Positions 1 through 64,000 of a stretch of DNA of 64,000 nucleotides are shown piece by piece. Source of the stretch: Pseudooceanicola lipolyticus. GTDB taxonomy: Bacteria; Pseudomonadota; Alphaproteobacteria; Rhodobacterales; Rhodobacteraceae. Below the pieces are notes generated by a model. That model saw only the letters and a program-made list of their open reading frames with translations, had not been told where the DNA came from and made no database searches. The DNA lies in NCBI RefSeq assembly GCF_002786325.1, contig NZ_PGTB01000002.1:62001-126000 (forward strand). The letters run 5' to 3'. The translations under genes were made by a program, and so were the position numbers. Each line of letters opens with the position of its first letter. The first letter of the stretch is position 1.

Positions 1-212
1 CGGGCCGACAACTCTGCTGCCAGACCTGCGGCTGTATCACCGCCCCGGATCGCCACACAGGCGACGGGGAAGCCGAGCTTGAGGCAGACGATCGCGGTCG
101 TGCCGATCGGGCGCACGCGAACCATCGCGCCGACGCGTTGGAAGCGGGGGCGGACCTGGTCACGTCTGACATAACTCGACAGGACCGATGGCGGCTGAGG
201 AGCGGGGTGCAC
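1..212 (-). CDS. Small hypothetical protein, truncated by the left edge; divergent paralogue of the gene at 404
   Basis: Reading leftwards from a GTG at 212, an open frame of 70 codons runs off the window. It contains RFQRVGAM and later LKLGFPVA, matching RFQRVGAM and LKLDFPVA in the plus-strand gene at 404-610, with the same spacing apart from small changes. The leader is also shared: a GAGGGGAGACCCAA-type sequence lies just upstream, as before the plus copy. An ATG at 214 overlaps the GTG in another frame, and that frame does not give the homologous protein, so either GTG is used or the N-terminus has a frameshift. Function unknown. Divergent orientation to 404 suggests an inverted duplication. 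Confidence 0.5.
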   Translation of the reverse strand, partial: MHPAPQPPSVLSSYVRRDQVRPRFQRVGAMVRVRPIGTTAIVCLKLGFPVACVAIRGGDTAAGLAAELSA

Positions 213-288
213 ATTTGGGTCTCCCCTCTTTGCTCATAGATGTGGATCGCACGGGGTCGGGCGGTCCGTGCCCTCCGCTCACGCTCCG

Positions 289-347
289 GCAAACACAAAT
301 ACGGTTTCCACGCGCGGGGCGCGCGGACCCTCCGCATTTGTGTTTGC
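289..347. repeat. Nested inverted repeat between two divergent paralogous small genes
   Basis: Perfect 12-bp arms GCAAACACAAAT (289-300) and ATTTGTGTTTGC (336-347) enclose 35 bp. Inside is a second hairpin, CGCGCG-GGG-CGCGCG (311-325). It lies in the divergent intergenic region of the two related small genes, so it may be an operator or a structured leader. Function is not known. Confidence 0.55.
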
Positions 348-403
348 GGACCTCCCTTGCCCCCCGTGCCGGGTGATCCCCATCGCAAAAAGGAGAGACC
401 CAA

Positions 404-610
404 ATGACCAACCACTACGTCGCCACCGTTCCCGTCAAGTTCACCGACAACGAAGGTCAGGAGCGCACCCGCTTCCAGCGCGTCGGCGCGATGTTCCGCA
501 ACACTCGCAACGGGGACGGCTCGGAGTTCTTCAGCCTCAAACTCGACTTCCCCGTCGCGGTCCAGGAGCTGGTGATGTTCCCGCCGAGCGCGAAGGAACC
601 GCAGGAATAG
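404..610 (+). CDS. Small conserved plasmid protein, 68 aa, function unknown
   Basis: This starts at ATG 404 with a good ribosome binding site (AAAAAGGAGAGACCCAA). The protein has no signal peptide or membrane segment. Alternating hydrophobic/polar residues (YVATVPVKF near the start, FFSLKLDFPVAV in the second half) suggest a small beta-rich fold. I do not recognise a named family. A diverged partial copy reads the other way at 1-212. It stands alone and is followed by a strong hairpin at 625-648. Location next to the mobilisation operon suggests a plasmid housekeeping or transfer accessory role, but nothing in the sequence proves this. Confidence 0.7.
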   Translation: MTNHYVATVPVKFTDNEGQERTRFQRVGAMFRNTRNGDGSEFFSLKLDFPVAVQELVMFPPSAKEPQE

Positions 611-624
611 TCCGCCTCAAAGAT

Positions 625-648
625 GGGCCGCCCTAGGGGCGGCCCTTT
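625..648 (+). terminator. Rho-independent-like terminator after the 68-aa gene
   Basis: GGGCCGCCC (625-633) pairs with GGGCGGCCC (637-645) over a 3-base loop and is followed by TTT. It lies 14 bases after the stop codon of the upstream gene. Confidence 0.7.
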
Positions 649-660
649 CCCTGTTTCAGG

Positions 661-1059
661 GAAGGCTGCGCTGTACCCGGGAACCCCTGCCTTCGGCCGG
701 CGTCCCCGGGAAGGCGTCAGGACCGCAAGCGGTCCTGACGGGGGATATCAGAGATCGCCTGGAACAGGTCTGCCGGCCAGCCTCAAGGGGGCCATCCGGA
801 ATAACAGTCGGGCTACGCCCGCCGGTTTTTCCGGCAGAGATTTGGGCCGAGCCAAATCTGGCCGCCCTTGACCCTGTCCGTCAGCCCCGTCGGTGGAGGG
901 ATGCGCCGCCCCTCGCTTCCGTCCGAACACGGGTCCGTGTTCGGCCAGACCCTCGGGCGCGGGCATGACAACGGGCGGCCGAGGTGCGGTTGGAGATGGT
1001 CGGGTTTTCTGGGCCCTTCGGGCCGGGCCTCGCACCTGCGGTGCTCGGCTCGAAGCGGA
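661..1059. repeat. Non-coding, inverted-repeat-rich region upstream of the mobilisation operon (possible oriT)
   Basis: I see no convincing gene here. It holds several hairpins: a perfect 12-bp palindrome CGTCAGGACCGC / GCGGTCCTGACG (715-726 and 729-740, 2-base loop), GCCGG-TTTTT-CCGGC (821-835), and AGATTTGG / CCAAATCT (838-845 and 852-859). In mobilisable plasmids the origin of transfer usually lies beside the relaxase operon in such repeat-rich DNA, so this is the best oriT candidate in the window. A nic site cannot be assigned from sequence alone. Confidence 0.35.
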
Positions 1060-1142
1060 ATTCAAGGTCGCCTGGGGGCAATCTGCAATAATATTGTATT
1101 GACCGTTAGATATAGTTTCGTATGATGAAGGCGACCTTGAAT
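1060..1142 (+). promoter_or_regulatory. Promoter of the mobilisation operon framed by a 13-bp inverted repeat
   Basis: ATTCAAGGTCGCC (1060-1072) and GGCGACCTTGAAT (1130-1142) are perfect 13-bp arms around an AT-rich segment. Within it TTGACC (1099-1104), 16 bp, TATGAT (1121-1126) form a near-consensus promoter. The right arm lies just downstream of the -10 box, where a repressor would block transcription. The segment begins with CAATAATAT (1086-1094), also found in two other promoters of the backbone. Confidence 0.6.
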
Positions 1143-1175
1143 GAAGGTGGCAGGAAATAGGGGGGCTTTCTTCGT

Positions 1176-1769
1176 ATGAGCCGGACCAAGAGACTGACAC
1201 AGACGGAGCGGGCGGAGATTATCCGTGAGGCCGCAGCAGGTGTGGGGACTTCCGCGCTCGCGGAGCGGTTCGGGGTCACGCCGCGGGCCATCCAGTACAC
1301 GTTGAAGGCGGACGAAGAACGCCAGAAGGATGCGGCCGTGGCGACGGCCGCGGTGACGGTGAAGCTGACACCAGAAGAGCTTGCTGCGCTGGATGAGGTG
1401 CTGTCCGCGGCGGGGATCGAGACCCGCACGGAGGGGGTCCGGCGGCTGATCCAGGCGGCGGGGGGAACGTTCGTTCCGGACGCGAATCTGGCGGCTGAGA
1501 TGGCGCGCTACCGGGCCTCCTTGCACGAGGTCGGCAACGGCGTCGTGCAGGTCGCCAAGCAGATGATGAAAGCCAGCCGGGAGGGGCAGGGGGAAGGCTC
1601 CGCGCCGAACGCAGAGTTGTCCGAACTGCGCCTCGTGCAGATGCGTGCGCTGGCGCGGTTCATCCTCGATTCCGCTGACGAGATCGACCTGCTTTTGCGC
1701 CGTCGTCGGGATGGGATGCGGCTCTCCGCCACTGCCGCTCTGAGGGAGTTCGCCCATGCGGCTGAATGA
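1176..1769 (+). CDS. MobC/TraC-like mobilisation accessory protein
   Basis: This 197-aa protein begins with a helix-turn-helix-like region (residues about 8-45, TQTERAEIIREAAAG then ALAERFGVTPRAIQYTLK). A second part, LTPEELAALDEVLSAAGIET followed by GVRRLIQAAGG, resembles the ribbon-helix-helix/MobC region of relaxase accessory proteins, and a helical C-terminus follows. Such proteins bind oriT and help load the relaxase, and often repress their own promoter. The inverted repeat at 1060/1130 would be a natural target (inference). Its stop overlaps the relaxase start by 14 bases, so the two are translationally coupled. Confidence 0.7.
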   Translation: MSRTKRLTQTERAEIIREAAAGVGTSALAERFGVTPRAIQYTLKADEERQKDAAVATAAVTVKLTPEELAALDEVLSAAGIETRTEGVRRLIQAAGGTFVPDANLAAEMARYRASLHEVGNGVVQVAKQMMKASREGQGEGSAPNAELSELRLVQMRALARFILDSADEIDLLLRRRRDGMRLSATAALREFAHAAE

Positions 1770-4083
1770 TGCCGTCCATGACGTCACCGGAGAGATCTTC
1801 CGGGATGGCTGGAGCCGGATACGGGGCTCGATGCAAGGGCTGCAGGCGTCCCGGCAGAGGCAGCTCGTGCGCGCCGCTGCGGGGCATCGTGCGGCGGTCT
1901 TCAAGGCGATCCGGGGCGGGGGCACGCATACCAAATCCCAGCTCATGAACCAGCTTGATTACCTCACCACCAAGTCCTCGCATATCGTGGACAGCAGCGG
2001 GTTCCTGGACGGGAAGACGAGGCTTGTGGGTTCGGAGGTCAAGGACCTGACCGACCGCTTCGCCAAGCGCTGGAGTGCGGGGTTCAAGCCCAAGCTCGGA
2101 CAGACGACGCATATGCTGATGTCCTATCCGATCGGCACCCGGGGCGAGGACGTGCGCGACATCACCGCCAATGTCGCCGAGCGGTTCTTTCAGTCCGAAG
2201 AGGGACATTTCGACTACATCATCGCGGTGCATGAGGATCGCGATCACCCCCACGCACATATAGTTTTGAATCGCCGGTCGCAGGAGGGTGAGTTCTTCTT
2301 CCTGGGTCGCGATCACCGGTTCAACTACGACGATTTCCGCCTCGCCATGGTGGAAGAGGCCGAGCGGTTCGGCGTGCGTCTGGAGGCCACGCGGCGGCTC
2401 GATCGGGGTGTCGTGCACTACCCGCCGCGCACCCGCGAGGTCTATGCGGCCAAGGTTGAGGGGCGGGCCGCGGAGCCACGGCCACGGGTCGGGGCCGATC
2501 TTGATCGCGCCCTCGAAGAGATCGCAAACACCCGGATCATCTATCACTCGCTTGCCGCTGAGGCCTCTGCGGACAACCGCGAGGACATCGCCGATGCCCT
2601 GTTCCGCTCGGGAGAGCTTCTGGCCAAGGGCGGCAAGCTGACTTTGGAAGGAGGCGTCTACATGGCAGAGGAGCAATCGTTCGAGGATCTGAGGACCCGT
2701 TATGCCGATCAGGTCGCGCGCGTCCAGGGCATGATCGATGCGAAGCCGGAGGCCGAACGGCCGCGGCTCGAGCGCAGCCTCAACGAGATCCAGTCGCGGC
2801 TCGCGCATATGCAGCCGCTAGGGCTCAGATCCGTGACATTGACCGAAAAGCCCTCGGAGGGCGGGGTCTATTCCGAGACCAATATCGATGCGGCCCGGCT
2901 CGACCGGTTGCGAGACCCCGAGGTGCGGGCGCAGGTCGACACCGCGCTGCGCGGGACCGGGATCAGTTCGTCCGTGGTGGTCGCCCGGATGGAAACCGGC
3001 GCGCAGAACGCCGCGCTCGAGCGGCAATGGATCGCTGACGATCTGGCGCGGGTGGCCGAGAGGGACGGTCTCAACCTCGAGCGCCGCGCGGATCTGGAGA
3101 CGGCGCGCGAGACCCTCAACCGGGCCCATGTCCAGCTCGGCGTCGCGCTGGAGCGGGCAGGGGTCTTGCGTGAGGACGGTGTCGTGGAAGATCGCACCGT
3201 GACGGAGAGGGTCCATTATCATCGGGACGCCACTGAGGACATGGAGCGCGCCATCCGCCAGGACATGCGTTCGGAAGGTCTGACCGAAGACCAGATCGAG
3301 GCGCGGGAGTGGGAGATCGTCTCCCGCGCGGAGCGGCGTATCGAAGAAGAGCAACGCAGCTACCTCGATGCGCATCCCGAACTGCTCGCGCGCCCGGGCG
3401 ACGTGATCGACCGGTCCGAGCCCTACCGGGAGCGCATCACCGACGAGGCCCGGGCCCGCGAGATCACCCGCGAAGTCGACCGGATCATGGAAGGTCGCGA
3501 CGCGCGGACCCCCGTTGCGGATGCCGTCACGGACGAGTTCCGCGCGCGCTATCCCGATATGCCGTCGCATCTCGCCCGCGGGCTTGGCGCGACCTATGCT
3601 TCCGTCACCGATCTGCGCGACACCGAGGCCCTCAACCAGGTCCGCCGCGACAACGAGTTGCGGGAGGTGACGCTCGACCTGCGCGACGGGCGGCTTTCGG
3701 ACGCGCGCGAGGGGGACGCTGTCGAGGGGGCACCGATCGCCGATCCGGACATCCGGCGGGTCGTCGACCATGAACGGGCCGGCAATCTGCAGTCGCCGTT
3801 CCAGGACGACGGTCAGCGACTGACCTACCGCGACGCCGTCGAGCGCGAGCTCGACGCGGCGCAGATCGACCGGCTGCGGGACGGGGATGTCGACGTGCTG
3901 AAGACCCAGATCGAAGACCGTCTCGATCGGCTCTACGCCGCGAAGACCTACCTGCAGTCGGACGCGGCCACCGCCAACAGCGAGGCGACCCGCGCCGTGG
4001 TCGAGGAGATCGCCGACCGCGAGTTCGAGCTCCACCGCGCCGATCTTGTCGATGGCGAGACCGAGCGCGGGGAGACGCACTGA
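1756..4083 (+). CDS. Relaxase / mobilisation nuclease (VirD2-type)
   Basis: A 775-aa protein with the relaxase core at the N-terminus. The likely nucleophile is Tyr69 (NQLDYLTTK). The metal-binding motif III is HEDRDHPHAHIV at about residues 159-170, with three histidines. This enzyme nicks oriT, stays bound to the 5' end and pilots the strand through the type IV channel. The long C-terminal part (about 300-775) is charged, helical and rich in Arg/Glu/Asp, with no helicase motifs, and probably carries the secretion signal. Start ATG 1756 overlaps the MobC-like gene; the stop overlaps the coupling-protein start (TGATG). An NRRS-type stretch follows the His motif. Confidence 0.9.
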   Translation: MRLNDAVHDVTGEIFRDGWSRIRGSMQGLQASRQRQLVRAAAGHRAAVFKAIRGGGTHTKSQLMNQLDYLTTKSSHIVDSSGFLDGKTRLVGSEVKDLTDRFAKRWSAGFKPKLGQTTHMLMSYPIGTRGEDVRDITANVAERFFQSEEGHFDYIIAVHEDRDHPHAHIVLNRRSQEGEFFFLGRDHRFNYDDFRLAMVEEAERFGVRLEATRRLDRGVVHYPPRTREVYAAKVEGRAAEPRPRVGADLDRALEEIANTRIIYHSLAAEASADNREDIADALFRSGELLAKGGKLTLEGGVYMAEEQSFEDLRTRYADQVARVQGMIDAKPEAERPRLERSLNEIQSRLAHMQPLGLRSVTLTEKPSEGGVYSETNIDAARLDRLRDPEVRAQVDTALRGTGISSSVVVARMETGAQNAALERQWIADDLARVAERDGLNLERRADLETARETLNRAHVQLGVALERAGVLREDGVVEDRTVTERVHYHRDATEDMERAIRQDMRSEGLTEDQIEAREWEIVSRAERRIEEEQRSYLDAHPELLARPGDVIDRSEPYRERITDEARAREITREVDRIMEGRDARTPVADAVTDEFRARYPDMPSHLARGLGATYASVTDLRDTEALNQVRRDNELREVTLDLRDGRLSDAREGDAVEGAPIADPDIRRVVDHERAGNLQSPFQDDGQRLTYRDAVERELDAAQIDRLRDGDVDVLKTQIEDRLDRLYAAKTYLQSDAATANSEATRAVVEEIADREFELHRADLVDGETERGETH

Positions 4084-6107
4084 TGGGAGGGGTAGGGAAG
4101 GGCCGCCTCGCCCTCGGCGTCGCGCTGGTCACACTGGTCGCTATCGCGATCGGCTATGTCATCGCCTCGGCCGTGATCAGTTTCCGGGACCTGGGTTTCC
4201 GGGCCGAGATCGACTTCTTCTATATCGTGCAGAACTACCGCGCCATCGGGGCCGCCCGTCCCGACGACTTCCGCCTGATCAACCTGATCATGGGCGGGGC
4301 CGGGGTGGCGGGCCTCATGATGAGCCTTGCGATGTCGGGCTCGGCGCTCACCCGGTTCGGCTATACCCATTGGCAGACCCGCCGCGAGATGAAGCGGAAC
4401 GGCTTCTTCGGCGCGCCGGGCACGGGCTTTGTGATCGGCAAGCTTGGAAAGCCAAGCTCGCGTGCGCCGTTCCTGTGTTCCAAGACCTTTCCCCATGCGT
4501 TGATCGTAGCGCCGACCGGGCGCGGCAAGACCACCGGCTTCGTCATTCCGAACCTCCTGACCTGGCAGGGCTCAGCGGTGGTGCTCGACGTAAAGGGAGA
4601 ATGCTTCGAGGCCTCGGCCCGCCACCGGGCGGCGCAGGGTGACGAAGTGTTCCGCTTCGCGCCCACGGATTGGGAGGACAGGCGGACGCATCGCTACAAC
4701 CCACTTCTGCGCATCTATGAGCTCAAAGACCCGGCCCGCCAGCAGATGGAGTTGCAGCTCCTGGCCACACTCTTCCTGCAGAACGACAACGACCGTGTTC
4801 AGGGGCTTCTCAAAGGGGGGATCGATCTCTTCGTCGCGGCCGGGCTACTCGCGTTCCAACGCCGCAGGCCGACGCTCGGCGAGATATACCGCATCGCCGC
4901 CTCGGGCGGGCAGAAGCAGAAGGAATATCTCGCGCGCGCCCATGAGGTCCAAAACGCCGCGGCGCGGCTGATCTTCACACGGCTGGCGTCCACCAACAAC
5001 GATACGCTGACATCCTATGTCTCGCTCCTGATGACCTCGGGCCTCGATCAATGGCAGAACCCGGCGATCGACGATGCGACGGCGACCTCGGACTTCGACT
5101 TCCGGACGATCCGCAAGAAACCCTTCAGCGTCTACCTCGTCGTCCAGCCCCTCATGGTGAAACCCCTCGCACCTCTGATCCGGCTCTTCTTCTCGGACCT
5201 GCTGTCGGCGCTTCAGGACAAGGAACCGGGTCCGGACGAGCCCTGGCCGGTTATGATCATGCTCGACGAGTTCAACCGGCTCGGAAAGATGCCGATCGTG
5301 GCCGAGAGCATCGAGGTGCTGCGCGCCTATCGCGGGCATCTCGCGGTGGTGACCCAGACCATCCCGGCCATCGACGAGATCTACGGCGAGAACACGCGGC
5401 GCGCCTTGCAGGGCAACGCCGGGATCAAGCTCTACCTGACGCCCTCCGACGAGAAGACCGTCGAGGAGCTGAGCAAGGCGGTCGGCAAGACCACGAAAAC
5501 CGTCGTCACGCGGTCCCGCGCGGTCGGGAAAAACCCGTTCGAGGGCCGCAGCCAATCGGAGCGGACGGAGGAGGTGTCGCTCCTGCCCGAGGATGAGGCG
5601 CGGCGCCTGCCGCTCGACGAGATCGTCGTCGTCGTGGACGCCCAGATGCCGGTCCGGGCCAAGCGCGTGGTGTATTTCGAGGACCCATTCTTCAAGGGCA
5701 TCCATGCCGCCCAGGAGGGGGAGCTACCCTTCCCGACGGGGCCGGTCCCTCCGATGGGGGAATTGCCCCTGAGCGTCAGGGCGATGCCCACGGCGCCGCG
5801 GGGGTCAGGTCTCACGGAACGTGATTTCGAGGCCAGGATGGGGCTAACAGAAGGCGGAGGGATTGCACCCCTTGAGTCCGGTCCGGCTCAAGCGCCTCGG
5901 CGCGGCCGCGCCGCTGTTCTTGCGGATGATCAGCGGCAGATGGAGATGGAGTTCGGGCGGCAGGCAGATCTGGAGGTGGAGGCTGCGTCCGAAAACGACG
6001 TCGCCCGAGTTCAGGACGCCGTGAGTGATCTCGAGCGGTTGGAGGCGGAGATGTCCGGTTCGGAAGCAAACGTCAGCGAGACGGGCGAGAAATTCGGGCT
6101 TGGCTGA
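4083..6107 (+). CDS. virD4: Type IV coupling protein VirD4/TraG
   Basis: A 674-aa inner-membrane ATPase. Two transmembrane segments lie near the N-terminus (about 8-32 and 66-88). Walker A is APTGRGKTT (about 143-151); Walker B is VMIMLDEFNRLG near residue 390. It brings the relaxase-DNA complex to the VirB channel. The last 120 residues are acidic and low in conservation-like motifs, a common variable tail that contacts substrates. It is the third gene of the mobilisation operon and the only plus-strand transfer ATPase; the VirB operon is separate and reads the other way. Confidence 0.93.
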   Translation: MGGVGKGRLALGVALVTLVAIAIGYVIASAVISFRDLGFRAEIDFFYIVQNYRAIGAARPDDFRLINLIMGGAGVAGLMMSLAMSGSALTRFGYTHWQTRREMKRNGFFGAPGTGFVIGKLGKPSSRAPFLCSKTFPHALIVAPTGRGKTTGFVIPNLLTWQGSAVVLDVKGECFEASARHRAAQGDEVFRFAPTDWEDRRTHRYNPLLRIYELKDPARQQMELQLLATLFLQNDNDRVQGLLKGGIDLFVAAGLLAFQRRRPTLGEIYRIAASGGQKQKEYLARAHEVQNAAARLIFTRLASTNNDTLTSYVSLLMTSGLDQWQNPAIDDATATSDFDFRTIRKKPFSVYLVVQPLMVKPLAPLIRLFFSDLLSALQDKEPGPDEPWPVMIMLDEFNRLGKMPIVAESIEVLRAYRGHLAVVTQTIPAIDEIYGENTRRALQGNAGIKLYLTPSDEKTVEELSKAVGKTTKTVVTRSRAVGKNPFEGRSQSERTEEVSLLPEDEARRLPLDEIVVVVDAQMPVRAKRVVYFEDPFFKGIHAAQEGELPFPTGPVPPMGELPLSVRAMPTAPRGSGLTERDFEARMGLTEGGGIAPLESGPAQAPRRGRAAVLADDQRQMEMEFGRQADLEVEAASENDVARVQDAVSDLERLEAEMSGSEANVSETGEKFGLG

Positions 6108-6177
6108 GCCGCCATGCGGGCGACACGAAAGAATGTCGCGATGGTGTCTTGTGGCCACGGCCTTGAGCCGACCATTG

Positions 6178-6741
6178 TCACGGGTGAAGAAAGCCAGGGT
6201 CGTCGCGCTCTGGTCGAGGGGCTCGCTCAATCGTCGCAGGGTCGATCTCACGCATCGTCAACTGGGCGTTCACCCTGCGGGCCGCGGGGCCCGCACGAAA
6301 CCACTTCGCGGCGGAAGCCAGGTTAAAGCGCGGACGACGCTGCCCCTTTGCCGGGTTTGCGGCCTCCATCAGAACCTCGATCATTTCATCGATGCGGTAG
6401 AGGCCACCCGCAACGGGGAGGGGCATCTTGCGCTGCTGGAGCGCCTGTCGCTTTATCTCGAGCTTCTCGGCGACATCCGCGAGAGACACCAGGTCGGGAC
6501 GGACCTCGCGCAGGACTGTGCCTTGCGGCAGCGCCTTGATCAGAGCCCGCGCCGCTTCAAGGATCGCGCTCTCGGCCTCATCCCCTTCAAGTTCCAGTTC
6601 TACACCCAGAAGACCGGCGTGACCGGTGCCCACGAGCGCATCTTCAAAACCCGCCTCGAAGATCGCGTCAGAGAGCGAAAACGCATCGTGCTCTCCGTCG
6701 GGGAGTGCAAAGACCAGTTCGAATTCGAATTCTTCAGCCAT
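6178..6741 (-). CDS. HTH protein, likely antitoxin partner of the HicA-like protein upstream
   Basis: A 187-aa protein with an alpha/beta N-terminal part (FELVFALPDGEHDAF, then AIFEAGFEDALVG) and a helix-turn-helix around residues 108-130 (SLADVAEKLEIKRQALQQRK). ATG 6741 is preferred over ATG 6747 because GAAGG lies 8 bases upstream of it. It overlaps the stop of the gene at 6734-7003, so the two are coupled. A DNA-binding protein following a small HicA-like protein is typical of a type II toxin-antitoxin operon, though this protein is not an obvious HicB. It converges with virD4. Function is inferred. Confidence 0.6.
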   Translation of the reverse strand: MAEEFEFELVFALPDGEHDAFSLSDAIFEAGFEDALVGTGHAGLLGVELELEGDEAESAILEAARALIKALPQGTVLREVRPDLVSLADVAEKLEIKRQALQQRKMPLPVAGGLYRIDEMIEVLMEAANPAKGQRRPRFNLASAAKWFRAGPAARRVNAQLTMREIDPATIERAPRPERDDPGFLHP

Positions 6742-7003
6742 TGGCATTACCTTCGTCGTTCTTCTGAAGCTTCACGCAGGCCAGGGCCTTCTGTCGGATC
6801 TTTTTCGCGAACTGCTGTGGATTCTTCGGGGTCGACCAGACAGACATCTGACAAAACTCGCCACAGCGGCAATCCTTATCGTTGGCCGGGCATCGGAGGA
6901 TCCCCCACGCGTGCCCCTTGCCCTCAATAAGGTTCCATCCCAGCTCTTCGAGCTCCTGGATGACGGCCTCGATTTCCTTTGATGTGTGCTTCTTCCTTGG
7001 CAC
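6734..7003 (-). CDS. HicA-like small protein, candidate toxin
   Basis: An 89-aa basic protein. ELEELGWNLIEGKGHAWGI recalls the HicA fold, in which a GSHH-type loop carries the catalytic histidine; here the loop reads KGHAW. It also carries three cysteines (RCPANDKDCRCGEFC region) that ordinary HicA lacks, which may bind a metal or be structural. The start is GTG 7003. The adjoining HTH gene overlaps it. A promoter with its -10 box ending only three bases before the GTG suggests a very short or leaderless mRNA. Toxin activity is an inference from size, fold and context. Confidence 0.55.
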   Translation of the reverse strand: MPRKKHTSKEIEAVIQELEELGWNLIEGKGHAWGILRCPANDKDCRCGEFCQMSVWSTPKNPQQFAKKIRQKALACVKLQKNDEGNANG

Positions 7004-7005
7004 CT

Positions 7006-7040
7006 TAGATACTCCACCCTCTTAAATTGTCAAGTGACAA
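7006..7040 (-). promoter_or_regulatory. Promoter with palindrome for the HicA-like/HTH operon
   Basis: On the minus strand TTGACA (7033-7028), 16 bp, TATCTA (7011-7006) form a good promoter. The -35 box is embedded in a perfect palindrome TTGTCA-AG-TGACAA (7027-7040), a likely autorepressor site. The -10 box ends three bases before the GTG start. Confidence 0.55.
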
Positions 7041-7335
7041 GTTAATGCTTCGACTAAAACATCGCTGCAATTTGCTGCCCGCTACCGGCAATTTCTCATA
7101 GGAAGCTTGCAATCACGCGCTTTGATCTGAGAAGGGGATACAGGACGGACGTCCCAGACAGCAACACCGGCGCTGATGCCTTAGCGCCTGATCCTATAGC
7201 AGTGTGGCGTCCCCAGACGCAGCACGATGCCACCAACGCAAAACCATTCATGCTGTTTGTCATGATCCCAGCAGGCAGCAAAGATTTTGCCCACGGACAG
7301 CCTGTTCCCGGTAGAATTGCTTCGTCCGGTTTGCG
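7041..7335. other. Intergenic stretch without a supported gene
   Basis: It lies between the end of virB6 and the promoter of the HicA-like operon. A 61-codon minus-strand frame (7096-7281) has no ribosome binding site, no recognisable protein and a composition unlike its neighbours. A weak 6-bp hairpin (GGCGCT 7169-7174 / AGCGCC 7183-7188) may end the VirB transcript. Nothing else is seen. Confidence 0.5.
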
Positions 7336-8415
7336 CTACCGTCGACCCAGCCTGCTTAGCCGTGCCAGTTGCGCAAGCATGTGTGCACCGGTGCCAGATG
7401 AGTCGCCTGAAGGTGCAGCCGGCGCACCACCCGCGGCATTAGGGCGGGTCGGGAGCGCCTGTACGCCGAGAAACTGCCTAGCCCGAAGCGCGGCATATTC
7501 GGCGCCTGTCGCGCCTCCGATGGCGTATCGGTTATAGACTTGCTGACTTCCTGCCAAGCCTCGGGCGAAGGCGAAGCTTCCGCCAAAGCCCGCCGAAAGC
7601 GCCGGCATCATGATGTTTCCGGAGACCGACCGGACGATGAAGGGCGTGGCGATGATGAACCCCTTGGCCATGAGGACCATCATGAAGAAGGGCAGGAGGG
7701 CGCCAATGTTCGAAGCCCCCTCCGGATCACCAAGTTCGGCGAGCAATGCGCGCGAAACCCCGGTGATCGTCGCGAAAACGCCGGCGATGACGATGGGGTA
7801 GATCGCGAAGGAGATCAGCGCCGAGAGCCAGCGCGCGAAATAATCCTTGGTCACCTCGAAGAGGGTCAGGAAGATCATCACTGGAGCTATCCCGATCAAA
7901 AGCGTGATCATGAGCCTGGAGGCGACGACAATGAAGGCTGCCAGCCCTCCGAGGATCGAGAGCAGGAGAACGCCGAGCGTGTCGAGAAGCGCGCCAGCCA
8001 TCCAGTTCAGCTCGGAGCCAGCTGCGTTCAGGTAATCCCCGAGCGCCGCGATGAGCTGATCGAATTCCTCGGCGAAAGTCCCAGACGGACCTGGCGTCCC
8101 GCCGCCGACCGACGCGACCAGCGATCCGGCGATGCTGTCTATCCCGTTCAGTATGGCGGATGCGAGTGCGTTGAACTGGACCCAGTTGGTCGAAAATATA
8201 CCAATCAGGCCGATCTTCACGGCGAGCCAGAAGGCGGTCCGGCCGTCCATGGACCGGTATTGGTAGATCATGTTGAGACAGACGAGGATGACCACGAGCG
8301 TCGTTCCGAGGACCAGCATCGTTCCGACCGTGGCGGCCACGGCCCCGAACTGGGTTTCCGCCGCCGAGTCCAGATAGCCTTCGGCCGTTTCCACGAAATA
8401 CGCGACGACGCTCAT
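7336..8415 (-). CDS. virB6: Type IV secretion inner-membrane protein VirB6
   Basis: A 359-aa polytopic membrane protein of the VirB6/TrbL kind. Hydrophobic segments occur near residues 25-50, 65-85, a long one at about 140-180, 185-215 and 235-260, separated by a periplasmic loop (residues 85-135). VirB6 links the ATPases to the outer-membrane core and contacts the DNA in transit. The Gly/Ala-rich C-terminus is cytoplasmic or periplasmic and variable. It is the last gene of the VirB operon, six bases after the upstream gene. Placement after virB11 rather than between virB5 and virB8 is a rearranged order. Confidence 0.85.
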   Translation of the reverse strand: MSVVAYFVETAEGYLDSAAETQFGAVAATVGTMLVLGTTLVVILVCLNMIYQYRSMDGRTAFWLAVKIGLIGIFSTNWVQFNALASAILNGIDSIAGSLVASVGGGTPGPSGTFAEEFDQLIAALGDYLNAAGSELNWMAGALLDTLGVLLLSILGGLAAFIVVASRLMITLLIGIAPVMIFLTLFEVTKDYFARWLSALISFAIYPIVIAGVFATITGVSRALLAELGDPEGASNIGALLPFFMMVLMAKGFIIATPFIVRSVSGNIMMPALSAGFGGSFAFARGLAGSQQVYNRYAIGGATGAEYAALRARQFLGVQALPTRPNAAGGAPAAPSGDSSGTGAHMLAQLARLSRLGRR

Positions 8416-8421
8416 GACCCG

Positions 8422-8826
8422 CTACCAGTTGCCGGCCGCTTCGCAGATCGGCATGGCCTGCTTTCGGAGATCGTTCGCCCGTCGGCGATAGTCTGACGTC
8501 GCCTCGACCACGCTCCAATAGTCAGCCGCGGAATAGCGATCAAAATAGACGGCTTCGGCGGCCTCCCAGGACGGATACCGGGTGGCGCAGGTGCAGCTTT
8601 GCGCGTCGACGATGCGTCCCATGCTCTGAAACCGGTAGATTTGCTGGACCAGGAGCCGCTTGTAGGCGTCGCGAGCCTCGGTGTCTCGCATCCAATCCGG
8701 CTCGGGCGGCTGATCGGGGCAGACATCGGGTTGATTGTCGAGCGTCGGGACCAGGTTGCGCTCGGCAGACGCGATGGTGCCCGACATAAGAAGGAAAGAA
8801 CAGGCGAGAGCGAGAGCACGTGTCAT
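8422..8826 (-). CDS. Exported hypothetical protein of the VirB operon
   Basis: A 134-aa protein with a clear signal peptide (MTRALALACSFLLMSGTIASA) and four cysteines in the mature part (VCPDQ, SCTCATRYP, PICEA), so probably periplasmic with disulfides. The mature part is helical with many Arg/Ala/Tyr. I do not recognise the family. Its start overlaps the preceding small gene (ATGA) and it is followed directly by virB6, so it is part of the secretion operon and may be a channel accessory. Confidence 0.65.
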   Translation of the reverse strand: MTRALALACSFLLMSGTIASAERNLVPTLDNQPDVCPDQPPEPDWMRDTEARDAYKRLLVQQIYRFQSMGRIVDAQSCTCATRYPSWEAAEAVYFDRYSAADYWSVVEATSDYRRRANDLRKQAMPICEAAGNW

Positions 8827-9014
8827 GTCGCCGTCTCCGTCGGCCGGTCCGCGACCTCACGCTTGAGGAACGCGGTATAGCCATAATCGCCCGCCTCGGC
8901 GGAGATCACCTCCCAGCCTTCGGCGCCCCGTTCGTTCAGGGCGCGCCGCATGTCTTCATAGTCCTTCTGCTTCTTCACCTTGCAGAAGAGGATGTCGTAC
9001 TCAAACCGCTTCAT
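8823..9014 (-). CDS. DUF4177-like small protein
   Basis: A 63-aa cytoplasmic protein, start ATG 9014 in an ATGA overlap with the virB11 stop. It has the pattern ALNERGAEGWEVISAE followed by YTAFLKR, typical of DUF4177-type small alpha/beta proteins, whose function is unknown. Overlaps on both sides place it firmly in the VirB operon. Confidence 0.65.
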   Translation of the reverse strand: MKRFEYDILFCKVKKQKDYEDMRRALNERGAEGWEVISAEAGDYGYTAFLKREVADRPTETAT

Positions 9015-10000
9015 GCCTTGCACCTTTCCTGTAATTCGGTCCCGGGGAGATAGAATTCGGTGATGCCGCGTTGGCCGTCCTCGCGGCCCGCCTGGATGAT
9101 CACATCGATCGAGCTTTCGATGTATTGGACCATGTCCTGGTAGGCCATCGGGATCTCGGTCTTGAGCGCGGCGATGGCGAGACGCTGGACGGCGAGCTGC
9201 GGGGTTTCGGCATGGAGGGTTGTCATCGAACCGCCATGGCCGGTGTTGATCGCCTCGAGGAAGGTCATGGCCTCCTTTCCGCGGACCTCGCCGAGGATGA
9301 TCCGGTCGGGCCGCATGCGCAGCGTCGCGGTCAGGAGCACGTCGGCGGACTGGAATTCAGCGTCGCGGTTGGCGATCAGGGTAACCGCATTCGGCTGAGC
9401 GGGGAGAAGCTCTGCGGCTTCCTCGATGGTGACGATCCGTTCCTCATCGGGAACGTAGGAGAGGATCTTGCGCGCCGCGACGGTCTTGCCCGTCGAGGTG
9501 CCGCCGGAGACGATCATGTTGAGCTTGCTCTCCACGCAGAAGCGGATGGCCGCGTAGATGTCACCGGAGGCGACGACCTCGCGCAGCGCTCGGTTTTTCT
9601 CCTGGCGCAACTCCTCGAGCTTGCGCTCTTCGCCATAGAGGAAACGAAGCTCGATCTGGTCCATCGGTAGGCTCGAGAAGAACCTGAGCGAGATCGACAT
9701 GCCGGATAGCACGGCGGGCGGGGTCACGACCTGGGCACGGATCGGCCGGTCACGATAGGTGATCGAAACCGAGACAATAGGCTTGTCCTTGCTCATTGTC
9801 GTGTTGGCTGAGGAGGCGATCTGGTTGCCAAGATCGCGCACCTCCGTAACCGACAGTCGCTTATCCAGTGCCCGCATGAAGTGATCCCCCTGGAACTCAC
9901 CCCAGCAAGAGCCATCCGGGTTGATGCATATCTCGATGACGTCATCGCGGGCGGCGTCCTTCAGCTTGTCGAGCGAGGTCTGGAGGTAGGAGAGCGTCAT
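9011..10000 (-). CDS. virB11: Type IV secretion ATPase VirB11
   Basis: A 329-aa traffic ATPase forming cytoplasmic hexameric rings at the base of the channel. Walker A GGTSTGKT (166-173), Asp box TIEEAAEL (191-198), Walker B region DRIILGEVRG (232-241) and His box GHGGSMTTLH (254-263) are all present. ATG 10000 (MTLSYLQ) is chosen because it lies at the end of virB10; longer frames overlap virB10. The length fits the family (about 330-350 aa). Confidence 0.95.
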   Translation of the reverse strand: MTLSYLQTSLDKLKDAARDDVIEICINPDGSCWGEFQGDHFMRALDKRLSVTEVRDLGNQIASSANTTMSKDKPIVSVSITYRDRPIRAQVVTPPAVLSGMSISLRFFSSLPMDQIELRFLYGEERKLEELRQEKNRALREVVASGDIYAAIRFCVESKLNMIVSGGTSTGKTVAARKILSYVPDEERIVTIEEAAELLPAQPNAVTLIANRDAEFQSADVLLTATLRMRPDRIILGEVRGKEAMTFLEAINTGHGGSMTTLHAETPQLAVQRLAIAALKTEIPMAYQDMVQYIESSIDVIIQAGREDGQRGITEFYLPGTELQERCKA

Positions 10001-10001
10001 C

Positions 10002-11384
10002 TCAGAAAATCTCCAGATCCCGGTCGACCATGACGGTGACGCGGGCACCCTGATCGACATAGATGACCGGGCCAATGGAGAGATATTCACCGATCACGCT
10101 GTCGGTGGCATCGGCCAAGTCATCGCCCACATCTTCAAGTACGTCCGCGGTGGTCTCATCCTCGACCTGGGCGGCGGCCACACTCGGGGCGGCCGAAATG
10201 ATCGAAATCAGCGCGGCTGAGCCGAACCGCTCGTCAAAGCGGGTATCGACGAAGCCAGTGACACCCGAACGGCCCAACTCGTCTCCCCCGAAGGAGCTTA
10301 TCTGGACGGTCTGGTTGTTTGGCAGGACAATCCGGTCCCAGGCGATGGTGACGCGCTTCTGGGCTATCTCGATGCCGGAGCGGTAGCGTCCAATAAGGCG
10401 CGAGCCGCGCGGGATCAGGAGCCGTGAGCCGTCATAACTGAAGACGTCTTCGGAGATGATGGCACGGGTCTGTCCGGGGAGCGAGCTGTCGAGTGCGGTC
10501 TCCATCACGGCCTGGATCATCGTGCCCTGAATGACCGTGTTCGAGGGATTTGCGATGACTTCGGCTTGTGTGATGGCGCTCGGCAACGCGCCGTTCAGCA
10601 CGAAGTCTGTCACCTCGCCGAAGGTGCGTTCGGTAAGTTCTGTCTCGCCCGCATTGGCGCCGCCCGTTCCGCCGAAGGCGATAACGGGGGAGGAAATCCG
10701 CCGTTCCTGGAAGGCACGCTCCTCCTCGGCCCGACGTTGCAGCTCGGCCAGCCGCCGCGCCTCTTCTTCACGCCGCAGCCGCTCTTCTTCGCGGGCGCGC
10801 AACTCTTCGTCGGTGGGGCCGAGCGGTGCGGGTGCCGGCTTGTTGGCCTCCAGCCGCGCGAGGTCCAGGTCGATACGCAGCTGTTGCAACTCCCGATCTC
10901 GTTTGGCGAGTTCGGCCTGGAACTGTTCCTGAGCATTCTCGGAGGCGTCCTGTAGGGCGGCGATCCGTGCGGTCAGCGCATCGATCGCCTCCGCTGCCGC
11001 GCTGTCCGCCCCGGCGTCGGTGTCCGGCGCGTCGCGCAGCTCCTCGATCTGGGCTTGGAGTGCGGCGATCTGCGCCAGAAGTTCGGCGTTGAGTTCTGGT
11101 TCGACGAGAACGATCTCGGGTTCCGGGGCGGGCGGCGGCACGAAGGGTTCGATCTCTCCGAACCCGTCACCCTCGGTTTGGAACTCGTCCGGGGTGGCCG
11201 TCGGCAGGGCGACCTCTTCGCCCGGGCCCGAAAACAGCAAGAGGACCAAGCCGCCCGCCAGGATGAGCCCTGCGAGGAGGAGGGCGAGGAGCGGTGAGCG
11301 GCGTTTCGGGGCGGGTCCGTGGCGCGGATTGCCCCGTTCGAGCGCGGCGAGGCGCTGTTCGAGATCGGTGTTATTGTCACTCAT
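10002..11384 (-). CDS. virB10: Type IV secretion core protein VirB10
   Basis: A 460-aa protein that spans both membranes. A short cytoplasmic N-terminus is followed by one transmembrane helix (about residues 31-55). A long Glu/Arg/Ala-rich coiled-coil region (about 100-235) replaces the usual proline-rich segment. The C-terminal VirB10/TrbI beta-barrel domain (about 265-460) includes VIQGTMIQAVMET and LLIPRGSRLIGRY, hallmarks of the family. Start ATG 11384 overlaps the virB9 stop (ATGA). It couples ATP use at the inner membrane to the outer-membrane gate. Confidence 0.93.
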   Translation of the reverse strand: MSDNNTDLEQRLAALERGNPRHGPAPKRRSPLLALLLAGLILAGGLVLLLFSGPGEEVALPTATPDEFQTEGDGFGEIEPFVPPPAPEPEIVLVEPELNAELLAQIAALQAQIEELRDAPDTDAGADSAAAEAIDALTARIAALQDASENAQEQFQAELAKRDRELQQLRIDLDLARLEANKPAPAPLGPTDEELRAREEERLRREEEARRLAELQRRAEEERAFQERRISSPVIAFGGTGGANAGETELTERTFGEVTDFVLNGALPSAITQAEVIANPSNTVIQGTMIQAVMETALDSSLPGQTRAIISEDVFSYDGSRLLIPRGSRLIGRYRSGIEIAQKRVTIAWDRIVLPNNQTVQISSFGGDELGRSGVTGFVDTRFDERFGSAALISIISAAPSVAAAQVEDETTADVLEDVGDDLADATDSVIGEYLSIGPVIYVDQGARVTVMVDRDLEIF

Positions 11385-12172
11385 GAGGCGGCCTCCACGG
11401 GCGGGGTCGCCTCGATACAGACCACGTCCTCTCCCAGACGCAGCACCCATTGGCGTCCCACGCCCGAGACACGGATCACACCGTCTTCGACCGCGCCCGT
11501 GTTCACCGTGCGCTCGCGCCCGTTCGTGTAGCGGAAGATCGCTGGGACGGGCGCGTTTCGCGGGATAGCGAAATAGGTGAAGGTGCCATCGTCCCAAACC
11601 CGCGTCGGCGTGAACTCCGTCCGTGCGCTGGCCCCGTAATTGTAGTTCGGGGCGGCGCGGGCGATGGCATTGGCTGGTCGGCGATTATCCTCAGGGTAGC
11701 GGAATTGAACCACGTAAAAGGTCGGGTTCGAGACCTCGTTGACGTTGAAATAGTAGCTCCGCCTATTGGTATAGACGGTCACATTGGTGTGGACCCCGCG
11801 CGCGACGGGTTTGATCGCAAAGGCGCGGCCACCCGGCACACCGTCGATCTCGAAGCCTTCGGTGTCACCGGCGATGATTGAGCGAATGCTCTCGCCTGTC
11901 CCGAACTCGATGGTCGTGACATGGGTCAGGGAAACGTTCAGCCTGTAGACTTGGCCTTCCTGATAGGAGGCTACCCGCACGCGGTGGTCGTTGGGTCCCC
12001 CGCGCGGGATCGCCTCGGCTGACGCGTGGGGCGCAAACAGGGAGACCAAAAAAAAGGCCGCGAGGAACGCTCTGGCGTGTCCGGCGTGTTTCGCATTGCA
12101 AAGAGCCTGGCGCTTCTCGCGCTTTTGGGACGCTGGCAAGGCGTTCCCTGATTTCTTGTTCCGGAAGCGCAC
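11381..12172 (-). CDS. virB9: Type IV secretion outer-membrane core protein VirB9
   Basis: A 263-aa protein with a hydrophobic signal segment after a long basic N-terminus (AFLAAFFLVSLFAPHASA near residue 35-52). Typical VirB9 features follow: an N-terminal beta domain with IEFGTGESIRSIIAGD, and a C-terminal part with YNYGASARTEFTPTRVWDDG and FTYFAIPR. The start is GTG 12172, immediately after the virB8 stop; the 30-residue n-region is unusually long, so the real start may be further in. It forms the outer ring with VirB7 and VirB10. Confidence 0.93.
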   Translation of the reverse strand: MRFRNKKSGNALPASQKREKRQALCNAKHAGHARAFLAAFFLVSLFAPHASAEAIPRGGPNDHRVRVASYQEGQVYRLNVSLTHVTTIEFGTGESIRSIIAGDTEGFEIDGVPGGRAFAIKPVARGVHTNVTVYTNRRSYYFNVNEVSNPTFYVVQFRYPEDNRRPANAIARAAPNYNYGASARTEFTPTRVWDDGTFTYFAIPRNAPVPAIFRYTNGRERTVNTGAVEDGVIRVSGVGRQWVLRLGEDVVCIEATPPVEAAS

Positions 12173-12832
12173 TTACTGGTTCTCCAATCTGTCCGAGCGG
12201 ATCGCGTATTCGACAACCGTGAAGCCAAACGGGTTGGTCCAGACCTGGTCGATGGAGCGGCTCTCCTCGGGGTGGAACTCGAAGAGGAGCGTCGCGGTGA
12301 AGAGGCCCGCCTGAACCCCCTGAATCGAGGTCAGGCGCTTGCGAAGCCGCACCGTGGCCCGGTTGTTTCCGATCAGGTTGATGCTGAGGATCTCGACTTC
12401 GAGGCGGGCGTTGGGTCCATAGACGGTCGGGGGATAGTCGGCATTGGCCGAGTTCCAGATCTGGCGCAGTGAGGCCCCTGCTGCACGGTCCGAACGGCGC
12501 AACACGCTGCGGATGCGCACGTCATTGTCGAGCTGGTTGTAGACCTCGCGGTCGGTCACGTAGCGGAAGACCTCCGCCTCGATGATGGCGCGGTTCTCGG
12601 TGACGGTGGTGGCCCCGACAGAGGCTTCGGGCAGGGCGAAGCCGGTGGCGGGGTCGTAGGGCACCACCACGGGCGGAGGATCGACATCGAGGATGGCCAC
12701 GGCGGCCGCGCTGAGGCAGCCCAGGATGCCAAAGCCAAGGCCGAAGAGTCCCAGGCGCTGCCAGAGCCGTTCCCGTCTCAGCGCGCCGTAGACCAGTTCC
12801 TCCTCGATGATGGCTGTTTCTTCGTCCAACAA
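12173..12832 (-). CDS. virB8: Type IV secretion assembly factor VirB8
   Basis: A 219-aa bitopic protein. One transmembrane helix at about 27-48 is followed by the NTF2-like periplasmic domain with the family pattern IEAEVFRYVTDREVY and later WTNPFGFTVVEY. It nucleates assembly of the channel at the inner membrane. No ATG is available; tandem TTG codons (12832, 12829) follow the virB5 stop closely and give the right length. Confidence 0.92.
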   Translation of the reverse strand: MLDEETAIIEEELVYGALRRERLWQRLGLFGLGFGILGCLSAAAVAILDVDPPPVVVPYDPATGFALPEASVGATTVTENRAIIEAEVFRYVTDREVYNQLDNDVRIRSVLRRSDRAAGASLRQIWNSANADYPPTVYGPNARLEVEILSINLIGNNRATVRLRKRLTSIQGVQAGLFTATLLFEFHPEESRSIDQVWTNPFGFTVVEYAIRSDRLENQ

Positions 12833-12839
12833 TCAGCCC

Positions 12840-13667
12840 TCAATCCGCATTCAGTTCCGGGAGCGTGAACTCCATGAAGCGTTGTTCTTCGGCGATGGTG
12901 GCGGCATCGATCACGCCGCCGGTGCCATCTCCTACGGTCTGGATCGCTTCGAGCTGCCACATGGCGACGAGCGCGATGGCAAGCTCGGCCGTAACCCGCG
13001 TGTTGAGATCGACGCTCTCCTTCAGCTCGTCCATGTCGTCGATGAGCCCGACGAGCCGGTCGACACGTTCGAGCGATTGCCCGGCATCCTCGTAGCTGTT
13101 CTGGGCCGCGGCCGAGACCAGCGCGCCGGTCGTGGCCTGTGTCGCCACGCGCTCGGCCCCGGGATTGCCGCTGCGGGCCATTTCCGAGAGCGTGTCCTCG
13201 TCGAAGCCGAGATCGGCCAGCACTCTATCCATCTGGGTTTCGATCTCGCCGGCGCCGGATCCGGTGAGCCCGGAGAAATCCCCCGTCTTGATGGCTTGAA
13301 TCGTGGCGATGATGTCGCCGAACTCCTGGTCCAGGAGACCGTTTAGTTCGTCTTCCATCTGAGTCCGGATGATCTCGGGCAGCTCTGCCAGACGCGTCAA
13401 CGCCTCATATGTTCGTTGTAGCTCGGCGAGCTGCTCCGTAAGCGTGGCAAGCTGTTCGCGGAGTTGCACGAGTTGCTCGTTTTGCAGGATCTCGTCCTCG
13501 ATCATCTGCCGGAGCTGCTGGATGTTTTGGGCGATGTTCTGGGTGTCCACGACCGGCACGCCCTGGGCCAGGACGGGGGGACTGGCCACGAAAGGCGAGC
13601 AAAGCGCCAAGACGCTGGCTAGGGTCAACGTGCGAAGTGGTGCTGAAATGAACATTCTGCGGGGCAT
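12840..13667 (-). CDS. virB5: VirB5/TrbJ-like minor pilin
   Basis: A 275-aa exported protein with a signal peptide ending near SPPVLAQG. Most of the mature part is helical, with a coiled-coil of repeated Gln/Leu (residues 45-85, IQQLRQMIEDEILQNEQLVQ). VirB5 sits at the pilus tip and contacts recipient cells. Start ATG 13667 overlaps the upstream stop (TGATG); a TTG three bases earlier is possible. The last 90 residues resemble the C-terminus of the upstream lytic enzyme, including the near-identical FMEFTL tail. Confidence 0.8.
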   Translation of the reverse strand: MPRRMFISAPLRTLTLASVLALCSPFVASPPVLAQGVPVVDTQNIAQNIQQLRQMIEDEILQNEQLVQLREQLATLTEQLAELQRTYEALTRLAELPEIIRTQMEDELNGLLDQEFGDIIATIQAIKTGDFSGLTGSGAGEIETQMDRVLADLGFDEDTLSEMARSGNPGAERVATQATTGALVSAAAQNSYEDAGQSLERVDRLVGLIDDMDELKESVDLNTRVTAELAIALVAMWQLEAIQTVGDGTGGVIDAATIAEEQRFMEFTLPELNAD

Positions 13668-14821
13668 CAATCCAGATCCTCCAATGTGAACTCCATGAAT
13701 TCGTTCTCGGCCATGCGGGCGGCGGCCTGGGCCAGTTGGGCGGCACTGAGCGGTTGGGTCCGGGCAGCTTTCAGGCGAATGCGCGCAGCCATCAGCCGGA
13801 CCAGGTCGGCGCGGGCATAGGTGTTGAGCGCCATGCTCTCCTGGAGGTCCTGGGTCGCGCCGATCCGGGTAACGATGTCCTGGACGCGCAGGGCGGCTTG
13901 CCGGATGGCGGCGGGGGAATTGCTGCCGTAGTAGGCGGCGCCGAACCCGCTGAGCGAGAGATTGGCGTTGGCGAGAAGCGCGGGGTCGATCGTGCCGAGC
14001 GCCTCGATGCCACCGATCCTCGCGAGGTAGAGATTGTAGCGTTCGGGGATGACCGTGACGTAGTGTTGGGTCTCCTTGAAGGGCGGTACGCCGCCATATT
14101 CGAACACCCGGCCCGGACCGGCGTTATAGGCCGCGAGCGCGTTGACGACGTTGCCGTCGAAGGTGTTGAGCTGGGCCGCGAGGTAGCGCGCGCCGCCTGT
14201 CACCTGCAGGTAGGGGCTGTCATAATATTCCGGGTTGATCCCGAGATCGCTCGCGGTGCCCGGCATGATCTGGGTGAGGCCGAAGGCGCCCACGGGCGAG
14301 CGTGCGCCGATGGAGAAGCGGCTCTCCTGCCAGATGAGCGCCTGCAGGAGGGCGCGCCATTGCACGACGGAGAGACCGGCCCGCCCGACCCCGGGCCGCC
14401 CGTGGGTCTCCTGGGCGACCCGGATGATCAGCTGCTCGATGTTTTCGGCGGCATCGCCAAACATGCCCGCGCCGCCGGGATTAGGGTCGACATCGCCCGA
14501 ACCGTAGACCGCTGCCACGGAGCGGTCCGGATCGCCGCTGCCGTTTTCGAGATTGGCGACCATGCCCGGCAAGCCCTGGCCACCGAAACTTGTCTGCGCA
14601 TCAAGGATGGCACGTAGCACGGCCAGCTGTTCCTGTTCGATCTCGGTCAGGAGCTCTTCGACGGTGAGCTTGTCTCGCTGGACCGCGAGATCGGCGTCCC
14701 GGTCGCCCGTCTCGACGATATCGCGGGCCGTCAGCCCGGAATCGTTGGTGGGAACGCCCTGGGCGAGCGTGGCTGCCGGCAGGAGAGCCGCCAGGAGGAT
14801 ATGTGCGACCCTAGACCTCAA
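13667..14821 (-). CDS. VirB1-like lytic transglycosylase fused to a VirB5-like C-terminal module
   Basis: A 384-aa exported protein (signal MRSRVAHILLAALLPAATLA). The soluble lytic transglycosylase domain covers about 150-280, with the catalytic Glu in ALIWQESRF, then SPVGAFGLTQIMPGTA and [13 protein letters not shown]. It opens the peptidoglycan for the channel. The last 90 residues are not part of that fold and resemble the end of VirB5 downstream (LQESMALNT versus LKESVDLNT, then FMEFTL near the end of both). The start is TTG 14821, overlapping the lipoprotein gene. A second lytic enzyme lies at 17915. Confidence 0.8.
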   Translation of the reverse strand: MRSRVAHILLAALLPAATLAQGVPTNDSGLTARDIVETGDRDADLAVQRDKLTVEELLTEIEQEQLAVLRAILDAQTSFGGQGLPGMVANLENGSGDPDRSVAAVYGSGDVDPNPGGAGMFGDAAENIEQLIIRVAQETHGRPGVGRAGLSVVQWRALLQALIWQESRFSIGARSPVGAFGLTQIMPGTASDLGINPEYYDSPYLQVTGGARYLAAQLNTFDGNVVNALAAYNAGPGRVFEYGGVPPFKETQHYVTVIPERYNLYLARIGGIEALGTIDPALLANANLSLSGFGAAYYGSNSPAAIRQAALRVQDIVTRIGATQDLQESMALNTYARADLVRLMAARIRLKAARTQPLSAAQLAQAAARMAENEFMEFTLEDLD

Positions 14822-14978
14822 CGCTGTCTTTCGGGTTTCCGATGGGTGTGAAGATGCAATCCGGCTCGGCGCGGTCGAGCGAGGCGCGGAATGCGAAGCA
14901 GTTGGCCTGAGGTTCGCGATATTCGGCGCAGGAAGAGAGAACGCCGAGTGCGGCGAGGAGGATAAGGGGTCGGATCAT
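14811..14978 (-). CDS. Small lipoprotein, possible VirB7
   Basis: A 55-aa protein: MIRPLILLAALGVLSSC is a lipoprotein signal with lipobox LSSC and Cys17 as the lipidated residue, followed by a short polar mature part with two further cysteines. The start ATG 14978 overlaps the virB4 stop (ATGA) and its stop overlaps the next gene. Small lipoproteins of this size in VirB operons usually act as VirB7, stabilising VirB9 in the outer membrane. Sequence similarity to known VirB7 is not evident, so the assignment rests on size, lipobox and position. Confidence 0.6.
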   Translation of the reverse strand: MIRPLILLAALGVLSSCAEYREPQANCFAFRASLDRAEPDCIFTPIGNPKDSVEV

Positions 14979-17338
14979 GGGAGCCTCCAGAAATCAGGAC
15001 GGTCGCGGTAGTCGGGGCCGACGAGGGCCTCGCCCTTTTCCATGCCGCCGAGGATGGTGAGGAGGGGGCCGAGGGCGGAGAGGTCGGCATCGACCACCAC
15101 CGAGCCACCGTCGTCACGGATGAGCGCGAGGCGGCTGTCGCTGCCGGTGTTCAGGAGCACGTCGAGTTCCTTCTCGAAGAGGTTCAGCATCGCGTAATCC
15201 GAGGCGTGCGCCCGGATGTTGGGGAGCAGGATCTGGGTTGGCACCGCCTCGACGATGGTCTTGCCGGTCCGCGTGCGTTCGAGCTGGCTCGCATATTGCG
15301 TCATCATCACCGCGACCGTGTTCTGTTTCCGGGCGGTCACCAGCCAGTTCGAGAGCCGTTCGGCAAAGTATGGGTTGTCGAGCGCCTTCCATGCCTCGTC
15401 GATCACGATGATGGTGGGACGCCGGTCCTCGATCTCTCGCTCAATCCGGCGGAAAAGATAGGAGAGCACCGCCATGCGCTCCTTCTCGCTTTCGCTTTCG
15501 AGAATGCCGGTCAGGTCGAACCCCACGACGTCGCCATCAAGCGAGAAAGTGTCCTCCAGGCTTTGGCCGAAAATCCAGCCGTATCGCCCATCCTCGGTCC
15601 ATTCGAGAAGCCGCTGGTGAAGATCGCCATTGTCGTCGGTCGAGACAAAGAGCGAGGCGAAGTCCTTCCAGTTCCGCAAGGCCGGGTTGGTGGCTGTGGC
15701 GTTCTGGCGGACCACCTCCTGGATGCGGTTCGTTTGCGCCGGGGTCAGGGGCTTGTCGGAGCGGTAGAGCAAGGAGGCGAGCCAATCCGAAAGCCAGGCC
15801 GTGCCGCGCTCATCGATCTCGGTCCAGAGCGGGTTGAGGCCGGTCGCCTGTCCCGCCTTGATCGAGGCGTAGCGCCCGCCATTGGCGCGGACGGCCATTT
15901 CCATCCCGAGCCGGTAGTCGAAAACGAAGATGCGCGCGCCGACCCGCCGGGCTTGCGTCATGAGGAAGGCCGAGAGGACGGACTTGCCGGAACCGGGGCG
16001 GCCTAGAATGAGGGTGTGGCCGCTGGTGGGCTCCGTCTCGGGGCTGCCCTGCTCGTGGTAGGAGAACCGGTAGGCGCTCTGCTCCGGGGTCGGGAAGAGC
16101 GTAATCTCCTGGCCCCAGGGAAGCTGGTGTTTTTCCTTGCCGAGTTGCGTCCGGTGAAGTGCTGCGAAGTCCGCAAAGTTGCGGTTGGTGACGGCACTGG
16201 CGCGGACCCGTTTTGGCTGGTTGCCCGGATGCTGGCTGAAGTAGTGAGATTTCGCGGCCATCCGCTCGCCGATCATCTTCACGCCTTCGGCGGCCGCGGC
16301 GTTGACGATCTCGGCCCCGAGGGTTTGCAACTCGTCGAGACTGTCACAAAAGACGGTCACGACCATGTGGTGTTCGCCGAAGCTCTGGCGTTTGGCTTCG
16401 AGATCATCGTGCGCGATGTCGAGCGCTTCGAGGAGCGAGAGCGCGGCATCCTGCGAGGCTTGCATCTGGCGTTTCTGCCGCTTGATCCGGCCCGCCATCA
16501 GGTTCGAATTGATCGGTGTGAAGGAATGGGTGACGATCATGTCGACCGGCAGGTTCAACATGTCGAACATGGTGCAAGTGGTGCCTTCGGCATATTCGCC
16601 GATGGTGAAGCTCTTGCCGTAGCGATGACCGACGACGCCATCGGATAGCTCGAAGTGATCCTCCAGAAACGTGACCCGGGTATTGGCAACATTGTAGGCG
16701 AGAAACCCGTAGCGGTTTGCCGGATAGAGCGGCAGTTCGCGGCCGGTGTTGAGCGCGCCGAGGAACCCGACCAACTCGCCAGAGTCTGCTGAAAGGATGC
16801 GGGGCTTGAGTTCCGCCAGGCCGGAGGTGAAAACCCCGACTGCCTCTTTGAGCCGCCGGACCCGTTTCGCGGTCTCCTCCTTGAACCGCTCCGGTGCGGA
16901 ACGGTTCACGAAGCCAAGAAAACTCCTGGGCGGCGGGCGGTGGATGATGGTGAGTGTGAGGGTCTTGTCCCGGAGACCTGCCGAGGCCAGCTTTGCGCGC
17001 CAGGCATCATCCACGGCGTGAGCGAAGCCGTCCCCCTTGACCGGGAGCAGGTCCGGCGTGATCGACTTCGAGACCTTGTGCACGTAGTAGCTGAACTCGG
17101 GGCCCAGCTGCGCGATGATCCGGGCAAAGAGCGCCGTCACCTTGTCGAGATAGGTATCGTCTGTGGTGTAGCTGTTGACCCCACTGAGCCGGATACACTG
17201 GAAAAGCTCGTTAACCCGCGTCCGGATAGTGTGGTCATCGACCAGGCTGACATAGGGCAGCATATGCGCGAGGCGTTTCTCGCGGGCATACCAGTCTGGC
17301 ATGAGGGTGCGTTCATCCATGGTCTCGTCACGGGGCAT
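14975..17338 (-). CDS. virB4: Type IV secretion ATPase VirB4
   Basis: A 787-aa ATPase, the largest channel component. The CagE/VirB4 N-terminal domain (to about residue 420) precedes Walker A GRPGSGKS (about 442-449) and Walker B TIIVIDEAWKAL (about 640-650), with the conserved MMTQYASQLE downstream. It energises pilus assembly and transfer. ATG 17338 overlaps virB3 by 11 bases; a second ATG six codons in is also possible. The length is as expected. Confidence 0.95.
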   Translation of the reverse strand: MPRDETMDERTLMPDWYAREKRLAHMLPYVSLVDDHTIRTRVNELFQCIRLSGVNSYTTDDTYLDKVTALFARIIAQLGPEFSYYVHKVSKSITPDLLPVKGDGFAHAVDDAWRAKLASAGLRDKTLTLTIIHRPPPRSFLGFVNRSAPERFKEETAKRVRRLKEAVGVFTSGLAELKPRILSADSGELVGFLGALNTGRELPLYPANRYGFLAYNVANTRVTFLEDHFELSDGVVGHRYGKSFTIGEYAEGTTCTMFDMLNLPVDMIVTHSFTPINSNLMAGRIKRQKRQMQASQDAALSLLEALDIAHDDLEAKRQSFGEHHMVVTVFCDSLDELQTLGAEIVNAAAAEGVKMIGERMAAKSHYFSQHPGNQPKRVRASAVTNRNFADFAALHRTQLGKEKHQLPWGQEITLFPTPEQSAYRFSYHEQGSPETEPTSGHTLILGRPGSGKSVLSAFLMTQARRVGARIFVFDYRLGMEMAVRANGGRYASIKAGQATGLNPLWTEIDERGTAWLSDWLASLLYRSDKPLTPAQTNRIQEVVRQNATATNPALRNWKDFASLFVSTDDNGDLHQRLLEWTEDGRYGWIFGQSLEDTFSLDGDVVGFDLTGILESESEKERMAVLSYLFRRIEREIEDRRPTIIVIDEAWKALDNPYFAERLSNWLVTARKQNTVAVMMTQYASQLERTRTGKTIVEAVPTQILLPNIRAHASDYAMLNLFEKELDVLLNTGSDSRLALIRDDGGSVVVDADLSALGPLLTILGGMEKGEALVGPDYRDRPDFWRLP

Positions 17339-17606
17339 AACTGTCGCCCCCGTGGATGGACCGGTTCCGCGTCGGCGGGGTCTCCTGGAGCGCGGTCATC
17401 ATCACGTCGATGAAGCGGGGATCCCAGTCAGCCGCCTTCCAGAGAACCGGATAGAGCACCGCCGCGATGCCCAGGACAGCCAAGTGCTGCACCCAGACGA
17501 AGAGCAGCACAGAGCCGAAGAGCCAGACCATGGCATACATGATCGGCAGGCCGAGGAGCTTGGGCGGGCGGACAAGGCCCAGGAAGAGGGGGGATCGCTC
17601 TGCCAC
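17328..17606 (-). CDS. virB3: Type IV secretion protein VirB3
   Basis: A 92-aa inner-membrane protein. Two hydrophobic helices (about 16-38 and 41-60) follow the typical N-terminal motif LFLGLVRPPKLLGLPIMY. VirB3 works with VirB4 in pilus assembly. It starts at GTG 17606, twelve bases after virB2, and overlaps virB4. Confidence 0.9.
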   Translation of the reverse strand: MAERSPLFLGLVRPPKLLGLPIMYAMVWLFGSVLLFVWVQHLAVLGIAAVLYPVLWKAADWDPRFIDVMMTALQETPPTRNRSIHGGDSYAP

Positions 17607-17618
17607 GTTGTCGACCCC

Positions 17619-17918
17619 TTACGGCGTACCACCACCAAAGACGGCGGCAACGATCGTCGGCGCTGCTGCAACGCCGGCGATGCCGACCATCACCCAGAGG
17701 GCCTGGCGCAGGTCGATGATGTTGAAAAACCAGCTGAGGAACACGCCGAGGACCGCGAGGGTGGCGATGACGACGCCAAGCGGCCCGGTCAGCGCGTCCA
17801 CGATGCCCTGAAGCAAGCTCTGAATCGGGGAGAGGTCGATGCTCTGGGCCAGGGCCGGTTCTGCCGAAACGATGAGGAGAGCGGCGAGGGTGATCAGGGA
17901 TTTCGTCATTGGCTTCAT
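17619..17918 (-). CDS. virB2: Pilin VirB2/TrbC
   Basis: A 99-aa precursor with a signal peptide ending at PALAQ and two hydrophobic helices in the mature part (about 42-65 and 74-95), the pattern of VirB2 pilins. The mature pilin of about 75 residues builds the conjugative pilus. The start ATG overlaps the upstream lytic enzyme stop (ATGA). Confidence 0.9.
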
Positions 17919-18595
17919 GGGGACGCTCCTTCCAGCCGGTTGAAGACGGCCAGCACCCGCTGGACGTGGTTTTGGGTTTCTCGAAACGGTGGAATGCCGG
18001 AATGCTCGCGCACAGCGTCGGGCCCGGCATTGTAGGCGGCGAGCGCGAGGCGCGCATCGCCAAACTCGGCCAGCATTAAGGCGAGGTAACGCGCGGAGCC
18101 GTCGAGGTTCTGCCGCCAGTCATGAGCGTCGACGCCAAGTGCCCGGGCCGTATTGGGCATCAACTGCCCGAGCCCGACCGCCCCGACATGGGAGACGGCG
18201 TGTGGATTGTACGCGCTCTCGATCTCGATATTGGCGCGATAGAGGTGGAGCCAGTCCGTGACGGTGATATCGGCTGCACGGAGCCCAGGGTGGCTCGCAT
18301 AGCGCAGTCCGGTCTCCTCGATCGCGGCGAGAATATCCGGGCGTGGCGTGAGCGCGCGAGGGGTCACCGCCGCGACGCGCACCCCTTCACGTCCCTCGGT
18401 GCGGCTCTCCTCGCCCAGGATGCGCAACCCGTCTGAGGTCGAGCCAACGCCGACCCCGTCATTGTAGTTGCGCGCGAACCGTTCCTGAGCGCGCGACGGC
18501 GAAAGAGAGCCATCCCCCGCCATCACCAGGACCATGTCTGCCGATGCCGGGAGGCCCAGGGAGGAAAAGAAAAGGGCGCTAAGCCCGGCTGGCAG
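17915..18595 (-). CDS. virB1: VirB1-like lytic transglycosylase (start uncertain)
   Basis: The lytic transglycosylase domain is clear: [10 protein letters not shown] with the catalytic Glu, [14 protein letters not shown], and [13 protein letters not shown]. The sequence [19 protein letters not shown], preceded by KRW, is an excellent signal peptide. Yet no ATG, GTG or TTG lies in frame just before it. The choices are CTG 18595, an ATG at 18536 that would remove the signal, or an ATG at 18910 inside the upstream gene. Translation may be coupled to the stop of the upstream gene, or a base may be missing. Probable role: local peptidoglycan opening for channel assembly. Confidence 0.75.
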
Positions 18596-19043
18596 CCATC
18601 TCTTCGCTGGAAAGCTTCTGAACCGTCCGCTTGCCCTCTTCCAGGGGCACGTCGGCGTGCGAGAAACCGATCCCTTGCAGGAAGGAGATGACCCCGGTGA
18701 CGGTCTTGATCTCGCGGATCTTGATGTCGTTGCGCGAGGTTCGGGTCCGGGCCGTGACCAGAAGTTTCTCGATCCCGTCGTCGCTGACAGCGCGCATGAT
18801 CCAGACCCCATGCCAGTTGGGGCCTTTCTTGAAGGCGTCTTCCTTGCAGACAACTTCGACGCGATAGCCGCTGGCGACCAGATCGCGGAATCTGGGTTCG
18901 GTGACCACATTCGGGGCTTCTTTTTCTAGGTCCATCACCCGGATCACGTTCTCCAACAGGGCGAATGACCGGGCTTCAGGTGTTGAAACCAAGTCATACG
19001 ATGATATATTATTGACGCACAAGATAAACTTTTGATGCGACAA
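18579..19043 (-). CDS. Hypothetical protein, first gene of the VirB operon
   Basis: A cytoplasmic protein of up to 154 aa with no recognised domain. It has an alpha/beta character ([16 protein letters not shown], then [19 protein letters not shown]). The first frame start is TTG 19043, but a promoter-like AATAATAT motif lies inside the first codons, so GTG 18947 or ATG 18935 (MDLEKEAPN) may be the true start. Being first in the operon, it may be a regulator or accessory of transfer; this is a guess from position. Confidence 0.55.
18983..19017. promoter_or_regulatory. Divergent promoter region between the VirB operon and the gene at 19080
   Basis: On the plus strand TTGAAA (18983-18988), 16 bp, TATATT (19005-19010) resembles a promoter. 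On the minus strand CAATAATAT (19014-19006) is followed by TCGTATGA (19001-18994); both strings also occur in the mobilisation promoter at 1086-1126. This suggests shared control of the two transfer operons. Confidence 0.4.
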
Positions 19044-19079
19044 GCGGATTCTTGCTCAATTAACGAATAGACGGTTCCC

Positions 19080-19400
19080 ATGCATTTGATCAAGGAAATA
19101 GGGGGCTTGGACGCCCTCAGGTTGTGCACATCGAGCGTGGCACAAGCTATACTTCTGGTCACGTGCCTGGTGGGTGAAGCCTCCGCCGCGTCCTGTTTGC
19201 CGCCGCCCAGGCCGTTCGTGCCAAGCGATTCCGAAGCCGCGCAAGCCTATGCCGATCTCATCCGCAGCGACTTTGAGCTCTACATCCGGGACATCCAAAG
19301 CTACTTTCGGTGCTTGGAGGAGGAGCGTGCCCGGGCGTTCGAAGAGGCGCGCGAGGTGAGCCAGGACTACGGACGCTTCCTGGAATTGATGGACGAGTGA
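19080..19400 (+). CDS. Exported hypothetical protein
   Basis: A protein of 106 aa or less with a hydrophobic signal (AILLVTCLVGEASAASC) and a helical, Glu/Arg-rich mature part with two cysteines. ATG 19080 has no good ribosome binding site. TTG 19107 is preceded by AGGAAATAGGGGGC, almost the same leader as at 1152-1166 before the MobC-like gene, and may be the true start. The family is not recognised. It reads away from the VirB operon. Confidence 0.55.
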   Translation: MHLIKEIGGLDALRLCTSSVAQAILLVTCLVGEASAASCLPPPRPFVPSDSEAAQAYADLIRSDFELYIRDIQSYFRCLEEERARAFEEAREVSQDYGRFLELMDE

Positions 19401-19511
19401 ATTGGCCGCGACCTTTTCGAAGGGCCGCCGTCTTGTGACATTCCGCCGTATCGGCGGCGTGCAATTCGGAGTCTCTATCATCATGTAAACGCTCATTATC
19501 CACTTTTTAGA

Positions 19512-19555
19512 TAATCTATAAAGTAGATTAGCCCTGTCACAAGAGGTTTGTGACA
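19512..19555 (+). promoter_or_regulatory. Two inverted repeats before the Xre gene, likely autoregulatory operators
   Basis: TAATCTA-TAAAG-TAGATTA (19512-19530) and TGTCACAA-GAGGT-TTGTGACA (19535-19555) are perfect repeats, both with 5-bp spacers. The second ends one base before the GTG start of the Xre-type repressor, so its binding would block that gene. Confidence 0.6.
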
Positions 19556-19556
19556 C

Positions 19557-19814
19557 GTGGCGAAAACGATCAGGAGTTCGGGACATGAAGCACTTCGCGA
19601 CGCTTTGATTGCGGCGCGGAAGGTGGCTGGTTTAACGCAGGCGGAGCTCGCTTTGCGTCTGAGATGTCACCAGTCTTTTGTCGCCCGTCTGGAGAGCGGC
19701 GAGCGTAGGGTCGACGTGGTTGAGTTGATCGTACTCGCGCGTGCTCTGCAGATCGATCCGGTTACGCTATTGGCGGCAGCCGAGGCGGCGACGGATCTCA
19801 ATCACCGGATTTAG
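19557..19814 (+). CDS. Xre-family HTH regulator
   Basis: An 85-aa protein that is nearly all one Cro/C1-type helix-turn-helix ([27 protein letters not shown]). It starts at GTG 19557, directly after a perfect inverted repeat, which suggests autorepression. Small Xre proteins on plasmids often control transfer genes. The VirB promoter lies 500 bp away, but no matching operator is evident there. Confidence 0.8.
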
Positions 19815-19954
19815 GACGAGGCGATGGGATCGTCGCCTCTTATGGAGTGATGAGCTCAAGCCCCGGTGGGACCGAGGGGCAATGATAACAACGAATTGTT
19901 ACGGGGCGCTGCGACGCACGGCCTCTGGTACAGGTTTGGTGCAGGGAAAACGTC

Positions 19955-20695
19955 TTAGTAGTTCACCTGCTCGAACCCGTAATTGCCCTCGTAGTCTCGC
20001 CAGTCGACGAAGACCGAGCGGTGATAGATTGAGGGACAATGATCGCCCCAACGTTCCAAGCCGACATGGGCCTCGGGCAACGCCGCGACGGAAGAACGAG
20101 ACCACGAAAAATCGCCCTGGGTTCCATAGGTTCCGAGACGGATGTGTTCGTACCGGCTGCAATCACTGTCACGGGACTCGACTTGCTGCGCGTAGCGCAC
20201 ATCATAGACACGGATAGAGCGGACGAAATTGAATTCCGGCCCACTGATGTCGATATCGGCGCGGTTCTGGATCAAATGTAATGCGAACCCGTCAGGTTGG
20301 GGTAGGGGGTCGACACCTTTCGACCGCAGGACGGCTGGCAAGAGGGCGCCAGCGTTCTCGGGATCAGATTCTGCGAGGCTCTGGGGCAGGTGAGAAGCGT
20401 TGGAGAAGTCAAAGACACGCGGAGTGCGACCGGGATCGTCTACAGGTTCGAAGGAGGCCCCCATGGGGCAACGCCAGATCTGCAGCGGGGGCTCGACAGG
20501 CCAGGGCGTGATCCGACGGATGAACTCTGCACGCGCCCGCGAGCAAGGTTCTGACGCCGGCCAGCCGCCGGAGAGGCAGAGCAGAATGGCGCAATCGATC
20601 GGGTAGGTCTGTGCCGAAGCCTTGGTCGAGGCGCCGAAGAGGGAAGCCGTGCTCACAATCGTTGCAAAAGTAAAATGTCGAAGGAAACTGCGCAT
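19955..20695 (-). CDS. Exported conserved hypothetical protein
   Basis: A 246-aa protein starting at ATG 20695, giving a signal peptide MRSFLRHFTFATIVSTASL that ends near ASAQ. The mature part has YPIDCAILLCLSGGWPASEPC with three cysteines near its start, then a C-terminal acidic/aromatic half. I have the impression that such proteins accompany alphaproteobacterial transfer regions, but no function is known to me. Its own promoter is at 20737-20765. Confidence 0.65.
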   Translation of the reverse strand: MRSFLRHFTFATIVSTASLFGASTKASAQTYPIDCAILLCLSGGWPASEPCSRARAEFIRRITPWPVEPPLQIWRCPMGASFEPVDDPGRTPRVFDFSNASHLPQSLAESDPENAGALLPAVLRSKGVDPLPQPDGFALHLIQNRADIDISGPEFNFVRSIRVYDVRYAQQVESRDSDCSRYEHIRLGTYGTQGDFSWSRSSVAALPEAHVGLERWGDHCPSIYHRSVFVDWRDYEGNYGFEQVNY

Positions 20696-20736
20696 GACGA
20701 GGTTCTCAGTCGGCTGATATGCGTATGTTATGAGCT

Positions 20737-20765
20737 TCAATAGTATATTATTGTAAGAATGTCAA
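20737..20765 (-). promoter_or_regulatory. Probable promoter of the exported hypothetical gene
   Basis: On the minus strand TTGACA (20765-20760), 17 bp, TATTGA (20742-20737). The spacer contains CAATAATAT (20753-20745), the motif shared with the mobilisation and VirB promoters. Confidence 0.45.
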
Positions 20766-20797
20766 TCTAACGCAGTTTGTTTATCGCGGTTTCAGGT

Positions 20798-21058
20798 TTA
20801 GGGCGGGTCCGGTGAGATCGATCGCCCACGTGACAACTTTTCAAGGAGATCTGTGACTGCATCGTTGGCTACTGCCTTCGCAGCAGCGAGCATGTCCTTG
20901 CTCAGAAGTGGATCTATTTGGTCGGCAGCGCGCTCGGTGCCGAGCCAGAGTATGGACAGCTCGGATGTGTTCCATTGATAGACCCAGCCAACAGTTCGGC
21001 CCTCGGGACTACGGATGAGTCGAGCGACCGGAGCCGCTTCTTCCTTGTCAACACTCAC
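20798..21058 (-). CDS. Hypothetical protein, 86 aa
   Basis: A small cytoplasmic protein with a beta-rich first half (GRTVGWVYQWNTSELSILWL) and a helical second half (LAAAKAVANDAVTDLLEKL). No family is recognised. Its codon use fits the neighbours and it is the last backbone-like gene before the metabolic island. Confidence 0.5.
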   Translation of the reverse strand: MSVDKEEAAPVARLIRSPEGRTVGWVYQWNTSELSILWLGTERAADQIDPLLSKDMLAAAKAVANDAVTDLLEKLSRGRSISPDPP

Positions 21059-21148
21059 TGGTTCTTGATCGCCTTTACTATGTACAATCTGTCTGTCAGG
21101 TGGGCCGCCGCGTTTGTTTGGTCGTTCAGGGCAAACTCAATCCCATTC

Positions 21149-21186
21149 CGGTGAAAAGAGGCGGCACCGGCGGAGCCGATGCCGCC
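21149..21186 (-). terminator. Terminator of the MBL-fold gene
   Basis: Arms GGCGGCACCGGC (21160-21171) and GCCGATGCCGCC (21175-21186) pair with one mismatch over a 3-base loop. Read on the minus strand the hairpin is followed by a T-rich run (TCTTTTC). Confidence 0.55.
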
Positions 21187-21264
21187 AAGGTTTCGCCCAC
21201 AGGGAGGTGGTAGAGGGCGAAATTCAATGATATCAATGCGCCGAAAGCATTCGCATAATCTATC

Positions 21265-22098
21265 TTATGTTAATTTACAGACTCCGCCATCTTGTACCGC
21301 CCGCGACTCAGACAACAGCTTCTCCAGATGCGCCGCAACGTTTCGTCCTGCGGCCATTGCGATATGTGGGTCGGTTTTCTGGTAGACGGAAGCGGCGATA
21401 TTCTGGACCGAATCCGGGGTGTTTGAGAGGTGGGCGAGGATCTCCGCCTCGCGACGCATGCGGTTGGAAAGCAACCGTTTGACGTAAGGTTGCGGATCCC
21501 GGAGTATAGGTCCGTGCCCCGGAAAGTAGATCCTATCGTCGCGCTCAATCAGCCGCTGTAGCTGCGCGCAGTAGTCGTGCATGTTTCCGTCAGGGGGGCT
21601 GACGATCGAACTGTTCCAACTCATAACGTGGTCGCCCGTGAAGAGCACTCCGTCAGGTCTCGCGAAACAAAGGTGGTCGCTCGCGTGACCAGGTGTGTGC
21701 AGGACGGTAAGACCGGCAATGACCTGTCCGTCCTCCAGAAACCGGTCAGGTCGAAATGCATCGTCAGGGAATGCCCGTGAGGCATAAACAGGTGCGTCTG
21801 TCCGTGCTCGCAGGGCTGGGACGACTCCAAAATGATCAGAATGGTGGTGTGTGAGCAGAATCCCAGATGGTTTGGCCCCCAAATTTTCGATGATTGCCCC
21901 GAAATGTGTACTGTCTTCTGCTGGGCCGGGGTCGATTATGAACCGACCATCAGGCGTATCAATGATGTAGCTATTTGTCCCGTGGTAGGTCATCTTTCCG
22001 GGATTGTTCGCGACGATCCTCAGAATTCCAGGGGCCAATTCGACTCCCTTCGCGCGGCAAGGCTTCGGCTCTGAGAAAAACATGCTGCTTCTTTTCAT
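21265..22098 (-). CDS. MBL-fold metallohydrolase
   Basis: A 277-aa protein with the metallo-beta-lactamase signature THHHSDHFG, a second metal ligand in HTPGHASDH, and TGDHV with the bridging Asp. Start ATG 22098 (MKRSS). The set resembles LACTB2/glyoxalase-II-type hydrolases that act on thioesters or RNA, so a CoA- or glutathione-thioester hydrolase is plausible beside acyl-CoA genes. It has its own hairpin terminator, and a terminator separates it from bioY, so it is a single-gene unit at the island border. Confidence 0.75.
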   Translation of the reverse strand: MKRSSMFFSEPKPCRAKGVELAPGILRIVANNPGKMTYHGTNSYIIDTPDGRFIIDPGPAEDSTHFGAIIENLGAKPSGILLTHHHSDHFGVVPALRARTDAPVYASRAFPDDAFRPDRFLEDGQVIAGLTVLHTPGHASDHLCFARPDGVLFTGDHVMSWNSSIVSPPDGNMHDYCAQLQRLIERDDRIYFPGHGPILRDPQPYVKRLLSNRMRREAEILAHLSNTPDSVQNIAASVYQKTDPHIAMAAGRNVAAHLEKLLSESRAVQDGGVCKLT

Positions 22099-22235
22099 TG
22101 TGTGCGACCAGGTATTGATTGCGAACAATTTGGTTCGCACAGTTTTGCGCATTGCTCTCGCATGGCGCCGGAAACCTCAGGCTGGCGTCCGATGCCTGTC
22201 AAATCCGGCATCGGACTATTTCAACTTACATTGGA

Positions 22236-22276
22236 CCAAGCCCGTATGAGACTGAAACAGTCTGATACGGTCTTGG
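22236..22276 (-). terminator. Hairpin terminator after bioY
   Basis: Eighteen-base arms at 22236-22253 and 22259-22276 pair with two mismatches around the loop GAAAC, nine bases after the bioY stop on the minus strand. Confidence 0.6.
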
Positions 22277-22284
22277 GCTGGCAG

Positions 22285-22851
22285 TCACACAGCGCGGCGA
22301 TTATGGTAAGCAGTATACAGAACTACAGCAATTGTCGCCTTCGTCAGATCCCCGAGAAGGAACGGGTAAAGACCGGCGTTCAGCAACTTTTCGCCATAGC
22401 CGACAAAGCCACCCAACCAGAGCAGCCCTGCGCAATACATGACTATCGAACCCAAAAAGACCGCGACAGATGCTCTGAACGCAGGCCGAAGTCCTTGCAG
22501 TGCTTGAACAATCCACCCGGCGGCGGCCGCCGCAAGTGCGAAGCCTACCAAGTATCCGCCTGTGGGACCCGCAATATACGCCGGTCCGGCCAGAGCCGGA
22601 GGCGTGCCTGCGAAGACCGGCAGGCCAAGCAGACCTTCAAAAAGGTATGTCACAACAACAAGACTACTGCGCACCGGCCCCAGGAAAAGGCCCAGACCCA
22701 AGACAACCAGGGTTTGTGTAGACATGGGAACCGGGTAGAACGGCACCACGATTTTGGCGGATAGTGTCAGAAGAATTGTGCCGACGAGAATTATCGAGAT
22801 CTCTTGGGTAAGTTTTGCGAGTGTTTGGCTTTGAGTGGTTTCCAGATTCAT
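22285..22851 (-). CDS. bioY: Biotin transporter BioY
   Basis: A 188-aa membrane protein with about six hydrophobic segments and BioY motifs: VPFYPVPMSTQTLVVLG, YLFEGLLGLPVFAG and AGPTGGYLVGFALA. BioY is the S-component for biotin uptake and works with or without an ECF energising module; none is visible here. It lies 48 bases after the acyl-CoA dehydrogenase gene, at the end of a carboxylase operon, which suggests that biotin uptake is expressed with the biotin-dependent carboxylases. Confidence 0.9.
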   Translation of the reverse strand: MNLETTQSQTLAKLTQEISIILVGTILLTLSAKIVVPFYPVPMSTQTLVVLGLGLFLGPVRSSLVVVTYLFEGLLGLPVFAGTPPALAGPAYIAGPTGGYLVGFALAAAAAGWIVQALQGLRPAFRASVAVFLGSIVMYCAGLLWLGGFVGYGEKLLNAGLYPFLLGDLTKATIAVVLYTAYHNRRAV

Positions 22852-22899
22852 CTTTTTCGTCCTTGTTTCTGTAGATTGTTAATTTTTTGGATAGTAAGC

Positions 22900-24066
22900 T
22901 CACATGCGCTTGGCGACTTCTTCCAACATGACTTCGCTCGCCCCGCCGCCGATGGCCTGCACACGGGCATCGCGTGACATGCGTTCCACCGGTGTTTCGC
23001 GCATATAACCCATACCGCCGTGAAACTGGACGCAGTCATAAAGCACGCTGTTCACCAGTTCGCCGCAATAGGCTTTGACCATCGAGACCTCTTTCACGCA
23101 GTCACCGCCCGCGGCATCCAGACCGGCGGCGTGATAGACCAGCTGACGTCCTGCAGCGATCCGCGTCTGACAGTCGGCCAGCCGTTGGCGCACGGCCTGC
23201 TTGTCCCACAGAACGCCGCCAAAGGCCCTGCGCTGCTTGACATAATCCACGGTCATGTCCAGCGCGGTTTGCGCTTCGGCACAGGCCATCGCACCCAGCA
23301 CAATGCGTTCGTTCTGGAAGTTCTTCATTACCGAATAGAAACCGCGGTTGACCTCGCCCAAGACGTTTTCGGCCGGGATACGGACATCTTCGAAGATCAG
23401 TTCGGCAGTGTCCGAGCACAGCCAGCCGGTCTTGTTCAACGCCCGTCCGACCGAAAAGCCCGTCGTGCCTTTTTCGACCGCAAATATGGTGATCCCGCGC
23501 GACCCCTTGGCATCGGGATCGGTCTTGGCACCGACAAAGTAGAGATCGCCATGCACGCCGTTGGTGATGAACATCTTGGTGCCGTTCAGCACCCAATCCG
23601 ACCCGTCCCGCACCGCGCGGGAGCGCATGCCCGCCACGTCCGAGCCCGCGCCCGGTTCGGTCACAGCAACGGCGGTGATCATTTCGCCCGAGACGATCGA
23701 CGGCATCCAGCGCGCCTTCTGTTCGGGCGTGCCGGCGTTTTCCAGATGCGGCGAGGCCATGTCGGTGTGGACCAGAACGGTGGCCGAGAACCCGCCGAAA
23801 GTGGATCGCCCGACCTCTTCGGCCAAAACCACGCTGGACATCACGTCCAGCCCCGCGCCGCCATACTGTTCGTCATAGCGCATCCCCAGCACGCCGAGAT
23901 CACCCATTCGGCGCAGCACGTCGCGGGGTACCTTGCCCTCCTCCTCCCAAGGCTCGGCCTTGGCGGTCACCTCGGCTTCAATGAACCGGCGCAACTGGTT
24001 GCGGATCATCTCGAGGTCTTCGTTGAACGGGCCGGTGACCTGAGTAATGCTGTCTTGTCTGGTCAT
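22900..24066 (-). CDS. Acyl-CoA dehydrogenase (isovaleryl/citronellyl-CoA-type)
   Basis: A 388-aa FAD enzyme forming the alpha,beta double bond. Present are AVTEPGAGSDVAGM (FAD/substrate loop), the middle beta domain and the C-terminal helical domain. The usual catalytic Glu of the YEGTS loop is absent (IGGGASEV). Instead NFQNERIVLG offers a Glu at the helix-G position used by isovaleryl-CoA dehydrogenase. ATG 24066 overlaps the stop of the carboxylase alpha gene. The neighbours (carboxylase, hydratase) match the order of leucine-type degradation operons. Confidence 0.88.
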   Translation of the reverse strand: MTRQDSITQVTGPFNEDLEMIRNQLRRFIEAEVTAKAEPWEEEGKVPRDVLRRMGDLGVLGMRYDEQYGGAGLDVMSSVVLAEEVGRSTFGGFSATVLVHTDMASPHLENAGTPEQKARWMPSIVSGEMITAVAVTEPGAGSDVAGMRSRAVRDGSDWVLNGTKMFITNGVHGDLYFVGAKTDPDAKGSRGITIFAVEKGTTGFSVGRALNKTGWLCSDTAELIFEDVRIPAENVLGEVNRGFYSVMKNFQNERIVLGAMACAEAQTALDMTVDYVKQRRAFGGVLWDKQAVRQRLADCQTRIAAGRQLVYHAAGLDAAGGDCVKEVSMVKAYCGELVNSVLYDCVQFHGGMGYMRETPVERMSRDARVQAIGGGASEVMLEEVAKRM

Positions 24067-26066
24067 GTGTTTTCCTCTGGATCGAGTTTGATAAGTGGGG
24101 CGTGCCCGGCGACCGTATCGCCGGGTGCACAATAGATTTCAGTCACCACGCCCGCGACCGGCGCGGGCAGGCTTTGCAACAGCTTCATGGCCTCAAGCAC
24201 CACCAGCGTGTCACCGGCTTTGACGCGGTCGCCGAGTGCGACGCGCACCTCGGCCACGGCGCCGGGCATGGGTGCGGACAACAGGTCAGCGACGCCAGAC
24301 CCGCCGGTGGCACGTTGCAGATGCTGGTCTTCCAGCGTACGCAGGTCTGTCGCGGTCATTCCAGCAGGGGTTTGCAGGTGCACTCGCCAGTGACTCGGCG
24401 CGCGCACGACGTAAGCGATGCGCGAAAACGGAACCCCGTCGATGCGTCCGCTCAGACGGCATCCTGTTAAAGCGGCACTCTCGACCGTGATGGTCTGGCC
24501 GTCCGGTTGAATGGCAGTCAACCCCGACCCGGAGCCGTACATGCGGATCGGTTCGTCTTTGGTTGTGTCCCAATAGAAGGCCGCGCCGGACTGTCCCGCA
24601 GGGGCTGTGAGTCGCCATGACCCTAGGCTTTCCCAGGGCGACGCGCCCGCCGGCACGAGACGCAGATGCAGCGCCATCGCGGCAAAGGCCATGTCCCGGG
24701 GATCAGCGGACGGTTCAGTCCAGCCGCCTGGAAACATCTCGGGCAGGCCCGAGGTATGGTGACGGAACGCCGCAAAATCCGGGTGTGCCAGTAACGCGCG
24801 TTGATAGGCCAGGTTCAGGCCGACGCCGCCGACGGCAAAAGCATCGATCGCGGTGATCGCCCGGCGGATCGCCCCGGTCCGATCCGGCGCGTGGACGATC
24901 AGCTTGGCAATCATGGAATCGTAGTGGTGGCCGACGACCGAACCGCACTCTACCCCAGTGTCCAGCCGCACATCCGCAGGCGGCGCCCAAAGGGTGATCT
25001 CGCCCGTTTCGGGGTGAAAATTCTCGGCCGGGTTTTCGGCGGCGATGCGGATTTCAATGGCGTGCCCGTCAAACTGCACATCGCCTTGCGTCAGCGCCAG
25101 CGGCTCGCCCCGCGCGATGCGCAACTGCCATTCGACCAGATCGATGCCGGTGATCGCCTCGGTCACGGGGTGTTCCACCTGCAACCGGGTATTCATTTCC
25201 AGAAAGTAGTATTCACCGCGCCCGGGGTCATAGAGGTATTCCACCGTTCCGGCGGAGCGATAGCCGATCGCCTGCGCCAACCGCACCGCTGCCGCACGCA
25301 TGCGGTCGCGCACAGCCTCGGGAAGATCGGCGGCGGGGGCTTCTTCGATCAGCTTTTGGTGGTTGCGTTGCAGCGAACAATCGCGGTCGCCCAGATGCAG
25401 CACGGTGCCGTGAGTGTCGCCCAGAACCTGCACTTCGACGTGGCGGGCACGGGGCGCATAGCGTTCGAGGAACACCGCCGGATCGCCGAAGGCGCTCTGC
25501 GCTTCGGCCCGGGCAGATGCAATCGCTTCGGGTGCGTCGCCCAGATCGGAGACAAGCCGCATCCCGCGTCCGCCGCCGCCGGTGCTGGCCTTGACCAGAA
25601 AGGGGGTGCCAAGCGCCTCGGCCTCTTGTAGCAGGCGCGCGTCGGACTGATCCTCGCCGCGATAGCCGGGCAGGACGGGCACGCCTGCGGCTTCGGCGGC
25701 AGCCTTGGCCTCGATCTTGGAGCCCATCCGCGCGATAGCGTCGGGTTCCGGCCCGATGAACACAAGGCCCGCCGCCTCGACCGCCGCCGCGAAACCGGCA
25801 TTCTCAGACAGAAAACCATATCCCGGGTGCACCGCACCCGCGCCCGTCGCCCGCGCGGCCTCAAGGATGGCCTCGACGTTCAAATAACTGTCTGACGGGG
25901 CGGCCCCACCGATGCAGACGGCATGATCGGCCTCGGCCACGAAGGGCGCGTCGCGGTCCGCGTCCGAAAACACCGCTACGCTTTCCAGCCCCAGTTTGCG
26001 GCACCCGCGCTGGATGCGCCGGGCAATCTCGCCCCGGTTGGCGATCAGAACGCGGGTGAAGCTCAT
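24063..26066 (-). CDS. Acyl-CoA carboxylase alpha subunit (MCC/PCC-like)
   Basis: A 667-aa biotin protein. The N-terminal biotin carboxylase domain starts RVLIANRGEIARRI and has the ATP-grasp loop GGGGRGMR and the MNTRLQVEHPVTE motif. The C-terminal biotin carrier domain has EAMKL, with Lys628 as the biotin site. It makes carboxybiotin for the beta subunit at 26867. ATG 26066 overlaps the hydratase stop (ATGA). The single-chain form contrasts with the split alpha subunit at 33906-35878. Confidence 0.93.
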   Translation of the reverse strand: MSFTRVLIANRGEIARRIQRGCRKLGLESVAVFSDADRDAPFVAEADHAVCIGGAAPSDSYLNVEAILEAARATGAGAVHPGYGFLSENAGFAAAVEAAGLVFIGPEPDAIARMGSKIEAKAAAEAAGVPVLPGYRGEDQSDARLLQEAEALGTPFLVKASTGGGGRGMRLVSDLGDAPEAIASARAEAQSAFGDPAVFLERYAPRARHVEVQVLGDTHGTVLHLGDRDCSLQRNHQKLIEEAPAADLPEAVRDRMRAAAVRLAQAIGYRSAGTVEYLYDPGRGEYYFLEMNTRLQVEHPVTEAITGIDLVEWQLRIARGEPLALTQGDVQFDGHAIEIRIAAENPAENFHPETGEITLWAPPADVRLDTGVECGSVVGHHYDSMIAKLIVHAPDRTGAIRRAITAIDAFAVGGVGLNLAYQRALLAHPDFAAFRHHTSGLPEMFPGGWTEPSADPRDMAFAAMALHLRLVPAGASPWESLGSWRLTAPAGQSGAAFYWDTTKDEPIRMYGSGSGLTAIQPDGQTITVESAALTGCRLSGRIDGVPFSRIAYVVRAPSHWRVHLQTPAGMTATDLRTLEDQHLQRATGGSGVADLLSAPMPGAVAEVRVALGDRVKAGDTLVVLEAMKLLQSLPAPVAGVVTEIYCAPGDTVAGHAPLIKLDPEENT

Positions 26067-26857
26067 TTCACCCGCCATGACGGAACGCCCTTGTTGATGA
26101 AGCTGTTGATGCCTTCGATACCTTCCTCCGTCTCCCACGCATCGGCCAGCCGGTCGGCGGTGTAGATCATGTTGGTCTCCAGATCGTGGGACGCGACATA
26201 GGCGATCAGCGCCTTGGTATCGGCCACGGCACCCGGCGCGGCCTGAAGGTGATCATGCACCACCCGGTTCACCGTGGCGTCCAAGTCGCCCGGCGCGACA
26301 ACCTCGGTCAACAGACCGATCCGCTCGGCGCGGGCCGTGTCGAACAACGCCCCCGACAGCATGGTTTCACGCGAATGCACCCTGCCGATGCGGGCCACCA
26401 CATAAGGCGATATATTCGCGGGCAGAAGGCCCAGTTTGACCTCGGTCAGACCGAAGCGCGCGCCTTCGGCGCCGATGGTGTAGTCGCAGACGGAGATCAT
26501 GCCGACACCGCCACCGTAGGCCGGGCCGTTGATCCGCCCGATCAAGGGCTTGGGCAGCGTGTCAAGGCGGCGCAACAGCCGCGCCAGCGTGGCGCTTTGT
26601 GCGACCCTTTCACTACGGGTTTTCTCGACATTAGAGGCGAACCAGTTGAAATCGCCGCCCGCGCAGAAGCTCTTGCCCGCGCCGGTCAGGACCACAATAC
26701 GCACATCGTCATCTGCAGCCAGCTTTTCGGCGGCATCGTATAGCTCTGCGATCAATTCGCCATTCAGCGCATTGTGTTTGTCGGGGCGGTTGAGCGTCAG
26801 CCTGGCGACGCCACGCGCATCGGTTTCGATAAGGATCGTGTTGTAGGTATTGGTCAA
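26063..26857 (-). CDS. Enoyl-CoA hydratase (methylglutaconyl-CoA-hydratase-like)
   Basis: A 264-aa crotonase-family protein with the oxyanion-hole motifs AGKSFCAGGDFNWF and NGPAYGGGVGMISVCDY. Placed between carboxylase beta and alpha genes, as liuC is in liu operons, it probably hydrates the carboxylated enoyl-CoA. The acid/base glutamate at the second catalytic position is seen as FGLTEVKLGLLP. Substrate size cannot be read from the sequence; isohexenylglutaconyl-CoA is an alternative. Confidence 0.85.
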   Translation of the reverse strand: MTNTYNTILIETDARGVARLTLNRPDKHNALNGELIAELYDAAEKLAADDDVRIVVLTGAGKSFCAGGDFNWFASNVEKTRSERVAQSATLARLLRRLDTLPKPLIGRINGPAYGGGVGMISVCDYTIGAEGARFGLTEVKLGLLPANISPYVVARIGRVHSRETMLSGALFDTARAERIGLLTEVVAPGDLDATVNRVVHDHLQAAPGAVADTKALIAYVASHDLETNMIYTADRLADAWETEEGIEGINSFINKGVPSWRVK

Positions 26858-26866
26858 CTTGAAGCC

Positions 26867-28465
26867 TCACATTCTGAATACAGGCGTATGGCGACCGGCT
26901 TCGGGCACCGATGTCACGATGGCCAGACACAGGCCAAGGATATCGCGGGTTTGCGCGGGTTCGATCAGCCCGTCATCCCAAAGCCGCGAGGTGGCATAAT
27001 AGGCATCGGACTGTTCACCGTACTGGGCCCGAACCTGCTCCTCGATTAGCTTCATGTCGGCCTCCATCTTGCCCGGGTCGCCCCCTTTCTGGCGGCGCAG
27101 TTCCAGCATCACATTTGTGGCGATGTCGGCAGACATGGTGGCCAGTTCCGCCGTGGGCCAGGCGAAGAGAAAATTCGGGGCGAAACCACGTCCGCACATG
27201 CCGTAGTTGCCTGCCCCGTATGAGCCGCCCAAGAGGACCGACAGGCGCGGCACCTTGGCAACCGACATGGCATAGACCAGCTTGGCGCTGTCTTTGGCAA
27301 TGCCGCCGCGCTCGGCTTCGGTGCCGACCATGAAGCCCGAGATGTTGTGGAGGAACAAAAGCGGGATGTTGCGTTGATCGCACATCGACACGAATTGCGC
27401 GCCCTTGAGCGAACTGTCGGACACAAGCGCCCCATTATTTGCGAGAATGCCCACTCGATAGCCGTGAATCCGCGCGGTGCCGCAGACCAGCGTCTCACCC
27501 CATCCGGGCTTGAATTCGCGGAATTCGCCGGCGTCGATCATGCGCAGCAGAACCTCGCGCATGTCATAGGGCTGTTTGCGATCGGCGCTGATGACGCCAA
27601 GCAGTTCCTCTGGGTTGCGCGCCGGCGGCGCGCAGGTTGCATCGGGACCCATCGGGCGCGACAGGCCCAGTTCGGATACGATGTCGCGCATCAGAGCAAG
27701 CGCATGATACTCGTCCTCGGCCAGATGGTCAGACACACCGGAGACGCGCGAATGCATCTCGGCCCCCCCCAATGTTTCTCCATCAACCTCTTCGTTGATC
27801 GCCACCTTGACGATCGAGGGGCCGCCCAGATGGATGCGTGCGTTGCCGCGTACCATGATGACTTCGTCCGACAGGGCCGGGATATAGGCCCCACCGGCCG
27901 TGCAGCCTCCAAAGACCGCCGAGATCTGCGGCAGGCCGCTCGCGGACATGTTGGTTTGACGATAAAAGGAATTGCCGAAATGGCGGGCATCGGGGAAAAC
28001 CCGGTCCTGCTCTGGCAGATAGGCACCGCCGCAATCCACCAGATAGAGGCAGGGCAGCCGGTTCTCGGCTGCGATTTCCTGGGCGCGGATGTGTTTCTGC
28101 ACGGTTTCGTGATAGAAAGACCCACCCTTCACTGTCGCATCGTTGGCGATCACAACGCAGGGCAGCCCGTGGACGATCCCGATACCGGTCACGATCCCCG
28201 CACCGGGCACCTCGCCCCCGTATTGACCGTAGGCGGCAAGCGACGACAGCTCAAGAAACGCAGTGCCCGGATCCACCAGCAGGTCGATCCGTTCGCGGAC
28301 CAACAGCTTGCTGCGCTTGCGATGCCGCGCGACCATATCGGGGCGGCCGCCAGCCGTTGCTTCGGCGATCCGCGCGCGCAGCGTTTCGACGCGCTCGCTT
28401 AGTGCGGCGTGGTTGCGGGTGTAGGTCTCTGATGCGGTCGGCACCGCTGTTTCAAGACGTGCCAT
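26867..28465 (-). CDS. Acyl-CoA carboxylase beta subunit (MCC-like carboxyltransferase)
   Basis: A 532-aa carboxyltransferase. The N domain has GGSFYHETVQKHIRAQEIA and FGGCTAGGAYIPALSDE, and the C domain has LLGGSYGAGNYGMCGR. These motifs bind acyl-CoA and carboxybiotin, with oxyanion holes in the glycine-rich turns. The protein is closest in style to 3-methylcrotonyl-CoA carboxylase beta. ATG 28465 follows the TetR stop by four bases, so regulator and carboxylase share a transcript. Confidence 0.92.
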   Translation of the reverse strand: MARLETAVPTASETYTRNHAALSERVETLRARIAEATAGGRPDMVARHRKRSKLLVRERIDLLVDPGTAFLELSSLAAYGQYGGEVPGAGIVTGIGIVHGLPCVVIANDATVKGGSFYHETVQKHIRAQEIAAENRLPCLYLVDCGGAYLPEQDRVFPDARHFGNSFYRQTNMSASGLPQISAVFGGCTAGGAYIPALSDEVIMVRGNARIHLGGPSIVKVAINEEVDGETLGGAEMHSRVSGVSDHLAEDEYHALALMRDIVSELGLSRPMGPDATCAPPARNPEELLGVISADRKQPYDMREVLLRMIDAGEFREFKPGWGETLVCGTARIHGYRVGILANNGALVSDSSLKGAQFVSMCDQRNIPLLFLHNISGFMVGTEAERGGIAKDSAKLVYAMSVAKVPRLSVLLGGSYGAGNYGMCGRGFAPNFLFAWPTAELATMSADIATNVMLELRRQKGGDPGKMEADMKLIEEQVRAQYGEQSDAYYATSRLWDDGLIEPAQTRDILGLCLAIVTSVPEAGRHTPVFRM

Positions 28466-28469
28466 GAAG

Positions 28470-29099
28470 TCAGGTATCCTGTCTTTGGAGTATCCCGTTG
28501 AGGAACACATCGGCATAGGTGCGTGACAACGCATCGGCGCTACCGCGGTCCGGGTCGAACCAATCGAGCGTGGCGTTCAATGTACCGATCAGCATCAGGC
28601 GCAGGCGACGGATATCGACGTCTTGCTTCAGCGTGCCGTCTTTCTTAAGCTGGGACAGAAGACTGTCCCACTCTGCCTCATAGGCCCTTCGCGTAGGCAA
28701 GTTGGCATCCCGGACGGATTGCGGCACCTGCCCGAAAATACGCACATTCGCCGATGTATAATCGCTCACATCAAGAAGTGCGCGCAGATGCGCCCGGATC
28801 GCGGCGCGCAGTACCGTTTCGCCGTCGGTATCGGCCCGCAGGTCGGTGATGGCGTCTCTCATACTCGCGTGAACGACCCGAATCCCTGCATCAAGAACGG
28901 CCGCGACGATCTCGTCCTTGGAACCGAAATGATAGTATATGCTACCCGCCTTGATCCCGGCGGCCTCGGCAATTTTTCGGAGCGAAACGGACCCGTAGCC
29001 TTGTTCGCGGAAAAGCCGCGCGGCAATGTCCAGCACCCCGTCCCGTCCGACCGCGCTGCGCGATGTCTCGTTGACTTTGCTTGCAGTGCTTTGTGCCAT
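28470..29099 (-). CDS. TetR-family regulator of the island
   Basis: A 209-aa repressor. The N-terminal HTH covers about 20-66 (VSLRKIAEAAGIKAGSIYYHF). The ligand domain has SDYTSANVRIFGQV and TLDWFDPDR, closely matching both halves of the fused TetR-TetR protein at 43596 (SDFTSANIR, SEFTSANIR, TVEWFDPNK). A palindrome-like site lies 28 bases before its start (29127-29140), so it probably represses itself and the downstream carboxylase genes, with an acyl-CoA as inducer (inference). Confidence 0.9.
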   Translation of the reverse strand: MAQSTASKVNETSRSAVGRDGVLDIAARLFREQGYGSVSLRKIAEAAGIKAGSIYYHFGSKDEIVAAVLDAGIRVVHASMRDAITDLRADTDGETVLRAAIRAHLRALLDVSDYTSANVRIFGQVPQSVRDANLPTRRAYEAEWDSLLSQLKKDGTLKQDVDIRRLRLMLIGTLNATLDWFDPDRGSADALSRTYADVFLNGILQRQDT

Positions 29100-29126
29100 A
29101 GACCTTCGTTTCGCCTCAGCGCCTAA

Positions 29127-29140
29127 CTAACGCCTGTTAG
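29127..29140. promoter_or_regulatory. TetR-type operator, CTAAC-N4-GTTAG
   Basis: CTAACGCCTGTTAG keeps the outer CTAAC/GTTAG of the shared palindrome, with one inner mismatch. It sits 28 bp upstream of the tetR-carboxylase operon. Confidence 0.6.
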
Positions 29141-29279
29141 GTCAATAGCGCAAGTGAGTCAATCGTCTTAATCGTGCCCGATTGGAGTTTGCGGGAAATT
29201 CCGCATGGGCGACCGCCAAGAGGCCGCCCAGACAACAATGTGCTTGCCCGGACCCCGTTATCGGCTCCGGGCAAATGCT

Positions 29280-30110
29280 TTAGATCACGAAACCGCCACC
29301 GCAGATGACGTGCTGGCCTGAAATGAAGTTCGATTCCGGCGCACAGAACAGATAGACGGCACCGGCAGCTTCTTCCGGAGTGCCGACCCGGCCCAGCGGG
29401 ATCATGCGCTCCATCTGGGACAGGAGATCGGGGTTCACGCCGACCTTGATCTCTTTTTCTTCGACCTTGATCGTGCTGTCGCCATCCGCGCTGCCTTCGG
29501 TCAGGCGGGTGCGGATCGGGCCGAAGGCGACGGCGTTGACGTTGACCTTGTAGCGGCCCCATTCCTTGGCCATCGTCCGGGTGACCCCTAGGATACCGGC
29601 CTTGGCGGCGGAATAGTTGATCTGGCCAGCATTGCCGCCGGTCCCTGCGATGGACGAGATGTTGACTACCTTGCGGAACACCTCTTGCCCGGCGGCGGCC
29701 TCTTCCTTGGCCTTGGCGCTGATCACCGGCTGGGCAGCGCGCAGGATCTTGAAAGGTGCCGTCAGGTGGACGTCGATGATCGCCTGCCACTGTTCGTCGG
29801 ACATCTTCTGAACGACGCTATCCCAAGTGTAGCCTGCGTTGTTCACGATGATGTCTAACCCGCCAAAGCTGTCCACGCCGGTCTTGATGAACCGTTCGGC
29901 AAAACCGTCTTCGGTAACGCTGCCGGCACAGACCACGGCCTCAGCACCCATTGCGCGCACCGCCTCGGCGGTTTCATTGGCCGGATCGGCGTCCAGATCG
30001 TTGATCACCAGCCGGGCCCCTTCCGAGGCCAGTTTGAGAGCGATTTCGCGGCCAATGCCCCGGCCCGAGCCCGAGACCAGCGCCACGCGCCCGTCGAGTT
30101 TTCCAGTCAT
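29280..30110 (-). CDS. Short-chain dehydrogenase/reductase (3-hydroxyacyl-CoA dehydrogenase-like)
   Basis: A 276-aa SDR with cofactor motif SGSGRGIGRE, NNAGYTW, catalytic Ser in VNISSIAG and YSAAK. A 30-residue insertion (about 218-240, with charged Lys/Glu) before LGRVGTPEEAA is longer than in FabG. An Asp in LVINDLDAD suggests NAD rather than NADP. It probably oxidises a 3-hydroxyacyl-CoA before the thiolase next to it; 24 bases separate them. Confidence 0.85.
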   Translation of the reverse strand: MTGKLDGRVALVSGSGRGIGREIALKLASEGARLVINDLDADPANETAEAVRAMGAEAVVCAGSVTEDGFAERFIKTGVDSFGGLDIIVNNAGYTWDSVVQKMSDEQWQAIIDVHLTAPFKILRAAQPVISAKAKEEAAAGQEVFRKVVNISSIAGTGGNAGQINYSAAKAGILGVTRTMAKEWGRYKVNVNAVAFGPIRTRLTEGSADGDSTIKVEEKEIKVGVNPDLLSQMERMIPLGRVGTPEEAAGAVYLFCAPESNFISGQHVICGGGFVI

Positions 30111-30134
30111 ATTGATTCCTCCCGAAAGGCGCTA

Positions 30135-31319
30135 TCAGGCTTTTTCATAAAGCGTGGTGACGCAGGCCCCGCCGAGGCCCAGATTGTGCTGAAGCGCCAG
30201 ACGTGCGCCATCAACCTGGCGCGCATCTGCCTGGCCGCGAAGCTGCTGAACGAGCTCGGTACATTGCGCTAGGCCGGTCGCCCCAAGCGGATGGCCTTTG
30301 GACAAAAGACCGCCCGACGGGTTGGTCACGTATTTTCCGCCGTAGGTGTTGTCGCCATCATCAACGAATTTCGCCGCTTCGCCGCGACTGCAAAGGCCAA
30401 GCGCCTCATAGGTGATAAGCTCGTTGTGGGCGAAACAGTCGTGCAGTTCGACCACATCCACGTCCTCGGGCCCGATGCCCGCGTCCTCGTAAACCTGATC
30501 GGCGGCGCGCTTGGCCATCGAAAAGCCGACCACTTCGCGCATGTCATGGGCTTCGAAAGTTTCCGGGCCGTCCGTCGTCATGGCCTGCGCCGCGATCCGA
30601 ACCGAACTGTCCAGTCCGTGCTTGTCGGCGAATTCCTTGGAACAAATGATCGCGGCGGCCGCGCCACAGGTTGGCGGACAGGCCATGAGCTTGGTCATGA
30701 CGCCGGGCCAGACGACCTGGGCGGCCATGACGTCTTCCGCCGTCACCTCCTGCCGGAACAGGGCAACCGGATTCTTCGCAGCATGTCGGCTGGCCTTGGC
30801 GCGGATTTTTGCGAAGGTTTCCAGGGGGGTGCCGAACTCGTCCATATGCGCCTTGCCCGCACCGCCGAAGTACCGCAGCGCCAGCGGGATCTCGGCACTG
30901 CCAACCAGTTCGTCGGTTTCTCTGTCGAATGCCGCAAACGGGCTGACCCGGTCATGGAACATCGCACCGATTGCGCCGGGCTGCATCTGTTCGAACCCAA
31001 GTGCCAGAGCACATTCGACCGCGCCGCTTTCAACTGCCTGCCTGGCCAGGAACAGGGCGGACGATCCGGTCGAGCAGTTGTTGTTCACATTCAGAACCGG
31101 GATGCCTGTCATTCCGACATGGTACAGGGCGCGCTGACCGCAGGTGCTGTCGCCATAGACATAGCCAACATAGGCCTGTTGGACTTTATCATAATCCAAC
31201 CCTGCGTCTGCCAGAGCGGACCGGGTCGCAGCGGTCGCCATCACATCGTAGCTTTCGGATTTTCCCGGCTTCTGGAACGGGACCATCCCAACGCCTGCAA
31301 CATAGGCTTTGTCTGTCAT
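30135..31319 (-). CDS. SCPx-type thiolase / lipid-transfer-like thiolase
   Basis: A 394-aa thiolase of the SCP-x branch. The nucleophilic Cys is in VNNNCSTGSSALF. The HDCFAHNEL and KGHPLGATG motifs and the final GLGGACVTTLYEK complete the active site. SCPx thiolases in animals cleave 3-oxoacyl-CoAs with an alpha-methyl branch, as in pristanic acid and bile acid side-chain oxidation. ATG 31319 is chosen for its ribosome binding site (GGGAGAGAGAGAA). It is first in its operon, below a TetR-type operator at 31375. Confidence 0.88.
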   Translation of the reverse strand: MTDKAYVAGVGMVPFQKPGKSESYDVMATAATRSALADAGLDYDKVQQAYVGYVYGDSTCGQRALYHVGMTGIPVLNVNNNCSTGSSALFLARQAVESGAVECALALGFEQMQPGAIGAMFHDRVSPFAAFDRETDELVGSAEIPLALRYFGGAGKAHMDEFGTPLETFAKIRAKASRHAAKNPVALFRQEVTAEDVMAAQVVWPGVMTKLMACPPTCGAAAAIICSKEFADKHGLDSSVRIAAQAMTTDGPETFEAHDMREVVGFSMAKRAADQVYEDAGIGPEDVDVVELHDCFAHNELITYEALGLCSRGEAAKFVDDGDNTYGGKYVTNPSGGLLSKGHPLGATGLAQCTELVQQLRGQADARQVDGARLALQHNLGLGGACVTTLYEKA

Positions 31320-31374
31320 TTCTCTCTCTCCCAAGTTCGGTCAGGCCACCCTAATCGGTCCGCCAGCCTATTTT

Positions 31375-31388
31375 CTACCATTTGTTAG
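31375..31388. promoter_or_regulatory. TetR-type operator before the thiolase operon
   Basis: CTACCATTTGTTAG differs by one base from the perfect palindrome CTAACATTTGTTAG at 58011. It lies 56 bp upstream of the thiolase start and is flanked by CTATTTT and ATTTT as at the other sites. Confidence 0.6.
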
Positions 31389-31456
31389 ATTTTAAATCCC
31401 AACCTTGGGAAGTGTCAATATTGCCAAGCTGTGACGTAGGGAGCTTGCGCTATTTT

Positions 31457-31470
31457 CTAACTTGTGTTTG
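31457..31470. promoter_or_regulatory. Degenerate TetR-type operator before the hexapeptide protein gene
   Basis: CTAACTTGTGTTTG, preceded by CTATTTT, differs by one base from the site at 38575. The first half is intact; the second half is degenerate. It lies about 100 bp upstream of the gene at 31573. Confidence 0.5.
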
Positions 31471-31572
31471 TTTTCGGGCCACACGCCCTGATCGGCGGCA
31501 CAATTGAGGGATTCTGGTCCCGGCGCAACCGCTGACAAGCGTTTAGCACTCAGCTTACGAAAGGTGGTCGGA

Positions 31573-32184
31573 ATGGCATACTGTTATGAGTTCAAGGGTT
31601 TTATACCCGTCGTGCCCGAGGATACATATGTCCACCCCCAGGCCGTTCTGATCGGAAATGTCATCTTGGGTCATGGATGCTACATCGGCCCCGGAGCAAG
31701 CTTGCGGGGCGATTTCGGCAGGATCGTGATCGGGGATGGAGCCAATGTTCAGGACAATTGCATCATCCATTCCTTTCCCGGCCGCGACGCCGTGGTGGAA
31801 AGCGACGGCCACATCGGCCATGGCGCGATCCTGCACGGTTGCACAGTGGGCCGGAACGCTCTGGTCGGAATGAATTCCGTCATTATGGATGGTGTAGAGC
31901 TTGGGGCGGAATCGATTGTCGGCGCGCAGGCGTTTGTGCGTGGCGAAACCGTGATTCCGCCGCGTTCGATGGTGGTGGGATCGCCGGCAAAGGTGATCCG
32001 CGAGGTCAGCGAGAAAGAAGTCGCGTGGAAAACGCGCGGCACCGCGGAATACCAGCAACTTGCGCGCGACTGTCTGGCCGGATTGACGCCGGTCGAACCG
32101 CTGAAGGCGGTCGAGGCAGACCGGCCCGGCATGGCGGCCTCTGACGTCGTCTCCATTCAGGAGGCGCGGCGGACATCGTCCTGA
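31573..32184 (+). CDS. Gamma-carbonic-anhydrase-like hexapeptide protein (PaaY/CaiE-type)
   Basis: A 203-aa left-handed beta-helix protein with hexapeptide repeats ([18 protein letters not shown] onward) and metal-ligand histidines in NCIIHSFPG and [10 protein letters not shown]. PaaY-type members are CoA thioesterases that remove dead-end thioesters; CaiE acts in carnitine metabolism. Either a detoxifying thioesterase or carbonic anhydrase (supplying bicarbonate to carboxylases) would fit this locus. ATG 31573 follows a ribosome binding site GAAAGGTGGTCGGA. Confidence 0.8.
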
Positions 32185-32212
32185 CCTGTCCGGGAACCGG
32201 ACCGGTCAGGAC
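32178..32212. terminator. Hairpin between convergent genes
   Basis: GTCCTGACC (32178-32186) pairs with GGTCAGGAC (32204-32212), with an inner TCCGG-GAA-CCGGA stem. It overlaps the stop codon of the plus-strand gene and faces the end of the convergent carboxylase operon. There is no strong T run. Confidence 0.5.
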
Positions 32213-32295
32213 TACTTCAGATTCCGAAAGCGCCAGATGGAAGCGCCTTGACGCGGAACGGCACTCCCCGACCCGGTGTGCCGTCCCTCAAGCCT

Positions 32296-33903
32296 TTACA
32301 GACGGAAGATCCCGTAGTGCGGATCGTCGATCGGTGCATTGAGCGAGGCAGAAATCGACATGCCAAGCGCGTTGCGTGTGTCCGCCGGATCGAGGATGCC
32401 GTCATCCCACAGTTCCGAGGTGGAGGTATAGGCTTCGACATCGCGCTTGTATTTTTCCAGCACCGGTTCGCGGATCGCGGCGATTTCTTCTTCGGTCAGC
32501 TCTTTGCCTTCGCGCTGAAGCTGCCGAATCTTGACGTCCGCCATGGTATTAGCGGCCTGATCCGCCCCCATCACGCCGATCTCGGCTTGCGGCCACATAA
32601 ACAGCGTGCGCGCATCCCAGGCCCGCCCGCACATGCCGTAATTGCCTGCCCCGTACGAGGCATTGGCGATCACTGTGAACTTCGGCACGACCGAACCGCC
32701 CTGCGCCATCAGCATCTTGGCACCGTCCTTGGCGATGCCGCGTTCTTCGTATTCGCGGCCCACCATATAGCCAGTGATGTTCTGAAAGAAGACCAGAGGT
32801 GTGCGGTTCTGATTGCAAAGCTGCATGAAATGCGCCGCCTTCAGCGAGCTGTCGTTGAACAACACCCCGTTGTTGGCAAGGATGCCAACCTTGTAACCCC
32901 AGATATGGGCAAAGCCGCAAACCATCGTGGTGCCATAGTCGGGCTGGTATTCGTGAAAGCGCGAGCCATCGACGATCCGCGCCAGAACCTCGCGCATATC
33001 AAACTGGGTTTTCCGGTCCTTGGGGATGATCCCATAAAGCTCCTTGGGGTCGTAGTATGGCTCTTCAAAAGCGGCGGTTTCGATGATCGTTTTCGGGGTG
33101 CGCTTCCATTGGCTGACAATCTCGCGCGCCAGTGAAAAGGCGTGCTGTTCAGTGGCGGCTCGGTAGTCGCCGGTTCCCGAAACCGAGGTATGCATAACCG
33201 CCCCACCAAGTTCCTGAACACCGACCTCTTCGCCGGTGGCCGCCTTGACCAGCGGGGGACCGCCAAGGAAAATCGCGCCTGTGCCTTCGATGATGATGTT
33301 GTAGTCGCTCAGCGTCGGCACATAGGCACCGCCAGCCGTGCAGTGTCCGCCGACCACGGCAATCTGCGGGATATTGGCCTGGCTCAGCTTGACCTGGTTG
33401 CGGAACACCCGCCCGCCCAGATACCGGTCGGGAAACACCCCGTGCTGCAGCGGCAGGAAACCGCCCGCGCTGTCGCAGATATGGATGACCGGCAGGCGGT
33501 TTTCCAGCGCGACATCCAGAAGACGCACGACCTTTTTGACCGTATGTGGATACCAAGCCCCGCCCTTGACGCTAGCGTCGTTGGCGTGGATGGCGACCTC
33601 GCGACCCTGCACAATACCGATGCCCGTCACCACAGCGGCGCCAGGCACGGTGCCATCGTATTCGCGACAGGCGGCAAGTGTGGAAAACTCCAAAAACGGA
33701 GTGCCGGGGTCCAGCAGCAGTTTCAACCGCTCGCGCACGCCCAGTTTGTTCTGGCGGGCAAGGCGGTCGATATCGCGTTGCGGACGTTCGAAACGCGCCG
33801 CGTGCTGGCGGGCGTGGAATTCCTTCAGCCGTTCAGACATGGCGGCGAAATTTGCCTTGTAGTCGGCGGCATTGGTGTCGATCTGACTTTCAATCCTGCG
33901 CAT
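32296..33903 (-). CDS. Acyl-CoA carboxylase beta subunit, AtuC-like (geranyl-CoA carboxylase type)
   Basis: A 535-aa carboxyltransferase beginning MRRIESQIDTNAADYKANF, the N-terminal style of AtuC proteins. Glycine motifs GGHCTAGGAYVPTLSDY and ANASYGAGNYGMCGRAWD are intact. ATG 33903 is chosen for the GGAGG seven bases upstream; a GTG lies two codons earlier. With the AtuA-like protein two genes away, geranyl-CoA or another long beta-methyl enoyl-CoA is the best substrate guess. This is inferred from context and cannot be proven by reading. Confidence 0.88.
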   Translation of the reverse strand: MRRIESQIDTNAADYKANFAAMSERLKEFHARQHAARFERPQRDIDRLARQNKLGVRERLKLLLDPGTPFLEFSTLAACREYDGTVPGAAVVTGIGIVQGREVAIHANDASVKGGAWYPHTVKKVVRLLDVALENRLPVIHICDSAGGFLPLQHGVFPDRYLGGRVFRNQVKLSQANIPQIAVVGGHCTAGGAYVPTLSDYNIIIEGTGAIFLGGPPLVKAATGEEVGVQELGGAVMHTSVSGTGDYRAATEQHAFSLAREIVSQWKRTPKTIIETAAFEEPYYDPKELYGIIPKDRKTQFDMREVLARIVDGSRFHEYQPDYGTTMVCGFAHIWGYKVGILANNGVLFNDSSLKAAHFMQLCNQNRTPLVFFQNITGYMVGREYEERGIAKDGAKMLMAQGGSVVPKFTVIANASYGAGNYGMCGRAWDARTLFMWPQAEIGVMGADQAANTMADVKIRQLQREGKELTEEEIAAIREPVLEKYKRDVEAYTSTSELWDDGILDPADTRNALGMSISASLNAPIDDPHYGIFRL

Positions 33904-33905
33904 TG

Positions 33906-34409
33906 TCACTCCTCCTCCGGGGCCAATTGGGCCAGGATGTCTTTCAGACCAAAACTGTCGCCTTCGGCGAATGGCATTTCGGCAACGACCCCGCCGCGCG
34001 GCGCCGTCAGTGTGGTTTCCAACTTCATGCTTTCGATCACCAGAAGCGGCTGGCCTTCTTCAACCGCATCGCCGGGTTTAACCGCAACCGACACCACGAC
34101 ACCCGGCATGGGCGCCACCAATCGGTCGTCGCTCGCGCCACCGTCGCTTCCGGCCAGGCGTTCGGCGGGATCAACCCGCCCGACTTCGTAGGTTCGCCCG
34201 TCCATGTGCACAAAAGTTGCTTCCGGCCCCACGGCCAGTCGCAATTCGCGCACAACACCCTTGGCCCTCAGCTTGTAACCGCCCGGCAGACCCGTCGGGT
34301 CCAATTGGCAGGCAACAGCGCCAGTGGGGGTATTGAGCACGAACCGGCTGCCATCATGACCCAGCCAGCAATCAGTCTCTTCTCCGTCCATCTGAAAAAT
34401 CCGTTGCAT
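33906..34409 (-). CDS. Separate biotin-carrier (BT-BCCP) subunit of the second acyl-CoA carboxylase
   Basis: A 167-aa protein that corresponds to the C-terminal third of a normal alpha subunit: a beta-rich BT-like region (about 1-85) and a biotinyl domain with VIESMKLET, Lys129 being the biotin site. The usual Ala-Met-Lys is Ser-Met-Lys. Its ATG overlaps the stop of the biotin carboxylase gene (TGATG), so the two are translationally coupled. The residual overlap and intact motifs argue for a real split rather than an error. Confidence 0.85.
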   Translation of the reverse strand: MQRIFQMDGEETDCWLGHDGSRFVLNTPTGAVACQLDPTGLPGGYKLRAKGVVRELRLAVGPEATFVHMDGRTYEVGRVDPAERLAGSDGGASDDRLVAPMPGVVVSVAVKPGDAVEEGQPLLVIESMKLETTLTAPRGGVVAEMPFAEGDSFGLKDILAQLAPEEE

Positions 34410-35878
34410 CAGTTTCTCCACCCACCCATCTTGCGGTACATTTCCGGTATCTGCATTACGTCACTCACCAGGCGCTCGTCCGATAGGGCCGCCGCCGCCA
34501 TCAGCAAGTCAGAGACATCTTCGCCCGGCGCGGTCAGCGTTTCGGATTGTTCAGCCAGGAAGCCAGTTGAAACGTCACCAGAGGCGAAATCCGGATGTGC
34601 AAGGATTGCATCCAGGTAACCGGTGTTGGTCGTTAGCCCGAGAATCACATAGTTTTGCACCGCGCTCCGGGCACGGGCGATGGCCTGCGCGCGATCCGGG
34701 CCATGCACGATCAGCTTGGACAACATTGGGTCGAAGTCGGTCGTTACCTTGCCGCCATCCAGAATGCCGCTGTCTACGCGGACCCCCTCGCCCTGGGGTT
34801 CGTCCAGCAGCAGGATATTGCCGATCGCGGGGCGAAAATCGGCCGTCGCATCCTCGGCACAGATGCGCAGTTCGATCGAGTGTCCGGTTTGGGGAATATC
34901 CGCCTGCACGGCGCTCAGCCCGTCGCCCGCCGCGACACGCAGCTGCTCGGCAACCAGATCGAAGCCGGTCACCAGTTCGGTCACCGGATGTTCGACCTGA
35001 AGGCGGGTGTTCATTTCCAGGAAATAAAAGGCCCCATCCTGCGCATAGATGAATTCGACCGTCCCCGCCCCGCGGTATTTGACGGCGCGGGCAATTCCGG
35101 CAGCGGTCTCGCAGATCTCATCTCGTTGCTCGGGGGTCAGCGCCGGTGAGGGCGTTTCCTCGATAATCTTCTGGAACCGGCGCTGGATCGAACATTCGCG
35201 TTCCCAGAAATGGACCACGTTGCCCTGCCCGTCGCCCATCACCTGCACCTCGATATGGCGCGGGCGTTCGATATAGCGTTCGACAAACAGACGACCGTCA
35301 CCGAAATACCGTTCGCCTTCGCGGCGCGCGGTTTCGATTTCGGTTTCCAGCGTGCTGTCCTCGCGCACAACGCGCATGCCCTTACCGCCACCGCCGGCTG
35401 ACGGTTTGATCAGCAGCGGATAGCCAACAGCGCGGGCGCGTTCTACAAAGCTCGCCGGATCGTCATCCTCGATCGCCGAGGGGGCGACGGGAAACCCGCG
35501 TTCCTCCACAAAGGCGCGGGCTCGGACCTTGTCCCCCATCAGGTCGATGACCTCGGGCGTCGGGCCGACGAAGGTCACACCGGCTTTTTCCAGGGCCGCG
35601 ACAAAACCGGCATTCTCTGACAGAAAGCCATAGCCGGGATGCACCGCGTCCGCGCTGATCCTTTTGGCGGCTTCGACGATCTGCGAAATATCGAGATAGG
35701 CTGCCACCGGTGTCGGGCCGTCGATGGTAACAACCTCATCCGCGATCAGATGGGCAGGCCCCTCTTGTTCCGTGGCGTGGCGCAACACGGCCGTCGCAAG
35801 CCCGCGGGCCTTGGCGGTGCGCAACACGCGCGCCGCGATCTCGCCCCTATTTGCGACCAGAAGTTTCGAAATGGTCAT
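34409..35878 (-). CDS. Separate biotin carboxylase subunit of the second acyl-CoA carboxylase
   Basis: A 489-aa protein holding only the biotin carboxylase domain: KLLVANRGEIAARVLR, the ATP-grasp loop SAGGGGKGMRVV and MNTRLQVEHPVTELVTG. It ends at about the point where the BT/BCCP part would start in a 660-aa alpha subunit. The carrier is the next gene. It should pair with the AtuC-like beta subunit at 32296. Confidence 0.9.
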   Translation of the reverse strand: MTISKLLVANRGEIAARVLRTAKARGLATAVLRHATEQEGPAHLIADEVVTIDGPTPVAAYLDISQIVEAAKRISADAVHPGYGFLSENAGFVAALEKAGVTFVGPTPEVIDLMGDKVRARAFVEERGFPVAPSAIEDDDPASFVERARAVGYPLLIKPSAGGGGKGMRVVREDSTLETEIETARREGERYFGDGRLFVERYIERPRHIEVQVMGDGQGNVVHFWERECSIQRRFQKIIEETPSPALTPEQRDEICETAAGIARAVKYRGAGTVEFIYAQDGAFYFLEMNTRLQVEHPVTELVTGFDLVAEQLRVAAGDGLSAVQADIPQTGHSIELRICAEDATADFRPAIGNILLLDEPQGEGVRVDSGILDGGKVTTDFDPMLSKLIVHGPDRAQAIARARSAVQNYVILGLTTNTGYLDAILAHPDFASGDVSTGFLAEQSETLTAPGEDVSDLLMAAAALSDERLVSDVMQIPEMYRKMGGWRN

Positions 35879-35890
35879 GGAGTCGTCCTC

Positions 35891-37690
35891 TTAGTTCGGG
35901 TTCGCGGCATTCAGTCCGTCACGTGCGGCCAGATCGGCGGGAACGGGAATTTCGATATCAAGAAGCATCTGCGCGAACCCTTTGCCCTGCGGGTCTATGC
36001 GGACCGAAGCGATGCCCCCCCCGCCCAGCGATTCATGCAGCAGGAAATTCAGCGAATGGCTTCCGGGCAGGTCGAACCGTTCGACCTTGCCTTCGCAGAC
36101 ATGGGCGAAATAGTCCTTCACCACCTCTTCGCTGAGAGCCGAGCGGATATATGGCAGGTAGTCCGGCTTGCGCGCGAGGATGCCGATATTGGCGATGTCC
36201 CCCTTGTCGCCCGAGCGGCCCCAGGCCAGATCGACGAGGCGGACCTTGACAACGTCCGGACCGGGCTCGCGGCTATCTGCGGGCGGTGCGGCAGGCGGAT
36301 CAAGGTGGACTGGCGTGGCGGCCACGCTCACGGGCACATCCTTGCCGTCGACCTCGACCGCGACGGGGGTCTCGGCCTTGCTCTGAAGGAAGGAAAATAG
36401 ACGGACCACCGGCTGCACCTTGGGCCGTCCGGCGAAGAACCCGGTCAGACCCTGCGCGGTCGAAATCGCCATCGGTGCGATTTCGCCGGCAAAGATGTTC
36501 AGCGCAGCGCGATCGTCATGGACCGCGCCGATCTTGAGCACCACCTCGCGGGTCCGGGCGCGCGCATTTGCGCCATAGGCCGCCTCGGCACCCAGCACCT
36601 CGACGCTGACCTGCCGAAAATCGCCCATGTTGCGGTCGCGGAAAATCCGGCAACAGCGGGTCAGGATCGCCTCGGCCACACGTTCGGCCTTGGCGGGTGC
36701 ATCAATCGCGGCCAGTGTCAGGGTAGAGACCGCGCGCCAGCCATCGGCATGGGTCGCCGACACCTTGTAGCTGTCGGTGCGCCCAAGCCCCCTGCCGCCC
36801 TTGACCAGCACCTGATCGGGTCCGACCTGCTCCAGGGTGACCCCGGACCAGTCGCAGATCACGTCGGGCAACAGGTAGGCGCGCGGATCCCCGATTTCAT
36901 AGAGCATCTGCTCTCCGACTGACCCGGGTACGACCAGCCCGCCTGTGTCCGGTGTCTTGGTCATGACGAAACTGCCGTCTTCCGACACTTCGACAATAGG
37001 CATTCCCATATCATCCCAGCCCGGCACGTCCCGCCAATCGGTGAAATTACCACCCGTTCCCTGGGGACCGCACTCGATCAGATGGCCGGCCAGCGATCCC
37101 TGACTGAGCTTGTCCCAGTCGTCATCGCCCCAGCCGAATTCGTGCATCAAGGGGCCAAGCGCCACCGCGCTGTCGGCGCAGCGCCCCGTGATCACGATGT
37201 CGGCCCCGGCATCCAGCGCGGTCGCGATGGGCCGGGCACCCAGATAGGCATTCATGCTCCAGATATCGTCTGGAAATTCGACAGCCGAGAACATTTCCGT
37301 CTGACCGTTTTTGCGAATTTCATCGGCCCTGGGCAACAGGTCATCGCCTAGCACGACTCCGATGGACAGATCGATCCCGGCCTGGGCGGCGGCTTTGGCA
37401 AGCGCATCGCTGCAGCCACGCGGGTTCACGCCCCCTGCATTGGCAACGACCTTGATCCCTTTTGCCTTGATATCCGGCAACCAGGGTGCCAGCGCCTTGA
37501 CGAAGTCCGGCGCATAGCCCGACTCGGGCGCTTTGGCGCGGGCCCGCGCCATCAGCGACATTGTCACCTCTGCCAGATAGTCAAACACCAGATAGTCGAT
37601 CTCGCCCTTTGAAACCAGTTGACCGATCGCTTCCGGCGTATCGCCCCAGAAGCCCGACGCGCATCCGATGCGCAGCTTTCGTTCCGACAT
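35891..37690 (-). CDS. atuA: AtuA-like protein (DUF1446)
   Basis: A 599-aa protein with the DUF1446 domain in the first 440 residues (RIGCASGFWGDTPEA, ITGRCADSAVALGPL, FTDWRDVPGWDDMGMPIVEV). A C-terminal alpha/beta domain is recognisable by LAWGRSGDKGDIANIGI. AtuA is required for acyclic terpene use in Pseudomonas, but its reaction is unknown; it has been linked to the step after hydration. It has a strong ribosome binding site (GGGGAGGAGAGGAAT). It lies in one operon with an enoyl-CoA hydratase and an acyl-CoA carboxylase. Confidence 0.85.
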   Translation of the reverse strand: MSERKLRIGCASGFWGDTPEAIGQLVSKGEIDYLVFDYLAEVTMSLMARARAKAPESGYAPDFVKALAPWLPDIKAKGIKVVANAGGVNPRGCSDALAKAAAQAGIDLSIGVVLGDDLLPRADEIRKNGQTEMFSAVEFPDDIWSMNAYLGARPIATALDAGADIVITGRCADSAVALGPLMHEFGWGDDDWDKLSQGSLAGHLIECGPQGTGGNFTDWRDVPGWDDMGMPIVEVSEDGSFVMTKTPDTGGLVVPGSVGEQMLYEIGDPRAYLLPDVICDWSGVTLEQVGPDQVLVKGGRGLGRTDSYKVSATHADGWRAVSTLTLAAIDAPAKAERVAEAILTRCCRIFRDRNMGDFRQVSVEVLGAEAAYGANARARTREVVLKIGAVHDDRAALNIFAGEIAPMAISTAQGLTGFFAGRPKVQPVVRLFSFLQSKAETPVAVEVDGKDVPVSVAATPVHLDPPAAPPADSREPGPDVVKVRLVDLAWGRSGDKGDIANIGILARKPDYLPYIRSALSEEVVKDYFAHVCEGKVERFDLPGSHSLNFLLHESLGGGGIASVRIDPQGKGFAQMLLDIEIPVPADLAARDGLNAANPN

Positions 37691-37711
37691 ATTCCTCTCC
37701 TCCCCGCTTGA

Positions 37712-38497
37712 TCAGCGGCCCGTCCATTCAGGTTTGCGCTTCGCAATGAAGGCATCAAAGCCTTCGCGCGCGTCTTCGGTCTGCGCCACACGCGGTAAAA
37801 GTGTTTCTGCAAACCGCATTTGCTGCGGATAGGTCATATCCTCCATCGCGTGACAGGCGTATTTTCCCAGCCGGATCGCGCTCGGCGACTGCGCGGCAAT
37901 CTGGGCAACCAGTTCTCCAACCTTGTCGTCCAACCCCGCGGCATCGGTCACGTAGTTGACCAGATTGAATTGCAGGGCTTCTTCGGCCGTCAGAGGAACG
38001 CCAGTGATGAACATCTCCATCAGCCTCCGCCGAGGCAAAACACGCATCATCGGTGGCACGATCGTCATGGGAAACAGGCCCACTTTTACTTCCGGCGTTC
38101 CGATGCGGGCATGATCGGCCATCACCGCAAGGTCGCATGCACAGATGATGCCCGCCCCCGCACCCATCGCGACGCCGTTGATGCGCGCGATCGTTGGCTT
38201 TCGACACGCCTGTATCGTTTCGAATAACTTTCCGGCAAAATGATCCGGGTCCGAGGGATCCTGAACAAACGGGCCGCCATCCGCACCCGCCTTGATGTCG
38301 CCTCCGGCGCAGAAGGCGCGATCGCCCTCGCCGGTCAGAACGATCACGCGGCAATCGCTGTTCTTCTCGGCAGCATATATGGCGGCCATGATCCCGTCTG
38401 CGACTTCACGGTTTAGGGCATTTCGATTCTCAGGTCGTCGAATCGTGATACGCACTTCTTTGCCGAGCGCCTGCGATTGAACAATGCTCTCAGTCAT
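37712..38497 (-). CDS. Enoyl-CoA hydratase (AtuE-like)
   Basis: A 261-aa crotonase-family protein with GDRAFCAGGDIKAG and NGVAMGAGAGIICACDL. It is the first gene of the operon with AtuA and the split carboxylase, and shares a divergent promoter with two acyl-CoA dehydrogenases. Its likely role is hydration of the carboxylated enoyl-CoA (isohexenylglutaconyl-CoA-type). Near the second acid/base position it reads IGTPEVKVGLFP. Confidence 0.83.
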   Translation of the reverse strand: MTESIVQSQALGKEVRITIRRPENRNALNREVADGIMAAIYAAEKNSDCRVIVLTGEGDRAFCAGGDIKAGADGGPFVQDPSDPDHFAGKLFETIQACRKPTIARINGVAMGAGAGIICACDLAVMADHARIGTPEVKVGLFPMTIVPPMMRVLPRRRLMEMFITGVPLTAEEALQFNLVNYVTDAAGLDDKVGELVAQIAAQSPSAIRLGKYACHAMEDMTYPQQMRFAETLLPRVAQTEDAREGFDAFIAKRKPEWTGR

Positions 38498-38574
38498 TTC
38501 CGAAGTCCCCCCCTGTATTCAGAACACCATGCTTTCTTACGTCAGGTCGTTAAAAGCTTGGCTTGATCTATTTT

Positions 38575-38588
38575 CTAACATGTGTTTG
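38575..38588. promoter_or_regulatory. TetR-type operator in the divergent hydratase/dehydrogenase promoter
   Basis: CTAACATGTGTTTG, preceded by TTGATCTATTTT, matches the perfect site at 58011 in its first half and in its flanks. It lies between the divergent genes at 38497 and 38631. Confidence 0.6.
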
Positions 38589-38630
38589 ATTTTGGTCAAC
38601 AACGCAAACAACATTTTTCGGGAGGACGAT

Positions 38631-39845
38631 ATGACCACTCAAAGTGAGGCCATCTCGGCTGATCTGGAAGCCATCAGGGCGAACTATTCTTTGACTGATG
38701 AGCAACGCCAGATTGTCGATCACGTGGATCGGGTGTCGCGCGAGGCGCTACACCCGCTGCAAGCGCGTATGGATGACGAGGAATGGTGGCCCGATGATCT
38801 GTTCAAGCAGATGGGCGAGCTGGGCCTGCTGGGGATTACCGCACCCGAAGAGCTGGGCGGATCGGGACAGAACGAGTTCACCCAGGCGCTGGTGTCCGAG
38901 GTGATTTCGAAGTGGAATCCGGCTGTGGGCCTCTCACACGGGGCGCATGACAACCTGTGCCTGAATAACCTGCTGCGCAATGGATCCGAAGAGCATGTGA
39001 AGAAATACGTGCCGGGTCTTTGCTCGGGCGAGCTGGTTGGTGCTTTGGGCCTGACCGAACCGGGCGCGGGGTCCGATGCGCTTGGGTCCATGGCAACCAC
39101 CGCCCGCCGCGACGGCGATGACTACGTCATCAACGGCTCGAAGATCTACATCACCAACGGGCCGATTGCCGATGTGATCCTGCTTTATGCCAAAACCGAC
39201 AAATCGAAGGGCGCCAAGGGCATTTCCGCTTTCATAATCGAGACGGACAATCCCGGTTTCAAGGTGGCGCAAAAGCTTGACAAGATGGGCTTTCGCGGCT
39301 CGCCAACCGGAGAACTGGTGTTTGAGGATTGCCGCGTACCCGCATCCGCCATGGTTGGACCGGAAAACACCGGCGTTTCGGTGGTAATGAGCGGGCTGGA
39401 CCTGGAGCGTGCTATGGTTGCCTCAGTCTGCGTTGGCATGGCCGAACGCGCGCTGGAACTAGGGCTGGAATACGCCAAGATTCGCGAACAGTTCGGCAAG
39501 CCGATTGCAAGTTTCCAGATGATGCAGTCGAAACTGGCCGAGATCTACACCGAGGTCGAAACCGCGCGTGCCTTCAGTTATCGGGCGCTGGCCGCCTGTA
39601 CCGGGTTGCCGAAAGGGGCCGGTGGCCGCGGCGAAATCCACAAACTGACAGCGGCGGCCTGCCTGTACGCAGGCGAGGCATTCAACAAGGCGGTAACCGA
39701 AGCCTGCCATATCCATGGCGGTTCGGGTTACATGCAGGACACCGAAATCAACCGGCTGTTCCGCGCCAACAAGTTGTTGGAAATCGGCGCGGGCACCAGC
39801 GAGGTGCGCAAGATCATCATCGCCGAAGAACTGCTGCGCGCCTGA
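38631..39845 (+). CDS. Acyl-CoA dehydrogenase (isovaleryl/citronellyl-CoA type), first tandem copy
   Basis: A 404-aa FAD enzyme. GLTEPGAGSDALGSM and NGSKIYITNGPIAD are standard. SGLDLERAMVAS carries the helix-G Glu, and LEIGAGTSEVRK lacks the YEG Glu, exactly as in isovaleryl-CoA dehydrogenase. It should act on beta-methyl-branched acyl-CoAs such as citronellyl-CoA. A 20-residue N-terminal extension precedes the usual start. ATG 38631 has a good site (TCGGGAGGACGAT). The next gene is a close paralogue. Confidence 0.92.
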   Translation: MTTQSEAISADLEAIRANYSLTDEQRQIVDHVDRVSREALHPLQARMDDEEWWPDDLFKQMGELGLLGITAPEELGGSGQNEFTQALVSEVISKWNPAVGLSHGAHDNLCLNNLLRNGSEEHVKKYVPGLCSGELVGALGLTEPGAGSDALGSMATTARRDGDDYVINGSKIYITNGPIADVILLYAKTDKSKGAKGISAFIIETDNPGFKVAQKLDKMGFRGSPTGELVFEDCRVPASAMVGPENTGVSVVMSGLDLERAMVASVCVGMAERALELGLEYAKIREQFGKPIASFQMMQSKLAEIYTEVETARAFSYRALAACTGLPKGAGGRGEIHKLTAAACLYAGEAFNKAVTEACHIHGGSGYMQDTEINRLFRANKLLEIGAGTSEVRKIIIAEELLRA

Positions 39846-39858
39846 GGGGGACGAAACC

Positions 39859-41058
39859 ATGAACACGCAACTTCGCAACGACACCGCTCTGCCGACCCAT
39901 TTCATGACGGACGAACAGCAGGCGCTGGCCGATCAGGCCGGCAAGTTCTTCATGTCCGAGTTCCACCATCTGAACGCGGAAATGGACGATACTGATGACC
40001 TGCCGTCTTCGGTTTTCCCCAAGCTGGGCGAAATGGGCTACCTGGGACTGAACGTGCCGACGGAATTCGGCGGTGCCGGGCTCGATTTTACCTCGGCCTG
40101 TATCATCACCGAGGAAATGTCGCGCGCCTCGGCGGCCATCGGACTGACCCATGTGGCGCACGACAACCTCTGCGTCAATAATATCTATCGCAACGCCAAT
40201 GACGAGTTGCGCCGAAAATACCTGCCAGGTCTGTGCGACGGCACGCTGGTGGGTGCCCTGGGTCTGACCGAACCCGGCGCGGGGTCTGATGCGCTTGGCT
40301 CGATGCGGACCACGGCCAAAAAGGATGGCGACGACTACATCCTGAACGGCGCCAAGATCTACATCACCAATGGGCCGATTGCCGATCTGGTGCTGGTCTA
40401 TGCCAAGACATCGCCCGAAAAAGGGGCCAAGGGCATTTCCGCTTTCATCGTGGAAACCGACACGCCCGGTTTCAAGGTGGCGCAGAAGCTGAACAAGATG
40501 GGATTCCGGGGCTCGCCGACGGGCGAACTGGTATTCGAGGACTGCCGCGTTCCGGCCAGAAACATGGTCGGCAAGCTGGATGGCGGGGTTGCCGTGACCA
40601 TGTCCGGACTTGATCTGGAACGTGCCATCGTCTGTTTCAACGCTCTGGGCATTGCGCAGCGGGCGCTGGATATTTCCATCGACTACGCCAAGACACGCCA
40701 GCAATTCGGCAAACCGATCGCCAGTTTCCAGATGGTTCAGGCGATGCTGGCCGACATGTATACGCAGATCGAGGCCGCGCGCAGCCTGTCCTTGCGCACC
40801 GCTGCCATGTGTGAAGGCCTCGAAGAGGGCGAAGGCGGGCGCGGCGAAATCCACAAGCTCACCGCTGCGGCGATCTACAAGGCCGCTGAGGCGACATCCT
40901 TCGTGCTGGACAAAGCTGTCCAGATTCATGGCGGCTCGGGTTACATGCGTGATACAGAAGTGAACCGGCTGTACCGGACCGGTCGCGTGCTTGAGGTCGG
41001 CGCAGGCACCCAGGAGGTTCGCAAACTCATCATCTCTGGCGAATTGCTGAAGAACTAG
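39859..41058 (+). CDS. Acyl-CoA dehydrogenase, second tandem copy
   Basis: A 399-aa paralogue of the upstream enzyme. The middle domains are nearly identical (VAQKLNKMGFRGSPTGELVF versus VAQKLDKMGFRGSPTGELVF), while the N-terminal third has diverged. The helix-G Glu is in SGLDLERAIVC, and EVGAGTQEVRK replaces the YEGTS loop. Divergence at the N-terminus, which lines the acyl pocket, suggests a different chain length. ATG 39859 lies 13 bases after the upstream stop, with GGGGGA as the binding site. Confidence 0.92.
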   Translation: MNTQLRNDTALPTHFMTDEQQALADQAGKFFMSEFHHLNAEMDDTDDLPSSVFPKLGEMGYLGLNVPTEFGGAGLDFTSACIITEEMSRASAAIGLTHVAHDNLCVNNIYRNANDELRRKYLPGLCDGTLVGALGLTEPGAGSDALGSMRTTAKKDGDDYILNGAKIYITNGPIADLVLVYAKTSPEKGAKGISAFIVETDTPGFKVAQKLNKMGFRGSPTGELVFEDCRVPARNMVGKLDGGVAVTMSGLDLERAIVCFNALGIAQRALDISIDYAKTRQQFGKPIASFQMVQAMLADMYTQIEAARSLSLRTAAMCEGLEEGEGGRGEIHKLTAAAIYKAAEATSFVLDKAVQIHGGSGYMRDTEVNRLYRTGRVLEVGAGTQEVRKLIISGELLKN

Positions 41059-41067
41059 GGGCGGAAC

Positions 41068-41922
41068 ATGAGCGAAGCGAAATCAAGGTGTTACGCGTCG
41101 GATCTCATGGCGGGCCAGGTTGCCCTGGTCACGGGGTCCGGATCTGGAATGGGCCGGGCGACGGCGATCGAAATGGCCGCTTGCGGGGCCAGGCTTGCGC
41201 TGTTCGCGCGCCGCGAAGAGCCGCTGGAAGAGACCGCCGAAATGATCCGGGCGGCGGGGGGCGAGGCCTTTGTCGTGCCCGGAGACACCCGCGACGAAGA
41301 CAGTATCGAAGCTGCGATGGGGCGGATCAAGGACCACTATGGGCAGTTGGATGTTTTGGTGAACAATGCCGGCGGCCAGTATATCGCGGCCGCCCGCGAT
41401 ATCACCAACAAGGGCTTCGAAGCCGTGATCCGCAACAACCTGATCGGGTCTTGGCAGATGACCCGGGCAGCGGCGGATCACTTCATGTACGACAATGGCG
41501 GATCGGTCGTGTTTGTCACCGCCATCTCGGCGCGCACCGCGCTGACCGGTTTCACCCACACTGTCGCCGCCCGCGCCGGTGTGACGGGCATGATGAAAAC
41601 GCTGGCCGCCGAATGGGGCGAGTACGGCATCCGGCTGAACTGTGTCGCGCCGGGCACGATCAAGACCGATGCGCTTGGCCGCTATCCGATTCCGCCGGAA
41701 CAGTGGAAAAAGCTGAACCGCTCGGTGCTAAACCGGATGGGGGCGGCCGAGGACATCGCAGGCACGATCATTTTCCTGGCCTCGAAACTTGGCGGTTTCA
41801 TCACCGGAGAAGACATTTATGTAGACGGCGGTGAGACCTTGCATATGGGTCATGACGCGCGGGACATGATCAACCCCGCGATGTTCGAGAAACGCGAACG
41901 GGGAGATGGCAAGAATGAGTAA
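41068..41922 (+). CDS. SDR-family protein lacking the usual Tyr/Lys (AtuB/AtuG-like)
   Basis: A 284-aa protein with a normal Rossmann start (TGSGSGMGRATAIEMA) and VNNAGGQY. Where SDRs have YxxxK, it reads THTVAARAGV: the Tyr is replaced and Arg stands for Lys. SDRs of the dienoyl-CoA-reductase kind also lack the Tyr, so it may reduce a dienoyl-CoA rather than oxidise an alcohol. Atu clusters contain two SDRs of unclear role. Its stop overlaps the next hydratase gene by 8 bases. Confidence 0.82.
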   Translation: MSEAKSRCYASDLMAGQVALVTGSGSGMGRATAIEMAACGARLALFARREEPLEETAEMIRAAGGEAFVVPGDTRDEDSIEAAMGRIKDHYGQLDVLVNNAGGQYIAAARDITNKGFEAVIRNNLIGSWQMTRAAADHFMYDNGGSVVFVTAISARTALTGFTHTVAARAGVTGMMKTLAAEWGEYGIRLNCVAPGTIKTDALGRYPIPPEQWKKLNRSVLNRMGAAEDIAGTIIFLASKLGGFITGEDIYVDGGETLHMGHDARDMINPAMFEKRERGDGKNE

Positions 41923-42718
41923 ACACCCAGTCCTTCTGGAGATTTCCGACAGGATCGCCACGGTTACGCTGAACGATCCCCAGCGGCGCAACCCGGTCAC
42001 CGGAAACGACATGATCGCTGCTCTTCTGGAGACCTTCGCCAAGGTGCAGGCCGATCCTCAGGTCAGCGTGATGATCCTGACCGGCGCCGACCCGGCCTTT
42101 TGTGCCGGCGGCGACATCAAGGAAATGAACGATCCCGACAGCGTGTTCCGCAAGGAGCCGCTGGCGGCGGCGCAGAGCTATGTTGATGGGGTGCAGCGGC
42201 TGCCGCTTGCGCTCTACAACATGGATATTCCGACCATCGCCGCAGTCAACGGCCCGGCGGTGGGCGCGGGGTGCGACCTGACCATGATGTGCGACATGCG
42301 CATCGCGTCGGCAAAAGCAAGGTTCGGCGAGGTGTTTCTGAATCTCGGAATCATTCCGGGCGATGCGGGCAGCTGGTTCCTGTTGCGTCGTCTGGGCCAC
42401 CAGAAGGCCGCCGATCTGACCTTCTCAGGGCGCATGGTCGAGGCCAAGGAAGCGCTGGAGCTTGGTATGGTGCTTGAACTTGTGCCTCATGAAAAATTGA
42501 TGGAACGGGCCCGCGAACGGGCCGCTGTCATTGCCGCGAAACCGCCGCGCGCGGTGCGGGTCGCCAAGCGTCTGATGCGCAATGCCGAACGGATGGACCT
42601 GCCGGATTTCCTGAATTCCGCGGCGGCCTATCAGGCGCTCATGCATCAGACCGAAGACCACCACGAGGCGGTTGCTGCGTTCGTCGAAAAACGAAAACCC
42701 AATTTCACGGGGCGTTAA
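41915..42718 (+). CDS. Enoyl-CoA hydratase/isomerase family protein
   Basis: A 267-aa crotonase-family protein. Oxyanion motifs are PAFCAGGDIKEM and NGPAVGAGCDLTMMCDM; FGEVFLNLGIIPGDAGSW carries the acidic residues. ATG 41915 overlaps the SDR stop; an ATG three codons earlier has poor spacing to the ribosome site. Probably a beta-oxidation hydratase for the same pathway. Confidence 0.82.
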   Translation: MSKHPVLLEISDRIATVTLNDPQRRNPVTGNDMIAALLETFAKVQADPQVSVMILTGADPAFCAGGDIKEMNDPDSVFRKEPLAAAQSYVDGVQRLPLALYNMDIPTIAAVNGPAVGAGCDLTMMCDMRIASAKARFGEVFLNLGIIPGDAGSWFLLRRLGHQKAADLTFSGRMVEAKEALELGMVLELVPHEKLMERARERAAVIAAKPPRAVRVAKRLMRNAERMDLPDFLNSAAAYQALMHQTEDHHEAVAAFVEKRKPNFTGR

Positions 42719-42730
42719 AGGAAAGATCGC

Positions 42731-43213
42731 ATGTCAGACATCACCCAAAAGAAGATGGAGCAAATCGCGCAGATGTGGAATGCGCGCGGCAAGGGTCTGA
42801 TAACGCATATGGCGCTTGAGATCGAAGAGGTCTCGACCGAAGGTGTTCGGGTTCGGATGCCGTTCAATCCGGACTTTTGCGTCGATGCGGAACAATCGCT
42901 GCTCCACGGTGGTATCCTGACGGCACTTCTGGACAGTGTCTTTGGACTGGCGAACTTTGTTGCCATCGAAGGCGTCAGTACCATGGCCACTCTTGACCTC
43001 AGAGTTGATTACCTGCGCCCGGCCCGTTCGCGCGCGGATGTCATCGTTCAAGCGCATTGTTTTCGCAAGACCCGCCACATCGCCTTCAATTCCGGTAGCG
43101 TCTGGTTCGCGGGCCATGAGGATGCTGAAATAGCTAGGGGAACCGCCTCGTTTGCATTGACGCGCGGCGAAACCAGCCTGTTTGACGCAATGACAAAAGG
43201 AAAAACCTCGTGA
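42731..43213 (+). CDS. Hotdog-fold thioesterase (PaaI-like), first of a pair
   Basis: A 160-aa protein with the PaaI-type core SLLHGGILTALLDSVFGLAN and DLRVDYLRPA. Such enzymes hydrolyse acyl-CoAs and release CoA from stalled intermediates. It overlaps the next hotdog gene (TGATG), and the pair may form a heteromer. Confidence 0.8.
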   Translation: MSDITQKKMEQIAQMWNARGKGLITHMALEIEEVSTEGVRVRMPFNPDFCVDAEQSLLHGGILTALLDSVFGLANFVAIEGVSTMATLDLRVDYLRPARSRADVIVQAHCFRKTRHIAFNSGSVWFAGHEDAEIARGTASFALTRGETSLFDAMTKGKTS

Positions 43214-43614
43214 TGGACGTGCAAACTGTCAATGCCAATGTATCCCGGGTGCCGTTCTTCCGATTTCTCAACTTTGAGGTCAGAAGTCTAGACAGTCTCC
43301 ATGCTGAGGCGGAAATGACCTTTGATGACCGCCATATCGGTAACCCGATCATGGAGTACTACCATGGCGGCATAATCGCGAGTTTTATGGAGGCCACTGC
43401 CGCCATCGCGGTACAGCCCGATTTCGCCGACGTTCCGGCCAAGCCGATCAACCTGACCGTCGATTACCTCAGACCCGGTGTGAAGGGACCGCTTTTTGCG
43501 CGCGCTAACGTCACGCGCAAAGGCAAGCGGATGGCAAGCGTCAGCGTGCTCAGCTGGCAGACGGATCGGGAAAAGGCGGTTGCCGAAGGGCTGTATCACT
43601 TCCTTCTGGTCTGA
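43213..43614 (+). CDS. Hotdog-fold thioesterase (PaaI-like), second of a pair
   Basis: A 133-aa protein with YHGGIIASFMEATAAIAV and NLTVDYLRPG, the PaaI pattern. ATG 43213 overlaps the previous stop. Its own stop lies inside the end of the convergent TetR-TetR gene (19-base overlap), so both transcripts run into each other. Confidence 0.8.
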   Translation: MDVQTVNANVSRVPFFRFLNFEVRSLDSLHAEAEMTFDDRHIGNPIMEYYHGGIIASFMEATAAIAVQPDFADVPAKPINLTVDYLRPGVKGPLFARANVTRKGKRMASVSVLSWQTDREKAVAEGLYHFLLV

Positions 43615-44960
43615 CCGGGGCAACCGCTTTCAGGCCTACCTTGTCCTGTGGACGGGGTCGCTTCCCGGTTACAAATGCCTTCCAATAGCAGATTGATGAG
43701 CATGCTGGAGAATTCAGGCAGTGATAGATATCCTTCCACTCCTGCCTTGTTCGGGTCGAACCATTCCACCGTCCAGTTTAAGGCACCCAACATCACTTGG
43801 CGCAAGGGGACGATCTTGATATCCGACCGTATGGCACCGTCGTCCTGAGCTTCACGGAGTATCCGATCCCAGAGTTTTCCATACTCATGGCGAATACCCC
43901 TGTGCCTCTCCCTGAAATGATTGGGGAGCATTCCATAGCTTCTGATATTCGCCGAGGTGAATTCGCTTGCCTTGAAGAGGAAATCCAGGTGCGCCCAGAT
44001 TGCAGTCGCTATCCTGGCGTGATGATCGTACGGGGCATCGAATTTCCGAACGGCGGCTTCGACACCTGCTAGCAAGTCCCTCAGTCCGGCGTTTAGAACT
44101 TCGTCAACGATCGCTTCCTTGGAGTTGAAATGGTAATAGACGCTTCCCGCTTTCATGTCCGCTTCTTCCGCGATCTTTCTCAGCGTGGTCGCCTTGTAGC
44201 CATTGTCCCTCAGAACGCGCGCTGCGGCCTTTAGAATTTCTGCACGGGTCTTAGCCGCCTTGCCGTCGGGATCCGGGGTTTTGGCGGGAGTGGCGGGGCA
44301 CAGCTTCAAGCCTCCGGTACCCGCCTTGCGATGTGGACACATTCCGTCAAGTATCAGCTTACTCATTCGTTCCGCGAGGATGCGCACCGGATACTTGTCG
44401 ACATCGTACCATTCTACGGTCCAGTTCATGGCACTTAGGATGAACTGGCGGATCACAGCAGTGGATATGTCGCTTCGAAGGTGGCCGGCGCGTTTGGCGT
44501 CATTCAGGAATTTGCCCCAGGCCCCTGCATATGATGCACGCAATTCGCGATGCGGGGCGCGTGTTTCGTCCGACAACATCGGATAGTTCCGAATATTGGC
44601 TGACGTGAAGTCGCTGTCGGTCAATAGGTAGGTAAGGTGTGTTTCAATCAGCAGTCTGAAAGTCCTGCGAAAATCCTCCGAACTTGTCGGTGCCGACCGA
44701 ACGATTTCACTGACCGCCTGATATAGTTGACGGACGCCAAGATCGAGAACATCGCTCAGAATCTGGTCCTTGGATTGAAAATGATAATAAATGCTGCCGG
44801 CCTCAATGCCAGCTTCCTGCGCGATGTCGCGCATAGTCGTTGCGTGATAGCCTTCATACCGAAAAAGTCGCGCAGCCGCCGAAAGGATACCCTCACGTGT
44901 CCTCTCAGACTTGCTCAAGTCTTCGCTCAGTGTCCTGGGTGGGTCAGTCTTGTGTACCAT
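43596..44960 (-). CDS. Tandem TetR-TetR regulator in one polypeptide
   Basis: A 454-aa protein containing two whole TetR units. Unit 1 has its HTH at about 22-65 (TTMRDIAQEAGIEAGSIYYH) and ligand domain to 207. A 30-residue linker rich in Pro/Lys/Gly follows. Unit 2 has its HTH at about 237-282 (TTLRKIAEEADMKAGSVYYH) and ligand domain to about 430. Both carry the FTSANIR and NWTVEW signatures of the TetR at 28470. TetR proteins normally dimerise; this one may fold as a single-chain dimer. A perfect palindrome lies 47 bases upstream. ATG 44960 is used; ATG 44996 is possible. Confidence 0.88.
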   Translation of the reverse strand: MVHKTDPPRTLSEDLSKSERTREGILSAAARLFRYEGYHATTMRDIAQEAGIEAGSIYYHFQSKDQILSDVLDLGVRQLYQAVSEIVRSAPTSSEDFRRTFRLLIETHLTYLLTDSDFTSANIRNYPMLSDETRAPHRELRASYAGAWGKFLNDAKRAGHLRSDISTAVIRQFILSAMNWTVEWYDVDKYPVRILAERMSKLILDGMCPHRKAGTGGLKLCPATPAKTPDPDGKAAKTRAEILKAAARVLRDNGYKATTLRKIAEEADMKAGSVYYHFNSKEAIVDEVLNAGLRDLLAGVEAAVRKFDAPYDHHARIATAIWAHLDFLFKASEFTSANIRSYGMLPNHFRERHRGIRHEYGKLWDRILREAQDDGAIRSDIKIVPLRQVMLGALNWTVEWFDPNKAGVEGYLSLPEFSSMLINLLLEGICNREATPSTGQGRPESGCPGQTRRK

Positions 44961-45006
44961 TCCATTTCGATACTTGCGGGACACGAGACTGTCCATTGCA
45001 ATAAAT

Positions 45007-45020
45007 CTAACAAATGTTAG
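45007..45020. promoter_or_regulatory. Perfect TetR-type operator between tetR-tetR and the SDR gene
   Basis: CTAACA-AA-TGTTAG is a perfect palindrome, also flanked by matching T and A. It lies between the divergent genes starting at 44960 and 45088, so one site could control both. Confidence 0.75.
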
Positions 45021-45087
45021 AATAACGCAAGGAACGTTCCGAATCAAGTTCTTTGCCAAGATGATAGCGGAAGAGGAGGACCTCCAT

Positions 45088-45849
45088 ATGCGAGGGTTGA
45101 GTGGAAAACGCGTGATCGTGACCGGCGGCGGCAGCGGCATCGGGCGCGCGGTGTGCGAACGGTTCGGCGAAGAAGGTGCCGAGATTGCGATCTTTGACAT
45201 GAGCGAAGACGGGGCGAAGGAAACGGTTCGCCTGATCACCGAGGCCGGCGGCAAGGCGCAGGCCTTCAAGGTGGACATCACCGACCGTGCCCAGGTCGAC
45301 AAGGCTGTAGCCGAGTTCGAGGCCGGGGGTCCGGTCGATGTGCTGGTGAACAATGCCGGCTGGGACGTGATCAAACCGTTCCTCGACACCGATCCCGACC
45401 TTTGGAAAAAGGTCATCGACATAAATCTTTACGGTCCGCTGAATATGCATCACGCGGTGCTTCCGGGTATGGTCAAGAACGGCGGCGGCCGTGTGGTCAA
45501 CATCGCGTCCGACGCCGGACGCGTCGGATCATCCGGCGAAGCCGTGTATTCGGCCTGCAAGGGTGGCATCATCTCGTTCACCAAAACCGTAGCGCGCGAA
45601 CTGGCGCGTAAAGGTATTCAATTGAATGCGGTCGCCCCCGGCCCGACCGATACGCCGCTGTTCGCTCAGGTTGCCGAGGGCGAGGCCGGTCAAAAGATCG
45701 CCGAAGGTCTCAAGCGGGCGATTCCGATGAAGCGTCTTGCGCAGCCGACGGATTACCCTGGCATCATCTGCTTCCTGTCGTCGGACGACGCAGGGTTCAT
45801 TACCGGCCAGGTGATTTCGGTTTCGGGCGGCCTGTCCATGCACGGTTAA
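45088..45849 (+). CDS. Short-chain dehydrogenase/reductase
   Basis: A 253-aa classic SDR: TGGGSGIGRA, VNNAGWD, a catalytic Ser in NIASDAGRVG and YSACK. The Asp in IAIFDMSED points to NAD. It is similar in style to 2-hydroxycyclohexanecarboxyl-CoA and 3-hydroxyacyl-CoA dehydrogenases. ATG 45088 is set by AGGAGG eight bases upstream. It is a single-gene unit ending in two hairpins, under the operator at 45007. Confidence 0.87.
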   Translation: MRGLSGKRVIVTGGGSGIGRAVCERFGEEGAEIAIFDMSEDGAKETVRLITEAGGKAQAFKVDITDRAQVDKAVAEFEAGGPVDVLVNNAGWDVIKPFLDTDPDLWKKVIDINLYGPLNMHHAVLPGMVKNGGGRVVNIASDAGRVGSSGEAVYSACKGGIISFTKTVARELARKGIQLNAVAPGPTDTPLFAQVAEGEAGQKIAEGLKRAIPMKRLAQPTDYPGIICFLSSDDAGFITGQVISVSGGLSMHG

Positions 45850-45854
45850 AACGC

Positions 45855-45888
45855 TGGCAGCAGCGCCGGACTCAAGGCGCTGCTGCCA
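45855..45888 (+). terminator. Long perfect hairpin after the SDR gene
   Basis: A 13-bp perfect stem (TGGCAGCAGCGCC at 45855-45867 with its complement at 45876-45888) has an 8-base loop, but no T run follows. Confidence 0.5.
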
Positions 45889-45916
45889 TACCGTGCCAAG
45901 AGTTACCTCCCCGACT

Positions 45917-45943
45917 GGCCGCGCCTTATGTGCGGCCCTTTTT
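45917..45943 (+). terminator. Rho-independent terminator
   Basis: GGCCGC (45917-45922) pairs with GCGGCC (45932-45937) over a 9-base loop and is followed by CTTTTT. It ends the SDR transcript. Confidence 0.7.
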
Positions 45944-45962
45944 CATTCTAGAAAGGTTGCGA

Positions 45963-47900
45963 ATGTTTCAGCCAGGCTCTGACATCCAGCGGACAAGCAC
46001 GCTGACCTCATTTCTGAAGGGCTGCGGCATTGACAGTTACGAGGAACTCGTCCGCCGTTCGAATGAAGACCCAGACTGGTTCTGGGGCCAGATCATTGAC
46101 CATGCCGGGATACGGTTCGCGCGGCCCTACAGCCGGTTGCGAGATATCTCCGAAGGGCCCGAATCGATCCGGTGGGCCGTCGGGAGTACTTTGAATCTGA
46201 CGGAAACCTGTCTTGACGCCCGAATTGCCGATGGCTTGGGCGACAAGGTCGCAATCGACTGGGTCGGCGAAGACGGAAGCCGCCGCCGCTGGACCTATTC
46301 CGACCTTACCGCCGAAGCCTCCCGCGTCGCCTCGGCCCTTGCCACGCGCGGTGTAAGGCCCGGTCAGGCGGTGGGCATCTATATGCCGATGATCCCCGAA
46401 ATCGAGGCCGCGCTTCTGGGTATTGCCCGGCTGGGCGCGGTTGCGGTGCCGCTGTTTTCCGGTTTTGCGCCCCATGCCATCGTATCGCGCCTGAACGACG
46501 CGGATGCCGTGGCGGTGTTGACGGCGGATGCCACACCCCGGCGAGGCAAGCCGGTCTGGATGGAAGCGACCCTTGCCCAGGCTTTGACCGACGTACCATC
46601 GGTTCATACCGTGATCAGCCTGCGACGGTTCGGCGATGCGGTGGCCGATCCGGCCCGCGATCTGGACTGGACCGAAACAGTGGGCCGCGCCAGTCCGGAG
46701 TTTGCCGCCGTTCCCGTCAGTGCCGATGACACCTTTCTCATCGCCTATACATCGGGCACCACCGGGCGGCCCAAGGGTGTCGTGCATACCCATTTGGGCG
46801 TGCAGGCCAAGGCCACGGCCGATTTCCTGCTTTGCCTCGACATGAAACGGGATGACCGGCACCTCTGGATGACCGACATGGGGTGGGTCATGGGACCGCT
46901 CACCCTTTTATCGGTGCTCTTGTCCGGTTCGACTCTGGTGCTGGCCGAGGGCGCACCATCAATGCCCGGCGATCCCTTCAGGCTGCTGCGTCTTGCGTCC
47001 GAGATGGAGGTCACGCATCTCGGCGTGGCCCCGACCCTGGTACGGCAGTTCATGACGCAGGATACTGAATCTTTGTCGGGCTACGACTTGTCGTCCCTGC
47101 GCATCGTCGCCTCGACCGGCGAGCCCTGGACCGAGGATGCCTGGCTCTGGCAGCTCGATCATATCTGTCGCCGCCGCGCCGTGCCGCTGAACATCTCGGG
47201 CGGGACCGAGCTTTTTGGCGCGATCCTGACCTCGACCGTGCTGCACGAGCTCAAGCCCGGCGGATTTTCGGCCCAGGCCCTGGGTGTCGGGGCCAAGGTT
47301 CTGCGCCAGGACGGCAGCGAAGCCGCACCGGGCGAGGTCGGCGAACTGGTCGTGACCCAGCCGCCTCTGGGTCTGACCCCGGCCATCAGGGGGGACCGCG
47401 ATCGCTACCTTGACACCTACTGGTCCACCTTCCCCGGCCTCTGGCGGCACGGCGACTGGGTGCGCTGCGATCCGGACGGGACATGGTATATCCTGGGCCG
47501 GTCGGACGACACGCTGAACATCGCCGGCAAACGCATCGGCCCGCCCGAGATCGAGGCGGCCCTGACCGAAACCGGAGAGGTGGTGGACGCCGCGGCCATC
47601 GCGGCACCTGATGACATCAAGGGCGTGGCTGTCGTCTGCGTCTGCGTGGCGGCACCAAATGTGTCGCCGGACGCGGAGCTCGTGAACCGGCTCAAGGATC
47701 GTGTCGGGGAGATCGTCTCGAAACCCTTCCGCCCGCGCGAGATCCACTTTGTCGAAGCGCTGCCCAAGACCCGCAGCATGAAAACCATGCGCCGTGTCGT
47801 GCGCGCCGCCTTTCTCGGTGAAGATCCAGGCGATCTGTCGTCGATCAGCAACCCGGAAACCATTCAGCCCATCGCAGACCTGCAAAAGGAAAAGTCATGA
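45963..47900 (+). CDS. AMP-forming acyl-CoA synthetase (acetyl-CoA-synthetase-like)
   Basis: A 645-aa adenylate-forming enzyme with the N-terminal region seen in acetyl/propionyl/acetoacetyl-CoA synthetases. The AMP loop is YTSGTTGRPKGVVHTH, with NISGGTELFG and the C-terminal catalytic Lys in RSMKTMRR. It activates an organic acid to its CoA ester. ATG 45963 is chosen over a weaker ATG at 45930, with AAAGG upstream. It forms an operon with an NmrA-like protein and an AraC regulator. The acid cannot be told from the sequence. Confidence 0.87.
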   Translation: MFQPGSDIQRTSTLTSFLKGCGIDSYEELVRRSNEDPDWFWGQIIDHAGIRFARPYSRLRDISEGPESIRWAVGSTLNLTETCLDARIADGLGDKVAIDWVGEDGSRRRWTYSDLTAEASRVASALATRGVRPGQAVGIYMPMIPEIEAALLGIARLGAVAVPLFSGFAPHAIVSRLNDADAVAVLTADATPRRGKPVWMEATLAQALTDVPSVHTVISLRRFGDAVADPARDLDWTETVGRASPEFAAVPVSADDTFLIAYTSGTTGRPKGVVHTHLGVQAKATADFLLCLDMKRDDRHLWMTDMGWVMGPLTLLSVLLSGSTLVLAEGAPSMPGDPFRLLRLASEMEVTHLGVAPTLVRQFMTQDTESLSGYDLSSLRIVASTGEPWTEDAWLWQLDHICRRRAVPLNISGGTELFGAILTSTVLHELKPGGFSAQALGVGAKVLRQDGSEAAPGEVGELVVTQPPLGLTPAIRGDRDRYLDTYWSTFPGLWRHGDWVRCDPDGTWYILGRSDDTLNIAGKRIGPPEIEAALTETGEVVDAAAIAAPDDIKGVAVVCVCVAAPNVSPDAELVNRLKDRVGEIVSKPFRPREIHFVEALPKTRSMKTMRRVVRAAFLGEDPGDLSSISNPETIQPIADLQKEKS

Positions 47901-48751
47901 TCACTGTTTTCGGAGCCACGGGCACGACTGGTGCGCCCCTCGTCGACACGCTTCTGGCAAAAGGCGCGACCGTGCGCGCTGTCACCAGCGACCTCTCAAA
48001 GTTAGACGCGCTAAAGGCCAAAGGATGCGAGGCGGTCGTCGCGGATTTCACGGACCCTGCCGCGCTGGCGCGGGCCTGTGACGGGGCAGAAAAGATATAC
48101 CTGGTCACGCCTGCCCATCTGAACATGCGCCAGTGGAAGGCGAACGTGATCGAGGCGGCCAAGGCCGCGGGCGTGCGCCATATCGTTGTGGCCACGGGGC
48201 TTGGCGCGTCGCCCAAGGCGGGGCTGACCTTTGGAAAGTGGCATTCCGAAACCCAGGAGCTGCTGAAGCAAAGCGGCCTTGACTGGACCTTTGTCCAGCC
48301 GACCTATTTCATGCAGAACCTGCTGTGGCAGGCCGGTAACATTGCAAAGGGCGCCGTGTACTATAACGATCTGGGCGGCCCCGTGGCCTGGATCGACGCC
48401 CGCGACATCGCGGATGTCGCCGCCGAGGCGCTGACCGCTCCGGGTTACGAAGGCAAGGCTCTTGGTCTGACCGGGCCCGAAGCTCTTACCGGAGAAGATA
48501 TCGCCGCCCTCCTGTCCAGGGTGACCGGGCGCACTGTCACCTGCGCACCCCTGTCGGCCGAAAATGCCAAGGCGGGCATGGTGGCTGGCGGAATGCAGGA
48601 CGAGGTCGCCAGAGCCATGGTCGAATTGGCTTCCATCGCGCCCAAGGGCTACCTTGCCGGCATCGAGACCACGGTCAGCGATGTGATGGGACGCCCGGCG
48701 CGCCGATTTGCCGATTTCGTCGCCGAGAACCGGGATGCTTTCGTCAAGTAA
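47897..48751 (+). CDS. NmrA-like NAD(P)-binding protein
   Basis: A 284-aa atypical SDR with the Rossmann motif TVFGATGTTGAPLV and an NmrA/HSCARG-type body (WKANVIEAAKAAGVRHIVV, WTFVQPTYFMQN). It lacks the YxxxK site of classic SDRs. Members act as redox sensors or quinone/azo reductases. The start overlaps the synthetase stop (ATGA). Its link to the pathway is unclear. Confidence 0.78.
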   Translation: MITVFGATGTTGAPLVDTLLAKGATVRAVTSDLSKLDALKAKGCEAVVADFTDPAALARACDGAEKIYLVTPAHLNMRQWKANVIEAAKAAGVRHIVVATGLGASPKAGLTFGKWHSETQELLKQSGLDWTFVQPTYFMQNLLWQAGNIAKGAVYYNDLGGPVAWIDARDIADVAAEALTAPGYEGKALGLTGPEALTGEDIAALLSRVTGRTVTCAPLSAENAKAGMVAGGMQDEVARAMVELASIAPKGYLAGIETTVSDVMGRPARRFADFVAENRDAFVK

Positions 48752-48755
48752 CCTG

Positions 48756-49460
48756 ATGGCGGCGCCGCTTTATCTCGAACTGGCGCCGCCTGAGGAAGCG
48801 GCCAAACAGATCGACCATTTGTTCGTGTTCCGCGATACCGGTGTGCTGAGCGGTGGTGGACGCGGGCGGTTCGCAACCGACCTCTTTACCCTTTCGGTAA
48901 CGCGCGACGACAGCGGCGGCGGGCGCGTATCGCTGGCAGAACCGCGCCCCTATTTTTCGCCCCGCCCAAGGCCATTCCAGGGTGTCGTGGCCGGGCTGCG
49001 ACTGTCGTCACGACCGCAGCGATTTCCCGACTCCAAAGGGCTGGACATGCTGGCCTCAGAACTGGCCCGGGTTCAGACCGGGGACGATGACCTGCCTGCG
49101 CTCATCGCGGTGCTTGACGGCCTTGCGAGAGACCTGCGCTTTGCCGCACCACCCGGAGCTTACAGCGACCGGACCAAACGTCGAAAGGTGCGGGCGGAAA
49201 CCGGCGTGTCGCGGCGGCGGCTTGCGACCTTGCGACGCTTTCGCCGGGCTCTCGGGCAGCTTGCGTCAAAGACCCTGCCGCTGAGCGATCTGGCGCTGGA
49301 CGCCGGATATTACGATCAATCTCACTTGTCCGCCGCTTGCCGGATCTTCGCCGGCAAACCGCCCGGCGCGTTGCGCGCTCTGTCTATTCCGCGTCGTTTT
49401 GACCTTTCGCTACAAGATACGCGCCTCAAAGACCGCCTAAGATTGGTCATTGACGAATGA
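48756..49460 (+). CDS. AraC-family regulator
   Basis: A protein of about 234 aa with a C-terminal AraC DNA-binding region: LSDLALDAGYYDQSHLSAACR then FAGKPPGALRAL. The N-terminal part (LYLELAPPEEAAKQIDHLFVF) resembles the sensor of DUF6597-type AraC proteins. ATG 48756 is used; ATG 48735 would overlap the upstream gene by 17 bases. It probably controls its own operon. Confidence 0.75.
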   Translation: MAAPLYLELAPPEEAAKQIDHLFVFRDTGVLSGGGRGRFATDLFTLSVTRDDSGGGRVSLAEPRPYFSPRPRPFQGVVAGLRLSSRPQRFPDSKGLDMLASELARVQTGDDDLPALIAVLDGLARDLRFAAPPGAYSDRTKRRKVRAETGVSRRRLATLRRFRRALGQLASKTLPLSDLALDAGYYDQSHLSAACRIFAGKPPGALRALSIPRRFDLSLQDTRLKDRLRLVIDE

Positions 49461-49481
49461 AATCGAAGAGGAAGACCCGCC

Positions 49482-49937
49482 ATGACACAATTCAAACCGA
49501 AAAACCCCGACTATGACGCACGCGTGCGCAACAGTTTCGATCGCCAGAAGGTGATGAACACGTTGGGGATCAGCATTGCCGAGTTGTTACCCGGCCGCAT
49601 CGTTCTGGAAATGGCACATCAGGTTGCACTGACCCAGCAGCATGGGTTTTTGCATGCCGGAATCGTGTCGACAGCGCTGGACAGCGCCTGCGGATACGCG
49701 GCCTTTTCGCTGATGCCAGCGGACGCGGCAGTGTTGACGGCCGAATTCAAGATCAACCTACTCAACCCGGCGGACGGCGAACGGTTTCGCTTCGTCGCTG
49801 ACGTGGTGAAACCAGGCAGGACGCTGACCATATGCGAGGCGCGTGCCTATGCCGTGAAGGGCCAGGATGAAAAGCTCGTCGCAACGATGACCGGAACGCT
49901 CATGGCGCTGATCGGGCGGGCGGGGGTCGCGGACTGA
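49482..49937 (+). CDS. PaaI-family thioesterase
   Basis: A 151-aa hotdog protein with GFLHAGIVSTALDSACGYAA, containing the usual catalytic-region Asp, and EFKINLLNPA. A fragment coding for a related C-terminus (DEKLIATMKGTL versus DEKLVATMTGTL here) reappears at 54291-54371. GAAGAGGAAGA precedes ATG 49482. It hydrolyses acyl-CoAs. Confidence 0.85.
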   Translation: MTQFKPKNPDYDARVRNSFDRQKVMNTLGISIAELLPGRIVLEMAHQVALTQQHGFLHAGIVSTALDSACGYAAFSLMPADAAVLTAEFKINLLNPADGERFRFVADVVKPGRTLTICEARAYAVKGQDEKLVATMTGTLMALIGRAGVAD

Positions 49938-49998
49938 GCGCAACCCGGCCGCAGCACATCCGATCCGGGCGGCCGGGCCGATTATTCAGACAGCTGGA

Positions 49999-50103
49999 TC
50001 AGCTGTTCCAGCGGCTCGCGACCTCGGCCAACCGTTTCCCGTAGGCGCGCGCGGTATCCAGATCGCCGCCAGCAGGTTCAGACCTGTCAAGCGGTAATGT
50101 TAG
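49999..50103 (-). pseudogene. Remnant of a flavodoxin/FMN-reductase-like C-terminus
   Basis: An open frame of 34 codons ends at TGA 50001-49999 and reads GDLDTARAYGKRLAEVASRW, the type of helical tail found in NAD(P)H:FMN reductase-like proteins. No start or upstream domain is present, because a different sequence begins near 50104. Low certainty. Confidence 0.3.
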
Positions 50104-50515
50104 CTTTTAGCAGTGCGGTCGCCGATTGTCCGTCGTCAGGGTTTTTCGGAGAGCTGAGACTGTATCGTAACGGAGGATCTGGTTCGGTTTCTGTTCAAGT
50201 TTATGCGGCAGCGGCCTGATGCTGCAACCGTAATTGGAACGGATGGACGCCCACGGTGCCGATGGGCTGCCGTCACGCCGGAGTTTCCAGTCAGGGCTGA
50301 GCTGGCGCACCATTCTGGCCAAGCGCGAGAACTTTCGTGCTGCCTTCGCCGGGTTCGACTTTCGGGGAGTTGCGAACTTTGACGACAACGACATTGAGCG
50401 CCTACTTGCCGATGAAGGAATTGTTCGCTATCGAGGCAAGATCGAAGCCGTGATCAACAACGCTCGCCGTACTTTCGAGGTCGTCCAAGAGGAAGGCTCC
50501 TTCGCCGCATTCATC

Positions 50516-51940
50516 GATCACGTCCCAATTGGTGGTGTAGCTCAAGGCTGGCCAGCTGGTTTTCGGCGCGCCGAGCTGGTCAGTCCGTCTGCGCGGCAGG
50601 CAGGCTGACGATGGGATCATCGCAGACGGGCCCAAGGTTTCCAGTGTCATGTAGCGAGAGCGCTGGACGGCCCATTCCTCAGTCTGCTCCATCAGGATCG
50701 CGCCGACGAGACGCCGGATCGAGGCTTCATTGGGAAAGATCCCGACGACATCGGTGCGCCGCTTGATCTCGCCGTTCAGACGTTCGATCGGATTGGTCGA
50801 GTGTAACTTCGCCCGGTGTTGCTGGGGGAAGGTCATGTAGGCCAGCACGTCCTCCTCGGCGCCATCCATGAGGGTCGCGAGCTTGGGCAGCTTGCCCCGC
50901 ATCTGGTCGGCGACGTTTCGCCATTGGGTCTTGGCCGCCGCATGGTCCGGCTGGGCGAAGGCGGTGGCGATGAAGGCTGATATGACGCGACGGCTGCTCT
51001 TGCCGGCATGGGCGAGCGCATTTCGCTGGAAATGCACGCGGCAGCGCTGCCAGGTGGTGGACAGGACACGCGCCGTGGCAGCCTTGATCCCCTCGTGTGC
51101 GTCGCTGATCACCAGCTTCACCCCGTTCAGTCCGCGGCGCACTAGGTCGCGCAGGAAATCGGTCCAGAACGTCTCGGCCTCGGACGGCCCGATGGACATG
51201 CCCAGCACCTCGCGGCGCCCGTCCGTGTTGACGCCGACGGCAATGGTCACGGCGACGGAGACGATACGACCGCCCTGTCGGACCTTGAGATAGGTGGCGT
51301 CGATCCAGAGGTAGGGCCATTCGCCCTCGATCGGGCGGGTGAGAAAAGTATCGACGCGTTCGTCGATTTCCTCGCACAGGCGGCTGACCTGGCTCTTCGA
51401 GATGCCGGTCCCGCCCATCGCCTGGACCAGATCGTCCATGGATCGGGTCGAGACGCCGTGGACATAGGCCTCCTGAATGACCGCCGTCAGGGCCTTCTCG
51501 GTGGCCCGGCGCGGCTCGAGAAAGGACGGGAAATAGCTGCCGCTGCGCAGCTTTGGGATGCGCAACTCCACGTTCCCGGCCCGCGTCTGCCAGTCCCGAT
51601 CTCGGTAACCGTTCCGCTGCACAAGCCGTGCCGGATTCTTCTCGCCATAGTCGGCGCCTGTCTTCGCGCCAACCTCGAGTTCCATCAGCCGCTCGGCGGC
51701 AAAACCGATCATATCTCGAAGAAGATCGGCGTCTGCGCTCTTCTCCACAAGCTCTCGCAGGTCCATCATGGGTTTGGTCATCGGGGTCTTCCTTCGGTTC
51801 AGGTTGGTTCAGCAACCCGACCCTACCGAAAATTTTCCGATGACCACCGCGCCCTTGATGCCGTCCTACAGCGCCTCATGCGGAACGCGGACGCCATCAA
51901 GGGCGCGACCCAGAGTTACACCTCTCCAAGGGACGTGACC
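50516..51940 (-). mobile_element. IS256-family insertion sequence, about 1425 bp
   Basis: The element is flanked by the direct repeat CATTCATC (50508-50515 and 51941-51948), the 8-bp target duplication usual for IS256. Its ends are imperfect inverted repeats: GATCACGTCCC at the left matches GGTCACGTCCC at the right end read inwards, followed by GGTGTA[G/A]CTC in both (20 of 28 positions identical). It carries one transposase gene on the minus strand, itself damaged near its 3' end. Confidence 0.88.
50580..51781 (-). pseudogene. IS256-family mutator transposase with a frameshift near the C-terminus
   Basis: The protein has the IS256 body: [20 protein letters not shown] with the first catalytic Asp, [13 protein letters not shown] with the second, and [18 protein letters not shown] near the third. 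After [11 protein letters not shown] the frame changes: the expected ending ([15 protein letters not shown] then TGA at 50582-50580) is in another frame. One base seems lost around 50628-50636. Without it, translation continues through the left end of the element into tag antisense and stops at 50402. Activity is therefore doubtful. Confidence 0.82.
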
Positions 51941-52265
51941 CATTCATCTGGCTATATGAACCTGCCAAGGACGACGCACTGCCACAAATGCGGTCCAAAT
52001 CACCAGCGTCCGAGACCCTTTCCAAAGACCTACGAAAGCTTGGCTTCAAATTCGTGGGACCGACCACCGTATATGCATTCATGCAGGCCATGGGATTTAT
52101 CAACGATCACGCAGAAGTCTGTTGGATGCGAAAGGACGTCGAAACAGCCCGAAACACCCTTCGCACACCGACATAGGCAACTGTCGGCCAATTAACGTGA
52201 AAAAAAATTCAGGGCCACTTAGCGTGGAAAGTCACAGACAGGTTTCGCGTCAGTCGACCGAGACT

Positions 52266-52694
52266 TCAGAGCCTTGAGAGTAGCGTGGCCAATTGAGCGG
52301 CGTCTTTGGGTTTCAGCTTTGCGCCGATCCTTTCCGACAGAACCCGTTCATAGATCGGCCACATCGCCCTCCTGACAGATTTACCCTTTTCAGAGATAGA
52401 AATGTTTTGACCTCGCCCATCTTCCAAGCAGTCCTGTCGGTCCACCAGCCCTGCTTTCACCATACGGTTCAGCAACCGCGATGTACCGTATTGGGGTAAC
52501 AAAATCCGGTCTTTGAGTTCGAATGGCCGGAGTCCGTCTGGGCCTGCCTTCTCGAGTTCCAGAAGCGCGTCATACCATGCAAGTGGCGGGTATCCTGCCG
52601 ATTTCAGAGACGTTTCGACAGCCTCAAGCAAAACGCGGCTTTTAGTCATGAGGGCTGTCCAGGCGGCCTCAGTAGCATGGTCAATCTCGTTCAT
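52266..52694 (-). CDS. MarR-family regulator
   Basis: A 142-aa winged-helix protein: LRPFELKDRILLPQYGTSRLL (recognition helix region) and the wing DCLEDGRGQNISISEKGK. ATG 52694 is used; a GTG three codons earlier is possible. It is divergent from doxX and gst, and the intergenic region holds a palindrome CATGTACATG and tandem repeats. It likely represses the doxX-gst pair and responds to phenolics or electrophiles (family knowledge). Confidence 0.85.
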   Translation of the reverse strand: MNEIDHATEAAWTALMTKSRVLLEAVETSLKSAGYPPLAWYDALLELEKAGPDGLRPFELKDRILLPQYGTSRLLNRMVKAGLVDRQDCLEDGRGQNISISEKGKSVRRAMWPIYERVLSERIGAKLKPKDAAQLATLLSRL

Positions 52695-52707
52695 ACCCAG
52701 CACCTAT

Positions 52708-52760
52708 CATGTACATGTAAGTGCATCAACCTTGACGCGGCATATGACGCGGCATATATA
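52708..52760 (+). promoter_or_regulatory. doxX-gst promoter with tandem 12-bp repeats
   Basis: TTGACG (52732-52737), 17 bp, TATATA (52755-52760). The -35 box and spacer are covered by two perfect head-to-tail copies of TGACGCGGCATA (52733-52744, 52745-52756). CATGTACATG (52708-52717), a 10-bp palindrome, lies near the marR start and may be the MarR operator. Confidence 0.6.
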
Positions 52761-52792
52761 GATGCCAATGCATCGACATATGGGATCATATC

Positions 52793-53227
52793 ATGTCACA
52801 ATCGCACCTCACAGAATTTGGGATATTCCTGCTCCGTATAGCACTCGGGATCATGTTCCTGGCGCACAGCCTGTTTCTCAAGCTCTTCATTTTCACACTT
52901 CCCGGAACGGCGCAGTTCTTCATTTCGATCGGGCTGCCCGGCTGGTTTGCTTATATGGTCTTTGCAGTCGAGGCGATTGCCGGTGCCCTTTTGGTCCTCG
53001 GCGTACAGGCTCGGTGGGTCGCATCGGCGACCGTGCCCATCCTGGCCGGTGCGACCTGGGCTCACTCCGGAAACGGCTGGATGTTCGGATACGAGAACGG
53101 CGGGTGGGAATACCCGGCCTATCTGACGCTGCTTGCCATCGTGCAAGGGCTTCTGGGCGACGGCCGTTTCGCCCTCAGCCCTTCCTTCGCGCCCGGTAAC
53201 GTGCAGATGGCGGGAGAGACAACATGA
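52793..53227 (+). CDS. DoxX-family membrane protein
   Basis: A 144-aa protein with four hydrophobic helices; FGIFLLRIALGIMFLAHSLF and GLPGWFAYMVFAVEAIAGAL are the DoxX signature. DoxX-like proteins are linked to redox and thiol stress. It overlaps gst (ATGA), so the two are co-expressed. Confidence 0.85.
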   Translation: MSQSHLTEFGIFLLRIALGIMFLAHSLFLKLFIFTLPGTAQFFISIGLPGWFAYMVFAVEAIAGALLVLGVQARWVASATVPILAGATWAHSGNGWMFGYENGGWEYPAYLTLLAIVQGLLGDGRFALSPSFAPGNVQMAGETT

Positions 53228-53928
53228 GCCTCCACCTCATTAGCCATGCGCTCTGCCCATATGTGCAGCGCGCGGCGATCTCGCTCACTGAGAAAGGTGT
53301 CACGTTCGAGAGAACTGACATCGATCTTTCGAACAAGCCCGACTGGTTTCTTGCCATATCTCCGCTGGGCAAGATGCCTGTCCTGGTTGTGGACGGGACG
53401 CCGATTTTCGAATCTGCGGTTATCCTCGAATATCTTGAGGATACACAACCCCACGCGCTCCATCCGCACGACGCTCTCGATCGCGCCCGCCACCGTGCCT
53501 GGATTGAATTTGGATCTGCTGTCTTGAACGACATTGCGGGGTTCTACTCGGCGCCGAACGAGAAAGCGTTGGAAGAAAAAGTGGCGGCGCTCCGCTCAAA
53601 GTTCCTTCGGCTGGACGCGGAGCTTGGGGAGGGACCATGGTTCGATGGCCACCGGTTCAGCCTCGTCGATGTCGTATTCGGCCCGGTCTTCCGCTATTTC
53701 GACGTTTTTGACACCATCGGAGAGTTTGGCGTCTTCACAGGGCTTGCCCGTGTAAGGGCCTGGCGACATGAACTGGAGCGTCGGGTTTCTGTGAAGAATG
53801 CCGTCAGTGAAGATTACCCGACCCTTCTGCGTGACTTCATCAGACGGCGCAATTCTTACCTGTCCCAGATCATGCAGACAGGAGGGCCGAAGAAGACAGT
53901 TACACAGGTGCGATCGGCTGACCGCTGA
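53224..53928 (+). CDS. Glutathione S-transferase family protein
   Basis: A 234-aa GST. The thioredoxin-like N-domain has SHALCPYVQRAAISLTEKG, where a Cys-Pro-Tyr replaces the usual Ser/Tyr site, as in omega- or beta-type GSTs. The cis-Pro is in LGKMPVLVVDG, followed by FESAVILEYLED. The helical C-domain follows. Together with DoxX and MarR it looks like an electrophile- or thiol-stress cassette picked up with the scar region. Confidence 0.85.
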   Translation: MSLHLISHALCPYVQRAAISLTEKGVTFERTDIDLSNKPDWFLAISPLGKMPVLVVDGTPIFESAVILEYLEDTQPHALHPHDALDRARHRAWIEFGSAVLNDIAGFYSAPNEKALEEKVAALRSKFLRLDAELGEGPWFDGHRFSLVDVVFGPVFRYFDVFDTIGEFGVFTGLARVRAWRHELERRVSVKNAVSEDYPTLLRDFIRRRNSYLSQIMQTGGPKKTVTQVRSADR

Positions 53929-54290
53929 TCACTTGATATCGTTTTGTCGGGCCGCAGTACAGAACCGGACGTTTGAGGTCGCTTGGCGAATGTCCGCTTT
54001 GTCCCGCACATCGGATAGTCGCCGACTTTCCCTTGAAGGCCCGCAGCAGCGTCAACCGGCACTTGCCGGCATTCCATGCCCGTCCGTGCGAAGCGCCGGG
54101 TTACCTGCTGCTCCCACAGCGCAACCTGGAACAAACCACCGATCGCGCTGATTAATGGCTTAGGGATCGAAGAATCCTCCTGAGCTCAATCCCCCGGAAT
54201 ACCCGCAGCCGTGTGGTCCGACAGAGGGCAGCACATCAATCGCGGGTCAATCTATCCCAGTTGGTGGACCTCTTTCAGGGGGCTACTCCA
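53929..54290. other. Non-coding scar region
   Basis: No supported gene. All frames are short or lack ribosome sites. The stretch ends at a fragment of a thioesterase gene (54291). It probably contains decayed insertion or intergenic material; I recognise no complete repeat. Confidence 0.4.
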
Positions 54291-54371
54291 AAGGGCGGGG
54301 ATGAGAAGCTCATCGCAACGATGAAAGGAACGCTTATATCGCTAGTGGGGCGAACGGGCGTGGCGGGGTGA
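54291..54371 (+). pseudogene. 3' fragment of a PaaI-type thioesterase gene
   Basis: Twenty-seven codons ending in TGA read KGGDEKLIATMKGTLISLVG, matching KGQDEKLVATMTGTLMALIG at the end of the gene at 49482-49937. DNA identity is roughly 78 percent over 81 bases, in the same orientation. Nothing upstream continues the gene. It marks the right border of the scar. Confidence 0.75.
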
Positions 54372-54391
54372 CGATCGGGTCAGAGCGAAAA

Positions 54392-55912
54392 TTAATCTGC
54401 GAGCCGGGCTTCGAGGATATGCCGCTGGACCTTTCCGCTGGTCGATCTGGGAAAGTCCTCGAACGCGATGAAGCGAATTTCGCGCGGTCGCTTATAGCCA
54501 GCCAGGCTTTCGCGGCACAAGTTCAGCAGCGCCTCGGCATCCGGCCCGTCATCGTCACAGGCGACAAAGGCCACCGGGCTTTCCCCCCATTTCGCGTCGA
54601 AGGCCCTGACCACGGCAGCATCGATCACATCGGGATGGGAAAGAAGCACACGTTCGATTTCCGCCGGATAGACGTTTTCACCTCCGGTCTTGATCAGGTA
54701 TTTCGCCCGATCCACAAAGTCGACGGTGCCGTCCGCATTGCGCCGGAACAGATCGCCCATGTGGAAAAAGCCGTTGCGAAAGTCACGGGCATTGGTGTCG
54801 TCGGCGTTCCAGTACCCGGAAAACAGCGTCGGACCCCGAAGCGCCATTTCGCCCGGCGTTCCATCGGGGACTTCGCGGTCGTCGGGATCGACCAGCCGCA
54901 CCTCGCAAAAGGCGCTGATGCGCTTGGACAGCCGGTCCGGGGTCACACCCGGCGCGATCAGATCGGCGGTTCCCGGCGGCAGGCCGGTTTCGGTCGCCCC
55001 GAAGGAATTCAGATAGGGCGTGTCCAGAAGACCGGTCAGTTCCGCGATCTGATGCGGCGGCACCAGATCAGCCATTGCGCCGCAAACCTTGATCCCCTTC
55101 AACGGCAAAGGGTTGGCGTGCCGTTCGTTAATAAAAGCCTCCAGTGCCCCGGGCATCATCACGAACCAGCCGATCCTGTGGCGTGACAGCGCCTCGTTGA
55201 TGACGGCGGGCTGCAGCCCGTCCACCATCACCACGGTCCCGCCCCGCAGGATCGTTGCCAGCGCATGATCGGTGGAGGCCATGTGGAACATCGGCGCCCA
55301 GGCGATGAACCCGTCGCCGGGATCCAGCGCCAGCTGGGCCGCAAAAACCATGGATCGGGCGATATGCGCGCGGTGGCTGATATGCGCCCCCTTGGGCAGG
55401 CCCGTGGTCCCCGAGGTATAGAGGATCGTCAGACCGGCCTCGGGGTCGTCAACCATGGTTCCGGTGCGCGGGTCCGGCTCGACCCCGGCAATGGCCGTTT
55501 CCAGGTCTGGCCCGACGGTTAGACAGGGTGTCGACGCGACGGCGCGGTAAGCTTCTGAAAGTTCCGGTTCGACAACCGCGAGAACCGGCTCGACCAGATC
55601 GATGCAGTGCCGCAGTTCATCGGGGGCAAGCCGCCAGTTCAGACAGGCGACGATCGCGCCGATTCCCGCTGCTGCAAGTTCGACCTCCAGGTATTCTGAG
55701 CGGTTATGCGACAGGATCGCGATCCTGTCTCCGGGCGCCACGCCTCGTGCCAGAAAGACAGCCGCCAGACGATCGACCCGCTCCAGCAGTTCTGCATAGG
55801 TCAGTTTCCTGCTGCCGTCCTCGATGGCGAGGGCGCGGGCGCAGTCATGTGCGCGGGTTCGAAAGATCGAATACAGATCAGCGCGCCCCGCGCGGATGAC
55901 GTCGGTCAGCAT
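54392..55912 (-). CDS. AMP-dependent acyl-CoA synthetase (fatty-acid/aryl-CoA ligase type)
   Basis: A 506-aa ligase: ILYTSGTTGLPKGAHISHRA (AMP loop), NSFGATETGLPPG, YLIKTGGENVYPAEIE and the final Lys in PRSTSGKVQRH. It converts a carboxylic acid to its CoA ester with ATP. It lies 26 bases downstream of the dienoyl-CoA-reductase-like gene on the same strand, so both are under the operator at 58011. Substrate cannot be told; medium-chain or branched acids are plausible. Confidence 0.9.
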   Translation of the reverse strand: MLTDVIRAGRADLYSIFRTRAHDCARALAIEDGSRKLTYAELLERVDRLAAVFLARGVAPGDRIAILSHNRSEYLEVELAAAGIGAIVACLNWRLAPDELRHCIDLVEPVLAVVEPELSEAYRAVASTPCLTVGPDLETAIAGVEPDPRTGTMVDDPEAGLTILYTSGTTGLPKGAHISHRAHIARSMVFAAQLALDPGDGFIAWAPMFHMASTDHALATILRGGTVVMVDGLQPAVINEALSRHRIGWFVMMPGALEAFINERHANPLPLKGIKVCGAMADLVPPHQIAELTGLLDTPYLNSFGATETGLPPGTADLIAPGVTPDRLSKRISAFCEVRLVDPDDREVPDGTPGEMALRGPTLFSGYWNADDTNARDFRNGFFHMGDLFRRNADGTVDFVDRAKYLIKTGGENVYPAEIERVLLSHPDVIDAAVVRAFDAKWGESPVAFVACDDDGPDAEALLNLCRESLAGYKRPREIRFIAFEDFPRSTSGKVQRHILEARLAD

Positions 55913-55938
55913 AGTTTCCCCCTTGCCCGAGCCTCGGT

Positions 55939-57972
55939 TCAGAGATCCTGCGCCAGGCGCACGCCCTCATCAATGGCGCGCAGCGCATCCAGTTCGGCGG
56001 CCTCCTTTGCCCCGCCGATCATCGTAACCGGGACGCCGCGCGCTACAACCTCTTTGGCCAGGGCTCGTTCCGGTTCCTGACCGGTGCACAGCACAATTGT
56101 ATCGGCTGCGATGACCGTCGGGTTTCCGTCCGCGACGATGTGCAGCCCCGCATCGTCGATATGTTCATAGGTCACCCCGCCCATTGCCTCGACCCCATGT
56201 TTGCGCAGCGCGTTGCGCAGGATCCACCCTGTCGAAACACCAAGCCCCGCGCCCGGTTTAGCGGTCTTGCGCTGCAGCATGACGACCTTGCGGCGCGACG
56301 GCTTCGGTGCCAGAGGGTCGCCCGCCAGGGCACCCGAGGAGACAAATTCGGGGTCCACACCCCAGGTTTCGCAAAAGACGTCGGAATTCGCGGTCTCGGC
56401 GGGTTTGGTCACTAGGAACTCGGCCACATCATGACCGATGCCCCCCGCCCCCATCACCACGACACGGTCGCCCGCCTCGCGGTCACCGGACAGAATTTCG
56501 GCGTAGGTCGCGACGCTGGGATGGTCGATACCCGGCAGGTCGGGAATGCGCGGCGTGACCCCGGTGGCGATGACCACATGGTCAAATCCCTCAAGATCGC
56601 TCGCCTCTGCCCGCTGTCCCAGACGCTGCGTGACCCCGTGTTTCTGCATCTGACCGGCATAATACCGCAGGGTTTCGTCGAATTCGTCCTTGCCTGGTGC
56701 GGCGCGGGCCAGATTCAGCTGACCGCCCAATTTGTCCTGCGCTTCGAACAGGGTGACATCGTGGCCCAGCCGCGCCGCCTCGGCGGCTGTGGCCATGCCC
56801 GCGGCACCACCGCCAACGACGGCCACTTTCTTTGGCGTGTCGGTTGGCGTATCCCGGAATTCCGTTTCACGCCCGGCCCTTGGATTGACCAGACATCCGA
56901 CCGGCCGGTCCGAAAAAATGAAATCCAGGCAGGCCTGGTTGCAGGCAATGCAGGTGTTGATCTCGTCTGCGCGGCCCTCGCGCGTCTTTTTCACGAAATG
57001 CGGATCGGCCAGAAACGGGCGCGCCATCGAGATCATGTCCGCATCGCCAGAGGCAAGTATGTCTTCTGCAAGCTGGGGTGTGTTGATCCGGTTCGAGGCG
57101 ACTACCGGGATCGACACCGCCGCTTTGACGTTGGCTGCCGCCTTGCGCCAGGCACCGCGCGGCACCGGGTAGGCGATCGTCGGCACGCGGGCCTCATGCC
57201 AGCCGATGCCGGTGTTCAGGATATCCGCACCCGCAGCCTCGATCTTGCGGGCCAGTGCGGCAATTTCATCGGCGGGCGCGCCGCCCTCGACCAGATCGGC
57301 CGCCGAAATCCGGTAGATGACCAGAAAGTCGGGGCCGCAACGTTCGCGCACCGCGCGCACGATCTCGACCGGGAATCGGTGGCGGTTCGCGGCGCTGCCG
57401 CCCCAGTCGTCTTGGCGCTTGTTGGTGTGGGTGACGGTGAATTCGTTGATCAGGTATCCTTCGGACCCCATGATCTCGACGCCATCAAAGCCTGCGGCCT
57501 GCGCATTGGCGGCCGCCACGGCAAAATCCTCGATGGTACGGAGAATGTCGGCTTCGGTCATTTCACGCGGGATGAAACGGTTGATCGGAGCGCGGATCGG
57601 CGACGGGGCCACACACCCTTCGATCTTGGCATAGCGTCCGGCGTGGAGGAGTTGTGCGCAGATCAGGCTGCCTTCGGCCTGCACCGCCTCGCAGATCGGG
57701 CGCAGGTCAAGCGCTTCTTCCGGGTCATCGATTCTCGGACCTTCTGGATCGAATATGCCCTCGGCATTGGGCGAAAACCCGCCGGTGACCAGAATCGCCG
57801 CCTCCCCCCGCGCACGCTCGGCGTAAAATGCGATCTGTTTGGCTATGCCGTCGGGCTCGGTTTCCAACCGCGTGTGCATCGACCCCATGATGACACGATT
57901 TCGCAACGTATGCTGGCCTGCGCGGATGGGCGAGAGCATGGTTTCAAAGCTTCCATCTGGTCTATTTTTCAC
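55939..57972 (-). CDS. FMN/FAD/4Fe-4S oxidoreductase, 2,4-dienoyl-CoA-reductase-like
   Basis: A 677-aa three-part flavoenzyme: an OYE-type TIM barrel with FMN (residues 1-340, GSMHTRLETEPDG, ICAQLLHAGRYA), a 4Fe-4S site CIACNQACLDF with a later Cys in GCLVNP, then FAD/NAD domains (VAVVGGGAAGMATAAEAARL). It resembles FadH, which reduces 2,4-dienoyl-CoAs formed from unsaturated chains. Starting at GTG 57972 is favoured by the adjacent GGAGGAGAACCAAA; ATG 57939 is internal. It diverges from an acyl-CoA dehydrogenase gene over a shared operator. Confidence 0.9.
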   Translation of the reverse strand: MKNRPDGSFETMLSPIRAGQHTLRNRVIMGSMHTRLETEPDGIAKQIAFYAERARGEAAILVTGGFSPNAEGIFDPEGPRIDDPEEALDLRPICEAVQAEGSLICAQLLHAGRYAKIEGCVAPSPIRAPINRFIPREMTEADILRTIEDFAVAAANAQAAGFDGVEIMGSEGYLINEFTVTHTNKRQDDWGGSAANRHRFPVEIVRAVRERCGPDFLVIYRISAADLVEGGAPADEIAALARKIEAAGADILNTGIGWHEARVPTIAYPVPRGAWRKAAANVKAAVSIPVVASNRINTPQLAEDILASGDADMISMARPFLADPHFVKKTREGRADEINTCIACNQACLDFIFSDRPVGCLVNPRAGRETEFRDTPTDTPKKVAVVGGGAAGMATAAEAARLGHDVTLFEAQDKLGGQLNLARAAPGKDEFDETLRYYAGQMQKHGVTQRLGQRAEASDLEGFDHVVIATGVTPRIPDLPGIDHPSVATYAEILSGDREAGDRVVVMGAGGIGHDVAEFLVTKPAETANSDVFCETWGVDPEFVSSGALAGDPLAPKPSRRKVVMLQRKTAKPGAGLGVSTGWILRNALRKHGVEAMGGVTYEHIDDAGLHIVADGNPTVIAADTIVLCTGQEPERALAKEVVARGVPVTMIGGAKEAAELDALRAIDEGVRLAQDL

Positions 57973-58010
57973 TTTGGTTCTCCTCCTCAAAACTGCACTT
58001 GATCTACATT

Positions 58011-58024
58011 CTAACATTTGTTAG
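58011..58024. promoter_or_regulatory. Perfect TetR-type operator in a divergent promoter
   Basis: CTAACA-TT-TGTTAG, flanked by T and A to give 16 bp of symmetry, lies between the dienoyl-reductase-like gene (start 57972) and the acyl-CoA dehydrogenase (58068). TTGATCTA precedes it, as at 38575. Confidence 0.75.
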
Positions 58025-58067
58025 ATTTTTTTGGAAAGAAGATTTTCGCTCATGGGGAGGAGCACCG

Positions 58068-59249
58068 ATGCAATTCCAGCCTACAGACGATCAGAAGGCG
58101 TTTCGCGAGACCGCAAAGCGCTTCGCAACTGAAAGGCTTGCGCCCACATATCAAGAACGCGCCAGCGGCCATACATTCGACCGTGCGCTGATCAAGGAGA
58201 TGGGCGCACTGGGGCTAATCGGGGCCGATCTGCCCGAGGAATTCGGGGGACTCGGCGAAAGCTCTGTCACGTCAGGGCTGATCGTCGAAGAGATCGCCTA
58301 TGCCGATTTCAACGCAAGTTACGTGCAGCTTCTGGGCTCTCTCATGGGCGGAATGGTTGCCAAACATGCCTCCAAGGACATCGCGTCGGAATGGGTGCCC
58401 AAGGTTGTTTCGGGTGATGCGGTCATTGGCTTGGGCCTGACAGAGCCGCGCGGCGGTTCGGATGCGGCGAACCTGATTCTGAGAGCCGAGAAATCCGGCA
58501 ACGGTTGGCGGCTGAACGGTGAAAAGACATCCATGAGTTTTGCCAGTCAGGCGGATGCGGCGGTCGTCTTTGCCCGTACCGGCGATCCTGACGGCGGCTC
58601 ACGCGGGGTCAGCGCCTTTTTCGTCGATCTGAACCAGGGCGGCATCAAGCGCACCCATTTTGACGACATCGGCACCAAGCCTGTCGGGCGCGGGTCGGTG
58701 TTCTTTGACGATGTTTTCGTGCCGGCCGAAAATATGATGGCGGAACAGGACCGTGCCTTTGGCACGATCATGGCAGGCTTCGACTATTCCCGCGCACTGA
58801 TCGGGCTGGAGTGCCTGGGGGCCGCGCAAGCGTCGGTGGATGAAACCTGGGCCTACGTTCAGGAGCGCGAGGCATTCGGAGCTCCGATCGTGCAGTATCA
58901 GGGTGTCAGCTTTCCCCTGGCCGAGGCCGAGACCCAACTGACCATGATGCGCCAGCTTTGCTATTACACGCTGGACCTGCGCGACCGTGGCCTGCCCCAC
59001 ACCTCTCAGGCCGCCATGTGCAAATGGTACCTGCCCAAAACCGCCTGCGAGATCCTGCACCAGTGCCTGATCCTGCACGGACATTACGGCTACACCACCG
59101 ACCTGCCCCACCACCAGCGCTACAACGATGTGCTCGGCCTGCAGATCGGTGACGGCACCGCGCAGATCCAGAAGCTGGTGATCGCCCGCGAGAAGGTCGG
59201 TCGCATGGCGCTGCAGTATGACAAGAAGGCGAAGGGAGCCTCGAAATGA
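58068..59249 (+). CDS. Acyl-CoA dehydrogenase with Asp at the canonical catalytic position
   Basis: A 393-aa FAD enzyme: GLTEPRGGSDAANLIL and LNGEKTSMSFASQAD are recognisable. Where medium- and short-chain enzymes read YEGTS, it reads IGDGTAQIQK, putting Asp in place of the Glu, and the helix-G position reads FDYSRALIG without Glu. Cyclohexanecarboxyl-CoA dehydrogenases are known with Asp, so a ring or hindered acyl-CoA is possible. ATG 58068 has GGGGAGGAG upstream. It overlaps the next gene (ATGA). Confidence 0.88.
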   Translation: MQFQPTDDQKAFRETAKRFATERLAPTYQERASGHTFDRALIKEMGALGLIGADLPEEFGGLGESSVTSGLIVEEIAYADFNASYVQLLGSLMGGMVAKHASKDIASEWVPKVVSGDAVIGLGLTEPRGGSDAANLILRAEKSGNGWRLNGEKTSMSFASQADAAVVFARTGDPDGGSRGVSAFFVDLNQGGIKRTHFDDIGTKPVGRGSVFFDDVFVPAENMMAEQDRAFGTIMAGFDYSRALIGLECLGAAQASVDETWAYVQEREAFGAPIVQYQGVSFPLAEAETQLTMMRQLCYYTLDLRDRGLPHTSQAAMCKWYLPKTACEILHQCLILHGHYGYTTDLPHHQRYNDVLGLQIGDGTAQIQKLVIAREKVGRMALQYDKKAKGASK

Positions 59250-60025
59250 GCGACGCCATCCTCGTCACTTCCGAGGGCAACACCGGCATCATCGAACTGG
59301 CCCGCCCCGAGAAATTCAATTGCCTGTCACTTGACGTGCATGAGCGCATTTCTGCTGCGCGGTCGGAATTCGAGGCGAACCCGGATATTCGGGCGATCCT
59401 GATCCGGGCGCAAGGCAAGAACTTTTGCACCGGCGCCGATCTGGTGGAAGTGAAAGGTAAATTGAACGATCCCGCCGCGCTGGACCATTTCATCGCCTTT
59501 GGCATGAAAAACCTGCGTGCGCTCGAAACCTCCTCCCTCCCTGTCGTAGTCGCAGTGCAGGGGTTGTGTCTGGCCGGCGGGATCGAACTGATGCTGGCCT
59601 GCGACGTGTGCTTTGCGGCCGAAAGCGCCCAGTTTGGCGATCAGCATGCGCAATTCGGGCTGATTCCCGGTTGGGGTGGCTCGCAGCGGCTGACGCGGTT
59701 GATGGGGCAGCGCAGGGCGCTCGACCTGATGTTCTCGGCCCGCTGGCTCAAGTCGGACGAGGCCAAAGAGTCCGGCCTGGTCAACTACATCGTGCCGGAT
59801 GCGGACCTGCACAAGTCTGCGCTGGAATACTGCGAGAAAATCGCCACCCGTTCACGTCCCGGCATCGCCGAGATGAAGCGGTTGGCGCGCGAAGGCGCGG
59901 ACCTTGGTATCGACCAGCAGATGCGGCTTGAGCGCGATGCCGCCGTGCGCGCACTGCCCAGCGATGACGTGGCGGAGGGCCTCGATGCATTCGAGAACCG
60001 GCGCGCCCCCGAATTCAAGGCTTGA
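59246..60025 (+). CDS. Enoyl-CoA hydratase/isomerase family protein
   Basis: A 259-aa crotonase-family protein with GKNFCTGADLVEV and QGLCLAGGIELMLACDV. FGLIPGWGGSQRL keeps the family turn but lacks the Glu of typical hydratases in the first catalytic position (GIELML supplies one). It sits between two acyl-CoA dehydrogenases in one operon. Confidence 0.83.
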   Translation: MSDAILVTSEGNTGIIELARPEKFNCLSLDVHERISAARSEFEANPDIRAILIRAQGKNFCTGADLVEVKGKLNDPAALDHFIAFGMKNLRALETSSLPVVVAVQGLCLAGGIELMLACDVCFAAESAQFGDQHAQFGLIPGWGGSQRLTRLMGQRRALDLMFSARWLKSDEAKESGLVNYIVPDADLHKSALEYCEKIATRSRPGIAEMKRLAREGADLGIDQQMRLERDAAVRALPSDDVAEGLDAFENRRAPEFKA

Positions 60026-60034
60026 GGACGAAAC

Positions 60035-61195
60035 ATGGATTTCATTTTGAACGACGAACAACGCCAGATTTACGACTATGGCGGCCAGCTGGCGCAGAAG
60101 TTCGACAACGATTACTGGCTGAGACACGCACGCAAGCACGAGTTTCCGCACGAAATGTTCCGCCAGATCGCCGATGACGGCTTCCTCGGCATCATGGTGC
60201 CCGAGGAATATGGCGGCGCGGGCCTTGGTATGACCGAAATGGCCCTGTTCATGGAGGGCACCGCCAATCACGGCATTCCGCTTTTGATGATGGTGGTCGG
60301 GCCGACCATGTCGCTGGCCCATATCGCCAGCCACGGGAGCGAGTTCCACAAGAAAGAACTGCTGCCGGCTGCCTGCCGCGGTGATATCCAGTTCTGTTTC
60401 GCGATCACCGAACCGGGGGCCGGGTCGAACACGATGAAGGCCACTACGCTGGCCAAGCGTCGAGGCAACCGGTTCAGCCTGTCGGGCGAAAAGACCTTCA
60501 TCACCGGGGCCGAAGTGGCCGACTACTGCCTCGTGGTGGCGCGGACCAAACCGCATACCGAGGTCAGCCGCAAGACCGACGGCTTTACCCTGTTCGCCGT
60601 GGATCTGAAGAAAAAAGGCGTCGACAAGCAGCGGGTGAAGATCTCGATCCCCCTGCCCGAGGAGCAGTGGACACTGTTCTTCGACGATGTGGATCTCGGC
60701 CCCGAGGATGTGGTCGGCGAGGTGGACGAAGGGTTCTCGATCCTGTTCGACAGCCTCAACCCCGAGCGTATTATCCTGGCCGCCTTGTGCTGCGGCATCG
60801 GCCGGTTCGCCCTGAACAAGGGCGTGGCCTATGCCTCCGAGCGCAATGTGTTCGGCCAACCCATCGGTGCGCACCAGGGCGTGCAGCATCCGATGGCCAA
60901 GGCGCACACAGCGGTCGAGATGGCCAGTCTGATGACCCGGCGCGCGGCATGGGAGTTCGACAACAAGCTGCCTGCCGGTGCGTCGTCGAACATGGCGAAA
61001 TATGCCGCCGCCGAAGCCGGGATCGAAGCGGTCGACGCGGCGCTTCAGGCGCATGGTGGATCGGGCTTTACCGAGGATACGGGACTTTACGAAATGTACC
61101 CGCTGGTCCGCCTGCTGCGCACAGCGCCGGTGAACCGCGAACTGTGCCTGAGCTTTATCGGCGAAAAGGTCATGGGCCTGCCACGATCCTATTGA
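60035..61195 (+). CDS. Acyl-CoA dehydrogenase lacking the usual catalytic loop
   Basis: A 386-aa FAD enzyme: AITEPGAGSNTMKATTLAKR, LSGEKTFITGAEVAD and SLNPERIILAALCCG, the last offering a helix-G Glu. The YEGTS loop is missing, the corresponding stretch reading VRLLRTAPVNRELC. The fold is otherwise normal (AHGGSGFTED). The Glu in NPERI suggests isovaleryl-CoA-type catalysis on a branched substrate. Confidence 0.87.
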   Translation: MDFILNDEQRQIYDYGGQLAQKFDNDYWLRHARKHEFPHEMFRQIADDGFLGIMVPEEYGGAGLGMTEMALFMEGTANHGIPLLMMVVGPTMSLAHIASHGSEFHKKELLPAACRGDIQFCFAITEPGAGSNTMKATTLAKRRGNRFSLSGEKTFITGAEVADYCLVVARTKPHTEVSRKTDGFTLFAVDLKKKGVDKQRVKISIPLPEEQWTLFFDDVDLGPEDVVGEVDEGFSILFDSLNPERIILAALCCGIGRFALNKGVAYASERNVFGQPIGAHQGVQHPMAKAHTAVEMASLMTRRAAWEFDNKLPAGASSNMAKYAAAEAGIEAVDAALQAHGGSGFTEDTGLYEMYPLVRLLRTAPVNRELCLSFIGEKVMGLPRSY

Positions 61196-61222
61196 TCGCC
61201 ACGGCTTGGAACGGAGAACGAC

Positions 61223-62614
61223 ATGCAATTTGGAATGCGCTTCCGGCGGGAGGATGCCGCCGACAAGGTAAATGATCGCTTCTGGCACGCGATCGAGGGC
61301 ACGCCGCTCGACGAGGTGCACCGTATTCAGGAAGAGCGGCTGCGTGATCAGATGGCCTACCTCAAGGCAAACTCGACCTTTTATCAGGAAAAGTTCGCCG
61401 AGGCCGGTATGGAATTCGACGATATACGCACCATCGAAGACCTGCAGAAGCTACCCTACACTTACAAGACCGAGATCCGCGAAAGCCTGTCCGCCGCGCC
61501 GCCGTTCGGCAAGCACCGCGCCGCGCCGATGGCCGACATCGTCCAGATGCAGGCCTCGTCGGGCACGACCGGCAGCCCCTCATATGTTGCCCTCACCGAA
61601 GCCGACGCCGAGATGTGGCACGAGATGACAGCGCGTTGTTTCTTTGCCAATGGCGTGCGCCCCGGCGACATGGTGCTGCATGCATTTTCGCTGGCCAAGG
61701 GCTTTGTCGGCGGCATTCCGGTGATGCAGGGCCTGCAGTACATGGGCACGATCGATGTGCCAGTGGGAGCGGACGGCGGTGTCGAGCGGCTGCTGCGCGC
61801 CTGCGCCGATACGCGCCCGCGTTGTATCGTCGGCGCTCCGAATTTCGTTCTGCACCTGGCTGAAAAGGCACCAGAAGTGCTGGGATGCAAGGCCAGTGAA
61901 TTGGGCGTGGAACAAGTGGTCGTCGGCGGAGAGCCCGGCGGTGGCATCCCTGCAATTCGCGCAAAGATCGAAGAGGCATGGGGTGCAAAATGCTCTGAAA
62001 TGCTGGGCGGCACCGACTTGGGCGTGACCTATTGGGCCGAATGCGACGCCCAGACGGGGATGCATATGGTCAACATGGATTATATCATCACCGAATTGCT
62101 CGACCCCGAAAGCGGCGCAATCATACCTTGGGAAAAAGGTGCCGAAGGCGAGATGATCTATACCGCCATCGGCCGGCAGGCGAGCCCTCTGGTGCGGTTC
62201 CGGTCAGGTGATTATATCGAGGTCATCGATACCGAATGCTCCTGCGGCCGCACCGGACCGAAGATCCGCTGCACCGGCCGCACCGACGACATGCTGATCG
62301 TGCGCGGGGCCAATGTCTTCCCGTCGGCGATCAACAGCATCATTACCGAAATGGTGCCGGACACCAACGGCGTCATGCGCATCGTGGCCGATTTCGAGGG
62401 CCATACCACGCAGGGCGCGCTGACGGTGATTGTCGAACGGGGCCCCGATCGCGATCCGGCCGATGACGTCACCCTCAAAAAGAAAATTGAGCAGCGGCTT
62501 CGCGACTCCTTGGTCTTCAAGGCCGACGTTCACCTGGTTGCGGCCGACACTTTCGAAAAACCTGGCGCCGCTAAGGTCGCCTTCGTTCTCAGGAAATATC
62601 CAGACCTGCCATGA
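61223..62614 (+). CDS. Phenylacetate-CoA-ligase-family enzyme (PaaK-like)
   Basis: A 463-aa AMP-forming ligase of the PaaK branch: QASSGTTGSPSYVALT (AMP loop), EMLGGTDLGVTYWAEC, a cysteine pair CSCGRTGPKIRC, and GRTDDMLIVRGANVFPSAI. PaaK enzymes activate aryl or acyl acids. It overlaps the carboxylase beta gene (ATGA), so the acid it activates is probably in the same pathway. ATG 61223 is 27 bases after the upstream stop. Confidence 0.88.
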   Translation: MQFGMRFRREDAADKVNDRFWHAIEGTPLDEVHRIQEERLRDQMAYLKANSTFYQEKFAEAGMEFDDIRTIEDLQKLPYTYKTEIRESLSAAPPFGKHRAAPMADIVQMQASSGTTGSPSYVALTEADAEMWHEMTARCFFANGVRPGDMVLHAFSLAKGFVGGIPVMQGLQYMGTIDVPVGADGGVERLLRACADTRPRCIVGAPNFVLHLAEKAPEVLGCKASELGVEQVVVGGEPGGGIPAIRAKIEEAWGAKCSEMLGGTDLGVTYWAECDAQTGMHMVNMDYIITELLDPESGAIIPWEKGAEGEMIYTAIGRQASPLVRFRSGDYIEVIDTECSCGRTGPKIRCTGRTDDMLIVRGANVFPSAINSIITEMVPDTNGVMRIVADFEGHTTQGALTVIVERGPDRDPADDVTLKKKIEQRLRDSLVFKADVHLVAADTFEKPGAAKVAFVLRKYPDLP

Positions 62615-64000
62615 CTAGAATGAAATCCCTTCTCGACAGCGGATCGGACGACTTCCGCGCCAACGACGTGTCTTACCGCGAAAAGGTCGATGAACTACAT
62701 GCCCTCCGGCTCTCACAGCGCGTCGGCGGCCCCGAAATGGCGCGCAAACGTCATGTGGACAAAGGCAAAATCCTGCCGCGCGAACGGATCGAACGGCTGA
62801 TCGACCCGGGCACACCATTTCTGGAACTCGGCGAGTTGGCCGGATTGAATATGCACAAGGGAGTTCCACCCGGCGCCGGCATCATTACCGGTATTGGCGT
62901 GATCGAAGGCCGTCAGTGCATGATCATCGCCAATGATGCCACCGTAAAGGGCGGCACCTATTTCGGGATCACCTGCCGCAAACACGTCCGGGCACAGAAA
63001 ATTGCCTGGAAAAACCGCCTGCCCGTCATCACCCTCGTGGACTCCGGCGGTGCCTTCCTGCCCGACCAGGCCAACCTTTTCCCCGACGAAGGCCAGTTCG
63101 GCTCCATCTTTCACCAACAGATCGGCATGTCTGGCGATGGTGTGCCGCAAATCGCCGTGGTCATGGGGCCCTGCACCGCGGGTGGTGCCTATATCCCCGC
63201 GCTCTGTGACGAAGTGGTGATCGTGCGCGGTCAGGGCTTTATGTATCTGGGCGGACCGGAATTGACCTTTGCCGCAACCGGCGAAAAGGTCGAAGCCGAA
63301 GAACTGGGTGGCGGCAAGATGCATTCGTCCGTCTCCGGTGTGACAGACCATTTGGCCGAAGATGACGCCCACGCTCTGGCCATCACGCGCGAAATTGTCA
63401 GCCATCTTGGCGAAAAACCCCAACCCCGCAAGACGCCCGAAGCGCCCCGTGCGCCCGCCTACCCGGTCGAAGAGATTTATGGACTCATCAGCCGCGACCC
63501 CAAGGTGCCGACCGACAACCGCGAAATCGTGGCTCGGTTGGTCGATGAGAGCGATTTTCACGAATTCAAGCCGCTTTATGGCGACACGATCATGACCGGC
63601 TGGGGGCGCATCCACGGCCACGAGGTCGGGATCATCGCCAATACAGGCGTGCTTTTCGTCGAAGCCGCGCTGAAGGCGACGCATTTCATCAATCTCTGCG
63701 TCCAGCGTGATATTCCGCTGCTGTTCCTGGCCGATGTGAACGGCTTCATGGTGGGCCGCGAGGTCGAGCAGATGGGCATTGCCAAGGCCGGTGCTAAAAT
63801 GATCACGGCCATGTCTTCGGCCCGGGTGCCGAAATTCACAATCATCACCGGTGGCTCTTACGGCGCGGGATACCTGGCGATGCTGGGCCGCCCGTTCCAG
63901 CCGGACGCAATGTTCGCCTGGCCGACGGGACGGTCGGCAATCATGGGGCCGGAACAGGCCGCCAGCGTGCTGGCTCAGGTCCGCGCGCAGATCAACGAAC
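62611..64000 (+). CDS. Acyl-CoA carboxylase beta subunit, third system (cut by the right edge)
   Basis: At least 463 residues of a carboxyltransferase. KGGTYFGITCRKHVRAQKIA, VVMGPCTAGGAYIPALCDE and ITGGSYGAGYLAMLGRPF are intact. The last motif reads GYLAMLGR where the other two beta subunits read GNYGMCGR, so it belongs to a different subgroup. An alpha subunit should follow beyond 64000. ATG 62611 overlaps the ligase stop. The operon (dehydrogenase, hydratase, dehydrogenase, ligase, carboxylase) is under the operator at 58011. Confidence 0.9.
   Translation, partial: MTRMKSLLDSGSDDFRANDVSYREKVDELHALRLSQRVGGPEMARKRHVDKGKILPRERIERLIDPGTPFLELGELAGLNMHKGVPPGAGIITGIGVIEGRQCMIIANDATVKGGTYFGITCRKHVRAQKIAWKNRLPVITLVDSGGAFLPDQANLFPDEGQFGSIFHQQIGMSGDGVPQIAVVMGPCTAGGAYIPALCDEVVIVRGQGFMYLGGPELTFAATGEKVEAEELGGGKMHSSVSGVTDHLAEDDAHALAITREIVSHLGEKPQPRKTPEAPRAPAYPVEEIYGLISRDPKVPTDNREIVARLVDESDFHEFKPLYGDTIMTGWGRIHGHEVGIIANTGVLFVEAALKATHFINLCVQRDIPLLFLADVNGFMVGREVEQMGIAKAGAKMITAMSSARVPKFTIITGGSYGAGYLAMLGRPFQPDAMFAWPTGRSAIMGPEQAASVLAQVRAQINE

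Follow-up and report, generated by a model that had tools for sequence, protein, structure and literature searches.

Three divergent carboxylase sets of the MCC/GCC lineage in a plasmid-carried unit of Pseudooceanicola lipolyticus, a candidate pathway for methyl-branched acids

The window analysed is a stretch of 64,000 bp of Pseudooceanicola lipolyticus (contig NZ_PGTB01000002.1, positions 62,001 to 126,000), composed of a plasmid backbone and, to its right, a catabolic island. Within about 40 kb of this island there are three biotin-dependent acyl-CoA carboxylases, all of the methylcrotonyl-CoA/geranyl-CoA carboxylase (MCC/GCC, gamma-carboxylating) lineage and each adjoined by acyl-CoA dehydrogenase and enoyl-CoA hydratase genes. 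Gene ends of set 1 were set from annotated relatives, and families from family-profile matches, as follows.

1..18910, both strands, plasmid backbone with type IV secretion and relaxase genes, left of the island
21265..22152, minus strand, MBL-fold metallohydrolase (PF00753), left edge of the shared unit
22285..22851, minus strand, BioY biotin transporter (PF02632, E 4.4e-31)
22900..24066, minus strand, set 1 acyl-CoA dehydrogenase, to which long-chain enzymes are closer than isovaleryl-CoA dehydrogenase (IVD)
24063..26066, minus strand, set 1 carboxylase alpha (biotin carboxylase and biotinyl domain)
26063..26857, minus strand, set 1 enoyl-CoA hydratase (NF005675, 368 bits, cut-off 350)
26867..28465, minus strand, set 1 carboxylase beta (beta1), Phe at the gate
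28470..29099, minus strand, TetR-family regulator (family match)
29280..30110, minus strand, SDR like 3-oxoacyl reductases or hydroxyacyl dehydrogenases (family match)
30135..31319, minus strand, thiolase of the lipid-transfer-protein subfamily (NF006102, 691 bits, cut-off 436)
31573..32184, plus strand, PaaY-like hexapeptide protein (TIGR02287, 291 bits, cut-off 320)
32296..33903, minus strand, set 2 carboxylase beta (beta2), Gly at the gate
33906..34421, minus strand, separately encoded biotin carboxyl carrier protein (BCCP) of set 2
34409..35878, minus strand, set 2 biotin carboxylase subunit (family match)
35891..37690, minus strand, AtuA, probably the lyase by which set 2 releases acetate
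37712..38497, minus strand, set 2 enoyl-CoA hydratase (family match)
38631..39845, plus strand, set 2 acyl-CoA dehydrogenase, IVD-like (PDB 4o5m, an IVD, 360 bits)
39859..41058, plus strand, second acyl-CoA dehydrogenase of set 2
41068..41922, plus strand, SDR that may be a dienoyl-CoA reductase or a hydroxyacyl dehydrogenase (family match)
41906..42718, plus strand, second enoyl-CoA hydratase of set 2 (family match)
42731..43614, plus strand, two hotdog thioesterases (family match)
43596..45422, minus strand, regulator whose single chain contains two TetR-type stretches (coordinates of the longest ORF; true start probably internal)
45088..45849, plus strand, BadH-like SDR (2-hydroxycyclohexanecarboxyl-CoA dehydrogenase; TIGR03206, 369 bits)
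45963..47900, plus strand, acyl-CoA synthetase, acetate/acetoacetate-CoA ligase type (family match)
54392..55912, minus strand, fatty-acid-CoA-ligase-like protein (family match)
55939..57939, minus strand, 2,4-dienoyl-CoA reductase-type flavoenzyme (PF00724 and PF07992; same annotation in relatives)
58068..59249, plus strand, set 3 acyl-CoA dehydrogenase, AliB-like (ORF open from 57999)
59246..60025, plus strand, set 3 enoyl-CoA hydratase (family match)
60035..61195, plus strand, second acyl-CoA dehydrogenase of set 3 (family match)
61223..62614, plus strand, PaaK-like acid-CoA ligase (family match)
62611..64000, plus strand, running on to 64218 outside the window, set 3 carboxylase beta (beta3), Phe at the gate
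64229-66235, just right of the window, set 3 alpha
ending at 67199, right of the window, after set 3 alpha, HMG-CoA-lyase-like gene

Regarding the backbone, positions 1-24000 of the window have 95.2% identity over 100% of their length to plasmid NZ_CP115758.1 of Paracoccus sp. SCSIO 75233, where the matching features include a type IV secretion system (T4SS) B4 protein, a relaxase, VirB10 and lytic transglycosylases. Of the RepABC genes, RepC was searched for, and a match (RP-C, 103 bits) was identified at C219:4260-4676, on the contig that carries the T4SS genes. RepC and the T4SS, the latter assigned by match, are on one contig, as in a conjugative RepABC-type plasmid. The MBL-fold gene also adjoins BioY in the R. 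indicus, S. faviae and S. alexandrii plasmids, and the genes further left differ.

Family matches and gene ends agree with a sequence-only reading that had described three separate carboxylase systems in this stretch, each with its own dehydrogenase and hydratase. The same reading had placed the third alpha subunit and an HMG-type lyase outside the window, and the search to the right of position 64000 found both; it had missed AtuA, the likely lyase of set 2, which lies inside. The biotin sites of all three sets have an MK motif (EAMKL in alpha1, ESMKL in the BCCP and ESMKL in alpha3, right of the window). The best PDB matches of the set 1 dehydrogenase are 2pg0 (313 bits), LCAD (297) and IVD (260), and the top five of the IVD-like set 2 dehydrogenase are all IVD. 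For the set 1 hydratase the next family is gamma-carboxygeranoyl-CoA hydratase, with 213 bits, below that family's cut-off. The thiolase is presumably of the SCP-x type, and the regulator with two TetR-type stretches is annotated at 455 amino acids in S. alexandrii. The AliB-like dehydrogenase has 524 bits to TIGR03207, below the cut-off of 575 (next family 238), and the runner-up for this profile among the 43 acyl-CoA dehydrogenase matches of the genome has 234 bits. The score of the BadH-like SDR is likewise below its cut-off of 431, with the next family at 227. The HMG-CoA-lyase-like protein has 265 bits to NF004283 (cut-off 246), and in alignments with the human and Pseudomonas lyases it is without the conserved GPRDG, reading GPREG, and without the Glu before SFVSP, reading QVGSFVSP (QVGSF for ETTSF/EVGSF); we take both altered sites to be catalytic. 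A citryl-CoA-lyase-like protein is also found beside set 3.

Genome-wide, PF01039 gave seven matches, of which by our reading five are acyl-CoA carboxylase betas and two, weak and partial, are accA/accD. The five betas are the three described here, a PCC-like one on C430 and an MCC-like one on C423; the last, with 68.4% identity to P. aeruginosa MCC and with dehydrogenase and ligase genes alongside, is likely the leucine enzyme of the genome. Pairwise identity among beta1, beta2 and beta3 is 43.7-46.8%, and their identity to P. aeruginosa and human MCC is 49.8-53.2%. The phylogenetic tree, built without a GCC sequence and with a long-branch warning that concerned beta3 as well as the groups of beta1 and beta2, places them on three branches that appear to lie outside the group of the C423 beta, P. 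aeruginosa MCC and human MCC: beta1 is in a separate group (support 97/100), beta3 is only loosely placed on a long branch, and the MCC group is weak (88/86). The betas are three divergent lineages, and not a single clade with one known pathway, which would have refuted the sequence-only reading.

According to the available text of PMC4673880, substrate size is set by Phe191 of the MCC beta subunit and Gly162 of GCC; we infer that the first number refers to human MCC, in which residue 191 is F by count. In the alignment, beta2 has Gly at this gate (DRYLGGR vs DRDHFGR in the human enzyme), and beta1 (DARHFGN) and beta3 (DEGQFGS) keep the MCC Phe. Among 125 beta rows of the fetched loci, the AtuA-linked type has 64 Gly and 6 Ala, the set 1 type 51 Phe and the set 3 type 2 Phe, two partial rows being unreadable at the gate. 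For P. aeruginosa GCC (5ikl), the first matched residue, which faces the beta2 Gly, is chain position 161, one off the published number of 162. The nearest solved relative of beta2 is human MCC (586 bits; GCC 419), and the three-residue gap before the gate, a mark of GCC, is absent in the aligned beta2 and present in L084_7185. From its sequence, the beta2 pocket change is predicted to fit a larger substrate.

AtuA has 483 bits to PF07287 and 96 bits to the AtuA ferredoxin-like domain, both above cut-off. It shares its fold with chain A of citramalate lyase (9evf) over 417 residues, at 16-18% identity, and has a weaker match to the small chain B (Foldseek E 1.5e-3, probability 1.00, target TM-score 0.68). 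Because both chains are matched, the modelled single AtuA polypeptide seems to hold equivalents of the two. Fold matches ranked below the two 9evf chains are single domains or have low scores, and were set aside.

In order to describe the distribution of the sets, 198 genomes drawn from the family (own genome included) were searched: beta2 is present in 6, beta1 in 8 and beta3 in 7, and all six beta2-bearing genomes have both others. As three of the five betas of the genome lie here and these six beta2 genomes have the other two, the grouping exceeds chance. Among 38 genomes with an AtuA of at least 79% identity, beta3 is found in 35, beta1 in 37 (in 34 of the 38 at 86% identity or more) and both in 35, and among 11 genomes with a distant AtuA only, beta3 is found in none and beta1 in three. 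Joint retention is not only a matter of close linkage, since in Bradyrhizobium (G247) some 165 kb of a single contig separate beta1 from beta3. The gene order from BioY to set 3 is identical on the three plasmids examined, which are of Rhodobacterales and Hyphomicrobiales and have different left neighbours. The unit is carried on plasmids of several genera in these two orders, and is not peculiar to this genome. The earlier proposal that several methyl branches of different lengths are removed holds in part: divergent betas, the beta2 pocket change and co-inheritance favour it, and with the MCC gate Phe retained in both sets 1 and 3, three size classes of branch are not evident.

The closest known system to set 2 is the Pseudomonas Atu pathway (atuABCDEFGH, with geranyl-CoA carboxylase AtuC/AtuF), where AtuA is also beside carboxylase, dehydrogenase and hydratase, and with which set 2 shares the gate Gly and the acetate-lyase logic. 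In contrast to Atu, which has a single alpha, set 2 has separate biotin carboxylase and BCCP genes, its beta is closer to MCC overall and has no three-residue gap, two extra carboxylase sets lie alongside, and the location is a mobile plasmid. Set 1 resembles the Liu (MCC) system in having beta, hydratase, alpha and dehydrogenase together, as do sets 1 and 3 in the Phe gate and set 3 in the HMG-CoA-lyase-family gene that follows it. However, identity to Liu is only about 50-55%, the betas appear to lie outside the MCC group, the lyase has changed conserved residues, and a different contig carries the likely Liu set. Regarding citramalate lyase (CmlA and small chain, PDB 9erq and 9evf), AtuA shares the fold and the low identity given above, but its expected substrate is a CoA thioester. 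The monoterpene island of Castellaniella defragrans, as far as the available text of PMC4109377 describes it, is another terpene island gained by horizontal transfer, and it too has a 2,4-dienoyl reductase as well as MaoC and BadH/BadK-like genes, but it serves cyclic monoterpenes in a genome reported there without atuC/atuF homologs.

On balance, and as slightly more likely than not, we read the island as a horizontally mobile catabolic unit for a multi-methyl-branched acid, most likely unsaturated and of isoprenoid type. The computed basis is gene content, beta lineages, gate residues, the kinship of AtuA with citramalate lyase, co-occurrence and plasmid carriage, from which we infer in what order the steps run, which sizes are preferred, how the sets divide the work and to what class the substrate belongs. 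The acid would be activated by the acyl-CoA ligases, and at a beta-methyl branch a dehydrogenase would give the 3-methyl-2-enoyl-CoA, a carboxylase would add CO2 onto the branch methyl, the hydratase would add water, and a lyase would remove the two-carbon arm so that ordinary beta-oxidation could resume. Larger intermediates are predicted to fall to set 2, with the Gly-gate beta2, the IVD-like dehydrogenase and AtuA as the acetate-releasing enzyme, and smaller or differently shaped ones to sets 1 and 3, with Phe at the gate; the lyase of set 3 may be its HMG-CoA-lyase-like or its citryl-CoA-lyase-like neighbour. Alpha-branched intermediates would go to the AliB-like dehydrogenase, the BadH-like dehydrogenase and the SCP-x-type thiolase, and remaining double bonds to the 2,4-dienoyl-CoA reductase. 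This reading is also supported by the IVD-like set 2 dehydrogenase, the lipid-transfer thiolase, the dienoyl reductase and the AliB- and BadH-like genes. Against it stand the overall closeness of beta2 to MCC, the Phe gates of sets 1 and 3, the limits of the beta tree, the altered sites of the HMG-CoA-lyase-like protein and the AliB and BadH scores below cut-off. The annotated stretches examined name no gene for the oxidation of alcohols or hydrocarbons, so the starting compound is not betrayed by them.

Alternatively, this could be a generalist acyl-CoA catabolism plasmid whose three sets serve unrelated branched acids and are kept by travelling together, which we consider rather doubtful. 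Acyl-CoA genes with TRAP or ABC transporters fill most of 50000-187000 of the S. alexandrii plasmid, and 21 of the 43 acyl-CoA dehydrogenase matches of our genome are on this contig, along with several regulators; two TetR types, an AraC and a MarR suggest separately controlled modules, against a single pathway. For the set 1 stretch, 112 plasmid records were matched, including 110-kb Pseudosulfitobacter plasmids that are absent from the best 40 of 50 matches listed for set 2, and among Rhizobium records 31 have a match to part of the set 1 stretch and 26 to part of the set 3 stretch (counts only). Such a store explains less well why beta1 and beta3 accompany close AtuA in 35 of 38 genomes, even when far apart or on different draft contigs, and why the order from BioY to set 3 is constant next to different left neighbours.

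An unlikely substrate is a cyclic acid (a terpenoid, naphthenic or steroid fragment), with AliB-, BadH- and PaaK-like steps on the ring and the carboxylases acting on a methyl-branched side chain or the opened chain. The AliB- and BadH-like scores far above the next families, the gene content of the Castellaniella island and the paired OB-fold and thiolase genes in a later part of the S. alexandrii plasmid are in its favour, but AliB- and BadH-like enzymes could equally act on other alpha-branched acyl-CoAs, and the reported lack of atuC/atuF in Castellaniella argues against it. BadI-type ring opening is rejected, as no BadI was found genome-wide (best 130 bits, cut-off 468). Finally, it is very improbable that the three sets merely duplicate the leucine (Liu) route and take no new substrate. 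Set 1 forms an uninterrupted run of beta, hydratase, alpha and dehydrogenase, which is the arrangement of Liu genes, and all three betas are of the MCC/GCC lineage, but ordinary Liu duplication is rejected by the beta tree and by the separate MCC-like beta on C423.

A search of the open-access literature gave no description of such an island, which is weak evidence of absence, and the terms terpene, acyl-CoA, carboxylase, catabol-, degradation and alexandrii do not occur in the main text of a 2026 paper on Sulfitobacter plasmids (PMC13386836). A more ambitious form of the preferred isoprenoid reading, which we put forward tentatively, is a self-contained pathway for polyprenoid acids, transferred as a whole from one alphaproteobacterial order to another, with three dedicated gamma-carboxylases each paired with one of three chemically different lyases, namely a putative nucleotide-binding, acetate-freeing AtuA, an altered HMG-CoA lyase and a recruited citryl-CoA-lyase-like enzyme. 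Isoprenoids (chlorophyll side chains, terpenes) are a large marine carbon pool, and if this form is true, successive methyl branches would be stripped from algal isoprenoids in the sea. The mobile unit would be a strong candidate for marine isoprenoid breakdown and for the spread of this ability, and the link between AtuA and citramalate lyase offers a concrete test for a lyase step whose assignment usually follows the name of the gene. A closely similar unit is found in more than 20 genera, mostly marine, and the plasmid hosts were sampled from algae, corals and other sources.

The three biotin-dependent acyl-CoA carboxylases that the sequence-only reading had described were all found in place by family matches within the window, and the system extends further than had been reported. 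Each carboxylase belongs to a gene set (sets 1, 2 and 3, with beta subunits beta1, beta2 and beta3), and gene ends were fixed against annotated relatives. A search to the right of position 64000 recovered both a third alpha subunit and a lyase gene, adjoining beta3. The parts are of known kinds; what is new is the combination of the three in one mobile unit.

22900-28465: set 1, from its acyl-CoA dehydrogenase to the end of beta1
32296-42718: set 2, from beta2 to the end of the second hydratase
58068 onwards: set 3, from its acyl-CoA dehydrogenase on through beta3
64218: end of beta3, beyond the window but still on this contig
64229-66235: set 3 alpha subunit, right of the window, after beta3
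ending at 67199: HMG-CoA-lyase-family gene, after the alpha subunit
next to the right: SDR
then: citryl-CoA-lyase-like protein (NF004868, 353 bits, cut-off 193)
then: dehydrogenase, followed by a MaoC-type protein
then: branched-chain-amino-acid-type ABC transporter, its genes including one for a fatty-acid ligase

At 43596-45422 two TetR-type stretches stand in tandem within one regulator chain, where the named relatives have a single annotated TetR gene of 413-455 aa. An IS256-family transposase (50402-51781) lies inside the island, after set 2 and before set 3. The stretch 52266-53928 carries genes for MarR, for a glutathione transferase and for a protein that relatives annotate as DoxX; Roseovarius indicus instead carries a flavodoxin gene here. 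Of 43 genome-wide matches to one acyl-CoA dehydrogenase family, some of them fragments, 21 lie on this 223-kb contig.

The three sets occur together well beyond this genome. In a family sample of 198 genomes, beta2 was present in six, beta1 in eight and beta3 in seven (E 1e-230 or better), and all six beta2 genomes, P. lipolyticus being one, also have beta1 and beta3. A second sample used AtuA, the putative acetate-releasing lyase gene of set 2, as a proxy for that set and comprised 50 of 80 loci kept among 116 confirmed, in 49 genomes, which were searched for beta1 and beta3. In 38 of the 49, AtuA shares 79% identity or more with that of the window; beta1 was found in 37 of these (34 at 86% identity or more), beta3 in 35, and both together in 35. 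The three genomes in which beta3 was not found are all metagenome assemblies. Among the 11 genomes with a distant AtuA (53-60%), none has beta3 and three have beta1, at 59-65% identity. By record titles, the 35 genomes with both betas represent 24 genera; in addition to Rhodobacterales, these include Bradyrhizobium, Enterovirga, Ferrovibrio, Mesorhizobium and Acidocella. A single contig of the Bradyrhizobium genome carries the two betas, separated by about 165 kb. These counts are given without a probability, because jointly copied sequences are not independent events.

Since the P. lipolyticus draft assembly comprises 439 contigs and its contamination is estimated at 5.68%, structure was read chiefly from sequenced plasmids. 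The contig is 223,177 bases long, the window occupying its positions 62001-126000, and has a RepC-family match. Window positions 1-24000 match genes for type IV secretion and a relaxase, and four plasmids cover at least 80% of this part. For the set 2 stretch (32200-50200) there are matches in 50 plasmid records. Coverage of the stretch reaches 80% or more in 13, of which ten are 93.4-97.9% identical and three 82.4-90.6%. All 13 also match the set 1 and set 3 stretches. They come from Sulfitobacter, Marinovum, Paracoccus, Roseovarius, Sagittula, Phaeobacter, Pseudosulfitobacter and Roseibium, the last from a different order. The annotations of three of these plasmids, from Sulfitobacter alexandrii, Roseovarius indicus (pRIdsm_01) and Roseibium sp. 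Sym1, were read from BioY, a biotin transporter gene left of set 1, to the set 3 dehydrogenase. Gene order is identical in them, a few accessory genes aside, except that in Roseibium a transposase gene and group II intron lie between sets 1 and 2. In Sagittula sp. MA-2 p5, annotation was read from set 3 into set 2. On its left the unit borders on secretion genes in S. alexandrii, on a HipA gene in S. faviae and on an IS6 element in R. indicus. Given these different neighbours, the unit has moved between backbones. It is sometimes chromosomal or chromosome-linked, since the AtuA match of Shimia biformata lies on a 3.1-Mb contig. Many near-identical plasmids of Pseudosulfitobacter pseudonitzschiae, mostly diatom-sourced, match pieces of the island in several separate places at about 80-84% identity.

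When 22 beta subunits are placed in one tree, beta1 falls in one supported group (97/100), beta2 in a separate group with other AtuA-linked betas (100/100), and beta3 alone on a long branch with unsure placement; the tree tool warned of long branches meeting for beta3 and also for the beta1 versus beta2 groups. Pairwise identities are 46.4% (beta1-beta2), 46.8% (beta1-beta3) and 43.7% (beta2-beta3), and each is nearer to the known methylcrotonyl-CoA carboxylases (MCC) of P. aeruginosa and human (49.8-53.2%) than to the others. A further beta on another contig, C423, is 68.4% identical to P. aeruginosa MCC, is adjoined by dehydrogenase and ligase genes, and is likely the ordinary MCC of the genome; its group with the P. 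aeruginosa and human enzymes has a support of only 88/86. All these betas belong to the lineage carboxylating the gamma carbon of alpha-beta-unsaturated acids, in the division of carboxylases described in PMC4673880.

According to the same paper, the residue that is Phe191 in MCC beta and Gly162 in geranyl-CoA carboxylase (GCC) determines whether there is room for the larger geranyl-CoA, and exchanging this residue shifts substrate preference (PMC4673880). Counting along the human MCC beta chain places residue 191 at the F of DRDHFGR. We infer that the paper's numbering follows the human chain, as is borne out by a three-residue gap just before the gate position in a beta of the AtuA locus of Sulfitobacter sp. 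DFL-14 (L084). The aligned motifs are DARHFGN in beta1, DRYLGGR in beta2, DEGQFGS in beta3 and DRDHFGR in the C423 beta. Among 125 beta rows in fetched loci, two of them partial and unreadable, the gate is Gly in 64 and Ala in six AtuA-linked betas, and Phe in 51 set 1-type and two set 3-type betas. These residues predict a wide pocket in set 2 only. Against full GCC membership, beta2 lacks the three-residue gap at the gate and scores 586 bits with human MCC versus 419 with GCC. The second beta near AtuA in Sulfitobacter sp. DFL-14 (L084:7185-9062) has both GCC marks, Gly and gap, and scores 437 bits with GCC, below MCC-type chains (532 at best).

The stepwise removal of methyl branches, proposed earlier for the three sets, is a plausible reading that is directly supported for one set but not for the other two. 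The set 2 dehydrogenase resembles isovaleryl-CoA dehydrogenase (all five best PDB matches), and that of set 1 is closer to long-chain dehydrogenases. A lipid-transfer-subfamily thiolase, an AliB-like dehydrogenase and a BadH-like SDR fit alpha-branched intermediates; in isoprenoid chains, alpha-branched and beta-branched intermediates alternate. A 2,4-dienoyl-CoA reductase-type enzyme, assigned by family match and annotation in relatives, fits an unsaturated substrate. The HMG-CoA-lyase-family protein after set 3 exceeds the family score and deviates at two conserved places. Its citryl-CoA-lyase-like neighbour is a possible alternative, because in Mycobacterium an acyl-CoA lyase that has no kinship with the usual enzyme can split HMG-CoA, according to PMC6689899. 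No BadI ring hydrolase was found across the whole genome. The S. alexandrii plasmid (NZ_CP018081.1, 50000-99999) carries more acyl-CoA clusters, with OB-fold and thiolase pairs, paired dehydrogenases, MaoC and CaiB-type proteins, which we take to resemble steroid side-chain systems.
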